From: Campylobacteraceae bacterium
GTDB lineage: Bacteria; Campylobacterota; Campylobacteria; Campylobacterales; Sulfurovaceae
DNA: 64,000 bases
Direction: 5' to 3'
Assembly: GCA_027081355.1 (NCBI GenBank)
Contig: JALWKP010000100.1
Coordinates: 1-64,000 of the forward strand
Positions 1 through 64,000 of this stretch are shown here, piece after piece; position 1 is the first letter of the stretch; every line of letters starts with the position of its first letter. The notes below the pieces were generated by a model, which was not told the origin of the DNA, searched no databases, and saw only the letters and a program-made list of their open reading frames with translations. Both the position numbers and the translations under genes were made by a program.

Positions 1-553
1 TACTTAGTTTTTAGATAAAAAATCTCTCCAAAACAGCATATTTAACAACTCAAACCATAAAGCACGGATTGAAAATAGGATTTTTTAAGAATTTTAGTGA
101 TTTTACTGTAAAATTGAAAAAATTGAAGATTTTAATCTTTTTTTAACTAGGGAAATAGCTGTTGGTTACTTTTTAGTGTTTGAATTTGCAAGTGGCTCAT
201 TAGAATTTTAAATACGCAGTATAGAATTTTACTGTCTGTGGTCGATGATTTAGCAATTTTTATATGTATATGCGACCATGATGATTATGATTTAAGAAAT
301 AGAAAGTGTTAGCAAGAGGGCGTAGCAAAATAACAAAATAAGGGTCGGGTAGCAACCTGATATTTATTAACTTGACCTTCTTAATGTTAATGGTTTTTCA
401 ATTAATAACCTATAATTATGAAACAAATCATAATGAAAGAAAACATAATTAAAAGAGAGTTTTTTGATTGCCACTCAAAATGATTATTTAAATGGCGCTC
501 TTTTAGACAATAAATGATATTATTCAAAAAAGTTTTTACGGAGAGTTTTGTAT
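1..553. other. AT-rich non-coding stretch at the left edge
   Basis: No convincing gene is visible on either strand. A short stem (AAGATT / AATCTT around 126-139) followed by a T run could end a transcript that enters from the left. Between about 450 and 515 an AAAAGAG / CTCTTTT pair flanks a 40-nt loop just ahead of the ABC-F gene. It could be a leader hairpin, but I cannot show attenuation. The rest is AT-rich sequence with no recognisable RNA gene. Confidence 0.4.
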
Positions 554-2137
554 ATGTTAAGCACGGTTAATTTGACGCAGAGGTATGGTAAGAGGGTTCT
601 TTTTGAGAAGATTAGTATTACTTTGGATCCGGGTAAGAGGTATGGGCTTATTGGGGCTAACGGGGCTGGTAAATCCACTTTTATGAAGATTTTAGCGGGT
701 GAAATTGAGCCAACTGAGGGCGAAGTGCAGATTCAGCCGGGGGCTAAGCTTGGGGTGCTTGGGCAGAATCAGTATGCGTTTGAGGATTTTACGCTAAAAG
801 ATGCGGTTCTTTATGGGAACAAAAGACTTTACGAGGCGCAAAAAGAGAAAGAGAAGCTCTATATGGAGGGCAATTTTGACGACGATGCGGTAAATAACCG
901 CCTTGCAGAATTAGAGATGATTTGCGCCGAAGAAGACCCGACTTACGAGAGTGAAGTTAAGATAGAGAAGCTTTTAACCTCTCTTGGTTTTCCAATCGAG
1001 ATGCACGATAACTTAATGAGCACGCTAAAAGGCGGGGATAAGGTTAAGATTTTGCTAGCACAGGTTCTCTTTTTGCAGCCTGATATTTTGCTGCTTGATG
1101 AACCGACAAACAACCTTGATATGGAGACAATCTCTTGGCTTGAAGAGCAGATAAAGCGTTACGAAGGCGTTGTTGTGATTATTTCGCACGATAGACACTT
1201 TTTAAATGCGACAGTTACCCATATTTTGGATTTAGATTTTAAAACTATCCGCGAATTTACCGGCAATTACGACGACTGGTATATCGCTGCAAATTTAATG
1301 AAAAAACAAGCCGAACTTGAGCGCAGCAAAAAGCTTAAAGAGAAAGAGCAGTTAGAGAAATTTATCGCCCGATTTAGCGCAAATGCTTCAAAAGCGAAGC
1401 AGGCTACAAGCCGTCAAAAGCAGCTAGAGAAGCTCGATATTCAAGAGATTCAAGTCTCTTCGCGCCGCGACCCGTCTATTGTGTTTAAAGCAAACCGCGA
1501 AATAGGCAATGAAGTTTTAGAGGTAAATGATATATACAAAAGTTACGACGATAACAAGGTGTTAAACGGTGTAACTTTTAAAGTTGATAAAACCGATAAA
1601 ATAGCAGTTATCGGTGCAAACGGGGTAGGGAAGACTACGCTTTTAGAGATTATTATGGGCAATTTAGAGCCTGATAGCGGTTCTGTTAAATGGGGGCAGA
1701 CTGTAACGCCTACATATTTTCCGCAAAATACTACCGAAATTTTAAACTCTAACGAAAAACTTTACGAGTGGATTCAGGGGCATGACCAAAAATGGCATAT
1801 AGACGAAATCCGAAAATGTCTTGGGCGTATGCTCTTTAGCGGCGAAGAGCAGGAAAAAGAGGTGGCTTCGTGTTCGGGGGGAGAGAAGCACAGAATTATG
1901 CTAAGCAAAATGATGATGGACAGTGCTAACTTTTTGGTGCTTGATGAGCCGAACAACCATCTTGACTTAGAAGCAATTATCGCTCTTGGCGAAGCGCTGC
2001 ATCAATATAAAGGCGGGGTAATCTGCGTAACGCACGACCGTGAATTGATTGACGCTTTTGCGAATAAAATAATTAAAATCGAAGATGGGAAGATAGAAAT
2101 TTTTGAGGGTAATTACGAAGAGTATTTGGCAAGCTAA
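554..2137 (+). CDS. ybiT: ABC-F family ATPase, YbiT type
   Basis: This is a soluble protein with two ABC domains and no membrane segments, as in ABC-F translation factors that act at the ribosomal E site. Walker A motifs are GANGAGKST (about residue 35) and GANGVGKTT (about 355). Walker B motifs are LLLDEPTNNLD and LVLDEPNNHLD. The first signature is degenerate (LKGGDK), as in E. coli YbiT, and the second is SGGEK. The linker has the YbiT-like block FSANASKAKQATSR. At 527 aa it matches YbiT (530 aa). I chose the ATG at 554 because GGAGA lies 8 nt upstream; a TTG at 548 is too close to it. The Asn in the second Walker B (EPNNH for the usual EPTNH) is unusual. An AGTGAAT array follows the gene. 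Confidence 0.93.
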   Translation: MLSTVNLTQRYGKRVLFEKISITLDPGKRYGLIGANGAGKSTFMKILAGEIEPTEGEVQIQPGAKLGVLGQNQYAFEDFTLKDAVLYGNKRLYEAQKEKEKLYMEGNFDDDAVNNRLAELEMICAEEDPTYESEVKIEKLLTSLGFPIEMHDNLMSTLKGGDKVKILLAQVLFLQPDILLLDEPTNNLDMETISWLEEQIKRYEGVVVIISHDRHFLNATVTHILDLDFKTIREFTGNYDDWYIAANLMKKQAELERSKKLKEKEQLEKFIARFSANASKAKQATSRQKQLEKLDIQEIQVSSRRDPSIVFKANREIGNEVLEVNDIYKSYDDNKVLNGVTFKVDKTDKIAVIGANGVGKTTLLEIIMGNLEPDSGSVKWGQTVTPTYFPQNTTEILNSNEKLYEWIQGHDQKWHIDEIRKCLGRMLFSGEEQEKEVASCSGGEKHRIMLSKMMMDSANFLVLDEPNNHLDLEAIIALGEALHQYKGGVICVTHDRELIDAFANKIIKIEDGKIEIFEGNYEEYLAS

Positions 2138-2164
2138 TGCAGGTGCGGCTGTGCCGCATATTTT

Positions 2165-2189
2165 AGTGAATAGTGAATAGTGAAGAGTT
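2165..2189. repeat. Heptamer array AGTGAAT
   Basis: Three 7-bp units (AGTGAAT, AGTGAAT, AGTGAAG) follow a small GC hairpin (GTGCGGC-TGT-GCCGCA, from 2142) downstream of the ABC-F gene. Each unit contains TGA, and each junction contains TAG. Further degenerate 7-bp-phased stretches lie at 2261-2295 (TTGGTTA-like) and 2323-2357 (ACAAATA-like). Confidence 0.75.
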
Positions 2190-2429
2190 TTGGTAGGCAT
2201 TACTTTATAATGCTTTTGTTACATATATTTGTTATTTCTGTGAAAGCGGGAATTTGGGGAATTGGTTAACTAGTTGATTGGTATATTAGTTATAGGGAAA
2301 GTTTAATTAATATCTGCCAATAACAAATATACAAATACACTAATACACAAGCAACCGTGTATTTCTAATTAAGTTGGGGATGACGGGAAGCTCAAGATAG
2401 AAATTGAATCTCTTTGGAAAGGTTTATAA

Positions 2430-2729
2430 ATGAGTGTTTTATTGGAGTTTGCTATTTTTCCTACCGACCATGGCGAAAGCAAAAGCGAGTATGTGGCGCG
2501 GGTTATTCAAATGATTAAAGAGAGCGGTGTTCCGTATCAATTTACGCCGATGGGAACGATTATAGAAGTGCCGTCAGTTGCAGAAGGTTTGGCTATTGTT
2601 GAAAAAGAGTATGAAATTTTGCAAATAGATTGCAATAGAATATACAGCGCCATTAAAATAGATTACCGTAAAGGGTATAAAAACCGATTGGAGCAGAAGA
2701 TTAAATCGGTTGAGAAGAAGTTATCTTAA
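2430..2729 (+). CDS. MTH1187-family thiamine-binding-like protein
   Basis: This 99-aa protein belongs to the DUF77/MTH1187 family, a small ferredoxin-like fold that forms tetramers and in some members binds thiamine-type ligands. The recognisable pattern is the N-terminal strand with FAIFPTDHGES, the ESGVPYQFTPMGTIIEV hairpin and a helical C-terminus. GGAAAGG precedes the ATG. It stands alone between repeat-rich gaps. I see no TPP riboswitch in the upstream 290 bp, so a role in thiamine handling is only a family-level inference. Confidence 0.8.
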   Translation: MSVLLEFAIFPTDHGESKSEYVARVIQMIKESGVPYQFTPMGTIIEVPSVAEGLAIVEKEYEILQIDCNRIYSAIKIDYRKGYKNRLEQKIKSVEKKLS

Positions 2730-3107
2730 ATTTGGCGCAAGATAGGTGCAGTGAGGACACTGCACCCTACGGTATTTTACCGGTTGCAAAGCTTATGCAT
2801 CCCAAAGCTGGAGCTTTGGGACGATAGAAATTAATAATTTTGCCAATCTGTCATTCTGAGCCGAAGGCGAAGAATCTCTTTAACGCCGTTCTATCGAGAT
2901 TCTTCGCTTCGCTCAGAATGACGTCGAAATGGAATTTTGTATAAAGAATGACTTTTTTCATAGCTTCTGCAGCTTTGGAATGAGAGAAACTATTCACTAT
3001 TTGTGCGGTCGTGCCGCAGCTGCATTTGGATTACAGATTACGGAATGCAGAAAACGGAATATAATCTCTTCCACTAAATCCTGTAACCTAAATCCTCAAT
3101 CCTCAAA
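2730..3107. repeat. Repeat-rich gap with several hairpins
   Basis: No gene is visible in this gap. It holds four structures. A perfect 9-bp hairpin lies at 2745-2766 (GGTGCAGTG-AGGA-CACTGCACC). A CCCAAAGC/GCTTTGGG stem lies near 2802-2822. A long inverted repeat spans about 2850-2924, with arms of roughly 27 bp built on GTCATTCTGAG and GAAGAATCTC, a motif seen dispersed in many bacterial genomes. A GTGCGGTCGTGCCGCA hairpin lies near 3003. The gap ends in the 7-bp array at the apt stop codon. Confidence 0.7.
2745..2766. repeat. GC hairpin, GTGCAGTG type
   Basis: Nine perfect base pairs close an AGGA loop. A sister hairpin at 16761-16780 has the same loop position (AGGG) and differs in the stem by A-T to G-C changes on both arms, so the pairing is kept although the sequence changed. 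Confidence 0.75.
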
Positions 3108-3112
3108 TCATT
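3074..3112. repeat. Heptamer array at the apt stop codon
   Basis: Read on the minus strand, the apt stop codon TGA opens a 7-bp-phased run (TGATTTG, AGGATTG, AGGATTT, AGGTTAC, AGGATTT). It contains stop triplets in several frames. Confidence 0.65.
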
Positions 3113-3647
3113 CCACAATAACAGAATAAACAGGCGTATTTAATTTTTTGGCGCCTTCTAAGAAGCTTAGTTCTATTATAAAGCAGGCTTCTACGCAGTT
3201 TGCGCCTACTCTTTCTATCAGTCTGCTGGCGGCTGCTGAGGTTCCGCCGGTGGCTAAAAGGTCATCGATAAGCAAAACCTTGGCTTTTGAGCCGTCTTCT
3301 TTATTGAACGCGTCTATGTGAACTTCTACTTCGTCAAAGCCGTATTCTAAAGAGTATTTTTCGGAAACGGTAGTGTAGGGGAGTTTGCCTTTTTTTCTGA
3401 TTGGAATAAAGCCAACCCCTAAATGAGATGCAAGCGCAGAGCCGAAAATAAAACCCCTTGCATCAATACCTGCGATGTAATCTAAATTATAATCTTTGTA
3501 TCTTTCAACCAGATGTTCCATTAAAGTTTTGTAAGCTTCCGGATTGTTTAAAAGGGTAGTAATGTCTTTAAACATAATTCCCGGTTTTGGAAAATCGGGA
3601 ATTACTCTTATGGAGTTTTTAATTATTTCTAAATCTTGTCTATTCAT
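3108..3647 (-). CDS. apt: Adenine phosphoribosyltransferase
   Basis: Apt salvages adenine: adenine plus PRPP gives AMP and pyrophosphate, in the cytoplasm. The type I phosphoribosyltransferase signature [17 protein letters not shown] (PRPP-binding loop, about residues 122-138) is intact, as is the N-terminal [20 protein letters not shown] block typical of Apt. The length, 179 aa, is normal. AAAGGA sits 6 nt upstream of the ATG. It lies just downstream of adk on the same strand, which fits AMP being the product of one enzyme and the substrate of the other. Its stop codon forms the first unit of a 7-bp array. Confidence 0.96.
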
Positions 3648-3660
3648 AAAAATCCTTTAT

Positions 3661-3705
3661 TCTAGCTATCTAGCTGCCAGTCGCTAGATTCTAGCACTTA
3701 GATTA
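3661..3705. repeat. Heptamer array between adk and apt (CTAG-bearing)
   Basis: On the minus strand the adk stop TAA begins a run of 7-mers carrying CTA/TAG (TAATCTA, AGTGCTA, GAATCTA, GCGACTG, GCAGCTA, GATAGCT). It ends just before the apt ribosome-binding site. Confidence 0.6.
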
Positions 3706-4302
3706 TATTTCTGCTTTTTCTTTTATAAAAGCTTCCATTTCTTCAACAATAGGTTCTATTGGACGTTCACCGTCTATAACCTTTAATAAATTTTTTTCTT
3801 GATAAAATTTTTCAATTTCTGCTAAAGGTTCTTTATAAATTTTCATTCTATTATAAAATACTTCTTCTTTATCATCACTTCTTTGTTCACCCGGCGCTGC
3901 TTCTGCTGCTCTGCCTAAAATTCTTTCTTTTGCAACTTCTTCGCTTACTCTTACTTCTATTACAGAAAGAAGCTTAATGTCGTTTTCATTTTGCAGCAAT
4001 TTGTCGAATTCTACCATTTGCTCAACACTTCTTGGAAAACCATCTATAACAATAATATCTTTATCACTATTTTTAATGGCATTAATAATTGTGTTTAATA
4101 CAATTTGCAATGGAACTAATTTACCTTTTGAAATATAACTTTCTATCTCTTTGCCAAGCTCACTGCCGCTTGCAACTTCTGCTCTTAGCATATCGCCTGT
4201 TGAGTAATGGTTGATTTTATCGCTGTTTCTCTCTGCAATAATGCTAGCGTCTGTTGTTTTTCCGCTTCCCGGTGCTCCGATAATTAAAAATAGTTTTTTC
4301 AT
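3703..4302 (-). CDS. adk: Adenylate kinase
   Basis: Adk interconverts ATP + AMP and 2 ADP. The P-loop GAPGSGKTT is at about residue 8, the AMP-binding [10 protein letters not shown] is at about 34, and DGFPRS is at about 89. The lid is short: [18 protein letters not shown] replaces the Cys4 zinc or His-Ser-Asp lid, giving the short type (199 aa) common in Campylobacterota. The start has AAGGAGAAGG directly upstream. The gene follows aspS by 12 bp, so both are probably on one transcript. The stop codon runs into a 7-bp repeat. Confidence 0.95.
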
Positions 4303-4314
4303 AACCTTCTCCTT

Positions 4315-6087
4315 TTAACTGTTTATGTTTCTTCTAACTCTTAAGCCAAGCTCTTTTAACTGTTCACCCTCAATATCCGACGGTGCTTGTGTAAGCAGAC
4401 ACTGGCTTCTTTGAGTTTTAGGGAATGCAATAACATCTCTGATACTGTCTGTTTTTGCAAGCAGCATAATCAATCTGTCAAAACCTAGCGCAAAGCCTCC
4501 GTGCGGCGGAGCGCCGAATTTAAGCGCATCTAATAAGAAGCCGAATTTCTCTTGAGCTTCTTCCTCCTCGATTCCTAGAAGTTTAAATACCTGCTCTTGG
4601 ATGTCTTCTTTATGAATACGGATAGAACCGCCGCCAAGTTCTGTGCCGTTTAGCACAATATCGTAAGCAACCGATTTTAAATCTTCTATATCATCGTAAC
4701 TTATATTGCCGTTTTCATCAAGCTGCGGCATTGTAAACGGGTGGTGCAGCGCTTTTATTTTGCCCTCTTCAACTTCAAACATTGGGAAATCTACAACCCA
4801 TACAAAGCGGTATTCGTCTTTATTGATTATATCCATTAATTCTGCTAAATACAGTCTAAAACGCCCCATGTAATCTAAAACGGTTTTTTTATCGCCTGCG
4901 CCGAAGAATACAACATCGCCGATTTTCAATTCGCATCTGTCGATGATTTCTTGCAAGTCGCTTTCGCTAAAGAATTTTGTTAAAGGACCTTTTAGACCCT
5001 CTTCTTTATATTGGAAGTAACCTAAACCTTTAGCACCGAATTTTCTAACATAATCTTCGAAGCCTTTCATTTGGCGTTTGCTAAAGATATTATCGCCGTT
5101 TGGAACTTTTAGCGCTTTGATTCTGTTTTTCTTTGTATCTTTTGCAATGCTGCTGAATATTTCATTTGTAGAGCGTGCAAAAATATCGATAACATCGACC
5201 ATCGGCATATCGAAACGTAAATCAGGTTTATCCGAGCCGTATTTCTCCATAGCCTCTTCGTAAGAGATTCTTTCAAATTTTTCAGGAACCTTATCGTCCA
5301 TGCCGCAGCCGTTAAATATATCTTTTATTAAATTTTCTGCAACCTCTATAACATCATCTTGAGTGCAGAAACTCATCTCTACATCTATTTGGGTAAATTC
5401 AGGCTGTCTGTCGGCTCTTAAATCTTCGTCTCTAAAGCATTTTGCAATCTGGAAGTATCTGTCAAATCCCGAAACCATTAAAAGCTGTTTAAACAGCTGC
5501 GGAGATTGAGGAAGCGCAAAAAATTCGCCCGGAAATACGCGGCTTGGAACCAAGTAATCTCTTGCGCCTTCAGGCGTGCTTTTGGTTAAAACCGGTGTTT
5601 CCACCTCTAAAAAACCCTGATTTGCCAAAGAGTTTCTTGCCGCAATTGCAGCTTTAGAGCGAAGCTTAAAAATATTATGCATTCTTTGGGTTCTTAAATC
5701 TAAAAATCTATATTTTAATCTGATTTCTTCGTTAACTTTCGGGTCGTCTAAATCAAACGGCATCGGCAAAGAGCGGTTTTCTATTGTTAATTTATCTACA
5801 ACAATTTCTATTTTTCCCGTTTTTAACTTAGGGTTTTCTAAACCTTCGCCTCTTGCTCTTACTTTACCTGTTGCAATTAATACGAATTGGTCGCGCACAT
5901 CTTCTGCAACTTTATGCGCTTCTTCGCTGTCAGCAGGGTCGCAAACAAGCTGAACCACTTCGTCGTTGTCTCTAATATCAATAAATATGACACCCCCGTG
6001 ATCCCTGCGGCTAGACACCCAACCAGCTACGGTAACCTCTTGTCCTATCAACTCTTCGTTTACATCTGCACAATAATGCGTTCTCAC
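4315..6087 (-). CDS. aspS: Aspartyl-tRNA synthetase
   Basis: AspS is a class IIb synthetase that charges tRNA-Asp. At 590 aa it has the bacterial architecture: an N-terminal OB-fold anticodon domain ([19 protein letters not shown]), a class II core with motif 2 [23 protein letters not shown]-like residues near 220, the inserted GAD domain, and motif 3 GFALGFDRL near 535. Campylobacterota generally lack AsnRS and use AspRS that also charges tRNA-Asn with the GatCAB pathway. A non-discriminating role is therefore likely but not proven here. It is transcribed towards adk and apt. Confidence 0.96.
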
Positions 6088-6144
6088 TGTTCACATCCTA
6101 AAAATTATTTTTTTGCGATTATATCTAAAAAATATAAATTAGGG

Positions 6145-6179
6145 TTGAGGTTTGAGGATTGAGGATTGAGGTTTGAGGG
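6145..6179. repeat. Heptamer array GAGGATT/GAGGTTT
   Basis: Five units of TTGAGGW-type 7-mers lie in the aspS-murA gap. They sit on the far side of the GC hairpin at 6194-6210 from the GTGATAA-type array at 6211-6260, so the hairpin is bracketed by two different arrays. Confidence 0.75.
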
Positions 6180-6193
6180 TGTTGGGTATGTAG

Positions 6194-6260
6194 GCGCGGC
6201 TGTGCCGCGCAACCAATAACCAATCACTATCACTTATCACTTATCACTTATCACTATCAA
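6194..6260. repeat. GC hairpin plus heptamer array at the murA stop codon
   Basis: A perfect 7-bp stem GCGCGGC-TGT-GCCGCGC (6194-6210) is followed by 7-mers AACCAAT x2, CACTATC, ACTTATC x3 and ACTATCA. Read with murA (minus strand), the stop codon and what follows are TGA TAG TGA TAA, four stops in a row in frame. Confidence 0.85.
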
Positions 6261-7522
6261 CTCTTTTTCCTAACTACTTTAGCCCCTAAATTAGATAATT
6301 TCTCTTCCAATCTGTCGTATCCTCTGTCTAAGTGGTAGATTCTTCTTATTTTTGTGGTTCCTTTGGCGGCTAGGGCGGCGATTACCAGGGCGGAGCTGGC
6401 TCTTAAATCTGTTGCCATTACTTCTGCGCCTATTAACTCTTTTACGGGTCTAACGGCAGCTACATTTCCTTTTAGCCAAATATCTGCACCTAAGCGGTTT
6501 AATTCGCTAACATGCATAAAGCGGTTTTCAAAAAGGCGCTCTTCTATTAAGCTTTCTTCTTTTGCCAAAGTTGCAACCGCCATAAATTGCGCTTGCATAT
6601 CAGTAGGAAAGCCTGGATATTCTGTTGTTATTATGTTAACCCCTCTCAATTCATCTTTTGGGATTATCATAATTTCATCTTTTTTAATATCAAAATCGCA
6701 CCCCATGCTTTCAAGCTTTTCAATAGAGGTTTGAATATGTTCTATATTTACTTTTTTTAGAGTGATTTTAGAATTAGTAATGGCGCCTACGCAAAGGTAA
6801 GTTCCTGCTTCGATTCTATCGGGTATAATTTCTATGGGTTCGTTAAATTCTAAAGGTTTTCCGTTTGTTCCGTGCACCACTAGACGGTCTGTTCCTATGC
6901 CTTCTATTTTTGCGCCTCCCATATTTAGCATTTCGCAAAGCTGAGCAACTTCGGGTTCTTTTGCTGCATTTACAATTTCTGTAATCCCTTCTGCCATAGC
7001 TGCTGCCATTACCGCATTTTCGGTTCCGCCCACCGTGATTTTATCAAATATTACTTTTGTGCCGTGCAAACCGTTTGGGGCTTTAGCAACAACATATCCT
7101 TGCTCCAGCGTAACTTCTGCACCCAGAGCTTCTGCTGCTTTTATATGTAAATCTATCGGTCTTTGCCCGATTGCACAGCCGCCGGGCAAGCTGACTTCAC
7201 AATGTTTAAACCGGCTAAGCAGGGGTCCTAAAACCAAAATAGAAGCTCTCATTTGCGCAACGATTTCGTAAACTGCTCTTGTTGAATTTATGGTTGAACA
7301 ATCTATTTTGGCTTCTGTATCGTTATGCTCTACTTTAGCTCCAAGCATTGTAAGCAGTTTTAAGAGGGTTCTAATATCTACAACATTGGGTAAATTTTTT
7401 AATATTACCTCTTTATCGCTTAAAATAGTTGCTGCAATTATTGGCAGGGCTGCATTTTTAGCTCCGCTTATTATAACTTCTCCGCTTAATTTATGTCCGC
7501 CTTCTATTTCTAAATAATCCAT
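6257..7522 (-). CDS. murA: UDP-N-acetylglucosamine 1-carboxyvinyltransferase
   Basis: MurA performs the first committed step of peptidoglycan synthesis, transferring enolpyruvate from PEP to UDP-GlcNAc. The active-site loop [10 protein letters not shown] is intact, with the catalytic Cys (the fosfomycin target) at residue 116. The two inverse alpha/beta barrel domains are complete (421 aa). I start at ATG 7522 because the family N-terminus ([15 protein letters not shown]) begins there and AGGAAT lies upstream; an in-frame extension upstream looks non-coding. It lies alone upstream of a repeat-filled gap before aspS. Confidence 0.95.
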
Positions 7523-7826
7523 AATTGATATTCCTAATGTATAATATTTATAAGTATGGTATTTTATCAAAATGATATAAAAGATAGCAGAATAAATTTA
7601 AAAAAGTTCTTATCATATCTCTAAAAAACGGATAATAATGCCATAAATGCACATTAATAAATATTATTTTTATATTAACTAATGAAATTTTTGATATTTT
7701 TAGATATATTTAATAAAAAATTTGATATTGTGTTAAAAGGATATTATATTTCTTCCTTATTTAGTGTGTAAAGATGAAGATTAATGGTATATATTATAAG
7801 GGTTTTTATATTTTTTGGGAGGGACT
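7523..7826. promoter_or_regulatory. AT-rich divergent intergenic region
   Basis: These 304 bp separate murA (minus) from the unknown gene at 7827 (plus). The sequence is very AT-rich with several TATTAT/TATAAT-like boxes (for example near 7790 ahead of the plus-strand gene), so it presumably holds both promoters. I see no operator, repeat or RNA gene in it. Confidence 0.45.
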
Positions 7827-8411
7827 ATGGGCGTTAGTGTCGAGAGACTAAGAAGCATTAATGAAAAGTTAAGAAAAAAAATAGAGCAAAAAAACGCAGA
7901 AGATAATGACAGCAATCTGTTTACAATAGATGTAGCTGCTATCACAGATGATTCTTCTATTTCTGCTACCAGCACGGGAAAACTTCTTAGTCAAATACCT
8001 GCCGGGTTGCAAAAAGAGATTGAAATATCAGAAAAATCAGACCCTGTCAGATTAGAAAATTTAGTAAGAATGTTAGAGCTTTATGATAAGCTAGAGATTT
8101 CAAAAAAAGCGCCCGATTTAGATAAAATATTTGTGTATAAAGCGATGAATATTAGCGGTATAGGATTAAAAGATGAAGATTTTGGTCAAATCCGCGAGGG
8201 AAAATATGTTCAAATTATCGCTATTACTTATGAGCCTGATAAAAACGGTAAAAAAAAGGCAAAAAATATCTCTTTGGGTTATTTCGGTAAAGCCGAAACT
8301 TTAGAGCTGAGTTTTAAAAATGAAATTATAGAGTTTGTTTTGCGCTGGCGCTACGAGAAAGCGTTTCAGAATTTGAAACATTATAAAATTCTTTTGGCAA
8401 AACTTAATTGA
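7827..8411 (+). CDS. Uncharacterised soluble protein
   Basis: I do not recognise this 194-aa protein. It has no signal peptide or membrane segment. Residues 1-25 are a basic, probably helical stretch (SVERLRSINEKLRKKIEQK). A Ser/Thr-rich segment follows, then a charged helical region, and the C-terminal half looks like a beta-rich domain ending in an amphipathic helix. GGGAGG lies 4-10 nt upstream of the ATG at 7827, which decides the start. It is divergent from murA and followed by a composite repeat. It is probably a lineage-specific cytoplasmic protein. Confidence 0.7.
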   Translation: MGVSVERLRSINEKLRKKIEQKNAEDNDSNLFTIDVAAITDDSSISATSTGKLLSQIPAGLQKEIEISEKSDPVRLENLVRMLELYDKLEISKKAPDLDKIFVYKAMNISGIGLKDEDFGQIREGKYVQIIAITYEPDKNGKKKAKNISLGYFGKAETLELSFKNEIIEFVLRWRYEKAFQNLKHYKILLAKLN

Positions 8412-8414
8412 TTT

Positions 8415-8547
8415 GAAAGCTAAGAGCTTAGAGCTGAGAGTATAGGGCAAACAAGGTGGCTTCGCCTTTTTTTAAGCGGCAAAGCTGCAAATATTAAATG
8501 CGGAACAGCCGCACAATCAGCTCTTAGCCCCCGGCTCTAAGCTTATT
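8415..8547. repeat. Composite array-hairpin element
   Basis: A left 7-bp array (GAAAGCT, AAGAGCT, TAGAGCT, GAGAGTA; 8415-8442) and a right, inverted array (GCTCTTA, GCCCCCG, GCTCTAA, GCTTATT; 8520-8547) flank GGTGGCTTCGCC, a T run, AAGCGGCAAAGCTGC and AAATATTAAA. The same core and the same inverted arrays recur at 52738-52844, and inverted relatives lie at 48654-48791. Confidence 0.75.
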
Positions 8548-8597
8548 TAGATTCTTTGTTTTGCTCAAGTGGCATTATCTTCTATTGATGCTAAGTA

Positions 8598-9284
8598 TCA
8601 GACAAAACTGCCATATTTCTTTAACTCTTTTCTTGCTTCTTTATAATTTGGGCAATGTTTGGATACTAGGTTCCAGAAATCTTTTGAATGGTTTTTGTGT
8701 TTTATGTGGGCTAATTCGTGGATTATTACATAATCGCTTAAAGTGCGGGGCAGGGCACAAAGACCGATATTTAAAGATATGTTGTTTATAGAAGAGCAGC
8801 TTCCCCACCTGGTTTTTGCTTTTCTAAAAGAGACTTTGTTTGGGAATAGCTGCATTTTATTTGCAAAGTATTCTACTCTGTCTAAAAAAAGATGAGGGGC
8901 GTGCTGTTTGTATATGAATTTTCTTATAATTTCTTTCATTTCTGGGGTTAACGGGCTGTGTAACTCTAAATAGAGTTTGTTGTTTTCTATTTTGGCGGTT
9001 TGATTTTTTGCATTTGGGTTAATTGTTTCTATTATGTCTATCATTTCACCGCAAAAGAGAAACTTATTCATTTCTTCTTTTAATACGGTTTGATTTTGCA
9101 ATTTGCTGTAAGCTTTTTCTATTCTGTGCAAATTATCATTTAAGATTCTAAAAATCTCTTTTTTGCTGAATTTATGGCTGCAGCGCACTTCAATGCCGCT
9201 TTCGCTTACTTGAAAATAAAAGTTTTTAATGTTTTTTTTAACAATAGTAACAGGGATAGAACGCTCTTTTAATTGTAGTTTTAT
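8598..9284 (-). CDS. YgjP-like zinc metallopeptidase (M48/DUF45), possible AUA start
   Basis: The zinc-protease motif HELAHIKHKNHSKDFW is intact near the C-terminus, preceded by the family block KTRWGSCSS. The family is a small cytoplasmic gluzincin of poorly known role. Canonical starts only give GTG at 9188, which would cut off the N-terminal strands (VTIVKKNIKNFYFQVSESGIEVR) that match the family. The reading frame stays open up to an ATA at 9284 that overlaps the stop of the upstream gene as TAATA, with a perfect AGGAG 7 nt before it. I therefore place the start at this AUA. The alternatives are a decayed start or the shorter GTG form. Confidence 0.72.
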   Translation of the reverse strand: MKLQLKERSIPVTIVKKNIKNFYFQVSESGIEVRCSHKFSKKEIFRILNDNLHRIEKAYSKLQNQTVLKEEMNKFLFCGEMIDIIETINPNAKNQTAKIENNKLYLELHSPLTPEMKEIIRKFIYKQHAPHLFLDRVEYFANKMQLFPNKVSFRKAKTRWGSCSSINNISLNIGLCALPRTLSDYVIIHELAHIKHKNHSKDFWNLVSKHCPNYKEARKELKKYGSFV

Positions 9285-10033
9285 TACTCTTCTCCTAAAC
9301 CGTAAGATATGCCTTTTTTATTTAAAAAGTCAATATATTTTTGAAACTCTTTTTTGGCTTTCTCTTTATCTAAAGAGGCAACTGAAATTGTGGCTCTTGG
9401 TCCGTCGCTGTAAATTTTTGGCAAAGAAGAGACTTCTACGCCTTTGGGGGCTTGCTGCATCAATTCTATAAATTCATTCTCTCTGCATAGTGCTGTTAGA
9501 GTGTATCTATACTCTTTTTTGCCGCTGTTTTTAAAATATTTATCTAGTACATACTCTACCATAGGATGGCTCATTTCGGGGAAGCCGGGCATAAAAAAGA
9601 ATCTATCATCCAGTGAGAAGCCGGGCATTTTATTTACTACATTTGGCAGCAGTTTTGAGCCTTTTGGCAGTTTTGCCATATTTATCGGGTGCGGGTAAGC
9701 CTTTTTGCCTAATCTTTCTATAATTAATTTTTCAAACTCTTGGTTTGCGTAAAGTTTGCCGTCTTTTAAAGCTTTTGCCGCTGCCAATCTTGTGTGGTCG
9801 TCGGGCGTAGAGCCGATTCCGCCAAAGCTAAACAGCACCGAATTTGGCAAAGTTGAAATATAAGAAATTGTTGATGCTATAAGTTCAGGAGTATCGTCTA
9901 TAATAAAAGAGCCGCTAAATTTTAGATGACGGCTCTTTAGGGTTTTTCGTAAAAAATCAAAGTGGGCATCGTCTCTTCTGCCGTTAAGCAATTCGGTGCC
10001 TATAATTAAAGCGTAAAAATTTTCTTTATGCAT
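9284..10033 (-). CDS. CinA/MoaB-like molybdopterin-binding domain protein
   Basis: This is a single-domain homologue of the CinA N-terminal (MoCF) domain, 249 aa. Motifs seen are IIGTELLNGRRDDAHFDFL near the N-terminus, FSFGGIGSTPDDHTRLAAA (the GGxGxTxDD substrate loop) and the later MPGFPEM block. The C-terminal deamidase domain of full-length CinA is absent, as is common in this phylum. The role is unclear: nucleotide or pterin-derivative processing is a family-level guess. It starts 3 bp after rpoD and is translationally coupled to the YgjP-like gene. Confidence 0.83.
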   Translation of the reverse strand: MHKENFYALIIGTELLNGRRDDAHFDFLRKTLKSRHLKFSGSFIIDDTPELIASTISYISTLPNSVLFSFGGIGSTPDDHTRLAAAKALKDGKLYANQEFEKLIIERLGKKAYPHPINMAKLPKGSKLLPNVVNKMPGFSLDDRFFFMPGFPEMSHPMVEYVLDKYFKNSGKKEYRYTLTALCRENEFIELMQQAPKGVEVSSLPKIYSDGPRATISVASLDKEKAKKEFQKYIDFLNKKGISYGLGEE

Positions 10034-10035
10034 TT

Positions 10036-11910
10036 TTACTCTTCAATATAATTTTTAAGTTTTCTGCCCACTTTTGGGTGCTTAAGTTTTTTAATAGCTG
10101 AAGATTCGATTTGGCGGACTCTTTCTCTTGTTACATTTAACTCTTTTCCAATTTCTTCTAAAGTTCTGTCGCTCTTATCCTGAAGAAGCCCAAAACGCAT
10201 TCTGACAACTGCTTGCTCTCTTTCATTTAATTGTTCTAAAACTTCATCGATTTGTCTGTTTAAATCATCGTTCATAACAGCATCTGTCGGGCTTAAAGAA
10301 CTTTTGTCTTCGATAAAGTCCCCAAATCTTCCGTCGTCTTCATCTCCCACCGGCGCTTCTAAACTTACTGGCTCTTTAGTGATTTTAATTACATTTTTAA
10401 CCTTATCGACACTTAAATCAACCTCTTTTGCAATTGTTTCTAAATCAGGTTCTTTGCCGTTTTCTTGTAAATGTTTGCGGATGATTTTATTGATTCTGTT
10501 AATTGTTTCTATCATATGTATAGGAATTCTGATTGTTCTTGCCTGGTCTGCAATTGCGCGGCTGATTGCCTGGCGAATCCACCAAGTTGCATAAGTAGAA
10601 AACTTATACCCTTTTTGGTATTCAAATTTATCAACCGCTTTCATAAGCCCGATATTTCCTTCTTGAATTAAATCTAAAAACGGCAAACCGCGGTTTGTGT
10701 ATCTTTTGGCAATTGAAACAACAAGGCGCAGGTTTGATTTTGCCATTCTGGTTTTCGCTTTCTCGCTTTTTGCTTTACCTATTCTGATTTGCTGTAAAAT
10801 CTCTTCCAGCTTTTTAGGGTCTAAGCTAAAGCAGTTTTTACTTGCTTCTTTGGTTTCAAAAAGCTTTTTGATTTGCACATAAGTGCTTACCATAGTGGCT
10901 TCGGGCACCGCATTGGCAATATCGTCTTTATCCATATTAACAATATTATCAAGAATTTTTTGGTGCTCGGCTCTTAACTGGTCGTTAAACAGCTGTAGTC
11001 TGTATTCTAGTTTTTTTAATTCTCTATCGAATGCATCGTCACTTTTTAGTGCGGTTTCGATTGCTTTAACCAATTCATTAATAAGTTTGCTTGTGGGTCC
11101 TAAGTTTAACAGAGCCTCTTTTAATAAATGTTTTTTGTAAGCAACTTTTAAAATCTGGTGGAAAAGAGCATCTTCTTTTGTGTCACCTTCTTCTACCATT
11201 TTATCGTATTTCTCTTTCTCTTTCATCCACTCTTTTTTGGCTTTTTCTAAAGCTTTAAAGCGCTCTACTACTTGTGTAACTCTTTTGTCGGCTTTGCTTG
11301 TCTTTTGCGCTTCTTTAGATTCTTCGGTTTCAGTTTCTTCATTGTTCTCTTCATCTTCATCGTTGTCATCACTATCTTCAAAACTTTTAAACAATTCTTT
11401 TACGCGTCTTTCTCTGTTTAAAAGAGGTTCTTTGTAGTTTAATATGTAATCTATCAGGTAAGGAACTGAGCAAATTGCATCGATAATAATATCTTCTCCC
11501 TCTTCAATGCGCTGGCTTAACTCTATCTCTTCTTCTTTTGTTAGAAGCGGTATTTTACCCATTTCACGCAGATACATCCTAACAGGGCTGTCGCTTCGGC
11601 TCCACTCTAAAAGCTCTTTATCTTTAGTGATGTCAAATTCGTCTTCGATTTCTGCATCGTAAGCGGCTTCTATTTCTGCTCTTTTCTCTTCTAATTTTTT
11701 ATCATTTATAAGTTTTGCATATTTAGAAGCTGAAATAATTTCAACATTATATTTTTTTGCTAAAGCTTTAATTTTTTTTGCTTGTGCTGCTGTTGGCGCT
11801 TTGCTAAATTCTTTAGCTATATTTTCATAAGTAGCTAAAGAGCCTTTTTTTAAACTTTTAAACTGTTTTTCTATATTTTTTAACGGATCTTTTTCTTTTT
11901 TTGAAGACAT
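10036..11910 (-). CDS. rpoD: RNA polymerase sigma-70 factor, housekeeping
   Basis: RpoD directs core RNA polymerase to housekeeping promoters. At 624 aa it has region 1.1 at the N-terminus and region 1.2/2.1 at about 105-150. An acidic Asp/Glu-rich non-conserved insert lies at about 170-215. Region 2 with [27 protein letters not shown] and [13 protein letters not shown] sits near 390-450. Region 3 follows, and region 4 with [20 protein letters not shown] sits near 585. This is the only sigma factor in the window. It is divergent from leuD and leads the cinA-like and ygjP-like genes. Confidence 0.97.
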
Positions 11911-12051
11911 ATAATGCAGCTCCTAAGGGCGTTGTATTTTTAAGATATATATTATACCGAAAACTTTGTAAATATAGCACATATTTTTTAAAAAAAGTCT
12001 AAATAAGCAACTTTTGTTACTATGCATAACTCTTTACAATAAAATTTTAGG

Positions 12052-12057
12052 TATAAT
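12052..12057 (+). promoter_or_regulatory. -10 box for leuD operon
   Basis: TAGGTATAAT provides an extended -10 (TATAAT) 32 bp upstream of the leuD start, with no clear -35. That fits the housekeeping promoter style of this phylum. Confidence 0.55.
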
Positions 12058-12088
12058 CGCGAAAAATTTGTTATTAAAAGGAAGTTTC

Positions 12089-12583
12089 GTGAAAGGTAAA
12101 GTTTGGAAATTCGGTAAAAATATTGACACAGATATTATAATTGCCGCAAGATATTTAAATACAAGCGACCCTAAAGAGCTGGCAAAACATATTATGGAAG
12201 ATGCCGACCCTAAGTTTACGCAAAAAATGCAGCCGGGCGATATTATTGTTGCAGATGAAAACTTCGGCTGCGGAAGCAGCAGAGAGCATGCGCCAATTGC
12301 TCTTAAAGCAGCAGGCGTTGCAGCGGTAATTGCGCCTACATTTGCAAGAATTTTTTACAGAAACGCATTTAATATGGGCTTGCCGATTTTTGAACTAAAA
12401 GAGGTGGATGAAATAAGAGAAGGCGATATTGTTAAGATAGATATGAACAGCGGTGAGATTTTAAACGAAACTACGGGCATAAGTTATAAATTTACCCCGA
12501 TTCCGGAATTTATGCAAGAGCTTGTAAATGCAGGCGGTTTAATAGAGTTTGCAAAAAAAGAGCTTGCAGAGCAGGGGGCGTAA
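12089..12583 (+). CDS. leuD: 3-isopropylmalate dehydratase small subunit
   Basis: LeuD pairs with LeuC to isomerise 2- to 3-isopropylmalate in leucine synthesis. The swivelling-domain motif [17 protein letters not shown] is present near residues 58-75. At 164 aa it belongs to the short, archaeal-like LeuD2 class. I use GTG at 12089 because AAGGAAG lies 4-11 nt upstream and homologues begin KGKVWKFG; the frame is open further upstream but looks non-coding. leuB starts 1 bp after its stop. LeuC and LeuA are not in the window. Confidence 0.94.
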
Positions 12584-12584
12584 A

Positions 12585-13658
12585 ATGGGTAAAACTTATA
12601 AACTAGGCATTATAAAAGGGGATGGAATAGGTCCTGAGATTATTAACGAAGCTATAAATGTTTTAGATGCTGCCGCTTCAAAATTCGGCTTTAATTTGGA
12701 ATACGAAGAGTTTTTATTGGGAGGCGCAGCAATAGACGAAACCGGCGTGCCTCTTCCGCAAGAGACAATTAACGGTGTTAGAAGAGTAGATGCCGTGCTT
12801 TTTGGCGCAATAGGCGGACCTAAATGGGATAATTTAGAGCGCCATCTTCGCCCCGAAACAGGGCTTTTGGGTTTAAGAAAAGAGATGGGAACCTTTGCAA
12901 ACCTTCGCCCCGCAATTGTTTACGACGAATTGGTAAACGCTTCTTCGCTAAAGCCAGATGTGGTAAAAGGCGTAGATATTATGGTGGTGCGCGAATTAAC
13001 AGGCGGTATCTATTTTGGACAGCCAAGAGAGTATTCTAAAGAGAAGGCTTACAATACAATGGTTTATACCCGCGAAGAGATTGCAAGAATCGCAAAAGTA
13101 GCTTTTGATATTGCGATGAAACGCGATAAGAGAGTGTGCTCGGTAGATAAAGCCAATGTATTAGAGGTTAGCCAGCTTTGGCGCGAAGTTGTAGAAGAGG
13201 TGGCAAAAGATTACCCCGAAGTTGAACTTAGCCATATGTATGTTGATAATGCAGCAATGCAGCTGATTCGTGAGCCAAAGCAGTTTGATGTAATAGTTAC
13301 GGGCAATATTTTCGGGGATATTTTAAGCGATGCGGCAAGTATGCTTAGCGGTTCTATCGGGCTGCTTCCTAGTGCAAGTGTAGGCAATAAGGTAGGGCTT
13401 TACGAACCGATTCACGGAAGCGCGCCCGATATTGCAGGGCAGGGGATTGCAAACCCTATTGCAACAATTGCAAGCGCAGCAATGCTTTTAAGATACGAAT
13501 TAAACGAAAGCGAAGCAGCGGACGCAATAGAAAATGCAATTAAAAAAGTTTTGGCAGACGGTTACAGAACAGGCGATATCGGTGCATTTGACGCTAAAGA
13601 GATTCTCTCTTGCACCGAAATGGGAAATACAGTTGCAAATTATGTAGCAAAAGCGTAA
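12585..13658 (+). CDS. leuB: 3-isopropylmalate dehydrogenase
   Basis: LeuB oxidatively decarboxylates 3-isopropylmalate with NAD+ to 2-ketoisocaproate. Motifs are GDGIGPEI at the N-terminus, the substrate Arg cluster in [21 protein letters not shown], the catalytic [14 protein letters not shown], the metal-binding DNAAMQLI and [15 protein letters not shown]-type block, and [18 protein letters not shown]. The length is 357 aa. The ATG at 12585 follows the leuD stop directly and matches the family N-terminus. It is co-transcribed with leuD, purU and trmL. Confidence 0.97.
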
Positions 13659-13660
13659 AA

Positions 13661-14497
13661 ATGGCAAGCAGAGCTAGAGTTTTAATTGATTGCATTGATA
13701 AAAAAGGCTTGGTGTATAAAATTTCTAAAATCTTTTACGAATTCGATTTAAATATCGTAAGCAACCAAGAATTTGTTGATAAAGAGAGCCGCCACTTTTT
13801 TATGCGAAGCGTAGTAACAGGCGATTTTGATGCGCAAGAGTTAAAAAATAAAATTCTTAATGCAATCGGCGATGATGCAAAAGTAAAAGTTGCAGAGCCT
13901 AGAAAGAAAAATATAATTTTGCTTGCAACCAAAGAGTCACACGCTCTTGGCGATATTTTAATACGCCACTTAGACGGCGAGTTGGATGCAAATATAGCAG
14001 GCGTAATTGCAAACCGTGATAATTTAAAAACTTTGGTAGAGCGTTTTAATATTCCGTTTATATGCATAAGCGCAGACGGTTTAAGCCGGCAAGAGCACGA
14101 AGAGCTGGTTTTAAAAGAGTTAGAAAAATATAGTTTCGATTATATGGTGCTTGCAAAATATATGCGTATTTTAACGCCGAATTTTGTTGCAAAATACAAA
14201 GGTAAAATTATAAACATTCACCACTCGTTTCTGCCTGCATTTATAGGTGCAAACCCATATAAACAAGCTTACGAGAGGGGTGTAAAAATCATCGGTGCAA
14301 CTGCGCACTTTGTAACGGACGATTTAGACGAAGGTCCGATAATTGCGCAAGATGTAATTGCCGTAAACCACCGTTATGACTGGAAAGATATGCAGCGTGC
14401 CGGGCGCGATGTAGAAAAAGTTGTTTTATCAAGAGCGCTTAAACTTGTTTTAGAAGACAGGGTTTTTGTAAACAACAATAAAACGGTAGTATTTTAA
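13661..14497 (+). CDS. purU: Formyltetrahydrofolate deformylase
   Basis: PurU hydrolyses 10-formyl-THF to THF and formate, balancing one-carbon pools. An N-terminal ACT domain (about residues 1-85, ARVLIDCIDKKGLVYKISKI) is followed by a formyltransferase-fold domain. That domain carries NIHHSFLPAF (catalytic His), GATAHFVTDDLDEGPII and the Asp used in hydrolysis. The length, 278 aa, is normal. It starts 2 bp after leuB and overlaps trmL by one base (TAATG), so it belongs to the leu operon. Confidence 0.95.
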   Translation: MASRARVLIDCIDKKGLVYKISKIFYEFDLNIVSNQEFVDKESRHFFMRSVVTGDFDAQELKNKILNAIGDDAKVKVAEPRKKNIILLATKESHALGDILIRHLDGELDANIAGVIANRDNLKTLVERFNIPFICISADGLSRQEHEELVLKELEKYSFDYMVLAKYMRILTPNFVAKYKGKIINIHHSFLPAFIGANPYKQAYERGVKIIGATAHFVTDDLDEGPIIAQDVIAVNHRYDWKDMQRAGRDVEKVVLSRALKLVLEDRVFVNNNKTVVF

Positions 14498-14985
14498 TGT
14501 TTAATATTGTTTTAATAGAACCCCAAATTCCACCAAACACCGGAAATATCGGCAGAATGTGCGTAAATTTGGGTGCAAAACTTCATTTGGTTAAACCGCT
14601 TGGTTTTGATATTGGCGATAAAGCGATAAAAAGAGCGGGGCTTGATTATTGGAAAAAGCTGGATTTAACCGTATGGGAAAATTTAGAAGAGTTTTTAGCA
14701 AACAATCCGATAGAAAAAATGCATTTTGCCACTACAAAAACCGACAATATCTATTGGGATGCGAAATTTAATATAGGTGATTATATAGTTTTCGGTGCGG
14801 AAACCAAAGGACTTGACGAAGCACTTCTTAAAGCCAATTTAGACAAATGCATAACAATTCCTATGGGAAAAGAGGGCAGAAGTATAAACCTTGCTACAAG
14901 CGTGGGAATAGTAACTTACGAAGCGCTGCGCCAAAATTATGATAAAATAGAGTTTGAAAAAATTAAAATTGAATTTAGGGATTAA
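14497..14985 (+). CDS. trmL: tRNA (cytidine(34)-2'-O)-methyltransferase
   Basis: TrmL is a SPOUT-family trefoil-knot methyltransferase that 2'-O-methylates the wobble base of certain tRNA-Leu species. Family motifs are visible: EPQIPPNTGNIGRMCVN at the N-terminus, FGAETKGL in the middle, and the knot motif IPMGKEGRSINLATSVGIVTYE at the C-terminus. At 162 aa it is the minimal YibK type. It is coupled to purU through TAATG. Its place after leuDB is curious given the tRNA-Leu substrate, but may be chance. Confidence 0.94.
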   Translation: MFNIVLIEPQIPPNTGNIGRMCVNLGAKLHLVKPLGFDIGDKAIKRAGLDYWKKLDLTVWENLEEFLANNPIEKMHFATTKTDNIYWDAKFNIGDYIVFGAETKGLDEALLKANLDKCITIPMGKEGRSINLATSVGIVTYEALRQNYDKIEFEKIKIEFRD

Positions 14986-14987
14986 AA

Positions 14988-15149
14988 ATGCATAAAATGG
15001 GATTTTTTGATTATGTGTATATTATTGTCGCAATACTTTTTGCTTATATGACTTTTTTAATAATACTTAGAAATTTTCAAAGCAAATTTACTGAAGACGG
15101 GCAGAGAAAAGATTTGATAGAAAAAGAAGATAAAACCAAAGAGCAATAA
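14988..15149 (+). CDS. Small single-pass membrane protein
   Basis: This 53-aa protein begins 2 bp after trmL. Residues 7-27 (FFDYVYIIVAILFAYMTFL and on) form one strong transmembrane segment, followed by a basic patch and a charged tail rich in Lys and Glu. I do not recognise a family. The position, at the end of the leuDB-purU-trmL transcript, and the clean hydrophobic-then-charged pattern support a real gene. A short charged tail on the cytoplasmic side is the likely topology. Confidence 0.6.
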   Translation: MHKMGFFDYVYIIVAILFAYMTFLIILRNFQSKFTEDGQRKDLIEKEDKTKEQ

Positions 15150-15181
15150 TTTGGTTTTGAAGTAAAAAAATAAATTTTTAC

Positions 15182-15216
15182 CCTATATCCTCCATTCTAA
15201 ATCTTAATACTCAATC
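15182..15216. repeat. Degenerate heptamer array at a lipoprotein stop codon
   Basis: On the minus strand, units GATTGAG, TATTAAG, ATTTAGA, ATGGAGG and ATATAGG cover the last codons and stop (TAA) of the lipoprotein gene. The unit sequence is degenerate and one AG-to-AG spacing is 6 rather than 7. Confidence 0.45.
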
Positions 15217-15665
15217 TCTTGAGCATCTTCGCTTTTATCACTGTTGCCAAGCAATTTATCTACTATTCCTTCTTGAGAATCGCTATCAGGAGAACTTTGG
15301 CGCAGTTTCATTTGTTCTATTAAGTATTCAGCTCTTTTTTTACTGTTTAATTCATCTTGAATAGTGCCTTCGTTTGGCAATATCTGTTTACATTTACTTC
15401 TGCCTAAAATCCAGCCGTCGTAATAATCTTTTGAACTTGAAGACATTGAATAGTCTTTTGTAAAAGTTCCCTCGCCTGTTTTACATCCGTCTTTTATTCC
15501 TGCTTCGTAATCTTTCCCCCTGCTTTTGCCAAAATTTATATGATTATAACAGAAATTTCCATTTTGCCCGCAAGTTGAAAGGTCTAGCTGATTACTGCTG
15601 CCGCAACCTGTTATTATTAAAATAGTTAAGGTTAAAAAAAGATTTCTTTTAAAAATTTTACTCAT
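15204..15665 (-). CDS. Putative lipoprotein
   Basis: A basic N-terminus and hydrophobic core end in the lipobox ITGC (Cys at about residue 21), predicting an acylated lipoprotein. The mature part has repeated Cys-containing blocks (STCGQNGNFCYNH, AGIKDGCKTGEG, YDGWILGRSKC) with Gly spacing like small Gly-rich surface proteins, then a polar tail. I do not recognise a family. An ATG at 15680 is an alternative start; neither has a strong ribosome-binding site. Its 3' end merges into a 7-bp array. Confidence 0.7.
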   Translation of the reverse strand: MSKIFKRNLFLTLTILIITGCGSSNQLDLSTCGQNGNFCYNHINFGKSRGKDYEAGIKDGCKTGEGTFTKDYSMSSSSKDYYDGWILGRSKCKQILPNEGTIQDELNSKKRAEYLIEQMKLRQSSPDSDSQEGIVDKLLGNSDKSEDAQEIEY

Positions 15666-15723
15666 TTTTACCCATTTCATAATTTTTTTTAACTATTTTA
15701 CCATAAGGTGGTAAATTTTTACA

Positions 15724-15729
15724 TATAAT
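15724..15729 (+). promoter_or_regulatory. -10 box for the CAP-domain gene
   Basis: A TATAAT lies 24 bp before the chosen ATG, with AT-rich sequence upstream and no obvious -35. Confidence 0.4.
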
Positions 15730-15752
15730 TATAAAAAAATATGAGGAAAGTA

Positions 15753-16658
15753 ATGAGAATAGCAATATATACGGTATTGTTTACTGTTTTTAGCTATGGA
15801 AACAGCGTGTTGAATTTAATTAATAGTGTTAGGTTAAAATGCGGAGCGAGTCAATTGCAATATAGCTATGCTTTAGAAAAATCAGCTAGAAAACATGCAA
15901 TTTATTTAAATAAAAACAGAGAATTTGGACATACTGAAAACAGATATAAAGATTATTTTTATGGAACCGAACCGTGGAACAGAATTGTAAAAGCGGGTTT
16001 TAATACCAAAGCTGTGGTAGAAAATATCTCTTTTTACGAAAGAAATTATAAAGCTTCTATTAATAAACTTATGGCTACGGTTTATCACAGACTTGCTTTT
16101 TTAGATACAAGAATTGATAGTATAGGTGCTGCAAAATACGGTAGTATTTATGTTTACGATATGAGTAATTCAAAACTCTCTTTGGCTTGCAAAAAAGAGT
16201 ATGCAAACAGTGGCGGTTATATAGAGAATATTTGTAAAAACAGTTATAAAACTTTGCCAGTTTCTCTATTTCGCAATATTTTAAATTCTACAAGGTTAAA
16301 ATCTAATTCAATTATTGTATATCCGTATAACGGCGCTAAAAACATTCCTGTGAAATTGGCGGATGAGAGACCTGCATTTTTATATAAAAACAATATCGGT
16401 TTGCCTGTAACTGCTGTATTTAATGATTACTATTACAAAAATGTTAAACTAAAACGTTTTGCTCTTTTTGAAGGGAATAAAAAAATTAATTGTAAAATTG
16501 TTACTTTTAGAAACGATATGGCAAAAAAAATCAAAAAAAACAGTTTTGTTTTAGTGCCGCTAAAAAGATTGAAGCATAAAACTGTTTACAAGGTTTATTT
16601 AAATGCCTTAGCAGATGGCAAAAGCATAAAAAGAAGCTGGAGTTTTAGGACGAAATAA
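15753..16658 (+). CDS. Secreted CAP/SCP-domain protein
   Basis: A signal peptide (MRIAIYTVLFTVFSYG) leads into a CAP (cysteine-rich secretory/SCP) domain at about residues 20-145. Hallmarks are LNLINSVRLKCG, the metal-site-like GHTENR, VVENISF and the MATVYHRLAFLD stretch. A C-terminal beta-rich region follows, ending in a YNGAKNIPVKLADE-type segment that resembles Ig-like (Big_5) domains in other bacterial CAP proteins. The role of bacterial CAP proteins is mostly unknown. I prefer ATG 15753 because AGGAAAG lies just upstream; ATG 15741 is possible. Confidence 0.83.
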   Translation: MRIAIYTVLFTVFSYGNSVLNLINSVRLKCGASQLQYSYALEKSARKHAIYLNKNREFGHTENRYKDYFYGTEPWNRIVKAGFNTKAVVENISFYERNYKASINKLMATVYHRLAFLDTRIDSIGAAKYGSIYVYDMSNSKLSLACKKEYANSGGYIENICKNSYKTLPVSLFRNILNSTRLKSNSIIVYPYNGAKNIPVKLADERPAFLYKNNIGLPVTAVFNDYYYKNVKLKRFALFEGNKKINCKIVTFRNDMAKKIKKNSFVLVPLKRLKHKTVYKVYLNALADGKSIKRSWSFRTK

Positions 16659-16687
16659 TTTTGTAGGCGCGGATGTGCTGCACAAAG

Positions 16688-16744
16688 AGTGAATAGTGAT
16701 TAGTGAATAGTGATTAGTGAATAGTGATTAGTGATTAGTGAATG
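16688..16744. repeat. Heptamer array AGTGAAT/AGTGATT x8
   Basis: Eight 7-mers of type AGTGAWT lie downstream of the CAP gene. They follow an imperfect GC hairpin (GTAGGCGCGGATGTGCTGCAC) and precede the hairpin at 16761-16780. Confidence 0.85.
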
Positions 16745-16760
16745 GTTTTGTAAACCTAAG

Positions 16761-16780
16761 GTGCGGTGAGGGCACCGCAC
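16761..16780. repeat. GC hairpin, GTGCGGTG type
   Basis: GTGCGGTG-AGGG-CACCGCAC is a perfect 8-bp stem. It is the sister of the hairpin at 2745-2766, with compensatory stem changes. Confidence 0.75.
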
Positions 16781-16796
16781 ACTACGCATTGTCACC

Positions 16797-16824
16797 CTAT
16801 TAACTATTAACTATTAACTATTAA
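16797..16824. repeat. Heptamer array CTATTAA x4 encoding the nfu stop
   Basis: Four perfect CTATTAA units (TTAATAG on the minus strand). The last three codons and the stop of nfu (Val-Asn-Ser-stop) are read from the array, and further units supply stops in the other frames. Confidence 0.9.
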
Positions 16825-17101
16825 CCAACCCTTCCGGCAGCGTATCTTCTTGACCTGGGAATATGCTTTCTACTGTAATTTCGGGGTGAATTAACTCTCT
16901 TAACTTTTTTTGCACAACCATTTTTGTTGTCATTGTGCTCATAGAGCAGCCGTTGCAAGTGCCTCCTAATTCAATGTAAATTACTCCGTCTTTAACACCG
17001 AGCAATTTCATTGTTCCTTCGTGAGACTTTATATATTCCTCGATTTTAGGGAGGTAATTTGATGTTGCAATGTATAAATCTTCATCTGAAAACGGTATCA
17101 T
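16814..17101 (-). CDS. NifU-like (Nfu) Fe-S scaffold protein
   Basis: This 95-aa protein is a stand-alone Nfu domain. The cluster-binding CxxC appears as GGTCNGCSMSTMTTK (Cys at about residues 54 and 57), which bridges a 4Fe-4S cluster between two subunits and hands it to apo-proteins. I start at ATG 17101 (MIPFSDEDL), as the upstream extension looks non-coding. It lies apart from the suf genes 17 kb away, but is probably part of the same Fe-S pathway. Its C-terminal residues come from a 7-bp array. Confidence 0.9.
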   Translation of the reverse strand: MIPFSDEDLYIATSNYLPKIEEYIKSHEGTMKLLGVKDGVIYIELGGTCNGCSMSTMTTKMVVQKKLRELIHPEITVESIFPGQEDTLPEGLVNS

Positions 17102-17173
17102 AAATATGCCTTTTAGCTTTTTTTTGGCAAAATATAACACAAAAATATTAAACAAAACTTTATTTGGAGAAAT

Positions 17174-17767
17174 ATGCGCTGTTTTAGTTGCGGTAAGCTC
17201 TCTTTTGAACCGGTTTGCAAAGAGTGCGTAAAAGATTTTTTAACACCGGAAATGATAGAAACCGAAATAGGCAATTTGGAAGTAGTCAGTTTTTTTGATT
17301 ACTATTTAACTGTTGAATTTATTAAAAGCAAATATATATCAAGCGGTTATAGGGTTTATAAATTTATTGCAAAGAAATTTTTTGCTCCTTTTATAAAGGC
17401 GTATGTTGAACATTTGGATAATAAAGAGATTTATTTAATAGGTGTAGATGAAAATATAAGCAGAGGATATTCTAATGTTGCACTTCTTAGCGAATTTGCC
17501 GCGCGTAAAGCTAAAATAAAAGCATTACACGGCGTTTTGAGGGCAAAAAACAGGGTGCAGTATGCAGGTAAATCTTTGGAGTTTAGGCTTAATAATCCGC
17601 GAAACTTTAAATATACCGGACCAAAAAATATACAAGCAATTTTAATAGATGACACAACCACTACCGGAACCACGCTAGAAGAGGCGCATAGGGTTTTAAA
17701 AGAAAATGGCGTGAATGTTCATTTTGCCCTGACGGTTGCCAATGCGAGAGAAGGAGTGGATTATTAG
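17174..17767 (+). CDS. ComF-like phosphoribosyltransferase-domain protein
   Basis: An N-terminal zinc-ribbon-like Cys set (CFSCGKLSFEPVCKEC) precedes a type I phosphoribosyltransferase domain with AILIDDTTTTGTTLEEA (PRPP loop, about residues 155-171). This is the ComF layout. In naturally transformable bacteria ComF helps DNA uptake and processing in the cytoplasm; in other hosts its role is uncertain. The length, 197 aa, is typical. It is divergent from nfu, with 72 bp between them. Its stop TAG is followed in frame by TAA from a 7-bp array. Confidence 0.85.
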   Translation: MRCFSCGKLSFEPVCKECVKDFLTPEMIETEIGNLEVVSFFDYYLTVEFIKSKYISSGYRVYKFIAKKFFAPFIKAYVEHLDNKEIYLIGVDENISRGYSNVALLSEFAARKAKIKALHGVLRAKNRVQYAGKSLEFRLNNPRNFKYTGPKNIQAILIDDTTTTGTTLEEAHRVLKENGVNVHFALTVANAREGVDY

Positions 17768-17795
17768 TAATTGATAGTTGATAATGGATAATTGA
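17768..17795. repeat. Heptamer array TARTTGA x4
   Basis: Units TAATTGA, TAGTTGA, TAATGGA and TAATTGA begin at the base after the comF-like stop codon and are full of stop triplets. Confidence 0.75.
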
Positions 17796-17839
17796 AGTTG
17801 GGGCTTTGGTTTCGACGCTACAATTTAACTTAAAAGTGA

Positions 17840-17845
17840 TATAAT
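17840..17845 (+). promoter_or_regulatory. -10 box for the DUF2018-hemA operon
   Basis: GTGATATAATTC contains TATAAT 26 bp before the DUF2018 start. It probably drives the long downstream run of same-strand genes. Confidence 0.5.
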
Positions 17846-17871
17846 TCATAAAATAAATCAAGGAAATGTGT

Positions 17872-18150
17872 ATGAATATATTTGATGATGATGATTTTAT
17901 GGTGACTACGCCTAGAGAAAACTTTATTTCTATTATTAAAACCGCCAATGAGAATATTGTGGCTAATGAATTAGAAAAGATGGTTGCAAGGCTTGCTTTG
18001 GCGGAAAAGCTTTTGGAAGAGAACGGTTTAGAAGAGCAGTATGAAAAAACCTTGCCTTCTTTTGCGCTTGCCGAGCCAAAAGAGTATGAAAACAGAGTAA
18101 ACTCTCTTTTTATCGAAACGGTCGGAAATATCGTTACTCAGTGTGAATAG
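17872..18150 (+). CDS. DUF2018 family protein (HP0242-like)
   Basis: A 92-aa, all-helical acidic protein beginning MNIFDDDDF. Family DUF2018 is confined to Campylobacterota. Its H. pylori member HP0242 has a solved homodimer structure with an unusual pseudo-knotted topology and unknown function. The position directly ahead of ispB and hemA is the same as in H. pylori (HP0242-HP0237), which supports the assignment. AAGGA lies 7 nt before the ATG at 17872; an ATG 6 nt earlier is too close to it. Confidence 0.85.
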   Translation: MNIFDDDDFMVTTPRENFISIIKTANENIVANELEKMVARLALAEKLLEENGLEEQYEKTLPSFALAEPKEYENRVNSLFIETVGNIVTQCE

Positions 18151-18159
18151 GGAATTAGA

Positions 18160-19056
18160 GTGCTAGAAGCAGTAGAGAGAAAAATAGAGCAGTATGTTTT
18201 AAGCTTGGACGAAAAAGATATTGCCAATGTTGTATCTAAAATTCCTGCGGGTAAAAGGCTTAGAGCCAGATTGATGCTGGAGATTGCCGGCAACGGTTTG
18301 AGCGTAATAAAAAGCGCTGCTATTGTAGAGATGATTCACGCTGCAAGTTTGTTGCACGATGATGTAATAGACGAAGCTTACACGCGCAGAGGGGTTGCTT
18401 CTATAAATGCGGTTTACGGCAATAAAAGCGCTATTATGGTAGGCGATATTTTATATTCTAAAGCATTTTACGAACTTGTAGATATAGACAGATTTGTTGC
18501 TAAAATTATCTCTAATGCGGTTGTGCAGTTAAGCATAGGCGAGCGCAAAGATGTTTATATGGGCGAAAAGTTTAATACCAATAGAGATGAATATATAACT
18601 ATGATTTACCAAAAAACAGCTGCACTTATAGAAGCAGCAGCCGAAGCGGCGGCTGTTTTGGCAGGTAAAAACAGAGAAGTTTATAAAACTTACGGCAGAA
18701 ATTTAGGTATTGCTTTTCAAATGATAGATGATATTTTAGATATAGTCTCAGACAGTTCCACACTTGGTAAACCGGCTTTGAATGATTTTAAAGAAGGCAA
18801 AACGACACTGCCGTATATTTATCTTTACAAAGTTTTAAACAGCGATGATAAACAGAAATTAAGAAATATGCATAAGAAAAAATTAAAGCCTCAAGAACAA
18901 CAGTGGATTTTAGACAAATTTCAACAGCATAATATTATTCAAAAAGCCAAAAACGAAGCTTTTGCACTGATAGAAGAAGCCATAAAACTTATGCAAAATG
19001 CAGGAGAGAAGGGCTTGGAGGCAATTGCAATTAAAATGGTAGATAGGAGTTTTTAA
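18160..19056 (+). CDS. ispB: Polyprenyl diphosphate synthase
   Basis: This trans-isoprenyl diphosphate synthase extends farnesyl diphosphate with IPP to make the long side chain of the respiratory quinone (menaquinone in this phylum). The first Asp-rich motif is LLHDDVIDEA (about residue 66) and the second is QMIDDILDIVSD (about residue 188), both intact. The length is 298 aa. The start is GTG at 18160, preceded by a GGGAATTAGA stretch. hemA follows with no gap. The chain length cannot be set from the motif alone. Confidence 0.93.
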   Translation: MLEAVERKIEQYVLSLDEKDIANVVSKIPAGKRLRARLMLEIAGNGLSVIKSAAIVEMIHAASLLHDDVIDEAYTRRGVASINAVYGNKSAIMVGDILYSKAFYELVDIDRFVAKIISNAVVQLSIGERKDVYMGEKFNTNRDEYITMIYQKTAALIEAAAEAAAVLAGKNREVYKTYGRNLGIAFQMIDDILDIVSDSSTLGKPALNDFKEGKTTLPYIYLYKVLNSDDKQKLRNMHKKKLKPQEQQWILDKFQQHNIIQKAKNEAFALIEEAIKLMQNAGEKGLEAIAIKMVDRSF

Positions 19057-20343
19057 GTGTATTATCAGGTTGTAAGTTTTAATTATAAAAAATGCTCGCT
19101 GGAACAGAGGGAATCTATTGCGTTTAAAGATAAAGAAGAGATAAAAACTTTTCTTAATACCTTAACGGATTTTGAATTTATTTTAGAAGCTTTTGTAGTT
19201 AATACTTGCAACAGGGTGGAAATAATTGCCGCAAGCCGTGATAATTTTGCTACATACCACGCAATTTTGGGACTTTTGAGTAAAACCAAAAATGTCAATT
19301 TTTACGAATTGGCAAAAAATGCTTTAAGATATGAAGAAGATGCCGCAATAGAGCACTTTTTCAGTGTAGTATCTTCGCTTGATTCTATGGTTGTGGGTGA
19401 AGCGCAGATAACAGGGCAGGTTAAAGACGGTTACAGGCTCTCTTACCAAAACGGCACAGCAGGAAAAGAGTTAAACAGGCTTTTGAGTTATGCTACAAGA
19501 TGTGCGGCAGAAGTTAGAAACTCTACAAATATTTCGGAGCATCCAATATCTATTGCATCTGTTGCAGTAGCTCAGGCAGAAGAGGAGCTAGGCTCGGTTT
19601 CGGGTATGATAGCTTTGGTAATAGGCACAGGCGAGATGGGCAAGCTTGCTTGCAAACATTTGCTCAGGGCAGGAGCTGATGTAGTTTTGGTTTCAAGAAC
19701 CAAAGAGCATGCAATTGCCCTTGCGCAGGAGCTTGGCGAGAATGTAAAAGTAGGAGATTACGAGAAGCTGGATTCTTATATTAATAAATATAGACTTCTT
19801 TTTACAGCAACTGCCTCTAAAGAACCTATTATTACTAACGATATGATTGAAGAGAAAAATATGGAGCGCCTTTGGTTTGATATGGCGATACCTAGAGATA
19901 TAGATAATGGAATTTCTCAAGATAATATAAAGATTTATTTTATCGATGATTTACAAGAAATTTCTAAAAACAACCACGCTTTAAGAAAAGAGCAAGCGCT
20001 TGTTGCTTCTGAAATTGTTTTACGCTATAAAGAAGAGTTTTTGCGCTGGCTGCAAGCTCTTTCTGTTGAGCCTGTTATTAAACAGATGAGGTTAAATATC
20101 GATAAAATCGTAAAAGAAGAGGTAAGCAGAGTAATAAAAAAAGGTTTTGTGCCAAGCGAATACCGGGAAAATTTGGAATATATGGCAAAACAGCTTTTTG
20201 ATAAGTTTTTGCATAATCCTACAAAGAAAATGCGCTCTTTGTCCAAAGAGAGCGAAGGAAGTGCGGCAATCGAAGCTATTAAAGAGGTATTTGATATTAA
20301 TACCGACAGTATCGACCCTAAAATTTACAAAAAGGATAATTGA
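19057..20343 (+). CDS. hemA: Glutamyl-tRNA reductase
   Basis: HemA reduces glutamyl-tRNA(Glu) with NADPH to glutamate-1-semialdehyde, the first step of C5 heme synthesis. The active-site Cys is in [10 protein letters not shown] (about residue 50), the [17 protein letters not shown] block follows, and an NADPH-binding fold with [15 protein letters not shown] sits near 190. At 428 aa it is full length with the C-terminal dimerisation helix. GTG directly follows the ispB stop. hemC lies four genes on in the same transcript. Confidence 0.95.
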
Positions 20344-20345
20344 TA

Positions 20346-22070
20346 ATGCGATTTTCTGAATCTTTTATATATACAAGCAAAGAAGCGCCAAGCGATGCGG
20401 TTTTACCAAGCCACATTTATTTAGTTAGAGGCGGATTTATTCAAAGTGTAGGGGCAGGGCTTTACAACTTTTTGCCGCTTGGTAAAAAAGTTTTAGACAA
20501 AGTTAGAGCAGTTGCCAAAGAAGAGTTGGATAAAGCAGGGTGCCAAGAGGTGGAACTGGCATTTGTAACCCCTAGCGAATTTTGGAAAGAGAGCGGCAGG
20601 TTTGAAAAATACGGCAAAGAGCTTTTAAGATTTAAAGATAGAAAAGATTCCGAATATGTTTTGGGACCGACGCATGAAGAGATGATGGTAAATATGGCGC
20701 GCGCTTTTATTAAAAGCTATAAGCAGCTGCCTGTAAATCTGTATCAGATAAAAACAAAATTCCGCGATGAGATAAGACCGCGCTTTGGGCTTATGAGAGG
20801 GCGTGAATTTTTAATGAAAGACGGTTACAGCTTCCATAAAGACGAAGAGTCGATGATAAAAGACGGCTTTGAAAAAATGGAAAAAACTTACAGCCGAATT
20901 TTCGAGCGTCTAGGGCTTGATTTTAGAATTGTAGAAGCAGACAGCGGGGCTATCGGCGGAAGCGGAAGCAAAGAGTTTATGGTTTTAGCCGACAGCGGCG
21001 AAGATACGATAGTTGTTTGCGAAGATTGCGATTACGGGGCAAATATCGAAGCGGCAGTGCGCGAAAATCCAAAAGCTCCCCACGAGATTGATGCAGAGTA
21101 TGAAAGACCCGAAATGCAATTTGGCAAATTCTACACACCTGATGTAAAAACAATCGATGAATTGGCAGAATTCTTTCATATAGAACCGTATTATACACTT
21201 AAAACCGTGGCTAAAAAAGCGCTTTACGACGAGGGCGTAGAAAAAATCGTTCTATTTGGCATAAGGGGCAGCGACGAATTGCAAGAGGTAAAAGCGTGCA
21301 ATGCGGTAAATGCCAACGATTTAGTTGATGTAAGCGATGAAGAGTTAGAAAAAGCAGGGCTGGTTCCGGGCTTTATGGGACCGAAAGATTTACCTGAAGA
21401 TGTAATTTTTATTGCCGATAAAACATTAGAGGGCGAGATTTCTATTATTGCCGGAGCAAACGAAAAAGATTATCATTATGTGGGCTTAAATTTGGTTGTA
21501 TTAAAATTAGAACATAAAGATTTGGCTGCTGTAAAAGAGGGTGACAGCTGCATTAAATGCGGCGGAAAGCTAAAATACACAAAAGGCATAGAAGTAGGGC
21601 ATATTTTCCAGCTTGGAACAAGATACAGCGCCCCTATGAAAGCTGAATTTTTAGATGAAAACGGCAAATCTAAGCCTTTTGTAATGGGAACTTACGGTAT
21701 AGGAATTTCAAGACTTTTAGCCGCAATTATCGAACAGCATCACGATGAGAGAGGTCCGATATGGACAAAAGAGAGCGCTCCGTTTGATTTAGAAATTATA
21801 ATTTCAAATATTAAAAAAGAAGAAGAGTTAAAAACAGGCGAAAGCCTATACAAAGAGCTTAGCAAAGATTTCGATGTGCTTTTAGACGACAGAAAAGAGC
21901 GCTTTGGATTTAAAATAAGCGATTATGAGCTTTTGGGGATTCCATACGCAATAATTGTAGGTAAAAAAATAAAAGACGGTTTAGTTGAAATAGTAGATAG
22001 AAAAACGCTTCAAAAGCAAGAAGTGAATGTAAAAGAAGCTGTTGAAAAAATAAAAAGGTTATTAGTATAA
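20346..22070 (+). CDS. proS: Prolyl-tRNA synthetase
   Basis: This is a class II ProRS of the bacterial type, with an editing (INS) domain inserted between motifs 2 and 3 (about residues 230-390) that clears Ala-tRNA(Pro). Motif 2 is seen as the [21 protein letters not shown] stretch (about 140-160) and motif 3 as [10 protein letters not shown] (about 445), followed by the anticodon domain. The length is 574 aa. I use ATG 20346 just after the hemA stop. It overlaps fxsA by one base (TAATG). Confidence 0.96.
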
Positions 22071-22498
22071 TGCTTTTTTTGATTGTAGGGTATTTTATTA
22101 TTGAATTGCTGGCTTCTATAAAGGTTGGAATTACAATAGGCTTTGGATGGAGCGTGGTGTGGGTTGTGGCAACCTCATTTATCGGGGCTCTGCTTCTGAG
22201 GCTTTCGCCTTATGCAATTATGGATAGTATTAATAAAATAGGTTTTGGGAAATTCAATATAGTCAGTGCCCAAAATGCTGCAATTTCTTATATTTTGGGT
22301 GCTATTTTATTGATAATCCCCGGAGTGTTTAGCGATATTTTGGGAATAATTTTACTTTTATACACGATTTATTTAAGATTATTCGCTAAAATACCGACTG
22401 AAGTTAAAAATTTTAAAAACAGTAAAGGAGATGACGATGTCATTGATGTTGAAATTATCGACAGCAGTTCTAGCGACAACTTTGCTAGCAAGCGCTAA
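22070..22498 (+). CDS. fxsA: FxsA-family membrane protein
   Basis: A 142-aa protein with three or four hydrophobic segments in the first 110 residues (LFLIVGYFIIELLASIKVG, WSVVWVVATSFIGALLL, ISYILGAILLIIPGVFSD) and a polar Asp/Glu/Ser tail. The PGVFSDILGIILL segment is the FxsA hallmark. The family is an inner-membrane protein linked in E. coli to phage exclusion sensitivity; the normal role is unclear. Its 3' end overlaps the next gene by 62 bp. The proS-fxsA-hemC order is conserved in Campylobacter. Confidence 0.85.
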   Translation: MLFLIVGYFIIELLASIKVGITIGFGWSVVWVVATSFIGALLLRLSPYAIMDSINKIGFGKFNIVSAQNAAISYILGAILLIIPGVFSDILGIILLLYTIYLRLFAKIPTEVKNFKNSKGDDDVIDVEIIDSSSSDNFASKR

Positions 22499-23264
22499 AT
22501 TTGATTTAGAAAATTATGTAAGACACGATTTAATAAGAAATCCTCAAATTAAAGTAAACAGTGTAGAGTTAATTGCAAAAAAAGATGTGCCAAATTTAAA
22601 AGATTGGAAAGCGTATCTTTTTTTAATGAATTTAACTATCAAAAACAAAGCCGATGATTATCCCGAAACAGTTTTGGTAAATGAAAAAGAGGGTATTGTA
22701 TCTTTAGATTTATACGATTATAAACATCATAAAAAGCTGGCTGATGATTTGCATCCAAAATTAGGCGAAGGTTACTATAACGATGCGCATTTGGTTGCAG
22801 GGAAAAAAGATGCTAAACATAAAATTGTTGTATTTTCTGACCCAATGTGCCCATTTTGCAGAAAGTATGTTCCGGATATTTACAAAAGCGTAAAAGAGCA
22901 TCCTGATGATTTTGCATTATATTATTACCATATGCCTTTAAAAAGAATACATCCGGTTTCTGGTGTTTTAACGCGTGTAATGGAAGTATTGCAACATAAA
23001 GGCAAAATAGAAGATGCTATGAAAATGTATGATTTAAATATTCCTTTAAACGAAACAGATGAAAATAAAGTTTTAAAAACTGTTAATGAGCAATTAAAAG
23101 TTAATGTTACAAAAGAAGAGATTGATGATAAAAAGATAAAAGATGATATTGATTCAGATGTAAAAAAAGCAACAAGAGTTATGTTAAGAGGAACACCGAC
23201 AGTTTATTTAGACGGTAAATATGACCCGGATATTACAAGTTATAAAAAATTAATTAAGAAGTAA
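22437..23264 (+). CDS. Periplasmic DsbC/G-like thiol-disulfide protein
   Basis: A signal peptide (MSLMLKLSTAVLATTLLASA) precedes a thioredoxin fold with the active-site PMCPFCRKY (CPFC, about residue 140) and the cis-Pro loop RGTPTVYLDG near the C-terminus. An N-terminal 110-residue domain resembles the dimerisation part of DsbC/DsbG. It is probably a periplasmic disulfide isomerase or reductase. AAGGAG lies 6 nt ahead of ATG 22437, inside the fxsA coding region, so translation is likely coupled. Substrates cannot be told from sequence; a role near heme or cytochrome c maturation is only suggested by hemC. Confidence 0.87.
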   Translation: MSLMLKLSTAVLATTLLASAKFDLENYVRHDLIRNPQIKVNSVELIAKKDVPNLKDWKAYLFLMNLTIKNKADDYPETVLVNEKEGIVSLDLYDYKHHKKLADDLHPKLGEGYYNDAHLVAGKKDAKHKIVVFSDPMCPFCRKYVPDIYKSVKEHPDDFALYYYHMPLKRIHPVSGVLTRVMEVLQHKGKIEDAMKMYDLNIPLNETDENKVLKTVNEQLKVNVTKEEIDDKKIKDDIDSDVKKATRVMLRGTPTVYLDGKYDPDITSYKKLIKK

Positions 23265-23267
23265 TTT

Positions 23268-24221
23268 GTGAAAAAAGTAGTAATAGCAACAAGAGAGAGT
23301 CAGCTTGCGCTTTGGCAGGCGTATCATATTCAAGATAGAATAAAAGAGCTTTTTAGCGATGTAAAAGTGGAAATAAATAAGATGACCAGCAGAGGCGATG
23401 TTGTTTTGGATAAGCCCTTAGCGCTTATTGGCGGCAAGGGGCATTTTACTAAAGAGCTGGAAGATGCTATGCTGGAGGGGCGTGCAAATTTGGCTGTCCA
23501 TTCTTTAAAGGATGTGCCTACATTTATTCCAAAAGGGCTTAAACTTGCTGCCGTTACAAAAAGAGAAGACCAAAGCGACCTTTTTTTATCTCATAAATAT
23601 GCAAGCTTTGAAGAGTTGCCAAAAGGCGCGGTTGTAGGAACAACAAGTTTACGCCGCAGGATGCAGCTGCTTAAAAAACGCCCTGATTTAACGGTAAAGG
23701 ATTTACGCGGTAATGTAAATACCCGTTTAAGAAAGCTTAAAGAGGGGCAGTATGATGCAATTATACTAGCATATATCGGGCTTAAAAGATTGGATTTAAT
23801 AAAAGATATTCCATATACCCAAAAGCTTGATTTTATGATACCGCCAATGGGGCAAGCAGCGCTTGGCATCGAAATTATCGAAGGCAACTCTTTTTTAGAA
23901 GAGGTTGCAAACAGTTTAAATGATGAAAATACTTTTATTTGCACCAAAATAGAGCGGGATTTTATTTCTAAAATTGGGGCAGGATGCTCGGCGCCTGTTG
24001 CGATAAATGCCGTAATTAACGGGGATAAAGTTGAAGTAAAAGCTTTAATAGGTTATGTTGACGGCTCTAAAATTTTAGAAGAGAATATTTCTGCCTTAAT
24101 TGACGAATATGACAGTTTAGGTTTTAAATTGGCAGAAAAAATGATAGAGCAGGGTGCAATAGAATTATTGAAAGAGGCGGAAGAAAATGCATTTAAGCAA
24201 GAGCGTCCTGAGCGTATTTAG
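23268..24221 (+). CDS. hemC: Porphobilinogen deaminase (hydroxymethylbilane synthase)
   Basis: HemC links four porphobilinogens into hydroxymethylbilane. Motifs are ATRESQLALWQA at the N-terminus, VHSLKDVPT, the Arg-rich GTTSLRRRMQLL and DLRGNVNTRL blocks, and the cofactor-bearing Cys in GAGCSAPVAI (about residue 238) that carries dipyrromethane. The length is 317 aa. It starts with GTG 3 bp after the Dsb-like gene. The last 35 bp overlap a lipoprotein gene in another frame. Confidence 0.96.
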   Translation: MKKVVIATRESQLALWQAYHIQDRIKELFSDVKVEINKMTSRGDVVLDKPLALIGGKGHFTKELEDAMLEGRANLAVHSLKDVPTFIPKGLKLAAVTKREDQSDLFLSHKYASFEELPKGAVVGTTSLRRRMQLLKKRPDLTVKDLRGNVNTRLRKLKEGQYDAIILAYIGLKRLDLIKDIPYTQKLDFMIPPMGQAALGIEIIEGNSFLEEVANSLNDENTFICTKIERDFISKIGAGCSAPVAINAVINGDKVEVKALIGYVDGSKILEENISALIDEYDSLGFKLAEKMIEQGAIELLKEAEENAFKQERPERI

Positions 24222-24603
24222 TATCGCACTGTTATTGAGTGCGTGCGACGACGGCGCTTATGTGAATTATTATGATAAATCTTTAAAAAATCACAAGTTA
24301 GAGTGCCTTTCTTATATTCCATCTTCAAACAATGCTTTGGATAAAAAGCTTTTGACTTTATATAAATTTGATAAAAACTGTAAATATACTCTTGTTTTAT
24401 CTTACAAAACCGGTATTGTATGCCATAGCCCCTATAATGTTCCAAGTAAAGTAAACAGCAATTTTCCTTCGGCATTTATAGAATTAGATGTAAAAAAAGG
24501 ATTTAAAACGGTATATAGTTATTATAAAGATTTAACATCTAAACCCGATACCGGCGATTTAGAAAATGCTTTTGAAAGATTGAGAGAAGATATTTTAAAA
24601 TAA
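24187..24603 (+). CDS. Putative lipoprotein overlapping hemC
   Basis: The start lies inside the hemC 3' end. MHLSKSVLSVFSIALLLSAC gives a clear signal peptide with lipobox LSAC (Cys at 20), followed by DD, which in enterobacteria would favour inner-membrane retention. The mature 119 residues contain three more Cys (LECLSY, KNCKYT, IVCHS) and no domain I recognise. The overlap with hemC points to co-translation and retention in this operon. Confidence 0.78.
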   Translation: MHLSKSVLSVFSIALLLSACDDGAYVNYYDKSLKNHKLECLSYIPSSNNALDKKLLTLYKFDKNCKYTLVLSYKTGIVCHSPYNVPSKVNSNFPSAFIELDVKKGFKTVYSYYKDLTSKPDTGDLENAFERLREDILK

Positions 24604-24633
24604 CTCTCAGCCTGGGGTTTATGGAATTTAAGT

Positions 24634-24668
24634 TATTAGACTTGTTGAGATATCAAGTCTATTAACTA
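24634..24668. other. Hairpin upstream of yebC
   Basis: GTTATTAGACTTG and CAAGTCTATTAAC pair at 12 of 13 positions around a 9-nt loop. There is no T run, so it may be a leader structure or a processing site rather than a terminator. Confidence 0.5.
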
Positions 24669-24718
24669 AACTTAATGCAAAAAGTGCAATAATTACAAAA
24701 AAAATTTGGAGTTGCCAA

Positions 24719-25459
24719 ATGGGTAGAGCGTTTGAATATAGAAAAGCTGCAAAAATGAAAAGATGGGGAACAATGTCAAGACTGTTCCCTAAACTTGGCA
24801 AGCAAATTACAATAGCTGCAAAAGAGGGCGGTTCGCCTGACCCTGAGATGAATGCAAAATTAAGAACTGCAATTATGAATGCCAAAGCTCAAAATATGCC
24901 TAAAGATTTAATAGAAAGAGCGGCAAAAAGAGCTTTTGACAAAAATGCGGCAGATATTAAAGAGATTAGATATGAAGCCAAAGCCCCGCACGGCGTGCAA
25001 ATGATTATAGAGTGCGCAACAGACAACAGCACAAGAACCGTTGCAAATGTCAGAGCTGCACTTAAGAGGGGCGGCGGAGAGATGCTGACTTCGGGTGCAC
25101 TAAACTTTATGTTTACAAGAAAAGCGGTATTTGTTTTTGATAAAACAGATGATATGGATGTAGAAGAGTTAGAGCTTGATTTAATAGATTACGGTTTAGA
25201 AGAGATAGAAGAAGATGTAGAGCCGCAAGAAAACGGAGAAGATAAGCCGATATTAAGAGTATATGGCGAATTTACCTCTTTTGGCAAACTCTCTAAAGCT
25301 TTAGAAGAGCGCTCTATTGAAGTGAAATCTGCAAATTTAGAGTTTATTCCAAATATGACAATAGAGTTAAGCGATGAACAGCTTGATGAGATAGAAGAGC
25401 TAATCGAGAAACTAGAAGAAGATGATGATGTAAACAAAGTTTATACAAATTTAGCATAA
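24719..25459 (+). CDS. yebC: YebC/PmpR-family DNA-binding regulator
   Basis: Family block MGRAFEYRKAAKMKRWGTMSRLFPKLGK at the N-terminus, AQNMPKDLIERAAKRA, the YEAKAPHGVQMIIECATDN strand and the acidic C-terminal domain identify a YebC protein (246 aa). Members bind DNA as regulators, and some ease ribosome stalling at proline runs. An imperfect hairpin lies 50 bp upstream. The next small gene starts on its stop codon (TAATG). Confidence 0.93.
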   Translation: MGRAFEYRKAAKMKRWGTMSRLFPKLGKQITIAAKEGGSPDPEMNAKLRTAIMNAKAQNMPKDLIERAAKRAFDKNAADIKEIRYEAKAPHGVQMIIECATDNSTRTVANVRAALKRGGGEMLTSGALNFMFTRKAVFVFDKTDDMDVEELELDLIDYGLEEIEEDVEPQENGEDKPILRVYGEFTSFGKLSKALEERSIEVKSANLEFIPNMTIELSDEQLDEIEELIEKLEEDDDVNKVYTNLA

Positions 25460-25662
25460 TGTGTAAAATAGATTTTACTTTAGATGCCAAAACTATTCAA
25501 GAGCTGCAAGAGTTTGCCAAGCTCTTAAATAAAGATATAAGCAAAATAATGCAAGAAGCTTTAGAAGATTATTTTGCAAAAGCTGAGCAAGAATTGCTTG
25601 CTAAAGAGAAATCGCAAACCAACTTAAGTTATGATGAGTTTTGGGATGGAGTAGATGTTTGA
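25459..25662 (+). CDS. Ribbon-helix-helix (CopG-like) protein, possibly orphan antitoxin
   Basis: A 67-aa protein with the RHH pattern: a short beta strand (KIDFTLDAKTIQEL), then two helices (FAKLLNKDISKIMQEALEDYFAKAEQELL), and a C-terminal tail (NLSYDEFWDGVDV) like the toxin-wrapping tails of antitoxins. It starts on the yebC stop codon. No toxin follows, only a 25-codon frame beginning at 25655 that could be a relic. Either an orphan antitoxin or a small DNA-binding regulator. Confidence 0.7.
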   Translation: MCKIDFTLDAKTIQELQEFAKLLNKDISKIMQEALEDYFAKAEQELLAKEKSQTNLSYDEFWDGVDV

Positions 25663-25732
25663 ATTTAGCTATGACAAAGCAGAAAAAATTAAATATTTTT
25701 ATAATTATGCTATAATCTTGTTTAAAAAATAA
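25655..25732 (+). pseudogene. Possible toxin remnant after the RHH gene
   Basis: A 25-codon frame (begins MFEFSYDKAEKIKYF) overlaps the RHH stop by 8 nt, as toxins overlap antitoxins. The first residues loosely recall the N-terminus of BrnT-like toxins. It ends inside the promoter of the next gene. Chance is a real alternative. Confidence 0.2.
25711..25716 (+). promoter_or_regulatory. -10 box for the 25743 lipoprotein gene
   Basis: GCTATAATCTTG contains TATAAT 27 bp before the ATG, in a very AT-rich stretch. Confidence 0.45.
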
Positions 25733-25742
25733 GGTTTTTAAA

Positions 25743-26366
25743 ATGAAAAAAAGTATTGCATTGCTTAGTTCACTGTTTTTTTTAATTGCTTGCTCTAACA
25801 ATCAGAATTTATCAAAGCCGGGTGCAAAAAAAGAGAATTTGGCTTTAAGCGGTGATAAAGCTGTTTATAACTCTATTTATCAAAATATCTCTAGCCAGAA
25901 TTTAGATACGGCGGACGACAAATATATTAAATTAAAAACAGATTACGAAAACTCTCAGTATTTAAATAGCGCAGCCGATACTTTGGCAGTTGTTCATATG
26001 CAAAACAGTGAAAATATTTTGGCAAATTTTTATTTGCAAGAAGCATTACAAAGCAATCCAAGCGATGATTTTGCTAAATTTTTACTTGTTAAAAACCAAT
26101 TTTTAGCTGCTGTTAAAAACCAAAGAGATAAAAACTATATGAATAAAGCCCTAAAAGCTTTGGAAACAGATAAAGATTTAGTAACAAGCCAAGATGATAT
26201 AATAGCAGCAAATAGTATGCTAAACAGGGTAAAGTTGGATATGGCATACAGCAATAAACAGATAAGCGACCTTTATAAAAGACAAAATAAACAAAAAGCT
26301 TATGAAATTTATCAAGATAAATTCAAACAGCTGGGCGTAAATGTTGATGATGTTTATAAGCCTTAA
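25743..26366 (+). CDS. TPR-like outer-membrane lipoprotein, possibly BamD-like
   Basis: The signal peptide ends in lipobox LIAC (Cys 17). The mature 190 residues are helical and look like tetratricopeptide-type repeats (YNSIYQNISSQNLDTADDKYIKL, SAADTLAVVHMQNSENILANFYLQEALQSNP). A BamD/YfiO-like assembly lipoprotein is one option by size and helix pattern, but I see no diagnostic BamD motif, so the role stays open. It has its own -10 box upstream and a hairpin after it. Confidence 0.65.
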   Translation: MKKSIALLSSLFFLIACSNNQNLSKPGAKKENLALSGDKAVYNSIYQNISSQNLDTADDKYIKLKTDYENSQYLNSAADTLAVVHMQNSENILANFYLQEALQSNPSDDFAKFLLVKNQFLAAVKNQRDKNYMNKALKALETDKDLVTSQDDIIAANSMLNRVKLDMAYSNKQISDLYKRQNKQKAYEIYQDKFKQLGVNVDDVYKP

Positions 26367-26435
26367 TGAGACTTTAAATTATTGGCTCAAAGTTTAAAGC
26401 TAAAAGTTAAGAGCAGCCATTGTCTGTTTATTTTC

Positions 26436-26468
26436 GTAAAAGAGAAACAGTGAAAAAAATCTCTTTTC
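26436..26468. terminator. Terminator-like hairpin between convergent genes
   Basis: AAAAGAGA and TCTCTTTT form an 8-bp stem with a 14-nt loop between the lipoprotein gene and the convergent TRAP permease gene. The stem ends in T- and A-runs, so it could serve both directions. Confidence 0.5.
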
Positions 26469-26500
26469 TCTTGTAGCTTTCTTTAAAAAAACCTCCGAAT

Positions 26501-28534
26501 TTAAGTTGATAACTTTTTATTTTTTTGCCAAATATAAACTATTGTCCAAATTGCCAATCCTATTGTGTAACAAATATATTTACTCTCTAAAGCCGGAATA
26601 TATTTTAATACAATATTTGGAATAAAAAACAGCGGTGTAGCTATTAGGAACAAAAAACGCTCCAGCAGGTTGCACTGTTTTATAAAATAGCCTTGGATGG
26701 CGCTGGAGAAGCTGAACATTCCTAGCATTGAAATTAAGAAAATTACTGCAATCTCAAGCGGGTTTGTTATGAATGTTAGTTTACTGGCATCGGACGGGTC
26801 TATTTTATCTATTAGCAGCAGTTGGGTGTTAAAGAAGAACATAAATGGCAGTATAGCGGTTCTAATATCGTAAGCAAAGCCTTGCAGACCGGTTTTTACA
26901 GGGTCGGATTTGGCTATGCCTGCGGCTGCGTAGGCAGCTATTCCAACAGGCGGGGTGTCGTCGGCTAAAATTCCGAAATAAAAGACAAATAGGTGCGCAG
27001 CGATTGCGGGGATTAGGTAGCCGTTATCGCCTGCTAACTGTATCATAATCGGGGCTGTCAGGGATGCTACAACTATATAGTTTGCGGTTGTCGGCAAGCC
27101 CATTCCTAAAATTAAAGAGATTAGGGCGGTTAAGAGCAGAACTATTAAGATATTGCCGTGCGATAGGCTGTCAATAACATCCAAAAGCACCTGCCCGATT
27201 CCAGTTAGCGTAATACTGCCTACAACAATGCCTGCAATCGCGGTTGCCAGGGCTATTGGAACCATATTTTTTGCGCCGTTTACCATTCCGTGGAAAATAT
27301 CGCTAAAGCCTTCTGTAAAATCTTTGATTTGCGGTTTTTGCTTTTTTACCAGGGCAGCAAGCGGTTTTTGGAGCGCCATTATAAGCATAAGCACCCAGAT
27401 TGCGCTAAATGCTGCAGATTGTGCAGATTGGCGCAAAACTATTAAAACATACATCAGGTAAATTACCGGTATTAAATAGTGCAAACCGCTTAAAAATGTT
27501 TTTAATTTTGGAGGCAATTTAGATGGGTCTTCGCCTTTTAAACCGAGCTTTTTTGATTCTAAATGAACAATGTATAAAAGCCCAAGATAGCTTACAATTG
27601 CAGGGATTGCGGCAGATATTACCACATCAGTGTATGAAAGCCCCAAAAATTCGGCTATAATAAATGCTGCTGCACCCATAACGGGCGGCATAAGCTGCCC
27701 ATTGGTAGAAGCAGCAACCTCAACAGAAGCCGCTTTTTCTGCCGGGAAGCCTAGCCTTTTCATCAGAGGAATTGTAAAAACGCCAGTTGTTACGACATTT
27801 GCGGTAGAGCTGCCGCTTATTACCCCTGTCAGTCCGCTTGCAACCACGCTGGCTTTTGCGGGTCCGCCGCTGTATTTGCCAAGAAATGCGTAAGCAAGCT
27901 TTATAAAATACTCCCCCGCACCCGCGCGCTCAAGCAGGCTTCCAAAAAGCACAAATAAAAACACAAACCCCGCACTCACACCTAAAGGAACGCCAAAAAT
28001 TCCTTCGGTTGTTAAATACATTTGCGAAACAAGTTTTGTTATAGAAGCACCTTTATGCGATATTAAATCGGGAAGATACTGTCCGAATTTATCGTAAGCC
28101 AAAAAAACAATCGCAACTATGCTTAAGGCTGCGCCTATAACCCTGCGCCCCGCTTCTAATAAAATTACGGTAAATAGAGCCCCTATGGCAATGTCTCGCA
28201 ATAAAAAGTCGCCTACACGGTTGGAGATTCCTGTGTAATCAATAGCAATATACGCAGCGCCAAAAGCACCGGCAATTGCTAAAAGATAATCGAAAACGGT
28301 GACTTTTTTTAGCAGATTCTCTTTTTTTTGCGAAGGGTAAATTAAAAAAGCCAAAGCAGCGGCAAAAGCAAGATGAATGCTTCGAACTATTGTAGAGTTT
28401 ACGGGATAATAAGATACATAAAGTTGAAACAGAGTCCAAAAGAAGGCTAGGGCGGTAATTAGATAATAATTAAAACCGCTCTCGAAATTTCTTTGACCCT
28501 CTAATTTTAAGAGCAATTCATCCTGATTTTGCAT
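26501..28534 (-). CDS. TRAP transporter permease, fused 4TM/12TM (TAXI type)
   Basis: At 677 aa with about 16-18 hydrophobic segments, this is the fused DctQ-DctM permease found with TAXI-type receptors. Helices 1-5 form the small-subunit part. The large-subunit part has the family blocks AGAGEYFIKLAYAFLGKYSGGPAKASVVASGLTGVISGSS and ILGMGLPTTANYIVVA, GILADDTPPVGIAAYAAAGIA. It imports a carboxylate or similar solute using an ion gradient; the substrate is unknown. GGAGGAGG precedes the ATG. The matching receptor gene lies 355 bp upstream on the same strand, separated by repeats. Confidence 0.93.
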   Translation of the reverse strand: MQNQDELLLKLEGQRNFESGFNYYLITALAFFWTLFQLYVSYYPVNSTIVRSIHLAFAAALAFLIYPSQKKENLLKKVTVFDYLLAIAGAFGAAYIAIDYTGISNRVGDFLLRDIAIGALFTVILLEAGRRVIGAALSIVAIVFLAYDKFGQYLPDLISHKGASITKLVSQMYLTTEGIFGVPLGVSAGFVFLFVLFGSLLERAGAGEYFIKLAYAFLGKYSGGPAKASVVASGLTGVISGSSTANVVTTGVFTIPLMKRLGFPAEKAASVEVAASTNGQLMPPVMGAAAFIIAEFLGLSYTDVVISAAIPAIVSYLGLLYIVHLESKKLGLKGEDPSKLPPKLKTFLSGLHYLIPVIYLMYVLIVLRQSAQSAAFSAIWVLMLIMALQKPLAALVKKQKPQIKDFTEGFSDIFHGMVNGAKNMVPIALATAIAGIVVGSITLTGIGQVLLDVIDSLSHGNILIVLLLTALISLILGMGLPTTANYIVVASLTAPIMIQLAGDNGYLIPAIAAHLFVFYFGILADDTPPVGIAAYAAAGIAKSDPVKTGLQGFAYDIRTAILPFMFFFNTQLLLIDKIDPSDASKLTFITNPLEIAVIFLISMLGMFSFSSAIQGYFIKQCNLLERFLFLIATPLFFIPNIVLKYIPALESKYICYTIGLAIWTIVYIWQKNKKLST

Positions 28535-28552
28535 CTCCTCCTCCTTTTTTGT

Positions 28553-28615
28553 AAAGCTAAAAGCTGAAAGCGTAAAGCATAAAGCTTAAAGCCAAAAGCT
28601 AAAAGCTGAATGCTG
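28553..28615. repeat. Heptamer array AAAGCNN x9
   Basis: Nine consecutive 7-mers: AAAGCTA, AAAGCTG, AAAGCGT, AAAGCAT, AAAGCTT, AAAGCCA, AAAGCTA, AAAGCTG, AATGCTG. The first five bases are fixed in eight of nine, while the last two vary freely. Confidence 0.9.
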
Positions 28616-28858
28616 GCAAAGAATCGCATTCTGTCATTCTCGCGAAAGCAGGAATCCAGGGTTTTTTTATGATATAAAAGATAGGAATCAAAACTTTTAC
28701 AGTTTTCCGCTTTCAGTTTTCTGCACGGAATGACGGATTGCATTCTTTCTTTATAAGAATATCCAAAAAAAGTGGCAAAAGGTATAATGTGTATCAATTT
28801 TTAGAAATTATTTGAGAATTGGTATATTGGTGTATTTGTATTAAAAAAATACACCAAT

Positions 28859-28886
28859 AACCAATAACTAGTAACCAGTAACCAAT
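28859..28886. repeat. Heptamer array AACCAAT/AACTAGT
   Basis: AACCAAT, AACTAGT, AACCAGT and AACCAAT lie 3 bp beyond the stop codon of the TAXI receptor gene (minus strand) and abut the 11-bp hairpin at 28827-28857. Confidence 0.8.
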
Positions 28887-28889
28887 ACA

Positions 28890-29837
28890 CTACTTAATTA
28901 ATCCAGCTTCTTTAAATGCCTTTAAAGCGCCCGGGTGCAACAGTGAATGGTCAAATCCTTTTAGCAAATCTTCTTTTGTCAGGTTTTTGTATGCAGGGTG
29001 GAGTTTTTTGAAATCTTCGAAATTGTCCAGTATCGCTTTTGTCATTGTGTAAACCGCTTTTTCACTCTCTTTACTGCTGGTTACTAAAACCGCTTTTACA
29101 CCAAATGTTACGGTGTCGTGCTTTACACCTTTATACATATTTGCAGGAATTGTTCCCCACTCGTAGTAACTTTTTTCTTTAACCAATTTTTGAGCTGCCG
29201 GCACATCTTTTAGAGAGATTAAATCAATATCTACAGAGTTTGCTGCATCTTTAAAGTTTGCTGTCGGGTGACCCACCATATAGAAGTAGCCGTCTATCTT
29301 TTTATCTTTAAGAGCATTTGGACACTCTGAAGATTTTAGCTGTTCGGGCTTTATATCGGTAATGTTTAATTCGTTAGAAGTTTTAAACAGCAGTTTTACG
29401 GTTGCTTCGTTTCCGCTGCCCGGGTTGCCGATATTTATAATTTTACCCTTTAAATCGGCAAATTTTTTAATATTGCTATCTTTTCTAACCGCTAAAGTTA
29501 AAAGTTCGGGGTGGATAGACATTACAACTTTTAAATCTTTAAAAGGTTTATCTTTAAATTTACCTTCGCCGTGAACCGCCTGATAAACAATATCGCTTTG
29601 CGCAATACCGAAATCGAGCTCGTCTGCCTGAATTGTTTTAATATTGTAAACGCTTCCGCCTGTTGATTCTACGGTGCATTTTATATGGGTCTCTTTTTGC
29701 GTTTTGTTCATCATTTTACAAATCGCGCCGCCGGTTGGATAATAAACCCCCGTAACGCCGCCCGTGCCGATTGTTATAAATTCTGTTGCGTAAATTGATG
29801 ATGATAATATTGCCGCTAATAATGTTTTTTTAAGCAT
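28890..29837 (-). CDS. TAXI family TRAP solute receptor
   Basis: A periplasmic binding protein of 315 aa with signal peptide MLKKTLLAAILSSSIYA. It shows the TAXI hallmarks FITIGTGGVTGVYYPTGGAICKMMN and CTVESTGGSVYNIKTIQADELDFGIAQSDIVYQAVHG, and GDPGSG-like INIGNPGSGNEATV. It delivers the substrate to the fused permease downstream. AGGAG lies before ATG 29837. The ligand is unknown; TAXI receptors have been linked to glutamate and other carboxylates. Confidence 0.93.
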   Translation of the reverse strand: MLKKTLLAAILSSSIYATEFITIGTGGVTGVYYPTGGAICKMMNKTQKETHIKCTVESTGGSVYNIKTIQADELDFGIAQSDIVYQAVHGEGKFKDKPFKDLKVVMSIHPELLTLAVRKDSNIKKFADLKGKIINIGNPGSGNEATVKLLFKTSNELNITDIKPEQLKSSECPNALKDKKIDGYFYMVGHPTANFKDAANSVDIDLISLKDVPAAQKLVKEKSYYEWGTIPANMYKGVKHDTVTFGVKAVLVTSSKESEKAVYTMTKAILDNFEDFKKLHPAYKNLTKEDLLKGFDHSLLHPGALKAFKEAGLIK

Positions 29838-29880
29838 ATATTTTCTCCTTTTGATTTGTCGATGAATTTTAATTTTCCAG

Positions 29881-29945
29881 TTGCACTCTCTGTGAGAAAG
29901 TCTCACCTCCGAGAAATGCCAAGTTATTTCGTGCTCTCATTTTCG
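29881..29945. mobile_element. Fragment of a palindromic (MITE-like) repeat family
   Basis: GCACTCTCTGTGAGAAAGTCT and the following CACCTCC...AAATGCCAAGTT..GCTCTCA match, in order, pieces of the inverted-repeat element at 58764-59060 (for example AGTCTCGCCTCCAGGAAATTCC). It is a diverged partial copy upstream of the TAXI gene. Confidence 0.55.
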
Positions 29946-29993
29946 TAGGAATGACAAATTAAAGCAAAAACCATTGCGAAGCAATGTTTCCAA

Positions 29994-30021
29994 AACTATT
30001 CATTTCTCACTCTTCACTCAA
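29994..30021. repeat. Heptamer array at a stop codon (CACTCAA type)
   Basis: AACTATT, CATTTCT, CACTCTT, CACTCAA. Read on the minus strand the stop TGA of the Mur-like gene lies in the first unit and more stops follow. Confidence 0.65.
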
Positions 30022-31001
30022 AACAAGCTTCCCTCATAAGAGTCTCTGTTTAATATCTCTTCTGGGGCTAGCCGGTAACAAAACGCGAAATTATAGTGTT
30101 CTTGTTTTAATATTTGCTTTGCTTCTTCTGTATTATTATACCAAAAAGGTTTTTCTATTGTTTCTAATTTGTTTTTTGGCGGGGTTAGGGCGATGCTTTT
30201 TATCCATTTGCTCTGTTTTCGCAAATACTCTATTGCCAAATCTACGGTTTTTAAATCGTTTACAAAAATAAGCACCTGTTCGGTTGTGCCTTTATTGGCA
30301 GATGTTAAGTTTTTTTCTACATAAAATGGTTTAAACTCTTTGGTGTATTTTAACCTGTTAATATCATAATCTGCTTCATTTTTTTGGCAAAATTTAACTA
30401 CTTTTTTTAAATTTTCAAAAAATATCGGCGTTAGTTCGGCATTTTGGTAAACATATTTTTCTATTTTAAAAGTCGTGCGAAGCAGGGTGTCTGAAATTAT
30501 ATACCCGTTTACGCTCTCTTCTAACTCTAAGAAATTAGGCGAAATAGAGTTTGCCAGCTCTTTGGAGCTTGTAATATAAATTTCGTAATCGGAATTTAGC
30601 ACCGCTTCGAAACTCTTTTGCCAATCGTTTGTTAAAATAGAATAAATGCTTGAGCGTCTTGAAACAATAGATTTTAAAAGCGAAATTTCAATATCTTTAA
30701 AATAGAAAATTTTACTCTCTTTTTGCAGTACAACATAACGCAAAAAGTTTACGGTTGCGCTTTTTATAGATTCGACTTTAATATAAGCGATTTCAGGGTC
30801 AGTAATTTCTACATCCCCCTCGAAAACAATAGCATATGCTCCGTTATCTACTGCTTTTTGGATGCTTTGTAAATCGCAGGCGAAATACAAATCGCCGCTA
30901 TCAACTTTAGAGGGGTAAATTGTTGCCGATTCTATTTTGGTAATCTTTGGGCTGTTAACCAGCTCTCCGCCGATTATGTTTACTAAATTTTCTATTGTCA
31001 C
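30018..31001 (-). CDS. Degenerate Mur-ligase-like protein (MurF/MurE N-terminal domain, no P-loop)
   Basis: Residues 1-95 resemble the UDP-MurNAc-binding N-terminal domain of MurF/MurE: ENLVNIIGGEL, then ESATIYPSKVDSGDLYFA (compare VSIDSRKVKPGDLFVA) and NGAYAIVFEGDVEI. After that, where Mur ligases carry GxxGKT/S, the sequence reads YFKDIEISLLKSIVSRRSS and no ATP loop is seen anywhere in the 327 aa. It is therefore not an active ligase by itself. It lies 8 bp downstream of metG, as a hypothetical gene does in relatives. MurF encoded at 47216 lacks this N-terminal domain, so this may be a detached partner. Confidence 0.68.
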   Translation of the reverse strand: MTIENLVNIIGGELVNSPKITKIESATIYPSKVDSGDLYFACDLQSIQKAVDNGAYAIVFEGDVEITDPEIAYIKVESIKSATVNFLRYVVLQKESKIFYFKDIEISLLKSIVSRRSSIYSILTNDWQKSFEAVLNSDYEIYITSSKELANSISPNFLELEESVNGYIISDTLLRTTFKIEKYVYQNAELTPIFFENLKKVVKFCQKNEADYDINRLKYTKEFKPFYVEKNLTSANKGTTEQVLIFVNDLKTVDLAIEYLRKQSKWIKSIALTPPKNKLETIEKPFWYNNTEEAKQILKQEHYNFAFCYRLAPEEILNRDSYEGSLF

Positions 31002-31009
31002 GGTTTACC

Positions 31010-32944
31010 TTACGATACTTTTGTTCCTGCTTTTTTAGGGTTTTCGGGGCGAAGCAGGCTTAAGCCGTTTTCATCTTTTGCGGCAAGAAGCATTCCTTCG
31101 CTTAACATCCCCATAAGCTTGGCAGGTTTTAGGTTTGCTACAACGCACGCTTGTGTGCCGACCAGGCTCTCTGGCGAATACCACTCTTTAATACCTGCAA
31201 TAATCTGGCGCGGTTTCTCTTCGCCCAAATCTACTTTTAATTTAAGCAGTTTTTTGCTTTTTGGCACCTCTTCGGCTTCTACGATAGTTCCAATCTTCAG
31301 CTCTGTCTGGAAGAATTGGTCTATTGTAATAACTCCGCCGGTTTCTTCTTTTTTATCCTCTTTTGCTTTAGGCTCCGGTTTTGGAGCTTCGGGCTCTTTT
31401 AAAAGTTTTTCTTCTATCCTAGGGAATAGAGGAGGGATTTTTTCGATTGTGAAATCTTTTAAAAGCCCTTGCTCTTTAAACAGTTTTTCGTAACTTTCAA
31501 AGTTTATCTCAAACCCTAATGAAGTTGCGATTTTTTGGGTGGTTTTTGGCATTACAGGGTGTAACATTATAGCAACTTTTGCTAAAATATTTGCAATTAA
31601 TCCGTTTAGCGCCAGAGCTTCTTCAATTTTGCCCTCTTTCATTAAATTCCAAGGCTGATATTTATCGATTGCTTTGTTTGCTACGCTAAGCGGTTTCCAA
31701 AGCTCTTCTAAATAGCGGTGGATTTGCATCTCAAAAAGCAGCGGCTCCAGTTTTTCCATAGAAGCATTTACTTCGTCTAATTCGGCTTGGTAATATTTGG
31801 CTGTATTTTTGCTGCTTACTTTGCCTTCGTTATATTTGCCGCTCATTCCTATAAGGCGGTTTAGCAGGTTTCCAAGGTCGTTGCCAAGGTCGGAATTGAT
31901 TCTGTCCATCAAAGCTTTTTGGCTAAAGTCGCCGTCTCCGCCAAATGGCACTTCGCGCAGCATAAAATAGCGGAAATTTTCAAGCCCGTAAGCGTCTGCA
32001 ACCTCTTTAGGGTTAATTACATTCCCTTTTGATTTGCTCATTTTTTCGCCGTTTCTTGTCCACCATCCGTGCGCGGCAATATGTTTTGGAAGCGGAAGCT
32101 CAAGGCTCATTAAAAATGCCGGCCAGTAAATTGCATGAAAGCGCAGAATATCTTTGCCTATAAGATGTACACGCGCAGGCCAGTAATCCATTTTATCTTC
32201 GGTTGTGCCGTAACCTAACGCGGTGATATAATTCATAAGCGCATCTAGCCAGACATACATTACATGTTTTGGGTCATTTACGCTATCTGGCAGTTTTACG
32301 CCCCAGTCAAAGCTGGTTCTGGTAATCGATAAATCTTCCAAGCCGCCCTCTACAAAGCGCATAACTTCGTTTCTTCTGGTTTTTGGCAAGATGCACTTTT
32401 CATTCTCTTTATACCACTGCAAAAGCTTATCTTGATATTTAGAGAGTTTAAAGAAGTAACTCTCTTCTTCTACAATAGAGGTAACTTTGCCGCAGTCGGG
32501 GCAGAGTTCGCCGTCAACTATCTGCGTATCGGTAAAGAATGTTTCGCAACTTATGCAGTAGTGCCCTTTGTAAGTTCCTTTGTAAATATCGCCTTTTTCA
32601 TACATTTTTTCAAATGCTTTTTGGACACCGATTTTATGATAATCGTCGGTAGTTCTTATAAATTTGTCGTAAGTTATATCGAAATAGTCCCAAAGATTTT
32701 TAAATTTAGAGCTGATTTCGTCGGCATACTCTTGCGGAGTTTTGCCTCTTTGTTTTGCCGCCTGCTCAATCTTTTGCCCATGTTCATCGGTTCCTGTTAA
32801 AAAGAAAGTATCAAGCCCCGCCATTCTTGAGTAAATAGCCAGAGCATCTGCAATTACGGTAGTGTAAGCGTGCCCGATATGCGGAACATCATTAACATAA
32901 TATATAGGTGTTGTGATGTAAACTTTTTTGCAACCTTTGCCCAT
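31010..32944 (-). CDS. metG: Methionyl-tRNA synthetase
   Basis: This is a class I MetRS of 644 aa. It has the HIGH motif as VPHIGHAYTT (about residue 18), a zinc knuckle CISCETFF...CPDCGK (about 130-150), and KMSKS as EKMSKSKGNVI (about 300). A C-terminal EMAP/Trbp-like tRNA-binding domain covers about 540-644 (FFQTELKIGTIVEAEEVPKSKKLLKLKVD). It is followed at once by the Mur-like gene. The chorismate mutase gene is divergent, and its TATAAT lies in the shared gap. Confidence 0.96.
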   Translation of the reverse strand: MGKGCKKVYITTPIYYVNDVPHIGHAYTTVIADALAIYSRMAGLDTFFLTGTDEHGQKIEQAAKQRGKTPQEYADEISSKFKNLWDYFDITYDKFIRTTDDYHKIGVQKAFEKMYEKGDIYKGTYKGHYCISCETFFTDTQIVDGELCPDCGKVTSIVEEESYFFKLSKYQDKLLQWYKENEKCILPKTRRNEVMRFVEGGLEDLSITRTSFDWGVKLPDSVNDPKHVMYVWLDALMNYITALGYGTTEDKMDYWPARVHLIGKDILRFHAIYWPAFLMSLELPLPKHIAAHGWWTRNGEKMSKSKGNVINPKEVADAYGLENFRYFMLREVPFGGDGDFSQKALMDRINSDLGNDLGNLLNRLIGMSGKYNEGKVSSKNTAKYYQAELDEVNASMEKLEPLLFEMQIHRYLEELWKPLSVANKAIDKYQPWNLMKEGKIEEALALNGLIANILAKVAIMLHPVMPKTTQKIATSLGFEINFESYEKLFKEQGLLKDFTIEKIPPLFPRIEEKLLKEPEAPKPEPKAKEDKKEETGGVITIDQFFQTELKIGTIVEAEEVPKSKKLLKLKVDLGEEKPRQIIAGIKEWYSPESLVGTQACVVANLKPAKLMGMLSEGMLLAAKDENGLSLLRPENPKKAGTKVS

Positions 32945-33011
32945 TTGTAACCTTTAGAAAGAATTTTTAACATTTTATCTAAAAAGTTAAAAAGTCTCTT
33001 TTAAATAATGG

Positions 33012-33017
33012 TATAAT
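33012..33017 (+). promoter_or_regulatory. -10 box for chorismate mutase gene
   Basis: ATGGTATAATTT contains an extended -10 30 bp before the ATG; AAGGAGC follows as the ribosome-binding site. Confidence 0.5.
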
Positions 33018-33046
33018 TTTATAATTTCTCTAAAAGGAGCAGAAAT

Positions 33047-33346
33047 ATGGATATTAAAAAATGCAATTCGCTCGAAGAAGCGCGCGGCGAGATTGATAAA
33101 ATTGACGATAAGATAGTGGAGCTTATTGCTGCAAGAAACGCTTACATTAAACAGATTGCACACTTTAAAAACTCTATCGATGAAATTAAAGCAAAAGACA
33201 GAATCGACGATATTATAAACAGAATGAGAGGACGCGCAATAGAACTAGGGCTTTCGCCGAATTTAATTAACGATTTATATATAAGAATGATAGATGCTAT
33301 GGTAGATACGGAAGTATCGGAATTTAAAAATGCTAAAAACTTCTAA
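33047..33346 (+). CDS. Chorismate mutase, AroQ type
   Basis: A 99-aa all-helical AroQ-fold protein: REIDKIDDKIVELIAARNAYIKQIAHFK is the first helix with the usual Asp/Arg placement, followed by RIDDIINRMRGRAIELGLSPNLINDLYIRMIDAMV. It converts chorismate to prephenate for Phe/Tyr synthesis. Because it is free-standing and lacks a prephenate dehydratase domain, a relative with isochorismate-pyruvate lyase activity (PchB-like) cannot be excluded. It is preceded by a good AAGGAG. Confidence 0.8.
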   Translation: MDIKKCNSLEEARGEIDKIDDKIVELIAARNAYIKQIAHFKNSIDEIKAKDRIDDIINRMRGRAIELGLSPNLINDLYIRMIDAMVDTEVSEFKNAKNF

Positions 33347-33438
33347 TATATTTATTAATATCAAGGGCAATTTTGCCCGTTGCTACTCTATTAACTTCTT
33401 AAGCTAATTTTACTGATTGAAAATTTTTTATTTTATGG

Positions 33439-33444
33439 TATAAT
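33439..33444 (+). promoter_or_regulatory. -10 box for vapBC
   Basis: ATGGTATAATTATT provides TATAAT 30 bp before the antitoxin start. The GGGCAA-TT-TTGCCC hairpin at about 33364-33377 separates it from the upstream gene. Confidence 0.45.
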
Positions 33445-33474
33445 TATTAAAATTCACATATAAAGGAAGAGTGG

Positions 33475-33687
33475 ATGTATGCGGTTGAATTTGAAACAGA
33501 TATAAAAAACGGTATTGTCCGTATCCCTAAAAAGTTTAAAGATTTGCAAGATAAAAAAAGTGTAAAGCTATTTATTGTTTATGACGACAATAAAAACAAA
33601 AACGGTTTTAAAAGAAAAAAAATGAGTGCCGTCTCTATCGACACTAAAGGTTTTAAATTCAATAGAGAAGAGGCTCATGAAAGATAG
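33475..33687 (+). CDS. VapB-like antitoxin
   Basis: A 70-aa protein with an AbrB-like/swapped-hairpin N-terminal half (MYAVEFETDIKNGIVRIPKKFKDL) and a basic, then acidic tail ending NREEAHER. It resembles the antitoxin partner of PIN toxins in this phylum. AAGGAAGAG lies upstream of the ATG. The toxin gene starts 11 bp before its stop, which is the usual arrangement for keeping antitoxin and toxin translation linked. Likely binds its own promoter and wraps the toxin. Confidence 0.8.
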   Translation: MYAVEFETDIKNGIVRIPKKFKDLQDKKSVKLFIVYDDNKNKNGFKRKKMSAVSIDTKGFKFNREEAHER

Positions 33688-34093
33688 AGTATTTTTTGAT
33701 TCAAATATTATAATCTACTCATATTCTAGCACAGAATCGGATAAAAGCGCTATTGCCAATGAGCTTATATTCTCTCTTGATGAAGTTATAGTATCTACTC
33801 AGGTAATAAATGAAGTTACTAATATTTTGTATAAAAAATTTAAACTTGATACCTCAAGTATTAGAAATGCGGTATTGGAAATAGATAACAACTTTAGGAT
33901 TGTTGGCTTTTCTTTAAAGACACAATTAAAAGCACTTGAAATTAAAGATAAATACAAGCTGCAGTATTACGATTCTTTAATTTTAGCAACTGCACTTGAA
34001 AATGGATGCACTGTTTTATATAGTGAAGATATGCAGCATAATCAAATTATTGAAAATAAGTTAAAAATTGTAAATCCGTTTATAAAAAGTTAA
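33677..34093 (+). CDS. VapC-like PIN-domain toxin
   Basis: A 138-aa PIN-domain ribonuclease with the acidic set intact: Asp in VFFDSNIIIYSYS (residue 6), Glu in STQVINEVTNIL (about 47), Asp in YYDSLILATALE (about 97), and a further Asp/Glu in YSEDMQH. Mg-dependent cleavage of tRNA or rRNA is typical of the family. I start at ATG 33677, overlapping the antitoxin, where the PIN fold begins; an upstream in-frame ATG would add residues that read through antitoxin sequence. Confidence 0.85.
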   Translation: MKDRVFFDSNIIIYSYSSTESDKSAIANELIFSLDEVIVSTQVINEVTNILYKKFKLDTSSIRNAVLEIDNNFRIVGFSLKTQLKALEIKDKYKLQYYDSLILATALENGCTVLYSEDMQHNQIIENKLKIVNPFIKS

Positions 34094-34172
34094 TTTATTC
34101 TCCTTTAAATTAAATATTTTTACACTAATTACGACTAAATTACTCCTATTTAAACTTTTTTTGTTAAAATCC

Positions 34173-34201
34173 TTGACATTGATTATAAACTTTGATATAA
34201 A
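34173..34201 (+). promoter_or_regulatory. Sigma-70 promoter of the suf operon
   Basis: A consensus -35 TTGACA (34173-34178) is separated by exactly 17 bp from TATAAA (34196-34201), 29 bp ahead of sufB. A true -35 is uncommon in this window, so this promoter is probably strong. I see no clear IscR or Fur box. Confidence 0.75.
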
Positions 34202-34229
34202 TATGCAAGTTTATTTAGAAAGGCAGTAA

Positions 34230-35663
34230 ATGGCACAAGAAGAGGTAAACAAAGCCATAGCCGGCGAATACAGTTTGGGGTTCGAAATCGATATCGAGCA
34301 AGATACTGTGCCGCCGGGCTTGAATGAAGATGTAATTAAATTTATTTCGGCTAAGAAAGACGAGCCGGAGTGGATGCTTGAGTTAAGATTAAAAGCATAC
34401 CGCAAATGGCTGGAGATGGAAGAGCCGACTTGGGGTAAGGTTGAGTATGAGCCGATAGATTATCAGGCTATTTCTTACTTTTCGGCTCCTAAAAAAGGAC
34501 CTGAGTCTTTAGATGAAGTTGACCCAAAAATTTTAGAAGCTTACGAAAAACTGGGTATTCCGTTAGAAGAGCAAAAGCAGCTGCAAGGCATTGCGGTAGA
34601 TGCCGTTGTAGATTCGGTTTCGGTTAAAACAACTTACACCGAAGAGCTTAAAAAACACGGTATTATTTTTTGCTCTATTTCAGAAGCTATACGCGACTAT
34701 CCCGAGCTTATAAAAAAGTATATGTTTAGCGTTGTGCCAATGACCGATAACTTTTTTGCGGCGCTAAATTCTGCCGTATTTACCGACGGGACATTTGTTT
34801 ATATTCCAAAAGGGGTGCGCTGCCCGATGGAGCTTAGCACATATTTTAGAATTAATGCGTTAAATACAGGACAGTTTGAGAGAACGCTGATTGTAGCAGA
34901 CGAGGGCAGTTATGTAAGTTACAACGAAGGGTGTTCGGCGCCGATGCGCGATGAAAACCAGTTACACGCGGCGGTTGTTGAGCTGATTGCTATGAAAGAT
35001 GCCGAAATTAAATACTCTACCATTCAAAACTGGTATCCGGGCGACGAAGAGGGCAAAGGCGGAATTTACAACTTTGTAACCAAGCGCGGAATTTGCGAAG
35101 GTGAAAATTCCAAAATCTCCTGGACGCAGGTAGAGACAGGCTCTTCGATTACTTGGAAGTATCCAAGCTGTGTGCTAAAGGGCGACAACAGCGTTGGCGA
35201 ATTTTACTCTGTTGCGGTAACTACGCTTGCACAGCAGGCTGACACCGGAACTAAAATGATACATTTAGGTAAAAATACAAGCTCTACGATTATCTCTAAA
35301 GGTATTTCGGCAATGAAAGGGCAAAATACATACAGAGGGCTTGTTAAAATCGGTGCAAATGCCCACGGGGCTAGAAACTTTAGCGAGTGCGACTCTTTGC
35401 TAATAGGCAGCGAGTGCGGCGCTCACACATTCCCGTATTTAGAGAGCAAAGATAATATCGGGCAGGTTGAGCACGAAGCGACAACTACAAAAATCAGCGA
35501 CGAGCAGTTATTTTATCTGCGTCAGAGGGGCATTAACGAAGAGGATGCTGTAAGTATGATTGTGCACGGGTTTTGCAAAGAGGTATTTTCGCAGCTGCCT
35601 ATGGAGTATGCAGTAGAGGCTAGAGCATTACTAAATTTAACATTAGAAGGAAGCGTTGGATGA
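34230..35663 (+). CDS. sufB: Fe-S cluster assembly protein SufB
   Basis: SufB is the scaffold subunit of the SufBCD complex, on which new clusters form. At 477 aa it shows the family beta-helix core: [53 protein letters not shown] (the conserved Cys), and [45 protein letters not shown] at the C-terminus. Its last 4 bp overlap sufC. The operon continues with sufC, sufD, sufE and a SufT-like gene; SufS is not present. Confidence 0.97.
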
Positions 35664-36412
35664 GCAAGGTATTAGAGATTAAAAATTTAAAAGCAAAAAT
35701 CGGTGATAAAGAGATTTTAAAAGGGTTAAACCTAAATTTAGAAGAGGGTAAAGTGCATGCGATTATGGGTCCAAACGGTGCTGGTAAATCGACCCTTTCT
35801 AAAGCGATTGTCGGACATTACGATGTAGAAGTGACAGATGGTGAAATTATTTACAAAGGTAAAAACATTGTAGATGAAGAGCCCGAAGAGCGCGCGCTGG
35901 AGGGTATTTTTTTAAGTTTTCAAAACCCTGTTGAGATTCCGGGCGTAAATAATGCCTACTTTTTAAGAACAGCGGTAAATGCAAGACGCAAACATTTGGG
36001 GCTGCCCGAACTGAACGCTGCAGAGTTTTTAAGAGAAATGAGAGCCAAAGTAGAAGAGCTTGGCATGAAAAAAGAGCTTATCAACAGAAGTCTAAACGAA
36101 GGCTTTAGCGGCGGCGAAAAGAAGAGAAACGAAATTTTGCAAATGATGATGCTTCAGCCTGATGTTGTAATTTTAGATGAGATAGACTCTGGGCTTGATA
36201 TCGACGCCCTAAGAGCAGTAAGCGAAGGGATAAACAAAAGCAAAGACGGCAAAAGAAGCTTTTTGGTAATTACGCATTACAGCCGTATTTTGGATTATAT
36301 TAAGCCCGATTACATACATGTTCTTAAAGATGGCAAAATAGTTAAAACAGCAGGTCCTGAACTTGTTGCGCAGCTAGAGAAAGAGGGTTACGGCTCTTTT
36401 GAGGAGAACTGA
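35660..36412 (+). CDS. sufC: Fe-S assembly ATPase SufC
   Basis: An ABC-type ATPase without membrane parts that binds SufB and SufD and drives their rearrangement. Walker A is GPNGAGKST (about residue 38), the signature is [10 protein letters not shown] (about 150) with the SufC-typical EKKRNEI, and Walker B is [14 protein letters not shown] (about 172). The length is 250 aa. The ATG overlaps the sufB stop (ATGA), and the last base is shared with the sufD start. Confidence 0.97.
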
Positions 36413-37653
36413 TGAAGTTGGAAATTTTAAATGCATTAGACGGCGCATCTATTTTAAAAGAGCTGGGGGCAAATGCAAAAAAAAGCACGGCTGCTTCGGC
36501 TCTAGCTAAAATTAAAGTGCCGCATAAAAAGAGTGAAAAGTATAGATATTTCGATATTGAGCCTTTGGTTTCAAAAGATTGGACTGTTTTTCACCCAGAA
36601 AGCCAAGAGGTGCAAAGCAAGGGCAAAAAAATAGTGTTTCAAGACGGTATCTTGGCAAACAGAGGCGATATTGAAGGTGTAAGTGTAGAATTAGGCGATT
36701 TTTCCGATATAGACGGTGCACATTTTGACGGACTTTACTATTTAAGCCATCTTTTAGCCAAAAAAACCGTAATTATAAGATGCAGCAAAGACGCTTCTTT
36801 TGAAATAGAGCACAATTTTTCTCAAAGCAATGTTTTAATCAATTACAGGGTTGCAATATTTGTAGATGCAAATACCCATTGCCAAATTTATGAAAGCTTT
36901 AAAGGCGAAGCGGAGGGCAGTTTTGTTCTTGGAGGATATGATATTTTTGCAGCAAGAGATGCGAGTTTGAAATTTATTAAAAGCCATACTTTGGAGGCTT
37001 CTGGCTATACGCCTGTTTGGAGCAGCAGATATAAAGTTGATAGTAATGCATTTTTTAAACTTAGCAGTTTTGATTTTGCAAAAAGCAACGGATTAAATAT
37101 TTTTAAGGCAGAACTTAAAGAGGGTGCAAATTTCGATGCGTCTCATCTGCTTTACGGGACAAACAAAGCAAAGTGCGGAATTGTCTCAGAAATTGAGCAT
37201 GAGGGTAAAAGCTCTGTATCAAGCCAGAATGCAAAATCTATTTTAGATAACGGTGCCAGAGGGATTTTTGATGCATTAATACGCGTGCAAAACAGCGCCA
37301 AATGGACAAAGGCGCACCAAAATTCCAAAGCGGTGCTGCTGGAAAAAGGCGCTTATATGGCAAGTAAACCGCAGCTTGAAATCTATATTGATGATTTAGA
37401 AGCAAGCCACGGCTCTACAACAGGGCAGTTGGATGAGCAGGCGCTGTTTTATATGCGCTCACGCGGCATAAAAGAAGAAGATGCAAAAAAAATGCTAATT
37501 TTAGCCTTTGCGCACGAAGTGGTTGCAACGGTTGACGATGAGTATTTGGCAAATAAGATATATGCAGAGTTTGAACGCGTTTATTACGGTTATTATGAAT
37601 TAGATTGTCTTAAAACTTGCGAAAATTGCCAAGACACTACAACAGGATTATAA
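36412..37653 (+). CDS. sufD: Fe-S cluster assembly protein SufD
   Basis: SufD is the SufB paralogue and heterodimer partner, 413 aa. The C-terminal beta-helix block is clear (NSKAVLLEKGAYMASKPQLEIYIDDLEASHGSTTGQLDEQALFYMRSRGI), with the conserved His. The N-terminal half is less conserved. Oddly the protein ends in a Cys-rich tail, LDCLKTCENC, with a CxxC that SufD proteins usually lack. It starts on the sufC stop and is 1 bp from sufE. Confidence 0.93.
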   Translation: MKLEILNALDGASILKELGANAKKSTAASALAKIKVPHKKSEKYRYFDIEPLVSKDWTVFHPESQEVQSKGKKIVFQDGILANRGDIEGVSVELGDFSDIDGAHFDGLYYLSHLLAKKTVIIRCSKDASFEIEHNFSQSNVLINYRVAIFVDANTHCQIYESFKGEAEGSFVLGGYDIFAARDASLKFIKSHTLEASGYTPVWSSRYKVDSNAFFKLSSFDFAKSNGLNIFKAELKEGANFDASHLLYGTNKAKCGIVSEIEHEGKSSVSSQNAKSILDNGARGIFDALIRVQNSAKWTKAHQNSKAVLLEKGAYMASKPQLEIYIDDLEASHGSTTGQLDEQALFYMRSRGIKEEDAKKMLILAFAHEVVATVDDEYLANKIYAEFERVYYGYYELDCLKTCENCQDTTTGL

Positions 37654-37654
37654 A

Positions 37655-38080
37655 ATGAAAACGATAAATGATGTATTAGAGGAGTATAAAAGCGATTTTG
37701 AGCTTTTTGAAGATGCCAACTCTAAACTGGAGTATATTTTCGATTTAGGCAAACGGCATACAACATTGAGCGAAAATGAAAAAAACGACAGCACCTTTAT
37801 TGTCGGATGCGCATCTCCGGCATGGCTTGTGGGCGAATGTAAAGATGGAGTATTGCATTTAAGAGGCGAGGGGACAAGCGAAATGGCAAAGGGAATGATA
37901 ACCCTGCTTATGGATATTTTTGGCAATAAAAAGGCTGATGATATTTTAAATTTTAATCCCGAGCGCTTAAATGAACTTGGAATTGTAGAGCTTCTCTCGC
38001 CTGTTAGGCAACAGAGTCTGCAATCGTTTTTGGAAAAAGTTTACACTTATGCAAAAAAATGTAAAGAGGGTAGTTTATAA
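37655..38080 (+). CDS. sufE: Sulfur acceptor protein SufE
   Basis: SufE takes persulfide sulfur from the cysteine desulfurase and passes it to SufB. The active Cys sits in FIVGCASPAWLVGE (about residue 51, compare GCQSQVW in E. coli SufE). The fold is otherwise typical at 141 aa (LFEDANSKLEYIFDLGK, LSPVRQQSLQSFLEKV). The desulfurase SufS is absent from this operon, so the sulfur must come from SufS/NifS-type enzyme encoded elsewhere. Its stop is shared with the next start (TAATG). Confidence 0.93.
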   Translation: MKTINDVLEEYKSDFELFEDANSKLEYIFDLGKRHTTLSENEKNDSTFIVGCASPAWLVGECKDGVLHLRGEGTSEMAKGMITLLMDIFGNKKADDILNFNPERLNELGIVELLSPVRQQSLQSFLEKVYTYAKKCKEGSL

Positions 38081-38427
38081 TGAAAGATTTAAGAGATGTT
38101 ACGCCGGAGCAGACCAAAGAGCGGGTTATTGAAGAGCTGCAAAAAATTTACGACCCTGAATTGCCGGTAGATATTTACAATTTGGGGCTGATTTATGATG
38201 TAAATTGCTACAAAGACGAAATAAGTAAATTAAATAAGTGCGATATTACCATGACTTTAACTTCTGCAACTTGCTCTATGAGTGAAGTTATAGTAGATTT
38301 GGTTAAATCTATTCCAAACCGTATGGATGGGGATTTAGAAGAGGTAAATGTAAACTTAGTTTTCGACCCGCCGTGGGACCAGAGCAAAATGAGCGACGAA
38401 GCTAAACTTGCTATGGGATTGCTTTGA
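38080..38427 (+). CDS. SufT-like MIP18/DUF59 protein
   Basis: A 115-aa MIP18 (DUF59) domain protein: VIEELQKIYDPELPVDIYNLGLIYDV followed by the MTLTSATCSMSEV strand with the conserved Cys. The family assists late Fe-S maturation; SufT is its bacterial suf-linked form. The DPE..VDIYNLGLIY signature and the operon position make this role likely. It is the last gene of the suf operon. Confidence 0.88.
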   Translation: MKDLRDVTPEQTKERVIEELQKIYDPELPVDIYNLGLIYDVNCYKDEISKLNKCDITMTLTSATCSMSEVIVDLVKSIPNRMDGDLEEVNVNLVFDPPWDQSKMSDEAKLAMGLL

Positions 38428-38474
38428 TTATCTTATAGTTTATGGCATTATTGCCAAAAAATAATAATTTTGGA

Positions 38475-38480
38475 TATAAT
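38475..38480 (+). promoter_or_regulatory. -10 box for lon
   Basis: TTTTGGATATAATTT contains TATAAT 33 bp upstream of lon. There is no -35 and no inverted repeat of the HrcA (CIRCE) or HspR (HAIR) type. Confidence 0.5.
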
Positions 38481-38512
38481 TTATAAAAAAATCTAAAGAG
38501 GGTAAAGAATAT

Positions 38513-40936
38513 ATGCAGTTAAAAGATTACGATAAGTTTCCGATAGATTTACCTATTTTGGTAGATGATGAATTGTTTTTCTATCCGTTTATGATAAGTC
38601 CTATTTTTTTAAATTTAGACAGTGATTTGGAAGCTGTGGATATGGCGATGAAAAACAACTCTTTGCTTTTTGTTACTACCACCAAACCGGGGCAAGAGAA
38701 TAAAAGGGATTTTGACAGTATTTATAAAGTAGGGGTTGTCGGCTCTATTATGAGGAAAGTCGAGCTTAGCGACGGCAGGGTTAAAGTGCTGTTTCAGGGG
38801 CTTGCAAAAGCTAAAGTTACAGGCAATGAACACAATGTAGGACAAGCTCTTGTTGCAACTGTTGATGTTGTTAAAAACGACTCTTATCAATCTATTAGAA
38901 TAGATGCTTTAATTGGATTGTTAAGAGAAAAAATACGCCTTCTTTCACAGCTTAGCAGCTCGATTCCTTCGGATTTGGTAAAAACAATTGAAGAGGCTGC
39001 AGAGCCACACAGAATTGCCGATTTAATCTCTTCTATGATTAATCTTAAAAAAGACAAAGCTTACGAATTATATGTTAAAGATGATATAGAAGAGCGGCTT
39101 CTTGGTATTATAGATATTGTTGCATCTAAAATTGAAGCGCTTAAAATCCAAAAAGATATTACAAACAGGGTTCATACAAATATAGAAAAAACCAATAAAG
39201 AGTATTTCTTAAAAGAGCAGTTAAAAGAGATTCAGCGCGAATTGGGAGCAGATGCGCAAAGGGACGAAGAGATAAACGGTTACAAAAAATCTTTAGAAGA
39301 GATAAAAGATTTTATCAGCGAAGATGCTTATAAAGAGATTGCAAAACAGATAGACAGATACTCAAAAGTGCACCCCGACAGCGCTGATGCGACGGTATTG
39401 CAAAATTACCTGGATATGGTTTTTGAAATTCCGTTTGGAAAATACTCTAAAAAGAATTTAAGTATCAAAAAGGTTGCTGAGCAGTTAGATAAAGACCACT
39501 ACTCTTTAGAAAAACCGAAAGAGCGTATTGTAGAGTTTTTCTCGGTAAAAGAGCTGGCAGAGCTTCGCGGAAGAATAAAAGAGGCTAACGACGGAGTTAT
39601 TTTATGCTTTGCGGGACCTCCAGGCGTTGGTAAAACCTCTTTGGCAAATTCGATTGCTCACGCTTTGGAGCGTCCGCTTGTGCGTATGGCTTTAGGCGGG
39701 CTTGAAGATGTAAACGAATTAAGGGGGCACCGCCGAACTTATGTAGGTTCTATGCCTGGACGCATTGTTCAAGGGTTAGTAGAAGCAAAATCAATGGATC
39801 CCGTTATGGTTCTTGATGAGATAGACAAAGTAGGGCGTTCACACCGCGGCGACCCGACTTCTGCGCTTTTAGAAATTTTGGATCCTGAGCAAAATTCACA
39901 CTACCGAGATTATTATCTAAATTTTGCAATAGATTTATCGAAAGTTTTATTTATTGCAACTGCAAATGATGTAGGCAGAATTCCTGCACCTTTACGTGAT
40001 AGAATGGAGATAATCTTTGTAAGCAGTTATACGCCTGACGAAAAATTGGAAATTGCGCGCCGTTATCTTTTACCGCAGGAACTTAAAAAGCATGCTCTTA
40101 GAAAAGATGAACTTACTATTACAAAAAGAGCTTTTAAAATTTTAATAGATGAATACACAAGAGAACCCGGAGTTAGAAATCTGCGCCGAAGAATTGCAAT
40201 GATTGCAAGAAAAGTTGCAAAAGAGATTTTGGAAAATCCAGAAACCGACGGTGTAAAAATAACATATAAAAACCTTAAAAAATATGCCGGCAAAAAAGTG
40301 TTTGAATACTCTCCTATTGCTGAAGTGCCAGAAATCGGCGTAGTTAACGGCTTGGCTTGGACAAGCGTAGGCGGAGATGTTTTAACAATCGAAGCAATTA
40401 AAATTAAAGGGAAAGGACAGATTCAGTTAACGGGAAGCTTAGGCGAAGTTATGAAAGAGTCTGCAAGAATTGCGCATAGTGTTGTAAAAATTTTAATAGA
40501 CAATGCGATGCTTAGCATTCCAAAAGAGAGCATACCAACAACCGCGGCAGAAAAAGAAAAAAACATCACGCCTGATAACAGTGAAGTGTATAAAAGATAC
40601 GATTTGCATATACATGTTCCCGAAGGAGCAACGCCAAAAGACGGACCGAGCGCCGGTATAACAATGGCTACAGCAATCGCTTCTATTTATACCGAGCAGA
40701 GAATCGATAACAAAATCGCAATGACGGGAGAGCTGACTCTAACGGGGAAAGTATTGCCAATCGGCGGTTTAAAAGAGAAACTTATCGCCACATACAAATC
40801 GGGAGTTAAAAAAGCGCTTATACCAAAGAAAAATTATGAGCGCGATTTAGAAGATATTCCTAAAGAGGTGCTTGATAATATAGAAATTATTCCCGTAACT
40901 AGAATAGAAGAGGTTTTAAAAGAAGCATTAATTTAA
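38513..40936 (+). CDS. lon: ATP-dependent protease Lon
   Basis: Lon degrades misfolded and regulatory proteins. It has an N-terminal substrate-recognition (LAN) domain at about 1-200, coiled coil with NKEYFLKEQLKEIQRELG near 225, an AAA+ module with FAGPPGVGKTSLANSIA (about 367) and VMVLDEIDKVGRSHRGDP (about 425), and a C-terminal Ser-Lys protease. The catalytic Ser is in PKDGPSAGITMATA (about 708) and the Lys in LPIGGLKEKLIAT (about 751). The length, 807 aa, is normal. A bidirectional terminator follows. Confidence 0.97.
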   Translation: MQLKDYDKFPIDLPILVDDELFFYPFMISPIFLNLDSDLEAVDMAMKNNSLLFVTTTKPGQENKRDFDSIYKVGVVGSIMRKVELSDGRVKVLFQGLAKAKVTGNEHNVGQALVATVDVVKNDSYQSIRIDALIGLLREKIRLLSQLSSSIPSDLVKTIEEAAEPHRIADLISSMINLKKDKAYELYVKDDIEERLLGIIDIVASKIEALKIQKDITNRVHTNIEKTNKEYFLKEQLKEIQRELGADAQRDEEINGYKKSLEEIKDFISEDAYKEIAKQIDRYSKVHPDSADATVLQNYLDMVFEIPFGKYSKKNLSIKKVAEQLDKDHYSLEKPKERIVEFFSVKELAELRGRIKEANDGVILCFAGPPGVGKTSLANSIAHALERPLVRMALGGLEDVNELRGHRRTYVGSMPGRIVQGLVEAKSMDPVMVLDEIDKVGRSHRGDPTSALLEILDPEQNSHYRDYYLNFAIDLSKVLFIATANDVGRIPAPLRDRMEIIFVSSYTPDEKLEIARRYLLPQELKKHALRKDELTITKRAFKILIDEYTREPGVRNLRRRIAMIARKVAKEILENPETDGVKITYKNLKKYAGKKVFEYSPIAEVPEIGVVNGLAWTSVGGDVLTIEAIKIKGKGQIQLTGSLGEVMKESARIAHSVVKILIDNAMLSIPKESIPTTAAEKEKNITPDNSEVYKRYDLHIHVPEGATPKDGPSAGITMATAIASIYTEQRIDNKIAMTGELTLTGKVLPIGGLKEKLIATYKSGVKKALIPKKNYERDLEDIPKEVLDNIEIIPVTRIEEVLKEALI

Positions 40937-40948
40937 TTTTGGGTAATT

Positions 40949-40986
40949 AAAGGTAAAGAGCATTTTATTAACTCTTTGCCTTTTTT
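40949..40986. terminator. Bidirectional terminator between lon and hpf
   Basis: AAGGTAAAGAG and CTCTTTGCCTT pair with one G-T across a 10-nt loop, with TTTTTT on the lon side and A-rich sequence on the other, between two convergent genes. Confidence 0.8.
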
Positions 40987-40993
40987 GAATAAC

Positions 40994-41515
40994 TTAATAT
41001 AAACCGTAATGGCTGTCGTCTAATTTTGTAATTACTCTCATATTACCGTCGATATCATAGAATACAAAGAAATTTTCCCCACTTTCGTTAAGCATCATTT
41101 TAGCTTCTTCAAAATCTATTGGCTTATAAAGTTTAGGTTCTAGCTGAATTATCTCTTCATCGTCTTCTACGGTTTCTGGAATAGATTCTTCACCATTATT
41201 TAGTGATTTTATCCCCTCATTATTGTTGTCTTTGATTTTATCTGCATATCTTCTTAAATTCTTTTTAGCTCTATCTAATGCTAAATCGATTGCAGCATAT
41301 AAATCTTTATCTCTTTGGGTAATAACAACGGTGTGCTTATCTTTTACATTAACAACAAACTCTACACCAAATTGCCCTTTTTTATTGTCGCTTAGAACCA
41401 TACTTGCAGAAATAATATCTAGGTTGTATTTCTTAATCGCCTCAAAGGCTGATTCTGCGTAATTCTTGATTGGCTCTGTAAGCTCAAGATTTTTCCCTAC
41501 TATACTTGTGTTCAT
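40994..41515 (-). CDS. hpf: Long-form ribosome hibernation promoting factor
   Basis: At 173 aa it has the N-terminal HPF/RaiA domain (MNTSIVGKNLELTEPIKNYAES, VITQRDKDLYAAIDLALDRAKKNLRRYADK), a Glu/Asp-rich linker, and the C-terminal dimerisation domain (KPIDFEEAKMMLNESGENFFVFYDIDGNMRVI). The long form pairs 70S ribosomes into inactive 100S particles in stationary phase. It is convergent with lon. Confidence 0.93.
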   Translation of the reverse strand: MNTSIVGKNLELTEPIKNYAESAFEAIKKYNLDIISASMVLSDNKKGQFGVEFVVNVKDKHTVVITQRDKDLYAAIDLALDRAKKNLRRYADKIKDNNNEGIKSLNNGEESIPETVEDDEEIIQLEPKLYKPIDFEEAKMMLNESGENFFVFYDIDGNMRVITKLDDSHYGLY

Positions 41516-41621
41516 AGTGTATCCTTTATTCTGAATTTGGGCAGTAACTATTACCCCTTTTACTCTGAAATTATAGCTTAAAATAATTTTAAAGTAAATA
41601 GTTATGACAAAAAGTTATCAA

Positions 41622-43028
41622 TTAAATATGTATCCATATTATGTTTATAAATAAAAGTAACAGAGTAAATATAGAAAGTATAATTCCAAATTTAACAGTT
41701 CTTGAAAAATCTATAATATCCGCCATTTTATCGATACCAAACTGCTTTATTGTTAAAACAAAGCTGGCAATTCCGCTAATTGAACCCGCAAGCGCCAAGC
41801 CTTGGGCTCCTAGCGGTTTAATTAGCAAAAATGCAAAAAATGCATAAGTTATGAGTGAAATTGTAGCAATTTTAGCCGCAATTGACTGCTGGTGGTGGGC
41901 GTATAGCCAAAGAGCAAAAAGTTTATTTAAACCGTAAGGAATTAAACCAATTAAATACATTTGCAAAACAAAAGCCACCTCTATTGTGTTGTGGCGCGTA
42001 AATGCCCCGTGTTCAAAAAGAAGCCATATAATCTCTTTAGAGAATATTATGCCGGCAACTGTTGAAGCGGTAAGAAGATAGAGCAGAATCCAAAACCCTC
42101 TTTTAAATTCGCGCAGCGCTTTTGCCTGCTCTTTAGCTTTGATTTTTTTAGAAACGCTTGGAAAAATGGCAATAGATAGCGCAATTGCAAAGAGTGCGAG
42201 CGGAAGCTGAAAAATACGGTTTGCATAATATAGGTAACTAATAGAGCCGCTTACCAAAAACGAAGCCAGCCAAGTATCTAAAAAAGACATAACTTGCAAG
42301 GTAGAATTGCCCCATATTGCGGGGAAAAAGTTTGCAAAGAAGCGTTTTGTGTCGGCTTGAACCTGCTTTTGTTTGGCATTGAATTTTTTAAAGCCGATAA
42401 AGATAATTTTTAACACATTAAGCTTTTTTGCCATTATTAGGTGCACGGCAACCTGTAAAATTCCGCCTGCAATTACACCCCAGCTTAATGCAAGCAAAAT
42501 CTGCTCTTTAGGAGCGTTTTTATATAAAAGCATTGCAGTAATTAGGGCGATATTTAGCAAAGTTGTGGCAAATGCAGTTGTTGCAAAATGCTCTTTGTAT
42601 TGCAAAAGTGCGCCAAGAAATGTAACTAAAAATATTAAAGGCAGATACCAAAACTGAAGCGCGACATACTTTGCACTCATTGCTAAAGTATTTGTGTTAA
42701 AGCCAGGAGCCAATATTTTTGTAATTTGATATGAAAAAATATTAACCATTATACCGAGCAAAATTATAAAAAGCAAAAGCCTTGTCAATATTTTTGCACT
42801 AAAGATACTTTTGTATTTTGCAGATATAAAAGAGGGGATAAAACTTTGGCTAAAAGCCCCCTCGGCAAAAATTCTGCGAAAAAGGTTGGGCAGTTTAAAG
42901 GCTACGGCGAAAATATCGCTGTATGTGTTTGCCCCTAAAATCGAAGCCATAGTCAAATCGCGGATAAACCCGAATATCCTAGAGAGTAATATTCCGCCGC
43001 TGTTTGAAAAAATCGATTTTATCCGCAT
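41622..43028 (-). CDS. murJ: Lipid II flippase MurJ
   Basis: A 14-helix MOP-superfamily integral membrane protein of 468 aa that flips lipid II to the periplasm. Family motifs are NSGGILLSRIFGFIRDLTMASILG at the N-terminus (with the essential Arg), FRRIFAEGAFSQSFIP, and FEHGAFTRHNT in the second half. I use ATG 43028; a TTG at 43052 is possible. It is divergent from ruvA. murA, murF and the L,D-transpeptidase elsewhere in the window serve the same wall pathway. Confidence 0.95.
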   Translation of the reverse strand: MRIKSIFSNSGGILLSRIFGFIRDLTMASILGANTYSDIFAVAFKLPNLFRRIFAEGAFSQSFIPSFISAKYKSIFSAKILTRLLLFIILLGIMVNIFSYQITKILAPGFNTNTLAMSAKYVALQFWYLPLIFLVTFLGALLQYKEHFATTAFATTLLNIALITAMLLYKNAPKEQILLALSWGVIAGGILQVAVHLIMAKKLNVLKIIFIGFKKFNAKQKQVQADTKRFFANFFPAIWGNSTLQVMSFLDTWLASFLVSGSISYLYYANRIFQLPLALFAIALSIAIFPSVSKKIKAKEQAKALREFKRGFWILLYLLTASTVAGIIFSKEIIWLLFEHGAFTRHNTIEVAFVLQMYLIGLIPYGLNKLFALWLYAHHQQSIAAKIATISLITYAFFAFLLIKPLGAQGLALAGSISGIASFVLTIKQFGIDKMADIIDFSRTVKFGIILSIFTLLLLFINIIWIHI

Positions 43029-43093
43029 TTGCTTCTCTTTATCTTTTTTCAAGAATTATAACTATAAAATACTAAAAAACTTTAGGAATTAAT

Positions 43094-43654
43094 ATGATAG
43101 TAGGAATAGAGGGTGAAATAGTTTACAAAGAACCGACGCTTTTGCATATTTTTATTAACGGCTTAACTTACGAAGTGAATGTTTCTATAAATAGTTCCAG
43201 CACAATAGATGGCAGCAGGGCAAAGCTTTTTGTTACGCAGATTATTCGGGAAGATGCAAATTTGTTATACGGTTTTGTAACAAAGAACGAGAAGAAAATG
43301 TTTGATACTCTGCTTAAAATAAACGGCGTAGGACCAAAGGTAGCTTTGGCGGTGTGTTCAACTTTTACGCCTGAAACATTTGCAAAAATCGTAAGCGCAA
43401 AAGATGTTGCAATGCTTAAGCGGGTGCCCGGCATAGGACCAAAAGCTGCAAGCAGAATTTTGGTTGAGCTTGCCGATTTTATAGTAACAGGAGATGAGCA
43501 AAAAGAAGAGGGCGGCGGCGCGATTTTAGAAGCAACAATGGCGCTTGAGTCGCTAGGATTTAAAAAAGATGCAATTAAAAAAGCCCTCGCGGGTGAAAGC
43601 GGAAGCGTGCAAGATTTGGTTAAAATCGGGCTTAAAAAGATGCAGAGGCTTTGA
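43094..43654 (+). CDS. ruvA: Holliday junction helicase subunit RuvA
   Basis: RuvA binds four-way junctions and loads RuvB. The 186-aa protein has an N-terminal OB-fold ([24 protein letters not shown]), tandem helix-hairpin-helix motifs ([17 protein letters not shown] and [22 protein letters not shown]), and a C-terminal RuvB-binding helix bundle ([19 protein letters not shown]). It is followed by a GC hairpin and a long 7-bp array. In Campylobacter the ddlA gene sits near here, but not in this window. Confidence 0.96.
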
Positions 43655-43687
43655 GAAAGTTTTAAGTTGGAGGTATGAAGTATGTAG

Positions 43688-43793
43688 GTGCGGCTGTATC
43701 GCACGGATAAATAGATAGTGAAGAGTGATTAGAAATTAGAGATTAGTGATTAGTGATTAGTGATTAGAGATTAGAGATTAGAGATTAGAGAAG
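43688..43793. repeat. GC hairpin plus 11-unit heptamer array
   Basis: A GTGCG-loop-CGCAC hairpin (43688-43704) after GTAG is followed by 11 consecutive 7-mers from 43717: AGTGAAG, AGTGATT, AGAAATT, AGAGATT, AGTGATT x3, AGAGATT x3, AGAGAAG. Two unit types alternate in blocks, as expected from slippage of a mixed array. Confidence 0.9.
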
Positions 43794-43829
43794 GGATGCG
43801 AAACTTATTGGTTGCATTAACCGTAGATT

Positions 43830-43947
43830 CCCAATTAAGTTGGGAATGACGGGATGCAATTCTTTGCCGGCTTTTAGCTTTATGCTTTCAATTTTCCATA
43901 AAAACGCGGCGAAGCCGCACCTTGTTGGCTCTAAGCTCTAAGCTTTT
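43830..43947. repeat. Mixed repeat stretch ahead of the flavoprotein gene
   Basis: A TTCCCAA-TTAAG-TTGGGAA hairpin followed by TGACGGGATGC (near 43829; a relative lies near 2368) is followed by GCGGCGAAGCCGC (near 43904) and GCTCTAA GCTCTAA 7-mers (43928-43942) just before the ribosome-binding site of the next gene. Confidence 0.7.
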
Positions 43948-43966
43948 GTATAAAAGGAAATTCCAA

Positions 43967-45112
43967 GTGAAAATTTATGAAAATGCAGTAATTGGCGGCG
44001 GGGCGAGCGGGCTTATGTTTGCTGCCTCTTTAAAAGATAAAAGCGGCACTGTAATTTTAGAGAAAAATCCGCAACTTGGGGCTAAAATTTTAATTAGCGG
44101 GGGCGGGAAGTGTAATTTTACGAATAAAAATATCTCTTATAAAGATTATTTAGGGGATAAAAAGTTTATAAATGCAACCATAAAAAAATTAAACAGCAAA
44201 TGGCTTTTAAATTGGTTTACAAGCAGAGGTCTGCAATACAGTATTAAAAACGGCACTGAGTATTTTTGTAAAAACAGTTCTAAAGAGATTTTAGAGATTT
44301 TAAAAAGAGAGATAAATGGTGTTGGTTTAAAATTAAACTGTGAAATTTTGGGTATTGGAAAAGAGGGCAATATTTTTAAAATATTTACAAAACAAGGCGC
44401 TATTTTAGCAAAAAGAGCAGTAGTTGCAAGCGGAGGGTTAAGTTTTCCGAAACTTGGCGCAAGTTCGATTGGCTTTGATATTGCAAAAAGTTTCGGGCAT
44501 AAAATTGTGCCGGCATCTCCTGCGCTTGTGGGGTGGACTTTACAAAAAGAGCAGTCCTTTTTTAAAAGTTTAAGCGGAATCAGTGTTGATGCAAAAATAT
44601 GTGTTCAAAACAGGGAATTTAAAGCGCCTATTCTGTTTGCCCATAAGGGAATCAGCGGTCCGGCGGTGCTTAATGCCTCGCTCTTTTGGAGCAAAGGATT
44701 TGTAGAAATTGATTTTTTGCCAAATTTTGATTTAGATTTAATAAGAGGAAGCAAGCGTTCTGTCTCAAATGAATTGCCGCTGCCAAAGCGGTTTAGCAAA
44801 GCGTTTTTGGAACATATAAATTTGCAAGACAAGCCGTGCAGCCGGTTAAAGGGCGAAGAGTTTAAAAAACTTAGCCTGTTTAAGAGTTATAAATTTGCAC
44901 CTGCTGGAACTTTTGGATACAGCAAAGCAGAAGTTACAAAAGGCGGTATTTGCACTGATGAGATAGATAGCAAAACTCTTATGAGTAAAAAAGAAGAAAA
45001 TCTCTATTTTTTGGGAGAAGTTTTAAATGTTACGGGGCGTTTGGGCGGATATAATCTGCACTGGGCTTTTACAAGCGGAGTAAAGTGTGCTGCCGAGGTT
45101 ACAAAAAGTTAA
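43967..45112 (+). CDS. HI0933/BaiN-family flavoprotein
   Basis: A 381-aa FAD-dependent oxidoreductase. The dinucleotide-binding VIGGGASGLMFAAS is at the N-terminus, LISGGGKCNFTN follows at about 47, ASGGLSFPKLGASSIGFDIAK at about 155, and GGYNLHWAFTSG at the C-terminus closes the FAD site. The family role is unclear; some members reduce bile acids or act in redox housekeeping. GTG 43967 has AAGGA 8 nt upstream and matches the family start. Confidence 0.9.
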   Translation: MKIYENAVIGGGASGLMFAASLKDKSGTVILEKNPQLGAKILISGGGKCNFTNKNISYKDYLGDKKFINATIKKLNSKWLLNWFTSRGLQYSIKNGTEYFCKNSSKEILEILKREINGVGLKLNCEILGIGKEGNIFKIFTKQGAILAKRAVVASGGLSFPKLGASSIGFDIAKSFGHKIVPASPALVGWTLQKEQSFFKSLSGISVDAKICVQNREFKAPILFAHKGISGPAVLNASLFWSKGFVEIDFLPNFDLDLIRGSKRSVSNELPLPKRFSKAFLEHINLQDKPCSRLKGEEFKKLSLFKSYKFAPAGTFGYSKAEVTKGGICTDEIDSKTLMSKKEENLYFLGEVLNVTGRLGGYNLHWAFTSGVKCAAEVTKS

Positions 45113-45203
45113 TTTATTCTATTTTTTAATATTAATTTAAATAATTTTCTTATTGTTTAATAATTTTAGGGTAAAATATATCCAATTCTTTATAGGGGTC
45201 AAA

Positions 45204-46481
45204 ATGAGATTAAAATATGGTTTGTTAGCAGGCATAAGCGTTGCCGTTTTGATGTCCGGATGTGCCGGAGTAGGGGGATTGGGCTCAGAGAGCAGTTGGA
45301 ACGATGAACAAAGACAGGAGTTTTTAAATATTTTGCAGACAGACAGATACTCTTCTGTATGTGATTTGCAGCCGATGATTGCGCAGTATAAAAATACAAA
45401 AGACGATAAAATTTTAAGTAAGCTTTTGCTAAGTTATGCAGAAAATCTGGCAAACAGCTGTATAGATAAAGATGCTTTCAGAAGAGGCATTCAAGCAAAA
45501 GAAGCTCAGGGGATAAAAACCCATTATGAATTTTACGACGAATATGTAGATAGCAGTGAAATTGCAGCAAAATTAAAAAAAGGCGAAAAGATAAGCACAA
45601 TATTGCAGCCTTATGTTCCGCAAATGCCGCAATTTTTTAAACTAATAGATGCATATAACAGTTCAATTTCGCCGGTTAAAAAGTATAAAATTAAGCAAAA
45701 TATAGAGAGAGTAAAGCTTTTAAAACCTACCGGCTGGGATACTTATATTTTGGTTAATGTGCCTGAATATAAATTTAGGATGTTTGAAAACGGGCAAAAG
45801 GTTTTGGAATTTAATGTTATTACCGGGCGACCTACCTGGCAAACTCCGATTTTTAGCAGCACAATGAAATATATTACAGTAAATCCGACTTGGAATGTGC
45901 CTGATAATATTGCAAGAAAAGAAGAAATACCTAGAATCATAAAAGATAGAAGTTATTTAAGACGCCATAATATGGTTGTAAAAAAAGATTATGCACCGGA
46001 TTCGCCTACGGTTGATCCATCTAAAATTAATTGGAAACAATATTTAACTCCAGAATGGGAAAATAGGGATTTACCATATAAAATTATAGAAAAATCATCT
46101 TCGCATAACGCTTTGGGACTTGTTAAATTTATGTTCCCTAACCGTTTTTCGGTTTATATGCATGATACAAATATGAAAAAGCTTTTTGCATATCAGCAAA
46201 GAGCTTTTAGCCACGGATGTATAAGATTACAAAAACCTATGGAATTATTGAGTTATTTATCCAGTCATGGTTACACAAAACAGCAGCTTAATGATGTAAG
46301 GGAGTTTTTAAAAGCTAAGAAAACTAAATATGTCGGTTTGCAAAGGTATATTCCGGTGCATATTGTTTACCTGACAGCTTATGTAGATAACGGTATGGTT
46401 AATTTCTTTAACGATATATACGGCTTTGATAAAATTACGAAATTAAGAGTCCCTACTGTTATGGTAGATACTACAAAATAG
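45204..46481 (+). CDS. Lipoprotein L,D-transpeptidase (YkuD domain)
   Basis: Signal peptide with lipobox LMSGC (Cys at about 20) predicts a lipid-anchored wall enzyme. After a helical N-terminal region, a YkuD domain starts near ILVNVPEYKFRMFENGQKVLEFNVITGRPTWQTP. The catalytic site is VYMHDTN...FSHGCIRLQKPMELL (Cys in SHGC, about residue 340). It would cross-link or edit peptidoglycan stems using L,D bonds, and in this phylum such enzymes shape cells. ATG 45204 has AGGGGT upstream. Confidence 0.92.
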   Translation: MRLKYGLLAGISVAVLMSGCAGVGGLGSESSWNDEQRQEFLNILQTDRYSSVCDLQPMIAQYKNTKDDKILSKLLLSYAENLANSCIDKDAFRRGIQAKEAQGIKTHYEFYDEYVDSSEIAAKLKKGEKISTILQPYVPQMPQFFKLIDAYNSSISPVKKYKIKQNIERVKLLKPTGWDTYILVNVPEYKFRMFENGQKVLEFNVITGRPTWQTPIFSSTMKYITVNPTWNVPDNIARKEEIPRIIKDRSYLRRHNMVVKKDYAPDSPTVDPSKINWKQYLTPEWENRDLPYKIIEKSSSHNALGLVKFMFPNRFSVYMHDTNMKKLFAYQQRAFSHGCIRLQKPMELLSYLSSHGYTKQQLNDVREFLKAKKTKYVGLQRYIPVHIVYLTAYVDNGMVNFFNDIYGFDKITKLRVPTVMVDTTK

Positions 46482-46488
46482 GCATATA

Positions 46489-47229
46489 ATGGCAATTTAC
46501 GATATTGAGTATAAGGGCAAGAGATTTGAACTCTCTTATGCGGTAAAAAATCCGTCGGCTAAAGAGGCAATACTTATTCTGCACGGATGGGGAAGCAATA
46601 AAGAGATAATGCAGCAAGCTTTTGGGCGCTATTTGGGCGGATTTAAGCATATTTATCTCGATATGCCGGGGTTTGGCGCTTCGCCAAATGAAGATACGGT
46701 GCTGACAACGCACGATTATGCAGAAATTGTAAAACTTTTTTTGCAGGCGATAAATGCCGAAGTTTTGGTTGCAGCAGGGCACTCTTTTGGCGGAAAGGTT
46801 GCAACGCTTTTAAACCCTAAATGTCTTGTGCTGCTCTCAAGTGCCGGTATTTTAGTGCCAAAACCTCTAAAAATCAGGCTTAAAATTGCAATTTTTAAAG
46901 CTCTTAAACCGTTTGGAATAGCCAAATTGAGAAAGCTTTTTGTATCTGCAGATGCAAAAGAGATGAATCAGGCTATGTATGAGACTTTTAAAAATGTTGT
47001 AGATGAGCCGTTTGAAAAGAATTTTGCCAACTACAAAGGCAAAGCGCTGCTCTTTTGGGGCAAAGAAGACACCGCCACGCCGCTTTGGACGGGTGAAAAG
47101 ATAGAAAAACTGATAGATAACAGCAAACTATATCCGATAAACGGCGACCACTACTTCTTTTTGCAAAACGCTCCGTTTATTTCGCAAGAGATAGAAAAAA
47201 ACTGCAAGGATGCTGATGATTTGGGTTAA
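46489..47229 (+). CDS. Alpha/beta hydrolase
   Basis: A 246-aa alpha/beta-hydrolase fold with the oxyanion block LILHGWGSNKEI (about residue 28), the nucleophile elbow AAGHSFGGKVATLL (Ser at about 93), an Asp in LLFWGKEDTATPL and a C-terminal His in NGDHYFFLQNAP. Its substrate is unknown. The gene sits directly upstream of murF and overlaps it by 14 bp, as in Helicobacter and Campylobacter, so a wall or lipid-related ester hydrolase is plausible. Confidence 0.88.
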   Translation: MAIYDIEYKGKRFELSYAVKNPSAKEAILILHGWGSNKEIMQQAFGRYLGGFKHIYLDMPGFGASPNEDTVLTTHDYAEIVKLFLQAINAEVLVAAGHSFGGKVATLLNPKCLVLLSSAGILVPKPLKIRLKIAIFKALKPFGIAKLRKLFVSADAKEMNQAMYETFKNVVDEPFEKNFANYKGKALLFWGKEDTATPLWTGEKIEKLIDNSKLYPINGDHYFFLQNAPFISQEIEKNCKDADDLG

Positions 47230-48634
47230 TGCAATTACATACTTTATATTCGTAGGATTGCTTGGGTACTACTTTATAACCACCGCACAATGGTATAGCT
47301 ATAAACTAAACAGGGTTATTTTTCACCACACAAAGCCTTTTTGGAATATCGCTTACTTTTTGGTTCCGTTTGCAGCGTATGAATCTTTGAGTTTTGCCAA
47401 GCTGAATATCTATCAGCCTGTTTTGGTTGTGCTTTATGCAATTGCTCTTTTTTTATGGTATAAAAAGCTTGATAAACCGCTGGTTTGGACAGGCAGGGTA
47501 AAAAGATTTTTTGCAATTTTGGCGATTTTGGCTATTTTTACCTTTTTTGTTACAGGGTTGCCGCTTTTAATAGTGCCGCTTCTTGGAGCTTGGATAATTT
47601 CTGTTTTGATTGAAAAGCTGCTTTTTGTGGGCTACAAAAACCAGGCAAAAGACAAACTTTTAAATAGAGACGATTTAATCGTAGTAGGGGTGACTGCAAG
47701 TTACGGCAAAACAAGTATGAAAAACTTTATTGCCCATATTCTTTCTAAAAAGTATAATGTTTACGCTACGCCGCGCTCTGTAAATACGCTTGGCGGGGTT
47801 GTAAAAGATATTAATGCCGATTTGTCTGATGATGCGCAAATTTATGTTGTGGAGATGGGTGCCAGAGAGGTTGGCGATATTTACGATATAACCTCTTTGG
47901 TTGAGCCGCACTATGCAGTTGTGGGCGTTGTGGGGCCTGCGCATATTGAGTATTTTAAAACGCTAGAGCGCATTAGAAATACAAAAATGGAGATAATCAA
48001 ATCCAAGCGCCTCAAGCACGCGTGGGTGCATATTAGCGCTAAAGTTAAATCTAACAATTCAAAAATTGAGCTTTTTGGGCATGATATTAAAGATATTAAA
48101 GCCGATTTGAACGGTGTATGTTTTAGCCTGAATGAGGATTACTACTGCGCAAATATTTTGGGCGATTTTAATGCGATAAATATTGCCGCGGCAATTAAAG
48201 TTGCCAAAGAGCTGGGCGTAGAAGAGGAGAAAATCAAAGAGGCTCTGCAAGAGTTAAAGTCGGTTGAGCACAGATTGCAAAAAATCGAAGCGGGCGGAAA
48301 ACTGATAATTGATGACAGCTTTAACGGAAATATCGACGGAATGCTCTCTTCTTTTGAATTGGCTTCAACTTATGGGGGCAGAAAAGTTGTAATTACACCG
48401 GGGCTTGTAGAGGTTGATGACGAACTTAATATTAAAGTTGCAAAAAAGGCAAACGAAGTGTTCGATTTGGTTGTGGTTACAGGCGAGCTGAATTATGAAA
48501 TATTTAAAAATTATGTAAATAACGATAAATTAATGCATTTAAAAGATAAAAGCCAATTCGAGAGCTTTTTAGCCCAAAACACAAAAGCCGGCGATTTAAT
48601 ATTGTTTGCAAATGATGCGCCGAGTTTTGTTTAA
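47216..48634 (+). CDS. murF: MurF-type ligase with membrane N-terminus
   Basis: It should add D-Ala-D-Ala to UDP-MurNAc-tripeptide. The ATP site VGVTASYGKTSMKNFIAHIL, the VEMGAREVGDI block, the hinge HIEYFKTLERIRNTKMEI and C-domain VEHRLQKIEAGGKLIIDDSFNGN are all intact. But residues 1-150 hold four hydrophobic segments (YFIFVGLLGYYFI, YFLVPFAAYESL, VLVVLYAIALFLWY, FFAILAILAIFTFFV) in place of the usual substrate-binding domain. AAGGA 5 nt ahead favours ATG 47216. A Mur N-terminal-like protein is encoded separately at 30018. Confidence 0.9.
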   Translation: MIWVNAITYFIFVGLLGYYFITTAQWYSYKLNRVIFHHTKPFWNIAYFLVPFAAYESLSFAKLNIYQPVLVVLYAIALFLWYKKLDKPLVWTGRVKRFFAILAILAIFTFFVTGLPLLIVPLLGAWIISVLIEKLLFVGYKNQAKDKLLNRDDLIVVGVTASYGKTSMKNFIAHILSKKYNVYATPRSVNTLGGVVKDINADLSDDAQIYVVEMGAREVGDIYDITSLVEPHYAVVGVVGPAHIEYFKTLERIRNTKMEIIKSKRLKHAWVHISAKVKSNNSKIELFGHDIKDIKADLNGVCFSLNEDYYCANILGDFNAINIAAAIKVAKELGVEEEKIKEALQELKSVEHRLQKIEAGGKLIIDDSFNGNIDGMLSSFELASTYGGRKVVITPGLVEVDDELNIKVAKKANEVFDLVVVTGELNYEIFKNYVNNDKLMHLKDKSQFESFLAQNTKAGDLILFANDAPSFV

Positions 48635-48649
48635 AGCGGAGCTTTAAAC
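48629..48649. terminator. Hairpin over the murF stop codon
   Basis: GTTTAAAGC-GGA-GCTTTAAAC is a perfect 9-bp stem whose left arm contains the murF stop TAA. It lacks a T run, so it may stabilise or end the transcript only with help. Confidence 0.55.
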
Positions 48650-48653
48650 AAAA

Positions 48654-48791
48654 GCTTAGAGCTTAGAGCTCAGAGCGGAGAGCTGATTGTGCGGCTTTGC
48701 CGCGCTCAAAAAAATTGCGGCTTTGCCGCTTAAAAAATGGCGAAGCCACCTTGTTAGCTCTAGGCTCTAAGCTCTTAGCTCTGAGCTTCCA
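48654..48791. repeat. Composite array-hairpin element before the thioredoxin gene
   Basis: A left array (GCTTAGA x2, GCTCAGA, GCGGAGA, GCTGATT; 48654-48688) and a right inverted array (GCTCTAG, GCTCTAA, GCTCTTA, GCTCTGA, GCTTCCA; 48757-48791) bracket two copies of GCGGCTTTGCCGC and TGGCGAAGCCACC. This is the reverse orientation of the elements at 8415 and 52738. Confidence 0.85.
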
Positions 48792-48804
48792 AAAAAGGAG
48801 TTGT

Positions 48805-49122
48805 ATGAATTTAGAAGAGATAAAGAACAAAATAGCTTCAAGCGATGGAGTAATGCTCTATTTCTGGGGTGATAACTGCGCGGTTTGCGATGCGCTTAAG
48901 CCTAAAATAAAAGAGGCATTTGAAGAGAACTTTCCAAAAATTGAGCAAATTTATATAGATGCAAAAAACAATCAAGATATTGCAGCAAATTTTAGTGTAT
49001 TTTCTATTCCGACCACAATTGTATTTTTAGACGGCAAAGAGTTTGCCAGAGAGGGCAGGGCAATGAGTGTTTCTGGGCTTGTAGAAAAAATAAAAAGACC
49101 TTATGAGATTATGTTTAGTTAA
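48805..49122 (+). CDS. Thioredoxin-fold protein
   Basis: A 105-aa cytoplasmic thioredoxin-like protein with active site WGDNCAVCDALKP (CAVC, about residue 26), cis-Pro FSIPTTIVFLDG (about 71) and the EGRAMSVSGLVEKI end. The CAVC pair and lack of the WCGPC consensus set it apart from the main thioredoxin; it is probably a dedicated reductase. AAGGAG is 5 nt ahead of ATG 48805. It lies right after the composite repeat. Confidence 0.87.
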   Translation: MNLEEIKNKIASSDGVMLYFWGDNCAVCDALKPKIKEAFEENFPKIEQIYIDAKNNQDIAANFSVFSIPTTIVFLDGKEFAREGRAMSVSGLVEKIKRPYEIMFS

Positions 49123-49141
49123 TTTAAGAGAGTTTAAGCAA

Positions 49142-49183
49142 TTTTAAATTATCGGCTGTTATTAGTGTGGTAATAATTTAAAA
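49142..49183. terminator. Hairpin between convergent genes
   Basis: TTTTAAATTAT (49142-49152) and ATAATTTAAAA (49173-49183) form a perfect 11-bp, AT-only stem with a 20-nt loop at the meeting point of the thioredoxin gene and the 49178 gene. The right arm overlaps the end of the latter. Confidence 0.5.
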
Positions 49184-49375
49184 CTCAAACCCTCCGCCGC
49201 TGCCTTTGTTCATGCTTTCGTAAACGGCTTTCACATAGGCTGCTCGAAGTTCGCATCCTATGGTTTGGGGGCATTTAAAGCAGCTGCTTACGCTGTTTTT
49301 TGCTTGGCACTCTTTTAACTCTTTTAGTTTTTCATCGAGTGCTAAGTCCCATTTGTCTTTTGGTTTATTTTCCAC
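49178..49375 (-). CDS. Small Cys-rich protein next to fbp
   Basis: A 65-aa protein with four Cys in [19 protein letters not shown], which could bind a metal. Its position after fbp, overlapping it by 11 bp, matches the small gene after fbp in Campylobacter jejuni (Cj0839c). No function is known. The Gly-rich C-terminus (KGSGGGFEF) is of low complexity. Confidence 0.75.
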
Positions 49376-50213
49376 TGTAAGCCTCTTTTACTTTTTTGAT
49401 TTCGTAATTTGAGCCAAAAAAGCATGGAGTTGTGTCGTGCGGGTGGGTTGGGGTGAATTGTAAAAGCGATACGCCTTTATCGTCTATTGCATTTCCACCG
49501 GCTTCTGTGAAGGCTAGGGCAAACGGGATTACTTCGAATAGGGCGCGGAGTTTGCCTTTTGGTTTGTCTGTAGTGCCCGGGTAGCTAAAAAGCCCGCCGC
49601 CTTTTAGCAGTATTTGGTGCAAGTCGGGCACCATTCCGCCGCTGTATCTTAAGCGGTAGCCTTCTTGAAAGAGTGATTCTATTAACTTTTTGTGGTGCGG
49701 ATACCAGTTTTTTTGTGTTGCACCCGGGGCGTTTAGTTTGCCTTTTGGCTCCATTGTTATTTCTTTTTGTTTAACAAACTCCGAGCCAATTAATCGGTAG
49801 TGAACAGGTTTGCTGCCTCTTACAGTTTTTACCATTTCTACGCGAGGACCGTAAATTACATAAACCGATGCAACTAAATTCTGTCCGCTTAAACCGCCTT
49901 GATAAATACCGAAAATCGAGCCTACCGAGAGGTTGTAATCTACAATACTGGAGCCGTCCAGCGGGTCGTAGCATACGGTGTATTTGCCGTTTGCGTTTAA
50001 CTCTAACTCGCCTTCTTTCTCTTCGCTGATAATCGATTTTATTGTATCTACGCTTTTAAATTCATTTTCTATAATTATATCGCTTTGAATATCCAGTTTT
50101 AACTGAATATCGCCTGTGGAGTTGCTGCTTTGGCTGTATCCGCCCTCTGCATTTTTGATTAAATTGTCTATTTTTACTGCTATCTCTTCGATTTTGCTAA
50201 ATATTGTTTCCAT
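49365..50213 (-). CDS. fbp: Fructose-1,6-bisphosphatase, class I
   Basis: FBPase dephosphorylates fructose-1,6-bisphosphate in gluconeogenesis. Metal-binding Glu and Asp are visible in IISEEKEGE (about residue 66) and [24 protein letters not shown] (about 85-108), followed by the active-site [20 protein letters not shown] and [20 protein letters not shown] near 200-245. The length of 282 aa is short for the family (about 330) but in line with this phylum. It overlaps the next small gene and starts 2 bp after mobB. Confidence 0.94.
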
Positions 50214-50214
50214 T

Positions 50215-50712
50215 TTATCCCCTTAAAGTTGTTGCATTTTTCCATATGTATCCGATAATTTCGTCGGTATCGTTTAAATTTAAAACCGCGGCATTTAAAC
50301 CCTCTAGCTGCTCTTTTGGAACAGTATTATCAACTGCTACCGCTTGCAGATAGGGCAGGTAATCGGGGTCTATTTTGCCTCTGAAAATCCCTATGCGCGG
50401 CAAATCCCAAGTTTTTAATCCCTCTACGATTAATAAATCGAATTCGCCGAAATTGCTTGCCAGCTCTTGCAGGGTTGAGCTTTTGTGTTTAAATATCGTT
50501 GTTTTAACATCCGAAATTACCGCTACATCTGCCCCGCTTTTAAAGAATCTGTCGCTGTCTTTGCCCTCTTGGTCGAAGAGCGCTTTGTTTTTGGGGTCGT
50601 GTTTAATAATTGCAATTTTATATTTTGCAGAGAGTTTTTTTGAAATTTTTTCGATTATTGTGGTTTTACCGCTGCCCGAAGGACCGGTAAATGCAATTGC
50701 TAGCTGTTTCAT
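50215..50712 (-). CDS. mobB: Molybdopterin-guanine dinucleotide adapter MobB
   Basis: A 165-aa P-loop GTPase-like protein with [17 protein letters not shown] (about residue 8), the [28 protein letters not shown] stretch and [20 protein letters not shown] typical of MobB. It assists attachment of GMP to molybdopterin for Mo enzymes. It is coupled to fbp (next in the same direction). Confidence 0.92.
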
Positions 50713-50738
50713 TTATCTCTTCCAACTTGTTATTTGGA

Positions 50739-50744
50739 TATAAT
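50739..50744 (+). promoter_or_regulatory. -10 box for the 50777 lipoprotein gene
   Basis: TTTGGATATAATTG contains TATAAT 33 bp ahead of the ATG, in the gap divergent from mobB. Confidence 0.45.
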
Positions 50745-50776
50745 TGTATCGAAAAAATATCTAAAAGGAAATTTAT

Positions 50777-51178
50777 ATGAAAAATATTTTATGCCTAATT
50801 GCATTGGTTTTGTTAACAGGCTGCGGCAATAATGCGATTATGAAAAATATTCACGAAAATACTAAGCTTTATGAAAATCTGGGTAATACAAAAAGAGTTT
50901 TGACAAAAGATGCAATTATTTATATACAATACACTAATAATAAAAAGATGAAAATTTTTACAATAGATATTAATAGTAAAGAAAGAGATAAAGAAATTGA
51001 GATAACAAATTGCAAAATAAATGGAAAAACGGCAACTGTTGAGTTAAGCAATGCTAAAACCGTAAGCAATATTGACTGGACGGAAAGTTATACTGTAAGT
51101 TTGACTAAAGACAAAAATATAAAAAGCGTAATTGCATGCTCTTTAAATAATGGTGAAAAATTTAAAGAGTCATTTTAA
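50777..51178 (+). CDS. Putative lipoprotein
   Basis: MKNILCLIALVLLTGC gives a signal peptide with lipobox LTGC (Cys 16). The 117-residue mature part is Lys- and Asn-rich with a pattern of alternating strands (IYIQYTNNKKMKIFTIDI, KINGKTATVELSNAKTV) and two further Cys. It sits where Campylobacter has a hypothetical lipoprotein (Cj0842) between mobB and the transglycosylase, and overlaps the end of the convergent transglycosylase gene by 4 bp. Function unknown. Confidence 0.78.
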   Translation: MKNILCLIALVLLTGCGNNAIMKNIHENTKLYENLGNTKRVLTKDAIIYIQYTNNKKMKIFTIDINSKERDKEIEITNCKINGKTATVELSNAKTVSNIDWTESYTVSLTKDKNIKSVIACSLNNGEKFKESF

Positions 51179-52707
51179 TTGACTCTTTTGTTTCTTTTTC
51201 TAAATTGGTCAGTTAATTCAGGATGAGGAAGTTCGTTTAATAAATCGGTAATTTTAACAGGCGAACCAAGCAGTTTTTTGTAAATTACATAATTTGCCAA
51301 AACTTTTTTACCGTAGTGGTTTGCCTGTTTGTTATCTACCATTTCTAAACTTATATACGGTTCATAAGCCCCTAACTTAAAAATGTTTTTTCTGATTAAT
51401 TTTCTTGTATAACCGATACCTGCATTATATGCATAAGCTACAAAAAGAGGATGATAAAGGTATTTATTTAGATAATTTAGATGTGTATTAGCAAATTTTA
51501 AAGATATTTCGGGGTTAAACATATCTTCTAATTTTACATTTTTACCTCTGACTTTTGCAATATGCTTAACCAAAAACGGCATAAATTGCATCATTCCCAC
51601 TGCAAAAGAGCTAGAGACAGAAGCTGGGATAAAGTGGCTTTCTTGGCGTGCGAGCGCTAAAAGCATTGCCTGTCTGTCTATTGAATATTTTTTTAAAACA
51701 TTTTTGTATAGTATAGGAAAATACTGTTTTGTATTTCTGCTGGCTTTATTTAAAATGTAGTAACAATATGCTGCCGTAATAGTCGAACAGTATGGCTGAG
51801 CCAGCTTAATAAGGTTTGTGTTTTTAGAAAAGATTTTTTTCTTTAACTTTGCCCAGGCTATCGGGTCGCTTATATTTATGGCTTTATTTTGGCTGTCTTT
51901 TATATATATGGTCGGCGGGTTGGGATAGGGGCGTTCCAGTATGTCCAATGCAATTAATTTATACATATTAAAATCGTAGCTTTTTGCAACTTTTTCTATA
52001 TATTTGCGCTGTTTTGTTGCCATATATAGCCAAAAAATAGCTCTGTCTGCATAAAATCTGCTTTTAGCTTTGCTAATTGCTAAATAAAAAAAATTTTTAG
52101 CATTTTGCGGATTTTTTCTTTTTAAATTTTTAAAACCAAGCAACATTAAATTGTTGTAGCTTATCTTATTATAAGCATCTGGTTTAAAATTCAATAAACT
52201 GCTTTGAATTTTTGGCAATTTTTCTCTAAAAGTTCTAAAAATGAATTGATTTATTTGTTTATATTTACTAATATTATAAATAATATTAGTATCAATATTA
52301 TGGTCAAGCAGGGTGCGGTTTGCTTTGCCTGCTAAAAGAAAAACTATAAGCTTGTCTTTAGCAGAAAGTTTTGTCCAAACTTCGTAAAAACTGCCTGCGG
52401 ATTTTAACTTTTTAATTAAAACATTATATCGTTTAATATCGGCATGGCTTGGTTTGTAAACTCTTTTTGGCAAATGCATACCTGTTTTGGCGCTGTAAGC
52501 TTTATCGAGTTTTCCGTTTACCCTGTAAATCATTTTCGCAGCTTGCAAAACCTCTTTTTTGTCGGTATTTGGCGAAGAGATAAAACGCCAAATATAAAAA
52601 TCTTTTTCTATAGATTTAGGCATACTCTTTAAATCGTTTAAAGAGAGTGCATTAAGAGCAGACAAAGATATTATGGTTATAGATATTATTTTTTTTACAA
52701 ATGTCAT
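51175..52707 (-). CDS. slt: Soluble lytic transglycosylase (Slt family)
   Basis: A periplasmic muramidase-like enzyme of 510 aa: signal peptide [22 protein letters not shown], a long helical superhelical region (about 25-340), and a C-terminal lysozyme-like catalytic domain. Motifs there are ALARQESHFIPASVSSSFAVGMMQFMPF (Glu in QES is catalytic), FNPEISLKFANTHLNYL and FVAYAYNAGIG. It cleaves the glycan strand to give 1,6-anhydro products. Same place as Slt in Campylobacter. Confidence 0.92.
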   Translation of the reverse strand: MTFVKKIISITIISLSALNALSLNDLKSMPKSIEKDFYIWRFISSPNTDKKEVLQAAKMIYRVNGKLDKAYSAKTGMHLPKRVYKPSHADIKRYNVLIKKLKSAGSFYEVWTKLSAKDKLIVFLLAGKANRTLLDHNIDTNIIYNISKYKQINQFIFRTFREKLPKIQSSLLNFKPDAYNKISYNNLMLLGFKNLKRKNPQNAKNFFYLAISKAKSRFYADRAIFWLYMATKQRKYIEKVAKSYDFNMYKLIALDILERPYPNPPTIYIKDSQNKAINISDPIAWAKLKKKIFSKNTNLIKLAQPYCSTITAAYCYYILNKASRNTKQYFPILYKNVLKKYSIDRQAMLLALARQESHFIPASVSSSFAVGMMQFMPFLVKHIAKVRGKNVKLEDMFNPEISLKFANTHLNYLNKYLYHPLFVAYAYNAGIGYTRKLIRKNIFKLGAYEPYISLEMVDNKQANHYGKKVLANYVIYKKLLGSPVKITDLLNELPHPELTDQFRKRNKRVN

Positions 52708-52737
52708 AGTCCCAATTCCAATTTTCCCAAAATTTTA

Positions 52738-52844
52738 AAAAAGCTAAGAGCTTAGAGCCAATAGGGTGGCTTTACCTTTTTTTTAAGCGGCTTAGCCGCA
52801 AATATTAAACGAGGCGAAAGCTACACCTCTGGCTCTAAGCTTTA
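52738..52844. repeat. Composite array-hairpin element
   Basis: A left array (AAGCT, AAGAGCT, TAGAGCC) and a right inverted array (GCTCTAA, GCTTTAA; 52831-52844) flank GGTGGCTTTACC, a T run, AAGCGGCTTAGCCGC and AAATATTAAA. It matches the element at 8415-8547 in order and orientation. Confidence 0.8.
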
Positions 52845-52882
52845 AACTGCGCCAGAAATAACAGCAACAAAATTAAAACACT

Positions 52883-53155
52883 CTAAATATACAACCCATA
52901 TAAAACTGATTTTAAAATGTTTAAAACAAAAATGATAACAATCGGCGATAAATCTATTCCGCTTATAACCACAAAAGGCATATATCGGCTCACTAATGCG
53001 TATGCCGGCTCGGTTAGTTTGCGGATTGCCTGCACAATTTGGTTATACGGGTCTGGATTTACAAAGCTTAAAAGCGCTGAAATTATTATTATCCAGATAT
53101 AAATATCTATTAATGTTGCCAAAAGTCCTAAAGTCGAATTTACTATTAAATGCAT
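52883..53155 (-). CDS. yggT: YggT family membrane protein
   Basis: A 90-aa protein with two transmembrane segments (LATLIDIYIWIIIISALLSFVNP and SPIVIIFVLNILKSVLYGLY) linked by a basic loop with PDPYNQIVQAIRKLTEPAYA, the YggT signature. The family is linked to osmotic shock survival and, in plastids, to cytochrome b6f maturation. It overlaps the upstream gltX-like gene by 10 bp. Confidence 0.92.
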   Translation of the reverse strand: MHLIVNSTLGLLATLIDIYIWIIIISALLSFVNPDPYNQIVQAIRKLTEPAYALVSRYMPFVVISGIDLSPIVIIFVLNILKSVLYGLYI

Positions 53156-54273
53156 TTTGCTACCTCCAAAAGATATGGATTTATGTATTTATAAATCTCT
53201 GGCAGTTTATTTTCGTTTTCTCTGCCGGTAATTATTCTAGCTAAAATTTTTTGTAATTCATTGCCACTTAAGTTGCTTTTATCTTCAGCATATTTAACAA
53301 ATTCGTCAAACTCGCTTATCATAGGTGCGTTTTTTATAATTTCTGCTAAAAGCTTCATTTTTTTATCGCATTTTTTTGCTGTAAATATTGAAACCATAAT
53401 TTCATCTAACTCTTTTATTGTGCTTGCTTTATCCAAGAATAGCTTTAACATATCTCCTAGACTGTTGTCTGCAAAACCAAAAATTGAAGAGAGCTTTTTG
53501 CTGTCCATCTTTTTTAACAAAACTTTATTAACTTTTTTTAAATCTTCGATATTAAACTCTGTATTTTTTACTTGGGATAACTTTAAATCTTTAATGATTT
53601 GAGGTAAATAAGTAACTTTATCAAGCTGTTTCGGAATAAGCAGATAACTTATTATAGCATCGGGTAATATACCTTCTTGTAAAAGTTCTCTTATTGTATT
53701 GCTGCTTTTTAATTTTGGTATATAAAAATATTCAATATTGCTATTGTAATTTAACATTTTATGAATTTTTTCTTCCGCTTTTGCAATATTTTTTTCTTCG
53801 CTGTTAAGAATAACTTTACTTGTTGCTATGCTCATATCATCAATTGCATCAGTGAAAATCTTAGTAGGATTTCCGTCTTCTTTTATTATGGTAAAGTTAT
53901 CTATTTTGATACTGCTTTTATTTCCTTCTTTTAAAAGATTTTGGATTTCGCTATCTGTTAGGGCAGGGCAGTTGCATACTGTTTTATTGCAAAAACATAA
54001 ATATGCCTTTTTATCTTTTACTAAATTTGTTGCTAATTGGCGGTATATATTTAAATTTTGGCTTTTATAGATAGTGTTGCTTGTGTCTATTGCAAATTTT
54101 TTTAATATTTCTAGGTTGTCTTGCATAACGGTTTGTGCATTGTTTGCATTTATATCATCGATTAAAACCGAAAAACTGTTGCTGTCTTGTTGTGAAATTA
54201 TAAAATTAATCAGAGCTAGTTTTAAATCGTTAATATCTAACTCTTTAAGCACAGGAAGAGTAAACCTTAGCAT
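53146..54273 (-). CDS. Degenerate glutamyl-tRNA synthetase-like protein (pseudo-GluRS)
   Basis: The whole protein (375 aa) follows the GluRS layout. It has an N-terminal catalytic-like part (LRFTLPVLKELDINDLKLALINFIIS, IDDINANNAQTV, YKSQNLNIYRQLATNLVKDKKAYLCFC), a zinc-like Cys cluster CFCNKTVCNC, a middle IRELLQEGILPDAIISYLL, and a C-terminal anticodon-like helix bundle ending GRENENKLPEIYKYINPYLLEVA. But HIGH is replaced by DIND (about residue 14) and KMSKR by KSSNT, so it cannot activate Glu by the known mechanism. It is open end to end, with a good AGGA, and sits where Campylobacter has gltX. Confidence 0.82.
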   Translation of the reverse strand: MLRFTLPVLKELDINDLKLALINFIISQQDSNSFSVLIDDINANNAQTVMQDNLEILKKFAIDTSNTIYKSQNLNIYRQLATNLVKDKKAYLCFCNKTVCNCPALTDSEIQNLLKEGNKSSIKIDNFTIIKEDGNPTKIFTDAIDDMSIATSKVILNSEEKNIAKAEEKIHKMLNYNSNIEYFYIPKLKSSNTIRELLQEGILPDAIISYLLIPKQLDKVTYLPQIIKDLKLSQVKNTEFNIEDLKKVNKVLLKKMDSKKLSSIFGFADNSLGDMLKLFLDKASTIKELDEIMVSIFTAKKCDKKMKLLAEIIKNAPMISEFDEFVKYAEDKSNLSGNELQKILARIITGRENENKLPEIYKYINPYLLEVAKCI

Positions 54274-54360
54274 GATAAATCCTGTATTTAAATTTACTAT
54301 CAAAATTATTATATACTAATATTAATTAATAAAAAGAGTAATATGGGAGTAAAAATGAAA

Positions 54361-54390
54361 AAGGAGCGACTTTATTTATCGTCGCTACCT
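54361..54390 (-). terminator. Terminator of the ppa transcript
   Basis: On the minus strand AGCGAC-loop-GTCGCT followed by CCTTTTT forms a hairpin that overlaps the stop codon of the small lipoprotein gene. Confidence 0.7.
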
Positions 54391-54551
54391 CCGGTTACAG
54401 TATTTACAACTGCACCGCCTGCAGAGCCGGCAACATCTAAAGTGGTCGAAGCGGTTTGACCGACTAGTTTAATTGGAGCAGTTACAATTTGTGTGCAGCC
54501 GCTAAGCATAATTAGCGTAAATATGGCAGATATTACTATTTTCAAAATCAC
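54372..54551 (-). CDS. Small lipoprotein downstream of ppa
   Basis: A 59-codon gene starts with GTG inside the ppa stop (GTGA overlap). A TTG 6 nt later has better spacing from AAGG and is the alternative start. The product has signal sequence IVISAIFTLIMLSGC with lipobox LSGC, then a short Thr/Val/Gly-rich mature part of about 40 residues ending GGSDDK. The Gly-Ala rich stretch (VAGSAGGAVVNTVTGG) recalls small Gly-zipper lipoproteins. A terminator overlaps its end, which supports it being the last gene of the ppa operon. Confidence 0.72.
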   Translation of the reverse strand: MILKIVISAIFTLIMLSGCTQIVTAPIKLVGQTASTTLDVAGSAGGAVVNTVTGGSDDK

Positions 54552-55069
54552 GCCTTATAGTTTGCTATTGCTTTTTCTAAAATTTCTGCCGCTTCTTTTT
54601 TGCCTTTGAAACCTGTAACCTTAACCCATTTATTCGGCTCTAAAATTTTGTAAGTTTCAAAGAAATTTTTAATTTTGTTAAGCGTATGCTCTGGTAAATC
54701 GGTAATTTCTTTAATTTCTTTAAAAGTAGGATCTATTTTTTCGTGAGGAACCGCAAGAAGTTTTTCATCTATTCCGTTTTCGTCTTCCATTAAAAGCACA
54801 CCGATTAATCTGCATTTAATAAAGCTGCCTGGAACTAACGGATATTCGCCTAAAACCAAAACATCCGCAGGATCGCCATCATCAGATAGGGTATTTGCTA
54901 CAAAGCCGTAATTTGCAGGGTAAAACATTGCAGAAAACATTACTCTATCCACTTCGATAGCACCGCTGTCTTTATCTAATTCGTATTTGATATTAGAACC
55001 GTAAGGAACTTCGATTATCGCTTTTACTTCATCAGGGCATTTACCCGGACCTATTTTATTAATATCCAT
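54548..55069 (-). CDS. ppa: Inorganic pyrophosphatase
   Basis: A family I soluble pyrophosphatase, 173 aa, which hydrolyses PPi made by biosynthetic reactions. Active-site residues are seen in VIEVPYGSNIKYELDKDSGAIEVDRVM and the metal-binding DDGDPADVLVLGE (about residue 65), with the Lys in EIKEITDLPEHTLNKIKNFFETYKILEPNKW. It leads a short operon with the small lipoprotein gene. Confidence 0.96.
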   Translation of the reverse strand: MDINKIGPGKCPDEVKAIIEVPYGSNIKYELDKDSGAIEVDRVMFSAMFYPANYGFVANTLSDDGDPADVLVLGEYPLVPGSFIKCRLIGVLLMEDENGIDEKLLAVPHEKIDPTFKEIKEITDLPEHTLNKIKNFFETYKILEPNKWVKVTGFKGKKEAAEILEKAIANYKA

Positions 55070-55237
55070 ATTGTTTCTCCATTAAAATTTTAGCCATAAT
55101 TATACTCAGTAGAGTTTAAAGCTTGTTTATCTTTCTTTTAATACCAATAAATGGATATATTTAAATATTAGAAAAGCTAAAGAATCTTTAAAAAAATTTT
55201 GATAAAATTCCCTTTTAAAAATGTAAAAAGGTTTATT

Positions 55238-55576
55238 ATGAGTATTAAAGCAAATGTTGAAAATATTTTAATTCAATTAAACTATCCTGTTAATGATGCT
55301 ACGACAAAACAGTTAGAAAACATTGCAAACAACACTAACGGTTTTTTTGATTTTGCTAAGCATTTATTTTCTTTAAATGATGATTTAAAAGCAGTTAATG
55401 CTGTTGTTGCAATGTCTAATTCTAAAGATTATTTAAAATTAAAAAGTAATTCTAAGTTAGATTCTGAAATTGAAAAATTTGAAGAGACAATAAATTCTTG
55501 GGCACACAAATATAAAGCCAAATTACAAAAAGTAGAAAATAAAAATACTTATTACATTATTGGCAAAAACTCTTAA
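55238..55576 (+). CDS. Uncharacterised protein coupled to the UvrD-type helicase gene
   Basis: A 112-aa protein with no signal or membrane segment. The first 55 residues look helical (MSIKANVENILIQLNYPVNDATTKQLENIANNT), and the rest is Lys- and Ser-rich with a helical mid-part. I do not recognise a family. Its stop overlaps the start of the helicase gene (TAATG), so the two are translated together; a role as accessory to the helicase is possible but not shown. ATG 55238 matches the ribosome-binding site better than the open upstream frame. Confidence 0.7.
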   Translation: MSIKANVENILIQLNYPVNDATTKQLENIANNTNGFFDFAKHLFSLNDDLKAVNAVVAMSNSKDYLKLKSNSKLDSEIEKFEETINSWAHKYKAKLQKVENKNTYYIIGKNS

Positions 55577-57618
55577 TGCCTCTTAGCCGGCTTAATAAAC
55601 AGCAGCTTGAGGCTGCTACTGCAGATTTTGGTAAAAATTTAATTATTGCAAGTGCTGGAACGGGTAAGACTTCGACAATAGTCGGGAGGATTGCATATCT
55701 TTTAAAGAATGGCACAGAACCGAATAAAATTTTGCTGCTTACCTTTACAAATAAAGCTGCTGCTGAAATGACAGCAAGGCTTAAACGTTATTTTGATTCT
55801 TCTGTTATTGATAAAATAGAAGCCGGGACTTTTCATGCTGTTTCTTACCGCTGGCTTAAAGCTCGTAACCCAAAGCTTACTTTAAAACAGCCGGGTGAAT
55901 TAAAAACACTTTTTAGAACTGTTTACGAAAAAAGGGCATTCCACCGTTTAAATTTAGGATTAAAACCTTTTTCTGCAACTTATCTTTACGAATTGTATTC
56001 ACTGTATCAAAACTCTTGTCTTGATAGTTTTAGCAGCTGGATGCAGGAAAAATATGAAGAACATAAACCATTATTAGATATTTACCAAGATATTATCGAT
56101 GAGTTTGAACAGACAAAAGAAGAATACGGTTTTGCATCGTTTAACGATTTACTAATTTTGGCAATAAAAAGCATAAAAGAAAAGCCTATTATTTTTGATG
56201 AAGTTTTAGTAGATGAGTATCAGGATACAAATACGCTGCAAGAAGCTTTAATAAATACGCTTAACCCTAAGTCTCTTTTTTGTGTAGGAGATTATGACCA
56301 GAGTATATATGCATTTAACGGTGCTAATATAGAAAATATTTCAACTTTTGCAGAGAGATACAGAGGCGCAAAAGTTTACTCTTTATCTGTAAATTACCGC
56401 TCTAGCGAAGCGATTTTAAATTTGGCAAACAGGGTAATTAGCAAGAATGAAAGAATTTACCCAAAAGAGTTAAAAGTGGGCAGGGTAGGGGAGTCCATAC
56501 CTCCGAAGCTTTTAATTTACGATACTCTTTTTGAACAATATCAATCGATTGCCAAACTTATAAAATCTAGCGATACATCTTATGAAGATATAGCTATTAT
56601 TTTTAGAAATAATTCAAGTGCAGACGGGCTTGAAGCAAGCCTTAGAGAGTTGAATATCCCCTGCAAAAGAAAAGGGGGCACAAGCTTTTTTGATGCGAAA
56701 GAGATAAGGTTCATTTTGGACATTGTTTCTATTGTCACCAACCCAAAAGATTTAATGGCGTTTATCAGCGTTTTTGAATATGCAAGGAATGTCGGCGCTT
56801 CTTTGGCAAAAGATATATTTACATCGCTTAACCATTTTGGCGAGGGGTGTTTAATAAAAGGAATTTTAAAGCCAACAGTTATGGAATTGCCTAAATTAAA
56901 AAGAGTAAATAACAGGCAGCTTGGGCTTTTTGATGACAGTGAGGAGATTGGATTAGCTTCCAGGTTCGCATTTATGGGTTTTAGCAAAGAGATTTTAACC
57001 CATCCTATAATTAAAATTTCAAAAATCGAAAAAGAGGCGCTGCAGTTTTTTGAAAATTTTTACAAATTAATAAAAGAGATAAATCCAAACAGCAGTTCTT
57101 ATGTTATTGTAAATAAAATAATCACATCTAAACTTTATGAATATATAGTAGATTTGCTTTCTTCTCAAAGAGCTAAATTAAAAACCGGCGAAATCGATTT
57201 AAATAAAAAAGAAGAGTCGAAAAAAAGAATTATGCATAAAGCAAGACTATTGCTTGAACTTTCTAAACCGTATAGGGAGCTTAGCAGATTTTTAAATGCT
57301 ATGATTTTAGGCGGCGGAGAACTTAGTGAAGGGGAGGGGGTTAATCTGCTCACAGTGCATGCTTCTAAAGGATTGGAGTTTAAAGATGTATATATTGTTG
57401 ATTTGGCCGATAATCGCTTTCCTAACCGTAAATTAATGAGTAAAAACGGCGGAATAGACGAAGAGAGAAGACTTTTCTATGTAGCCGTAACAAGAGCCCA
57501 AAGCAGACTTTATCTCTCTTTTGCTAAATATGATAAAATTAGAAAAGCAGAGTATCAACCGTCTCAATTTTTATTTGAAGCAGGGCTGTTAAGGAAGAAA
57601 GAAGAGATTAGAGATTAG
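55576..57618 (+). CDS. UvrD/Rep-type superfamily 1 DNA helicase
   Basis: A 680-aa SF1A 3'-5' helicase. Motif Q/I: LNKQQLEAA, ASAGTGKTSTIVGRI (about residue 28). Ia: LLLTFTNKAAAEMTARL. II: LVDEYQDTNTLQ (about 213). III: GDYDQSIYAFNGA. IV: LSVNYRSS. V/VI: LLTVHASKGLEFKDVYIVDL and DEERRLFYVAVTRAQSRLYLS. It acts in repair or restart of replication. The last codons (Ile-Arg-Asp-stop) are read from a 20-copy 7-bp array, so length at the C-terminus may vary between strains. Confidence 0.93.
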   Translation: MPLSRLNKQQLEAATADFGKNLIIASAGTGKTSTIVGRIAYLLKNGTEPNKILLLTFTNKAAAEMTARLKRYFDSSVIDKIEAGTFHAVSYRWLKARNPKLTLKQPGELKTLFRTVYEKRAFHRLNLGLKPFSATYLYELYSLYQNSCLDSFSSWMQEKYEEHKPLLDIYQDIIDEFEQTKEEYGFASFNDLLILAIKSIKEKPIIFDEVLVDEYQDTNTLQEALINTLNPKSLFCVGDYDQSIYAFNGANIENISTFAERYRGAKVYSLSVNYRSSEAILNLANRVISKNERIYPKELKVGRVGESIPPKLLIYDTLFEQYQSIAKLIKSSDTSYEDIAIIFRNNSSADGLEASLRELNIPCKRKGGTSFFDAKEIRFILDIVSIVTNPKDLMAFISVFEYARNVGASLAKDIFTSLNHFGEGCLIKGILKPTVMELPKLKRVNNRQLGLFDDSEEIGLASRFAFMGFSKEILTHPIIKISKIEKEALQFFENFYKLIKEINPNSSSYVIVNKIITSKLYEYIVDLLSSQRAKLKTGEIDLNKKEESKKRIMHKARLLLELSKPYRELSRFLNAMILGGGELSEGEGVNLLTVHASKGLEFKDVYIVDLADNRFPNRKLMSKNGGIDEERRLFYVAVTRAQSRLYLSFAKYDKIRKAEYQPSQFLFEAGLLRKKEEIRD

Positions 57619-57742
57619 AGATTAGAGATTAGAGATTAGAGATTAGAGATTAGAGATTAGAGATTAGAGATTAGAGATTAGAGATTAGAGATTAGAGATT
57701 AGAGATTAGAGATTAGAGATTAGAGATTAGAGATTAGAGATT
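57603..57742. repeat. Perfect 20-copy heptamer array AGAGATT
   Basis: Twenty uninterrupted copies of AGAGATT (140 bp) begin inside the last codons of the helicase gene and provide its stop (TAG at 57616-57618). Every third unit repeats the same reading frame, so TAG falls in all three frames. Confidence 0.98.
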
Positions 57743-57786
57743 GTTGTGCAAATTGGCTCTAAGCCCTTGGCTTTCTGCTCTAAGCT

Positions 57787-57812
57787 TTTAATATTGTTCA
57801 TTTTGAACAATA
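57787..57812. terminator. Palindromic terminator between uvrD-like and tetR genes
   Basis: AATATTGTTCA and TGAACAATATT form an 11-bp stem with a tiny loop between convergent genes. The half-site TTGTTCA also resembles the TetR operator half-site, so this could be a fifth binding site. Confidence 0.65.
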
Positions 57813-58442
57813 TTAAAATAAGCTATTGTTTTTCTCTTTTATTTTTATTTTGTCCCAAAAGAAGTCGGTGTGTTTTTCAAATAGTGTTGCTGCTGCTGCC
57901 GTGGATTTGTTATCTGCTTTTAGTCTCACAATTTGCAGTTGGTAAAAAAACAGCGGAGCAAAAAACTCATTAGCTAAAAGCAGAGGGTCTGTTGCTTCTA
58001 TCATTTCATCCTGCATCATTAAAAAGAATACTATCGATAATTTTTTTACATTTTTTTGGTAAAACTCTTCGTTGTAAAAAACCCTTAAACGCTCATTATT
58101 AAACAGCTCTTGCATCATAAAGCGAAACAGGGTGTCTGTTTCGGTATTGTAACTAATAAGTTTAAACATATTAGAGATATGTTTTAAAAGGGCTTTGCCT
58201 TTTTTATAAAGCTCTTTAGGCTCTTTATTTTCAAAAAGATTAATAAGATGACTAGATGCTAAATTTTCAATAACTTCATCCAAAATAGCTTCTTTATTTT
58301 TAAAATGGTTATATATCGCACTCTGCTGAATGCCTACCTGTTTGCCTATCTCCCGCATAGTAGTCGCTTTATAACCTTTTTGAGCAAAAAGTTGTAATGC
58401 AGCAGAATAAATTTTTTCTTTGGTTCCGTTTGGTTTTTTCAA
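57813..58442 (-). CDS. TetR-family transcriptional regulator
   Basis: A 209-aa TetR/AcrR-type repressor. The N-terminal helix-turn-helix is KEKIYSAALQLFAQKGYKATTMREIGKQVGIQQSAIYNHFKNKEAILDEV (about 8-57); the rest is a helical ligand-binding and dimerisation domain with no assignable ligand. TTG 58442 is the start because AGGAG lies 6 nt ahead and the family N-terminus begins there. Its promoter spacer carries the operator-like palindrome GAACAATTGTTC, so it is almost certainly self-repressed. No divergent target gene is found. Confidence 0.9.
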   Translation of the reverse strand: MKKPNGTKEKIYSAALQLFAQKGYKATTMREIGKQVGIQQSAIYNHFKNKEAILDEVIENLASSHLINLFENKEPKELYKKGKALLKHISNMFKLISYNTETDTLFRFMMQELFNNERLRVFYNEEFYQKNVKKLSIVFFLMMQDEMIEATDPLLLANEFFAPLFFYQLQIVRLKADNKSTAAAATLFEKHTDFFWDKIKIKEKNNSLF

Positions 58443-58485
58443 AAAATACTCCTCGAATAAATATAGAGAAAGAAAATAAGACGTA

Positions 58486-58514
58486 ATTATACAGAACAAT
58501 TGTTCATTTGTCAA
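58486..58514 (-). promoter_or_regulatory. tetR promoter with operator in the spacer
   Basis: On the minus strand, TTGACA (58514-58509) and TATAAT (58491-58486) are both consensus and separated by exactly 17 bp. The perfect palindrome GAACAATTGTTC (58494-58505) fills the spacer, so repressor binding would block polymerase. Confidence 0.9.
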
Positions 58515-58623
58515 GAGAAAATCAAGTATTCAATAAGAACAACCGTTCATACTAAGAGAGTTGATATATGAACAGCTGTTCTTTTAAATAAAGGGTTTAT
58601 TTTTTTATTATGAACAAATGTTC
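58494..58623. promoter_or_regulatory. Array of four TetR-type operators
   Basis: Four 12-bp palindromes: GAACAATTGTTC (58494-58505), GAACAACCGTTC (58537-58548), GAACAGCTGTTC (58570-58581), GAACAAATGTTC (58612-58623). Two are perfect and two nearly so. Centre spacings of 43, 33 and 42 bp are close to whole helical turns (about 4, 3 and 4). Confidence 0.85.
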
Positions 58624-58763
58624 TTATTTCTTTTTATATGAATTGTTACAGTTGTTTATTGTATAAAAATAAAAATTTTAAAGTTAAATTATTTTTTTGT
58701 TAATAATACGGGAAGAGGTTAAACATAAAGACTGCTGTCATATAATTTCCTTAAAAACTGGAC

Positions 58764-59060
58764 TGCGCAAAAACTTGGAATTTCCTGGAGGCGAGACTTT
58801 AGTCTCGCAAGAATATTACAAATAAATGGCAACAACAAGATAAGGCTAAAGTTTTAAACTTAAAACGTTGCAGGGCAGGGTAAATGCCATTAAATTAAGA
58901 ATTATATATCTCTATAAAGACAACCACCTCGGTCATTCCCGCGAAAGCGAGACTGTTCAAAAACTTGTAAAACAATGAAAAAGAGACTTTCTCACAGAGA
59001 GTGCAAGAGTAATAAGCGAGACTAAAGTCTCGCCTCCAGGAAATTCCAAGTTTTTGCGCA
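58764..59060. mobile_element. MITE-like element with 45-bp perfect inverted repeats
   Basis: The arms 58764-58808 and 59016-59060 are exact reverse complements over 45 bp. Each ends inward in a smaller palindrome GCGAGACT-TT-AGTCTCGC and begins outward in TGCGCAAAAACTTGG. The 207-bp interior has no gene, but carries an extra partial end (GACTGTTCAAAAACTTG near 58951) and AAATGGCAACAACAAG, which is shared with the next element. This fits a non-autonomous, folded-back transposable element; no transposase is in the window. Confidence 0.75.
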
Positions 59061-59106
59061 CTCTCAAGCGGTAATTAGTCAAAAAACGGTATTGCGGAGC
59101 AGCGTA

Positions 59107-59217
59107 AGAGGCTGTGAAAAAACTTAGGATTTCTTGAAAGTGAGACTTTTAAATGGCAACAAAAGGATGAGGCTAGAGCCTCATTTTCGTTGATTTCTAG
59201 GTTTTTTCACAGTCTCT
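59107..59217. mobile_element. Second, shorter palindromic element of the same family
   Basis: Left end AGAGGCTGTGAAAAAACTTAG and right end GTTTTTTCACAGTCTCT are imperfect inverted repeats. The inside has AAATGGCAACAAAAGGATGAG, homologous to the inside of the 58764 element, and a GAGGCT-AGAGCCTC hairpin. It is 46 bp beyond the first element. Confidence 0.7.
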
Positions 59218-59377
59218 AAGTCCATTCTTATTATTCAATACCTGGCAGACTCCTATTAGTTTTTATTTGATTAACATAATATATATTATCTAAAATAAAT
59301 TTTAGCAATTTTCCCCTATTTAATATGGTCATAAATGGACAAAGATAATTTTAATTAAAATTTAAGTTAGAATAGTT

Positions 59378-59383
59378 TATAAT
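59378..59383 (+). promoter_or_regulatory. -10 box for the CI-like repressor gene
   Basis: GTTTATAATGAACC contains TATAAT 27 bp ahead of the ATG, followed by AAGGAGGG as a strong ribosome-binding site. Confidence 0.5.
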
Positions 59384-59409
59384 GAACCATAGTAAAAAGG
59401 AGGGTTTTT

Positions 59410-59910
59410 ATGTATAATGCTAAAGAGTTGTTGTCCAGAATGAAAGATGTTGCTTCTGTTAATTCAAATTCGGCTTTGGCAAAACTTTTGAATGTCAGTT
59501 ATAATACGTTAAATACTTGGTTAAAACGTAACAAATTGCCGCAAGAAGTTATTTTAGGTTTTTCAAATAGATACAATTGTTCTTTAGATTACTTAATTAA
59601 AGGAGACAAAAATAATAATTCTTTTAAAAATGAAAATATAAGCGCAGAAGTTGATGAACTGCCCTACTTTGGAACTTTTGAATCTTTAAATTTAAATTAT
59701 GGTTCAAACGTAAAAATTGATACTGCTAATATCTATTCTGGCGGATTTTATCTTTTAAAAAAGAACGATATATATTTTGTGGCTCAAGCATTAATTAATC
59801 CTTTTTCTGAAAAAGTAAAATTAACTGATGGTGCTTTAATTGATAAAATTATAACAATGCAAGAATTTTTAAATATAAAAATCGGGCTTATTTTAAAGGC
59901 TGTGCGATAA
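59410..59910 (+). CDS. CI-type helix-turn-helix repressor-like protein
   Basis: Residues 1-65 form a phage CI-type helix-turn-helix (AKELLSRMKDVASVNSNSALAKLLNVSYNTLNTWLKRNKLP, then VILGFSNRYNCSLDYLIKGD). After a polar linker, a C-terminal part of about 85 residues has the size of a LexA/S24 domain, but I see no clear Ser-Lys protease pair, so it is probably not self-cleaving. There are no other phage genes nearby. It is likely a domesticated repressor or a relic of a lost element. AAGGAGGG gives a strong start. Confidence 0.82.
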   Translation: MYNAKELLSRMKDVASVNSNSALAKLLNVSYNTLNTWLKRNKLPQEVILGFSNRYNCSLDYLIKGDKNNNSFKNENISAEVDELPYFGTFESLNLNYGSNVKIDTANIYSGGFYLLKKNDIYFVAQALINPFSEKVKLTDGALIDKIITMQEFLNIKIGLILKAVR

Positions 59911-59958
59911 ATATCTGTTTTTTGTTGGATATTGATTTTAGCTAAAAGTTTATTTTTT

Positions 59959-60164
59959 TATAATAGAACCCTCTGAAAAACCATGAATTTCACTCAAGAC
60001 AGTTATAATTTTTCGCTTCGCGAACGCAAAAAAATTTTATTAAAAAGAGCAAACGCAAGCGCCCCTTCGGGGTTAAGTGCTCTTTTTTAGCCTTATGGAT
60101 AACATAAAATTTTTTGCTAAAATTATAAAGCTTTCGTTTAATTTATAGTTTTTCAGAGGGGTTC
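59959..60164 (+). ncRNA. Candidate structured RNA of about 195 nt (6S-like shape)
   Basis: TATAAT (59959-59964) lies just ahead of a 199-nt imperfect palindrome (59966-60164). The outer ends GAACCCTCTGAAAAAC and GTTTTTCAGAGGGGTTC pair, a second paired block (GTTATAATTTTT with AAAATTATAAAG) lies inside, and a GC-rich tip has a CCCCTTCGGGG loop inside AAAGAGCA/TGCTCTTT (60044-60088). One long rod with an open middle and about 190 nt is the shape of 6S RNA, and the gap has no gene. Against this, the tip with its T run could be a bidirectional terminator, and the whole could be a MITE-like repeat. Confidence 0.4.
60044..60088. terminator. Strong hairpin with T run (bidirectional terminator-like)
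   Basis: AAAGAGCA and TGCTCTTTTTT with an inner CCCC-TTC-GGGG hairpin look like an intrinsic terminator on the plus strand, and the A run before it gives the same on the minus strand. Confidence 0.6.
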
Positions 60165-60319
60165 AATATATTAATCCGATTTAAAAATCTTACCCGTTTT
60201 TTAAGTTTTTGTGAATATGTTATTCCATTGAACTTAGGTTATTATAAAAACCACCCTGCTCTTTTACTGCTTTAATATTAAAATTATGTTATAGTTATAG
60301 AAAAATAAGTATATAAAAA

Positions 60320-63103
60320 ATGGCAAAAAAGAAAAGAAAACATTTTATTAAATTAAATAATAAAATAAGGGCACTGTTTAACGGTGAGCCTTTTGACAGT
60401 GCTATTAAAAATTTTGATGATGATATGCTTTACGGTTTAATTATGCTGTTTGATGGCTATAACGGCTCTTTGGATAGAAATAATATTATAAAATATATTA
60501 GAAGAGTTTGGAGCGAAGCTGACTTTTATACGCGAAAAGTGATAGTTGATTTTTTAGATGACAAATTTAAATTAAAAAAGAGCCAAAAAAGAGATAAAGT
60601 TGAATTGATACTTTCGTTTTTGGATGAGACAGAAACAACTCCGCAGGAAGATGAATATATTTTATCTGAATTTATAGATACAAAATTGTCTAAAATAACT
60701 AAAGATAAAGTGTTGAAAAAATTAGCATATCTACGGATGAATGATATTTTAGACAGTTTTAGCAAAGAGTTGGATATTGAATTTGCCGGCAATGATACTA
60801 TCGAATTTATTATCAAGCACGAAAGCGAAATAGATGGCAAAGAGTTTAAGATAGCGCTATTGTGTTCTATTAAATTAGACATTTCTTTAAATTCACTGAT
60901 TAAAAAAGAGCATAGTGAGGCAATCGGGTATTTAAAAGGCTTTAAGGAAAAAGCAAAAGAGTTAAAATTACAGGAGTTTGAAGAGTTTAAAGAAGAAATT
61001 TTAAAATCGGAATATTTTGACAGCAGCGAGATATATGAAATTTTAAAAGCTGTTAAAGAGCCGTTGAACAATCTATACCACTGCCCTATTCCATTCAAAT
61101 CAGTAAAAAAGGTTTTAAAGTCAATTGACAAAAAGCTTGCTGTTTCAAAAAATAGATTGAATTTTTTAATTTCTAAAGAATTTACAACCCCGTTATTTGG
61201 CATTAGATTGAAATATGATGTTATTTTAGATTACGAAAAGAAAGTTTTATATGGTTCAATTTGGACAAATAATATAAAAGAAGATTTGAACAGTATAGAT
61301 ATAATAAATGAAAAGGCTGTTATAGAATTTAATCTTTTTGTAGAAGAGTTGCTTGAAAAACTAAAAGAGAGTGCAAAACCTTTAACTTTTAACAGTGAAT
61401 ATTACGAAGAGTTTATAATTAAATTTATTGCCCCTATTGTCGAGACTAATAGAGCTTTGAAGTTAAAAAGTAAAATTGCAAGAAGAGTGCTTTATCACTT
61501 TAACGAAGAGATTAAAGAGAAAAAAGAGCAGCATAAACGGCAGGAACTGCTGGCTAAAACTATTAGGGATTTTAAACTGCTCTTTCCTGCGGCAAGGTCA
61601 CTAAAGCGGGAAATTATTTTTAATGTTGGTCATACAAACAGTGGTAAGACTTATGCAGCGCTAAATGAGTTAAAAAAAGCAGACAGCGGGCTTTATTTGG
61701 CGCCGCTTAGGCTTTTGGCGCTTGAAGGGTATGAAAATTTAAACGCAAACGGAGTTAAATGCTCGCTAATAACGGGAGAAGAAGAGATAATAGACGAAGA
61801 CTCTATGCATGTAAGCTCTACTATTGAAATGATGAACCCCGATATTGAAGTTGAAGTGTGTGTAATAGACGAAATACAGATGATTGCAGACCGAGACCGC
61901 GGCTGGGCTTGGGCAAATGCGTTAATCGGCGCGCCTGCTAAAAAGGTTATACTAACAGGTTCAAGTGATGCGTTAGAGGTTGTTAAAGAGATAGCAAAAT
62001 ATCTTAATGAGCCGTTAACCGTAGTTGGATTTGAGAGAAAAAATCCGTTAAAACTGCTTAGCAAGCCGACTTTGCTTGATAAACTGGAGCCAAACAGCGC
62101 GATTGTAACATTTTCGCGCAAAGAGGTTTTAGCTTTAAAAAACAGAATTTCGCCGTTTTTTAAAGTTTCGGTAATTTACGGCAACCTCTCACCCGAAGTC
62201 CGCCGCGAAGAGGCGCGCCGTTTTAGAGAGGGAGAGAGTGAAGTGCTGATTGCAACCGATGCAATTGCTATGGGGCTTAATTTGCCGATTAAAACTATTC
62301 TTTTTGCAAGAGATAATAAATTCGACGGTTTGCAAAGACGGGAACTGACAACATCGGAAATTTTGCAAATTTCGGGGCGCGCGGGAAGATACGGCATGCA
62401 CGAAAACGGTTATGTAGGCGCAATTGACCGCCCTACTCTCTCTACTATTAAAGAAAAATTTAACAAAAATCTTAAGCCAATAGAGTTGCCTATTTCGGTA
62501 ATGGCTTCGCTTGACCATATTATTTTAATAGGCGAAATTTTGCAAACTGAAAACCTGTATGAAATTTTAAGCTTTTTTGCGCAAAATATGGAATTTGAAG
62601 GACCGTTTGTGGCTGCAAATATCGATTCTATGATGGAGGTTGCGGCTATTGTGGATGAGTATAATTTGGATTTGGTTTCAAAATACCATTTGGCTTGCGC
62701 TCCTGTTTCGGTTAGCTCTCCTTATTTAGAAAAGGTATTTCACAAAATTTTAAAGTTTTTAGAAGAAGGCAAAACAGTTCCTTTTAACGAACCTAAAAAT
62801 TTACCTAACAGAGCAATCAGTTATAATGCTCTGCTTAACGCAGAAGATAGGGTTAAAGAGGTTTCTTTGTATTTATGGCTTAGTTTTAAATTTAAAGATA
62901 AATTTCCCGATATAGAGATTGCAAAAAAATCAAGAGATAATTTGAACAGATATATAGAAAAATCGCTAAAAGAGGCGAATTTTTCAAAAGAGTGCAAGGT
63001 TTGCGGCAAAGAGCTGGATATTACTTACCGTTTTATGATTTGCGACAGCTGTTACAATAGGCGCAAACGCGGTTACAAAAAAAGAAAAGAGCATAAAAAA
63101 TGA
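60320..63103 (+). CDS. SUV3-like DExH RNA helicase
   Basis: Residues about 435-730 are a helicase core related to mitochondrial SUV3: Walker A VGHTNSGKTYAAL (about 438), YLAPLRLLALEGYENL, DEIQMIADRDRGWAW (about 520), TGSSDA, VIYGNLSPEVRREEARRF, ATDAIAMGLNLPIKTILF and QISGRAGRYG. The C-terminal part resembles the SUV3 end, finished by a zinc-finger-like CKVCGKELD...CDSC and a Lys-rich tail. The first 430 residues are helical and unlike any domain I know. A role in RNA turnover is likely. Its stop overlaps truD (ATGA). Confidence 0.88.
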   Translation: MAKKKRKHFIKLNNKIRALFNGEPFDSAIKNFDDDMLYGLIMLFDGYNGSLDRNNIIKYIRRVWSEADFYTRKVIVDFLDDKFKLKKSQKRDKVELILSFLDETETTPQEDEYILSEFIDTKLSKITKDKVLKKLAYLRMNDILDSFSKELDIEFAGNDTIEFIIKHESEIDGKEFKIALLCSIKLDISLNSLIKKEHSEAIGYLKGFKEKAKELKLQEFEEFKEEILKSEYFDSSEIYEILKAVKEPLNNLYHCPIPFKSVKKVLKSIDKKLAVSKNRLNFLISKEFTTPLFGIRLKYDVILDYEKKVLYGSIWTNNIKEDLNSIDIINEKAVIEFNLFVEELLEKLKESAKPLTFNSEYYEEFIIKFIAPIVETNRALKLKSKIARRVLYHFNEEIKEKKEQHKRQELLAKTIRDFKLLFPAARSLKREIIFNVGHTNSGKTYAALNELKKADSGLYLAPLRLLALEGYENLNANGVKCSLITGEEEIIDEDSMHVSSTIEMMNPDIEVEVCVIDEIQMIADRDRGWAWANALIGAPAKKVILTGSSDALEVVKEIAKYLNEPLTVVGFERKNPLKLLSKPTLLDKLEPNSAIVTFSRKEVLALKNRISPFFKVSVIYGNLSPEVRREEARRFREGESEVLIATDAIAMGLNLPIKTILFARDNKFDGLQRRELTTSEILQISGRAGRYGMHENGYVGAIDRPTLSTIKEKFNKNLKPIELPISVMASLDHIILIGEILQTENLYEILSFFAQNMEFEGPFVAANIDSMMEVAAIVDEYNLDLVSKYHLACAPVSVSSPYLEKVFHKILKFLEEGKTVPFNEPKNLPNRAISYNALLNAEDRVKEVSLYLWLSFKFKDKFPDIEIAKKSRDNLNRYIEKSLKEANFSKECKVCGKELDITYRFMICDSCYNRRKRGYKKRKEHKK

Positions 63104-64000
63104 ATAGGATTTATTTAAGCAATAATATAGCATGCGATTTTGTATTTAAACAGAGTCCGAAAACTTTTAAAGTTGTAGAAAACAGTGTTGTGAAAACGAC
63201 TAAAAGGGGCGATTATAAACTTTTAGAAGTTACAAAAAAAGAGATTTCTACAATAGAACTGCTTGAATATTTGGCAGAAGTTTTAAAAATTAAAGAGCGA
63301 GACATCGGTTATGCCGGGTTAAAAGACAAGCACGCTGTAACTACTCAGTTTATTACAGTGCCGTTTTATGTGAATATTTCTAAGTTTAAAAATACCGAGA
63401 GGGTAAAAATTAAAGAGCTGGGGTTTTGTGCAAACAGGTTAAAAATAGGCAAATTAAGAAACAACAGTTTCGTAATTGTTTTAGAGCAGGTTTCTGAAGA
63501 TGGATTTGAAAAACTAAAGCAAGCCTTTGAAAATGTAAGAATAAACGGATTTGCAAACTTTTTTGGGTATCAGAGGTTTGGGGTGCTTGATGATGCATCT
63601 GCTAAAGGTATGAAGATTAGCGAAATTGGAAAGGGAAGCAAAAACCAAAAAAGCAAAATTCTAGTTGGGGCTTATCAATCAAAACTGTTTAATGAGTGGC
63701 TAAATAAAAGATTGGAAGTTTCTAAAAATATTACAGATGGCAAAAAAGAGGGAATTTTAAAAGAACTCTCCCCTGCCCTGATTAAAATTATAAATAGCTC
63801 CAATGTGCCATATAAGCTATTGCCCGGAGATTTAGGCTTTTATTACAAAAAAGGTAAAAAAGATTTTGAAATTGTTAATAATATTAATAAATATAATAAA
63901 GATTTTGAAAAGCGTGCTTTTCACCCTAGCGGTGTTTTATTTGGCAGCAGGGTCAGGTTGGCAACATCAGTTGCGGGCAGAATAGAAAGAGAATTTATAG
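63100..64000 (+). CDS. truD: tRNA pseudouridine(13) synthase TruD, cut by window end
   Basis: The gene opens at ATG 63100, overlapping the stop of the SUV3-like gene (ATGA), and stays open to the window end (300 codons). The TruD signature GYAGLKDKHAVTTQ with the catalytic Asp (about residue 74) is intact, followed by NNSFVIVLEQ and INGFANFFGYQRFG. TruD makes pseudouridine 13 in tRNA-Glu. Coupling to an RNA helicase suggests a shared RNA-related transcript. Confidence 0.93.
   Translation, partial: MNRIYLSNNIACDFVFKQSPKTFKVVENSVVKTTKRGDYKLLEVTKKEISTIELLEYLAEVLKIKERDIGYAGLKDKHAVTTQFITVPFYVNISKFKNTERVKIKELGFCANRLKIGKLRNNSFVIVLEQVSEDGFEKLKQAFENVRINGFANFFGYQRFGVLDDASAKGMKISEIGKGSKNQKSKILVGAYQSKLFNEWLNKRLEVSKNITDGKKEGILKELSPALIKIINSSNVPYKLLPGDLGFYYKKGKKDFEIVNNINKYNKDFEKRAFHPSGVLFGSRVRLATSVAGRIEREFI

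Follow-up and report, generated by a model that had tools for sequence, protein, structure and literature searches.

Why should tandem arrays in the spacers of one bacterial genome keep a period of 7 bp while the repeated unit changes from place to place? The question is raised by the window, a 64,000-nt stretch of a Campylobacterota MAG (1.86 Mb in 181 contigs) from a deep-sea-vent-type bacterium. A preliminary description of the window had listed 15 spots with a constant 7-bp period and varying sequence, and this pattern is borne out: 13 of the 15 have a period-7 row in Tandem Repeats Finder, with starts at 2164, 3087, 6141, 6223, 16688, 16797, 17768, 28553, 28848, 43727, 48653, 48756, and 57603. 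The other two, a "CTAG-bearing" spot at 3661 and a spot at 30001 with two copies only, have no row. Two starts are shifted relative to the earlier list (from 3074 to 3087 and from 6211 to 6223), and Tandem Repeats Finder gives three weaker window arrays absent from it (8418, 28696, and 43928).

The arrays had been taken to be of one kind. We find two layers: a dispersed element (layer B, described below) has AGAGCNN/AAAGCNN arrays as its arms, in the window those at 28553, 48653, and 48756, and class A (layer A) consists of simple spacer arrays, with units AGAGATT, AGTGAWT, TTGAGGW, AAGRRTT, AACYATM, and others, that often begin on a stop codon. The class A arrays of the window are the following.

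2164 to 2188, forward strand: TAGTGAA, 3.6 copies, 26 bp past a stop codon
3087 to 3106, reverse strand: weak array, purine strand ATTGAGG, 2.9 copies, 1 bp from the 3′ end of gene 3108-3647
6141 to 6178, forward strand: TTGAGGW, 5.4 copies
6223 to 6259, reverse strand: purine strand AGTGATA, 5.6 copies, at the 3′ end of gene 6257-7522
16688 to 16741, forward strand: 14-bp higher-order unit AGTGAATAGTGATT (Tandem Repeats Finder)
16797 to 16825, reverse strand: purine strand TTAATAG, four copies, overlapping the stop of gene 16814-17101
17768 to 17795, forward strand: weak array, TARTTGA, four copies, directly 3′ of the stop of gene 17252-17767
28848 to 28887, no strand assigned: AACCART, 5.6 copies, at the 3′ end of gene 28890-29837
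43727 to 43791, forward strand: AGWGATT, 9.3 copies (Tandem Repeats Finder)
57603 to 57742, forward strand: perfect (AGAGATT)20, overlapping the end of helicase gene 55576-57618 by 16 nt; the longest array

To quantify the period we used 446 kb of the bacterium's own genome (window included) and 148 kb of a sister species, G008. Gene borders come from a hexamer-based gene caller made for the present analysis, and gene 5′ ends are therefore approximate. In the own genome, the spacer autocorrelation at lag 7 is 0.329 against 0.289 expected (z = 19.5), and at lag 14 z reaches 21.0; the other lags between 2 and 15 span −4 to 9.5. Coding DNA of the same genome has no lag-7 excess. Masking the arrays, which hold ∼4.6% of spacer bases, returns spacer lag 7 to background, and the signal therefore consists of discrete arrays. 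There are 62 lag-7 arrays in the 446 kb and at most six at every other lag tested (4–14), and only two arrays, both of low complexity, lie inside predicted genes. Within the window we counted 10 lag-7 runs of 10 or more matches, three such runs at lag 9, and none at lags 4, 5, 6, 8, and 10, with 0.2 runs expected at lag 7 under a Markov-3 null. The preliminary description had proposed to look for an excess over neighboring lags in genome-wide spacers, which is present, and for confinement to the window, which does not hold: the 382 kb of other own contigs contain 51 lag-7 arrays and 0–6 at other lags from 4 to 14. These data confirm that period 7 alone is in strong excess in spacers, genome-wide. 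With 7-bp units over-represented and coding DNA avoided, the arrays belong to the general class of heptameric intergenic repeats of bacteria.

The nulls, together with independent genomes, refute the view that the arrays come from misassembly or are low-complexity sequence arising by chance in an AT-rich MAG. The MAG is fragmented and at least one contig (L182) ends in an array, but Markov nulls yield almost no arrays, the dispersed element recurs in many independent assemblies, and single-contig genomes of the phylum also carry heptamer arrays. Period-7 arrays are strong in G008, and most other relatives have weak arrays or none.

The arrays have a marked position relative to genes. Array edges lie within −25 to +6 nt of the border at 27 of 299 gene 3′ ends and at 0 of 311 5′ ends, and the purine strand points away from the gene, into the spacer (P = 7.5 × 10−8, Fisher). 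Arrays would persist only if they lie outside reading frames or span a stop codon, where duplication leaves the protein intact. Stop codons in all three frames were considered as a reason for the number 7 and rejected, since any period not divisible by 3 suffices.

The units had been described as many and unrelated, a claim at odds with their network. Among 31 consensus units we find 34 one-substitution links, compared with about 11.5 in two random nulls (P < 0.001), and the largest component joins 26 of the 31 (about seven at random). Class A units are one-step neighbors of each other and of the layer B words. The network could partly mirror shared constraints, such as stop codons and purine richness, that lie outside the nulls. 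The relatedness of units bears on a templating enzyme (telomerase-like, or a retron/DGR-type reverse transcriptase) that would add heptamers de novo; a templating enzyme was one of two processes named in the preliminary description. A 7-nt template would be expected to give a fixed step with varying sequence, but the units are related, both among themselves and to the dispersed element, and reverse transcriptase RVT_1 (PF00078) has no match in the own genome or in G008, G004 being the only genus member with one. We consider such an enzyme highly improbable.

The dispersed element of layer B, which we call the AGAGC element, is a spacer element of 130–140 bp with the plan (AGAGCNN)3–5, G+C-rich hairpins, (NNGCTCT)3–5; its arms are inverted in an alignment of 23 copies (A1). 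Much of the genus carries it, each genome with dozens of copies. Our model R1 matches in 10 of 41 genomes and is strong in seven of 12 genus members, with many copies counted on both strands because the element is near-palindromic; the genus members G002, G007, and G011 are without it. The heptamer-armed element looks new. Rfam 15 gives zero matches above the gathering score in the window, which contains intact elements. Genome G014 and a contig of an uncultured virus also have heptamer-armed hairpins, of unrelated sequence. Elements between co-directed genes are not enriched (25 of 33, vs. 72% of all spacers). The copies and parts of copies in the window are listed here.

8417 to 8553, reverse strand: AGAGC element copy with heptamer arms and internal G+C-rich hairpins (model R1, 124.7 bits)
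28553 to 28615, forward strand: AAAGCNN, nine copies, arm of a diverged AGAGC-type element (model match 28575-28733, 35.4 bits, E = 1.8 × 10−6)
43928 to 43944, reverse strand: remnant right arm, GCTCTAA, 2.4 copies (Tandem Repeats Finder)
48652 to 48788, forward strand: intact AGAGC element (144.2 bits), arms at 48653-48684 and 48756-48787 with G+C-rich hairpins between them
52731 to 52859, reverse strand: AGAGC element copy (78 bits)
57709 to 57787, forward strand: reduced AGAGC element (44.3 bits, E = 6.6 × 10−9)

Each element arm holds one 5-nt word per 7 nt; the word is conserved and the remaining doublet drifts freely. Between orthologous elements (three pairs, automatic count), changed sites comprise 13 of 44 doublet positions and two of 134 core positions (P = 2 × 10−7, Fisher). 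The intact element at 48652 to 48788 has an orthologue in G008, and all four substitutions inside it fall in doublets; its RNA fold has an energy of −79.3 kcal/mol (z = −7.1). Doublets are not complementary between the two arms (0.327, vs. 0.343 shuffled), and on this ground we reject copying of one arm from the other by foldback or template switching. A third-hairpin register that we had ourselves proposed (helix 4) is contradicted by pair counts, and the three-pair version from RNAalifold was used instead.

Selection may maintain the 5-nt word for the sake of pairing, or of binding a reader that takes one word per 7 nt. A wider form of this idea is that all arrays consist of iterated sites: some protein or RNA would recognize one 5-nt word in each 7 nt, different words reflect different or drifting readers, and the stop-codon arrays act in mRNA 3′ ends or translation. 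The strong conservation of the core compared with the doublet, the consistent purine-strand orientation, and the stable fold agree with this, as does the element's frequent filling of the stop-to-start gap, with a start codon 12–39 nt away. However, we found no double compensating change in the arm helix, and class A arrays are conserved neither in place nor in sequence between sisters, which would be odd for functional sites. We regard iterated sites as an improbable explanation.

The number of words per arm changes in 7-nt steps. Orthologous arms of G005 and G004 differ by exactly 7 bp, one heptamer, so that a 7-nt step is itself seen. Could slippage alone account for the arrays? Pure replication slippage, as put forward before for heptameric repeats of bacteria, would have a preferred 7-nt step (set by the polymerase footprint) and be seeded by any local sequence without mismatch repair. 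It fits the perfect 20-unit array and the 14-bp higher-order units, the different units of sisters at the same junction, a genus without MutL, and the period-7 excess in unrelated bacteria, together with the polymerase-contact hypothesis, as cited in PMC4692102. It does not predict the five fixed and two free positions seen at unlinked loci, and also in further species, non-complementary doublets, or a one-step unit network, and relatives without MutL are mostly without arrays. Exact slippage copies would not keep a fixed core with a free doublet, as the element arms do. We consider slippage alone unlikely.

MutL has no match above the cut-off across the genus. We therefore rejected its loss as the cause of species differences, since a genus-wide lack cannot explain array abundance in some species only. 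Y1_Tnp genes are present in the own genome and seven relatives, including relatives with few arrays, and RAYT gene number does not track array number.

Comparison of the same junctions between relatives shows class A units that differ or are absent in the sister species, and it does not support a wholly de novo origin. The orthologous G008 spacers have no array at 2164 to 2188 or 6141 to 6178, and several other genus members have almost no spacer at the junction of 16688 to 16741. At 57603 the (AGAGATT)20 array occupies the site of a complete element in G008 (L136:13246-13363, 58.5 bits), where the sister has GATTGAG at the stop codon instead. In the window, the left arm of the reduced element at 57709 to 57787 is the end of the (AGAGATT) array and the right arm is canonical GCTCTNN. 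At this one junction the derivation of a simple array from an arm is directly visible. A comparable origin is suggested at 43727, where the array and a half element on its right give a weak model match (43760-43952, 36.5 bits, E = 9 × 10−7). In a G004 copy (L366), the left arm is homogenised to (AGAGTTA)4 and the right arm is canonical. No element remnant was found beside most class A arrays (2164, 6141, 6223, 16688, 16797, and 17768). AGWGAWT arrays occur with element halves in seven of 17 cases, compared with 16 of 155 (P = 0.0025), a comparison that is not length-matched and on which we do not rely.

We therefore favor a reading with two linked layers, to which we give a probability of roughly 0.6: in this lineage the period would be inherited from the 5+2 spacing of the element and spread by 7-nt slippage and drift. 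Arms or tails with 7-nt spacing would mutate, and slippage would then homogenise and lengthen them in whole 7-nt steps to give class A arrays, the period being mostly inherited while the sequence drifts. The element is not the general cause of period 7, since class A arrays with similar units are also found in distant Campylobacterota without the element and heptamers occur in other phyla (PMC4692102, PMC4679880). A reversed-pattern control lacks independence, AGTGATT and AGAGATT being mirror-symmetric. A bolder extension is that the element is a 5+2 code, a long hairpin whose two arms carry the conserved word for a putative protein or RNA reader, that it is a nursery of heptamer repeats, and that similar hairpins could be a general source of the heptamer excess in bacterial spacers; we hold this to be doubtful.

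Since 2007 it has been noted that heptamers are in excess in tandem repeats of bacteria, to our knowledge without a tested cause. In the present genus, species with arrays stand beside species without them, orthologous junctions differ in state, and a dispersed element has arms already spaced by 7 nt, with five letters constrained and two free. The question "why seven" thereby becomes testable, as what the 5-nt word is read by or paired with and whether simple arrays start from arms. The arrays also offer a marker that evolves fast, in whole 7-nt steps.

Heptameric spacer repeats are of a known kind, and the likeness to such repeats drawn in the preliminary description was apt. The STRR heptamers of heterocystous cyanobacteria comprise several units per genome and are mainly intergenic; as generally described, they share these features and the period of 7 with the present arrays. 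Calothrix heptamers are among the examples mentioned in PMC4692102. The repeats of Xanthomonas (GGGAATC) and Nostoc (GGGGAYT) are likewise heptameric, located in spacers, heterogeneous in their units, and variable between sister species (PMC4692102). Many of them overlap a stop codon or lie within 50 bp of it, an overlap common to both systems, and a strand rule is also shared: the G-rich strand there is sense after genes and antisense before them, and here the purine strand is so oriented. However, they form one G-rich, G-quadruplex-capable unit family, whereas we find about 31 consensus units without regular G-tracts (AGGGGTG occurs once), and a hairpin element with heptamer arms is not described for them in PMC4692102.

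In marine Beggiatoaceae, TAACTGA occurs in two to six copies, mostly just before start codons, with relatives of the unit rare as repeats, and a role in mRNA 3′ ends or translation has been suggested (PMC4679880). These are heptameric, intergenic direct repeats of sulfur bacteria as well, and the unit resembles AACNGAN here. Unlike that single sequence, the present arrays have many units, with edges at gene 3′ ends 27 times and at 5′ ends never; our genome-wide array search found no TAACTGA array.

The AGAGC element resembles tagged REPs and BIMEs, of which GTAG- and CGTC-tagged REPs are reported together in Sulfurovum, in being a dispersed spacer palindrome with G+C-rich hairpins (PMC3733652, PMC2817692). 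It differs in its length of 130–140 bp, its several hairpins, its heptamer arms, and in having neither tag at its ends; the REP/BIME hallmark is a 20–40-bp palindrome with an unpaired GTAG end, and alignment A1 has no GTAG end. REP-like palindromes share spacers here, but strict searches place a GTAG-type palindrome in only two spacers, so we claim no general tie to REPs. A single example is reported from the same phylum: the Helicobacter pylori heptanucleotide GTGATTA (van Belkum 1999, as cited in PMC4692102) is a rotation of AGTGATT, a main unit here.

Period-7 arrays occur at 13 of the 15 spots named in the preliminary description, and among the short periods tested only period 7 is enriched in the window. 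The arrays also extend beyond it: the other contigs of the same genome hold 51 period-7 arrays, against 0-6 for each other lag (4-14). In 148 kb of the sister species G008 there are 14, in the sampled remainder of the genus few, and in about 1.1 Mb of named relatives 13. Spacer autocorrelation is maximal at lags 7 (z = 19.5) and 14 (z = 21.0), with no peak at either lag in coding DNA. Since the lag-7 excess in spacers vanishes once the arrays are masked, the signal is a set of discrete arrays rather than a diffuse property; 45 of 205 spacers of at least 60 bp contain one. These figures come from a MAG of 1.86 Mb in 181 contigs, the window being 64 kb of contig C100; we sampled 446 kb of this genome (window included), 148 kb of G008, its nearest species, and smaller amounts of others, the genus being represented by 12 members. 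AspS, 91% identical to that of Campylobacteraceae MAGs and 88-89% to that of Nitratifractor sp. and other MAGs, places the genome in the Campylobacterota, close to Sulfurovaceae/Nitratifractor. One MAG contig (L182) terminates in an AGAGATT array (6412-6433), so the arrays probably cause assembly breaks.

Arrays of the first class (class A) are simple, often perfect and located in spacers, and many begin at or within a gene end. With gene borders taken from a purpose-built gene caller, array edges lying -25 to +6 nt from a spacer border number 27 at stop codons and zero at start codons, the two kinds of border being equally frequent in this count. On either side of the spacer and whichever way the gene points, the purine-rich strand, read 5′ to 3′, leads away from the gene border into the spacer (34/4 for left borders and 13/29 for right borders; P = 7.5e-8).

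The units had been described as many and unrelated. Instead, the 31 consensus units of all arrays show 34 one-substitution links compared with about 11.5 under either of two null models, which indicates that they are related; the largest network component takes in 26 of the 31, and in the series AGAGCTT, AGAGATT, AGTGATT each step is one substitution.

Class B arrays (AGAGCNN or AAAGCNN) are mostly inverted pairs and are the arms of a dispersed element, the AGAGC element, whose copies in this genome and G008 can be aligned across 130-140 bp. Its consensus is AAGCT-(NA)-[AGAGCNN]n-GATTG-TGCGGCTGCGCCGCG-TTTAATATT-TGCGGCTTTGCCGCT-TAAAAAA-GGCGAAGCCACCTTG-TT-[AGCTCTNN]n-AAGCTT. Strong pairing is seen across copies in two internal hairpins. 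A third is shorter, with three pairs supported by RNAalifold; a wider register proposed for this third helix failed the pairing check. One copy folds at -79.3 kcal/mol, versus -50.5 for shuffled sequences. A covariance model built on 23 copies, with rough E-values, places the following elements in the window, where an Rfam search gave no matches:

8417-8553, AGAGC element
48652-48788, AGAGC element
52731-52859, AGAGC element
28575-28733, AGAGC element, diverged or reduced
43760-43952, AGAGC element, diverged or reduced
57709-57787, AGAGC element, diverged or reduced

The model has 73 matches in this genome, 64 in G008, 64 in G005, 57 in G009, 53 in G004, 33 in G001, 21 in G010 and a few in G003 and G006, many copies being scored on both strands because the element is near-palindromic. 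Searches of G002, G007 and G011 gave no matches, and outside the genus the sole matches among the 41 genomes searched are weak ones in G014, of another genus. In three segments (L009 10156-10240, L021 2476-2530, L184 16710-16770) a second heptamer hairpin with AACNGAN arms lies within an outer AGAGC element, forming nested inverted repeats. The stretch from the element to the ribosome-binding site often contains a small inverted repeat, for example CCTTTCGAAGAAAGG or TTTAGCCGTTAGGCTAAA (L352, L353, L357, L363). Window positions 47974-49121, including their spacer element, are 95% identical to G008, most other long matched segments being 68-89% identical; a recent exchange between the two species is possible.

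Each arm heptamer consists of a 5-nt core word and a 2-nt doublet. Across three orthologous element pairs, 13 of 44 doublet sites changed, versus 2 of 134 core sites (P = 2e-7, Fisher's test); for the pair formed by the window and G008, every one of the four substitutions within the element is at a doublet site. Doublet complementarity between arms is no better than chance (0.327 versus 0.343 shuffled), and the free doublets therefore oppose each other as internal loops separating 5-bp helices. Something maintains the 5-nt word; exact slippage copies would put substitutions evenly over the seven positions. As the arm helix has no double compensating change, the word is kept in sequence as well as in pairing. 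A pairing or binding constraint presumably acts on it. The step of seven is directly visible in an element orthologous between G005 and G004, upstream of a gene whose protein starts MINPLRGMKDF (resembling histidyl-tRNA synthetase): the left arms differ by one whole heptamer. In one G004 copy (L366) the left arm is homogenised to (AGAGTTA)4 and the right arm is normal.

The two classes meet at the longest array, (AGAGATT)20 at 57603, which starts within the end of a helicase gene. At the stop codon of this same junction G008 carries a short array of GATTGAG, followed farther along by a complete AGAGC element (L136:13246-13363) whose left arm includes AGAGATA. In the window, what is left of the element is its right arm and a reduced centre, immediately after the array (57709-57787; model E = 6.6e-9). 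The next gene abuts at this junction in relatives such as G004 and G007, and in G001 and G009 the gap between the stop codon and the end of the next gene is only a few bases. Class A is tied to class B, derivation from an element being shown at one junction, though not for every array: we found no element remnants at the class A arrays at 2164, 6141, 6223, 16688, 16797 and 17768, and at the compared junctions G008 lacks the arrays.

A templating enzyme was suggested earlier as one possible source of the heptamers; neither this genome nor G008 gave a reverse transcriptase match. The genus's only such match is a 736-aa open frame in G004 (L337, G004:C37:2026-2637). No MutL scored above the cut-off in the genus; Y1 transposases are present, their occurrence showing no relation to array number.

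Similar architectures occur elsewhere. A dispersed element in G014 (L251, L259, L261) shares the AGAGCNN arms, but its core differs and it has additional outer inverted repeats (AAGTTCAAAAAGGCTAAGAGC ... GCTCTTTGCCAATAGAAGACTTAAACTTG). The uncultured viral IMG/VR contig 3300006226_000108, with phage-like genes, carries several hairpins with AGTGRTT heptamer arms and a shared core, AAAGCAAAGACCAAAGCAGTCTTTTGTCTTT (L343 1238-1406, 2980-3067, 5433-5528; L342 3038-4187), alike in architecture to the AGAGC element but unrelated in core. G069, G072, G101, G106 and other members of a single genus (g32) from a different family have AGTGATT arrays of up to about 20 units; these single-contig genomes gave no matches to the AGAGC pattern. 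Sulfurovum has GTAG and CGTC REPs together (PMC3733652), and REP-like palindromes are also present in spacers of the genome studied here. A dispersed inverted-repeat family at window 2836-2982, built on GTCATTCTGAGCGAAGCGAAGAATCT, is a CGTC-REP-like palindrome with about 40 places in G008.

We found no literature description of a dispersed element with constrained 5+2 heptamer arms able to become simple heptamer arrays. The finding falls within an established class, the heptameric spacer repeats, whose over-representation in bacteria has already been recorded together with a polymerase-contact hypothesis (PMC4692102). The Xanthomonas GGGAATC repeats follow the same strand rule as the arrays here, including the stop-codon overlap (PMC4692102). 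The TAACTGA repeats of Beggiatoaceae are a case with a single sequence (PMC4679880).
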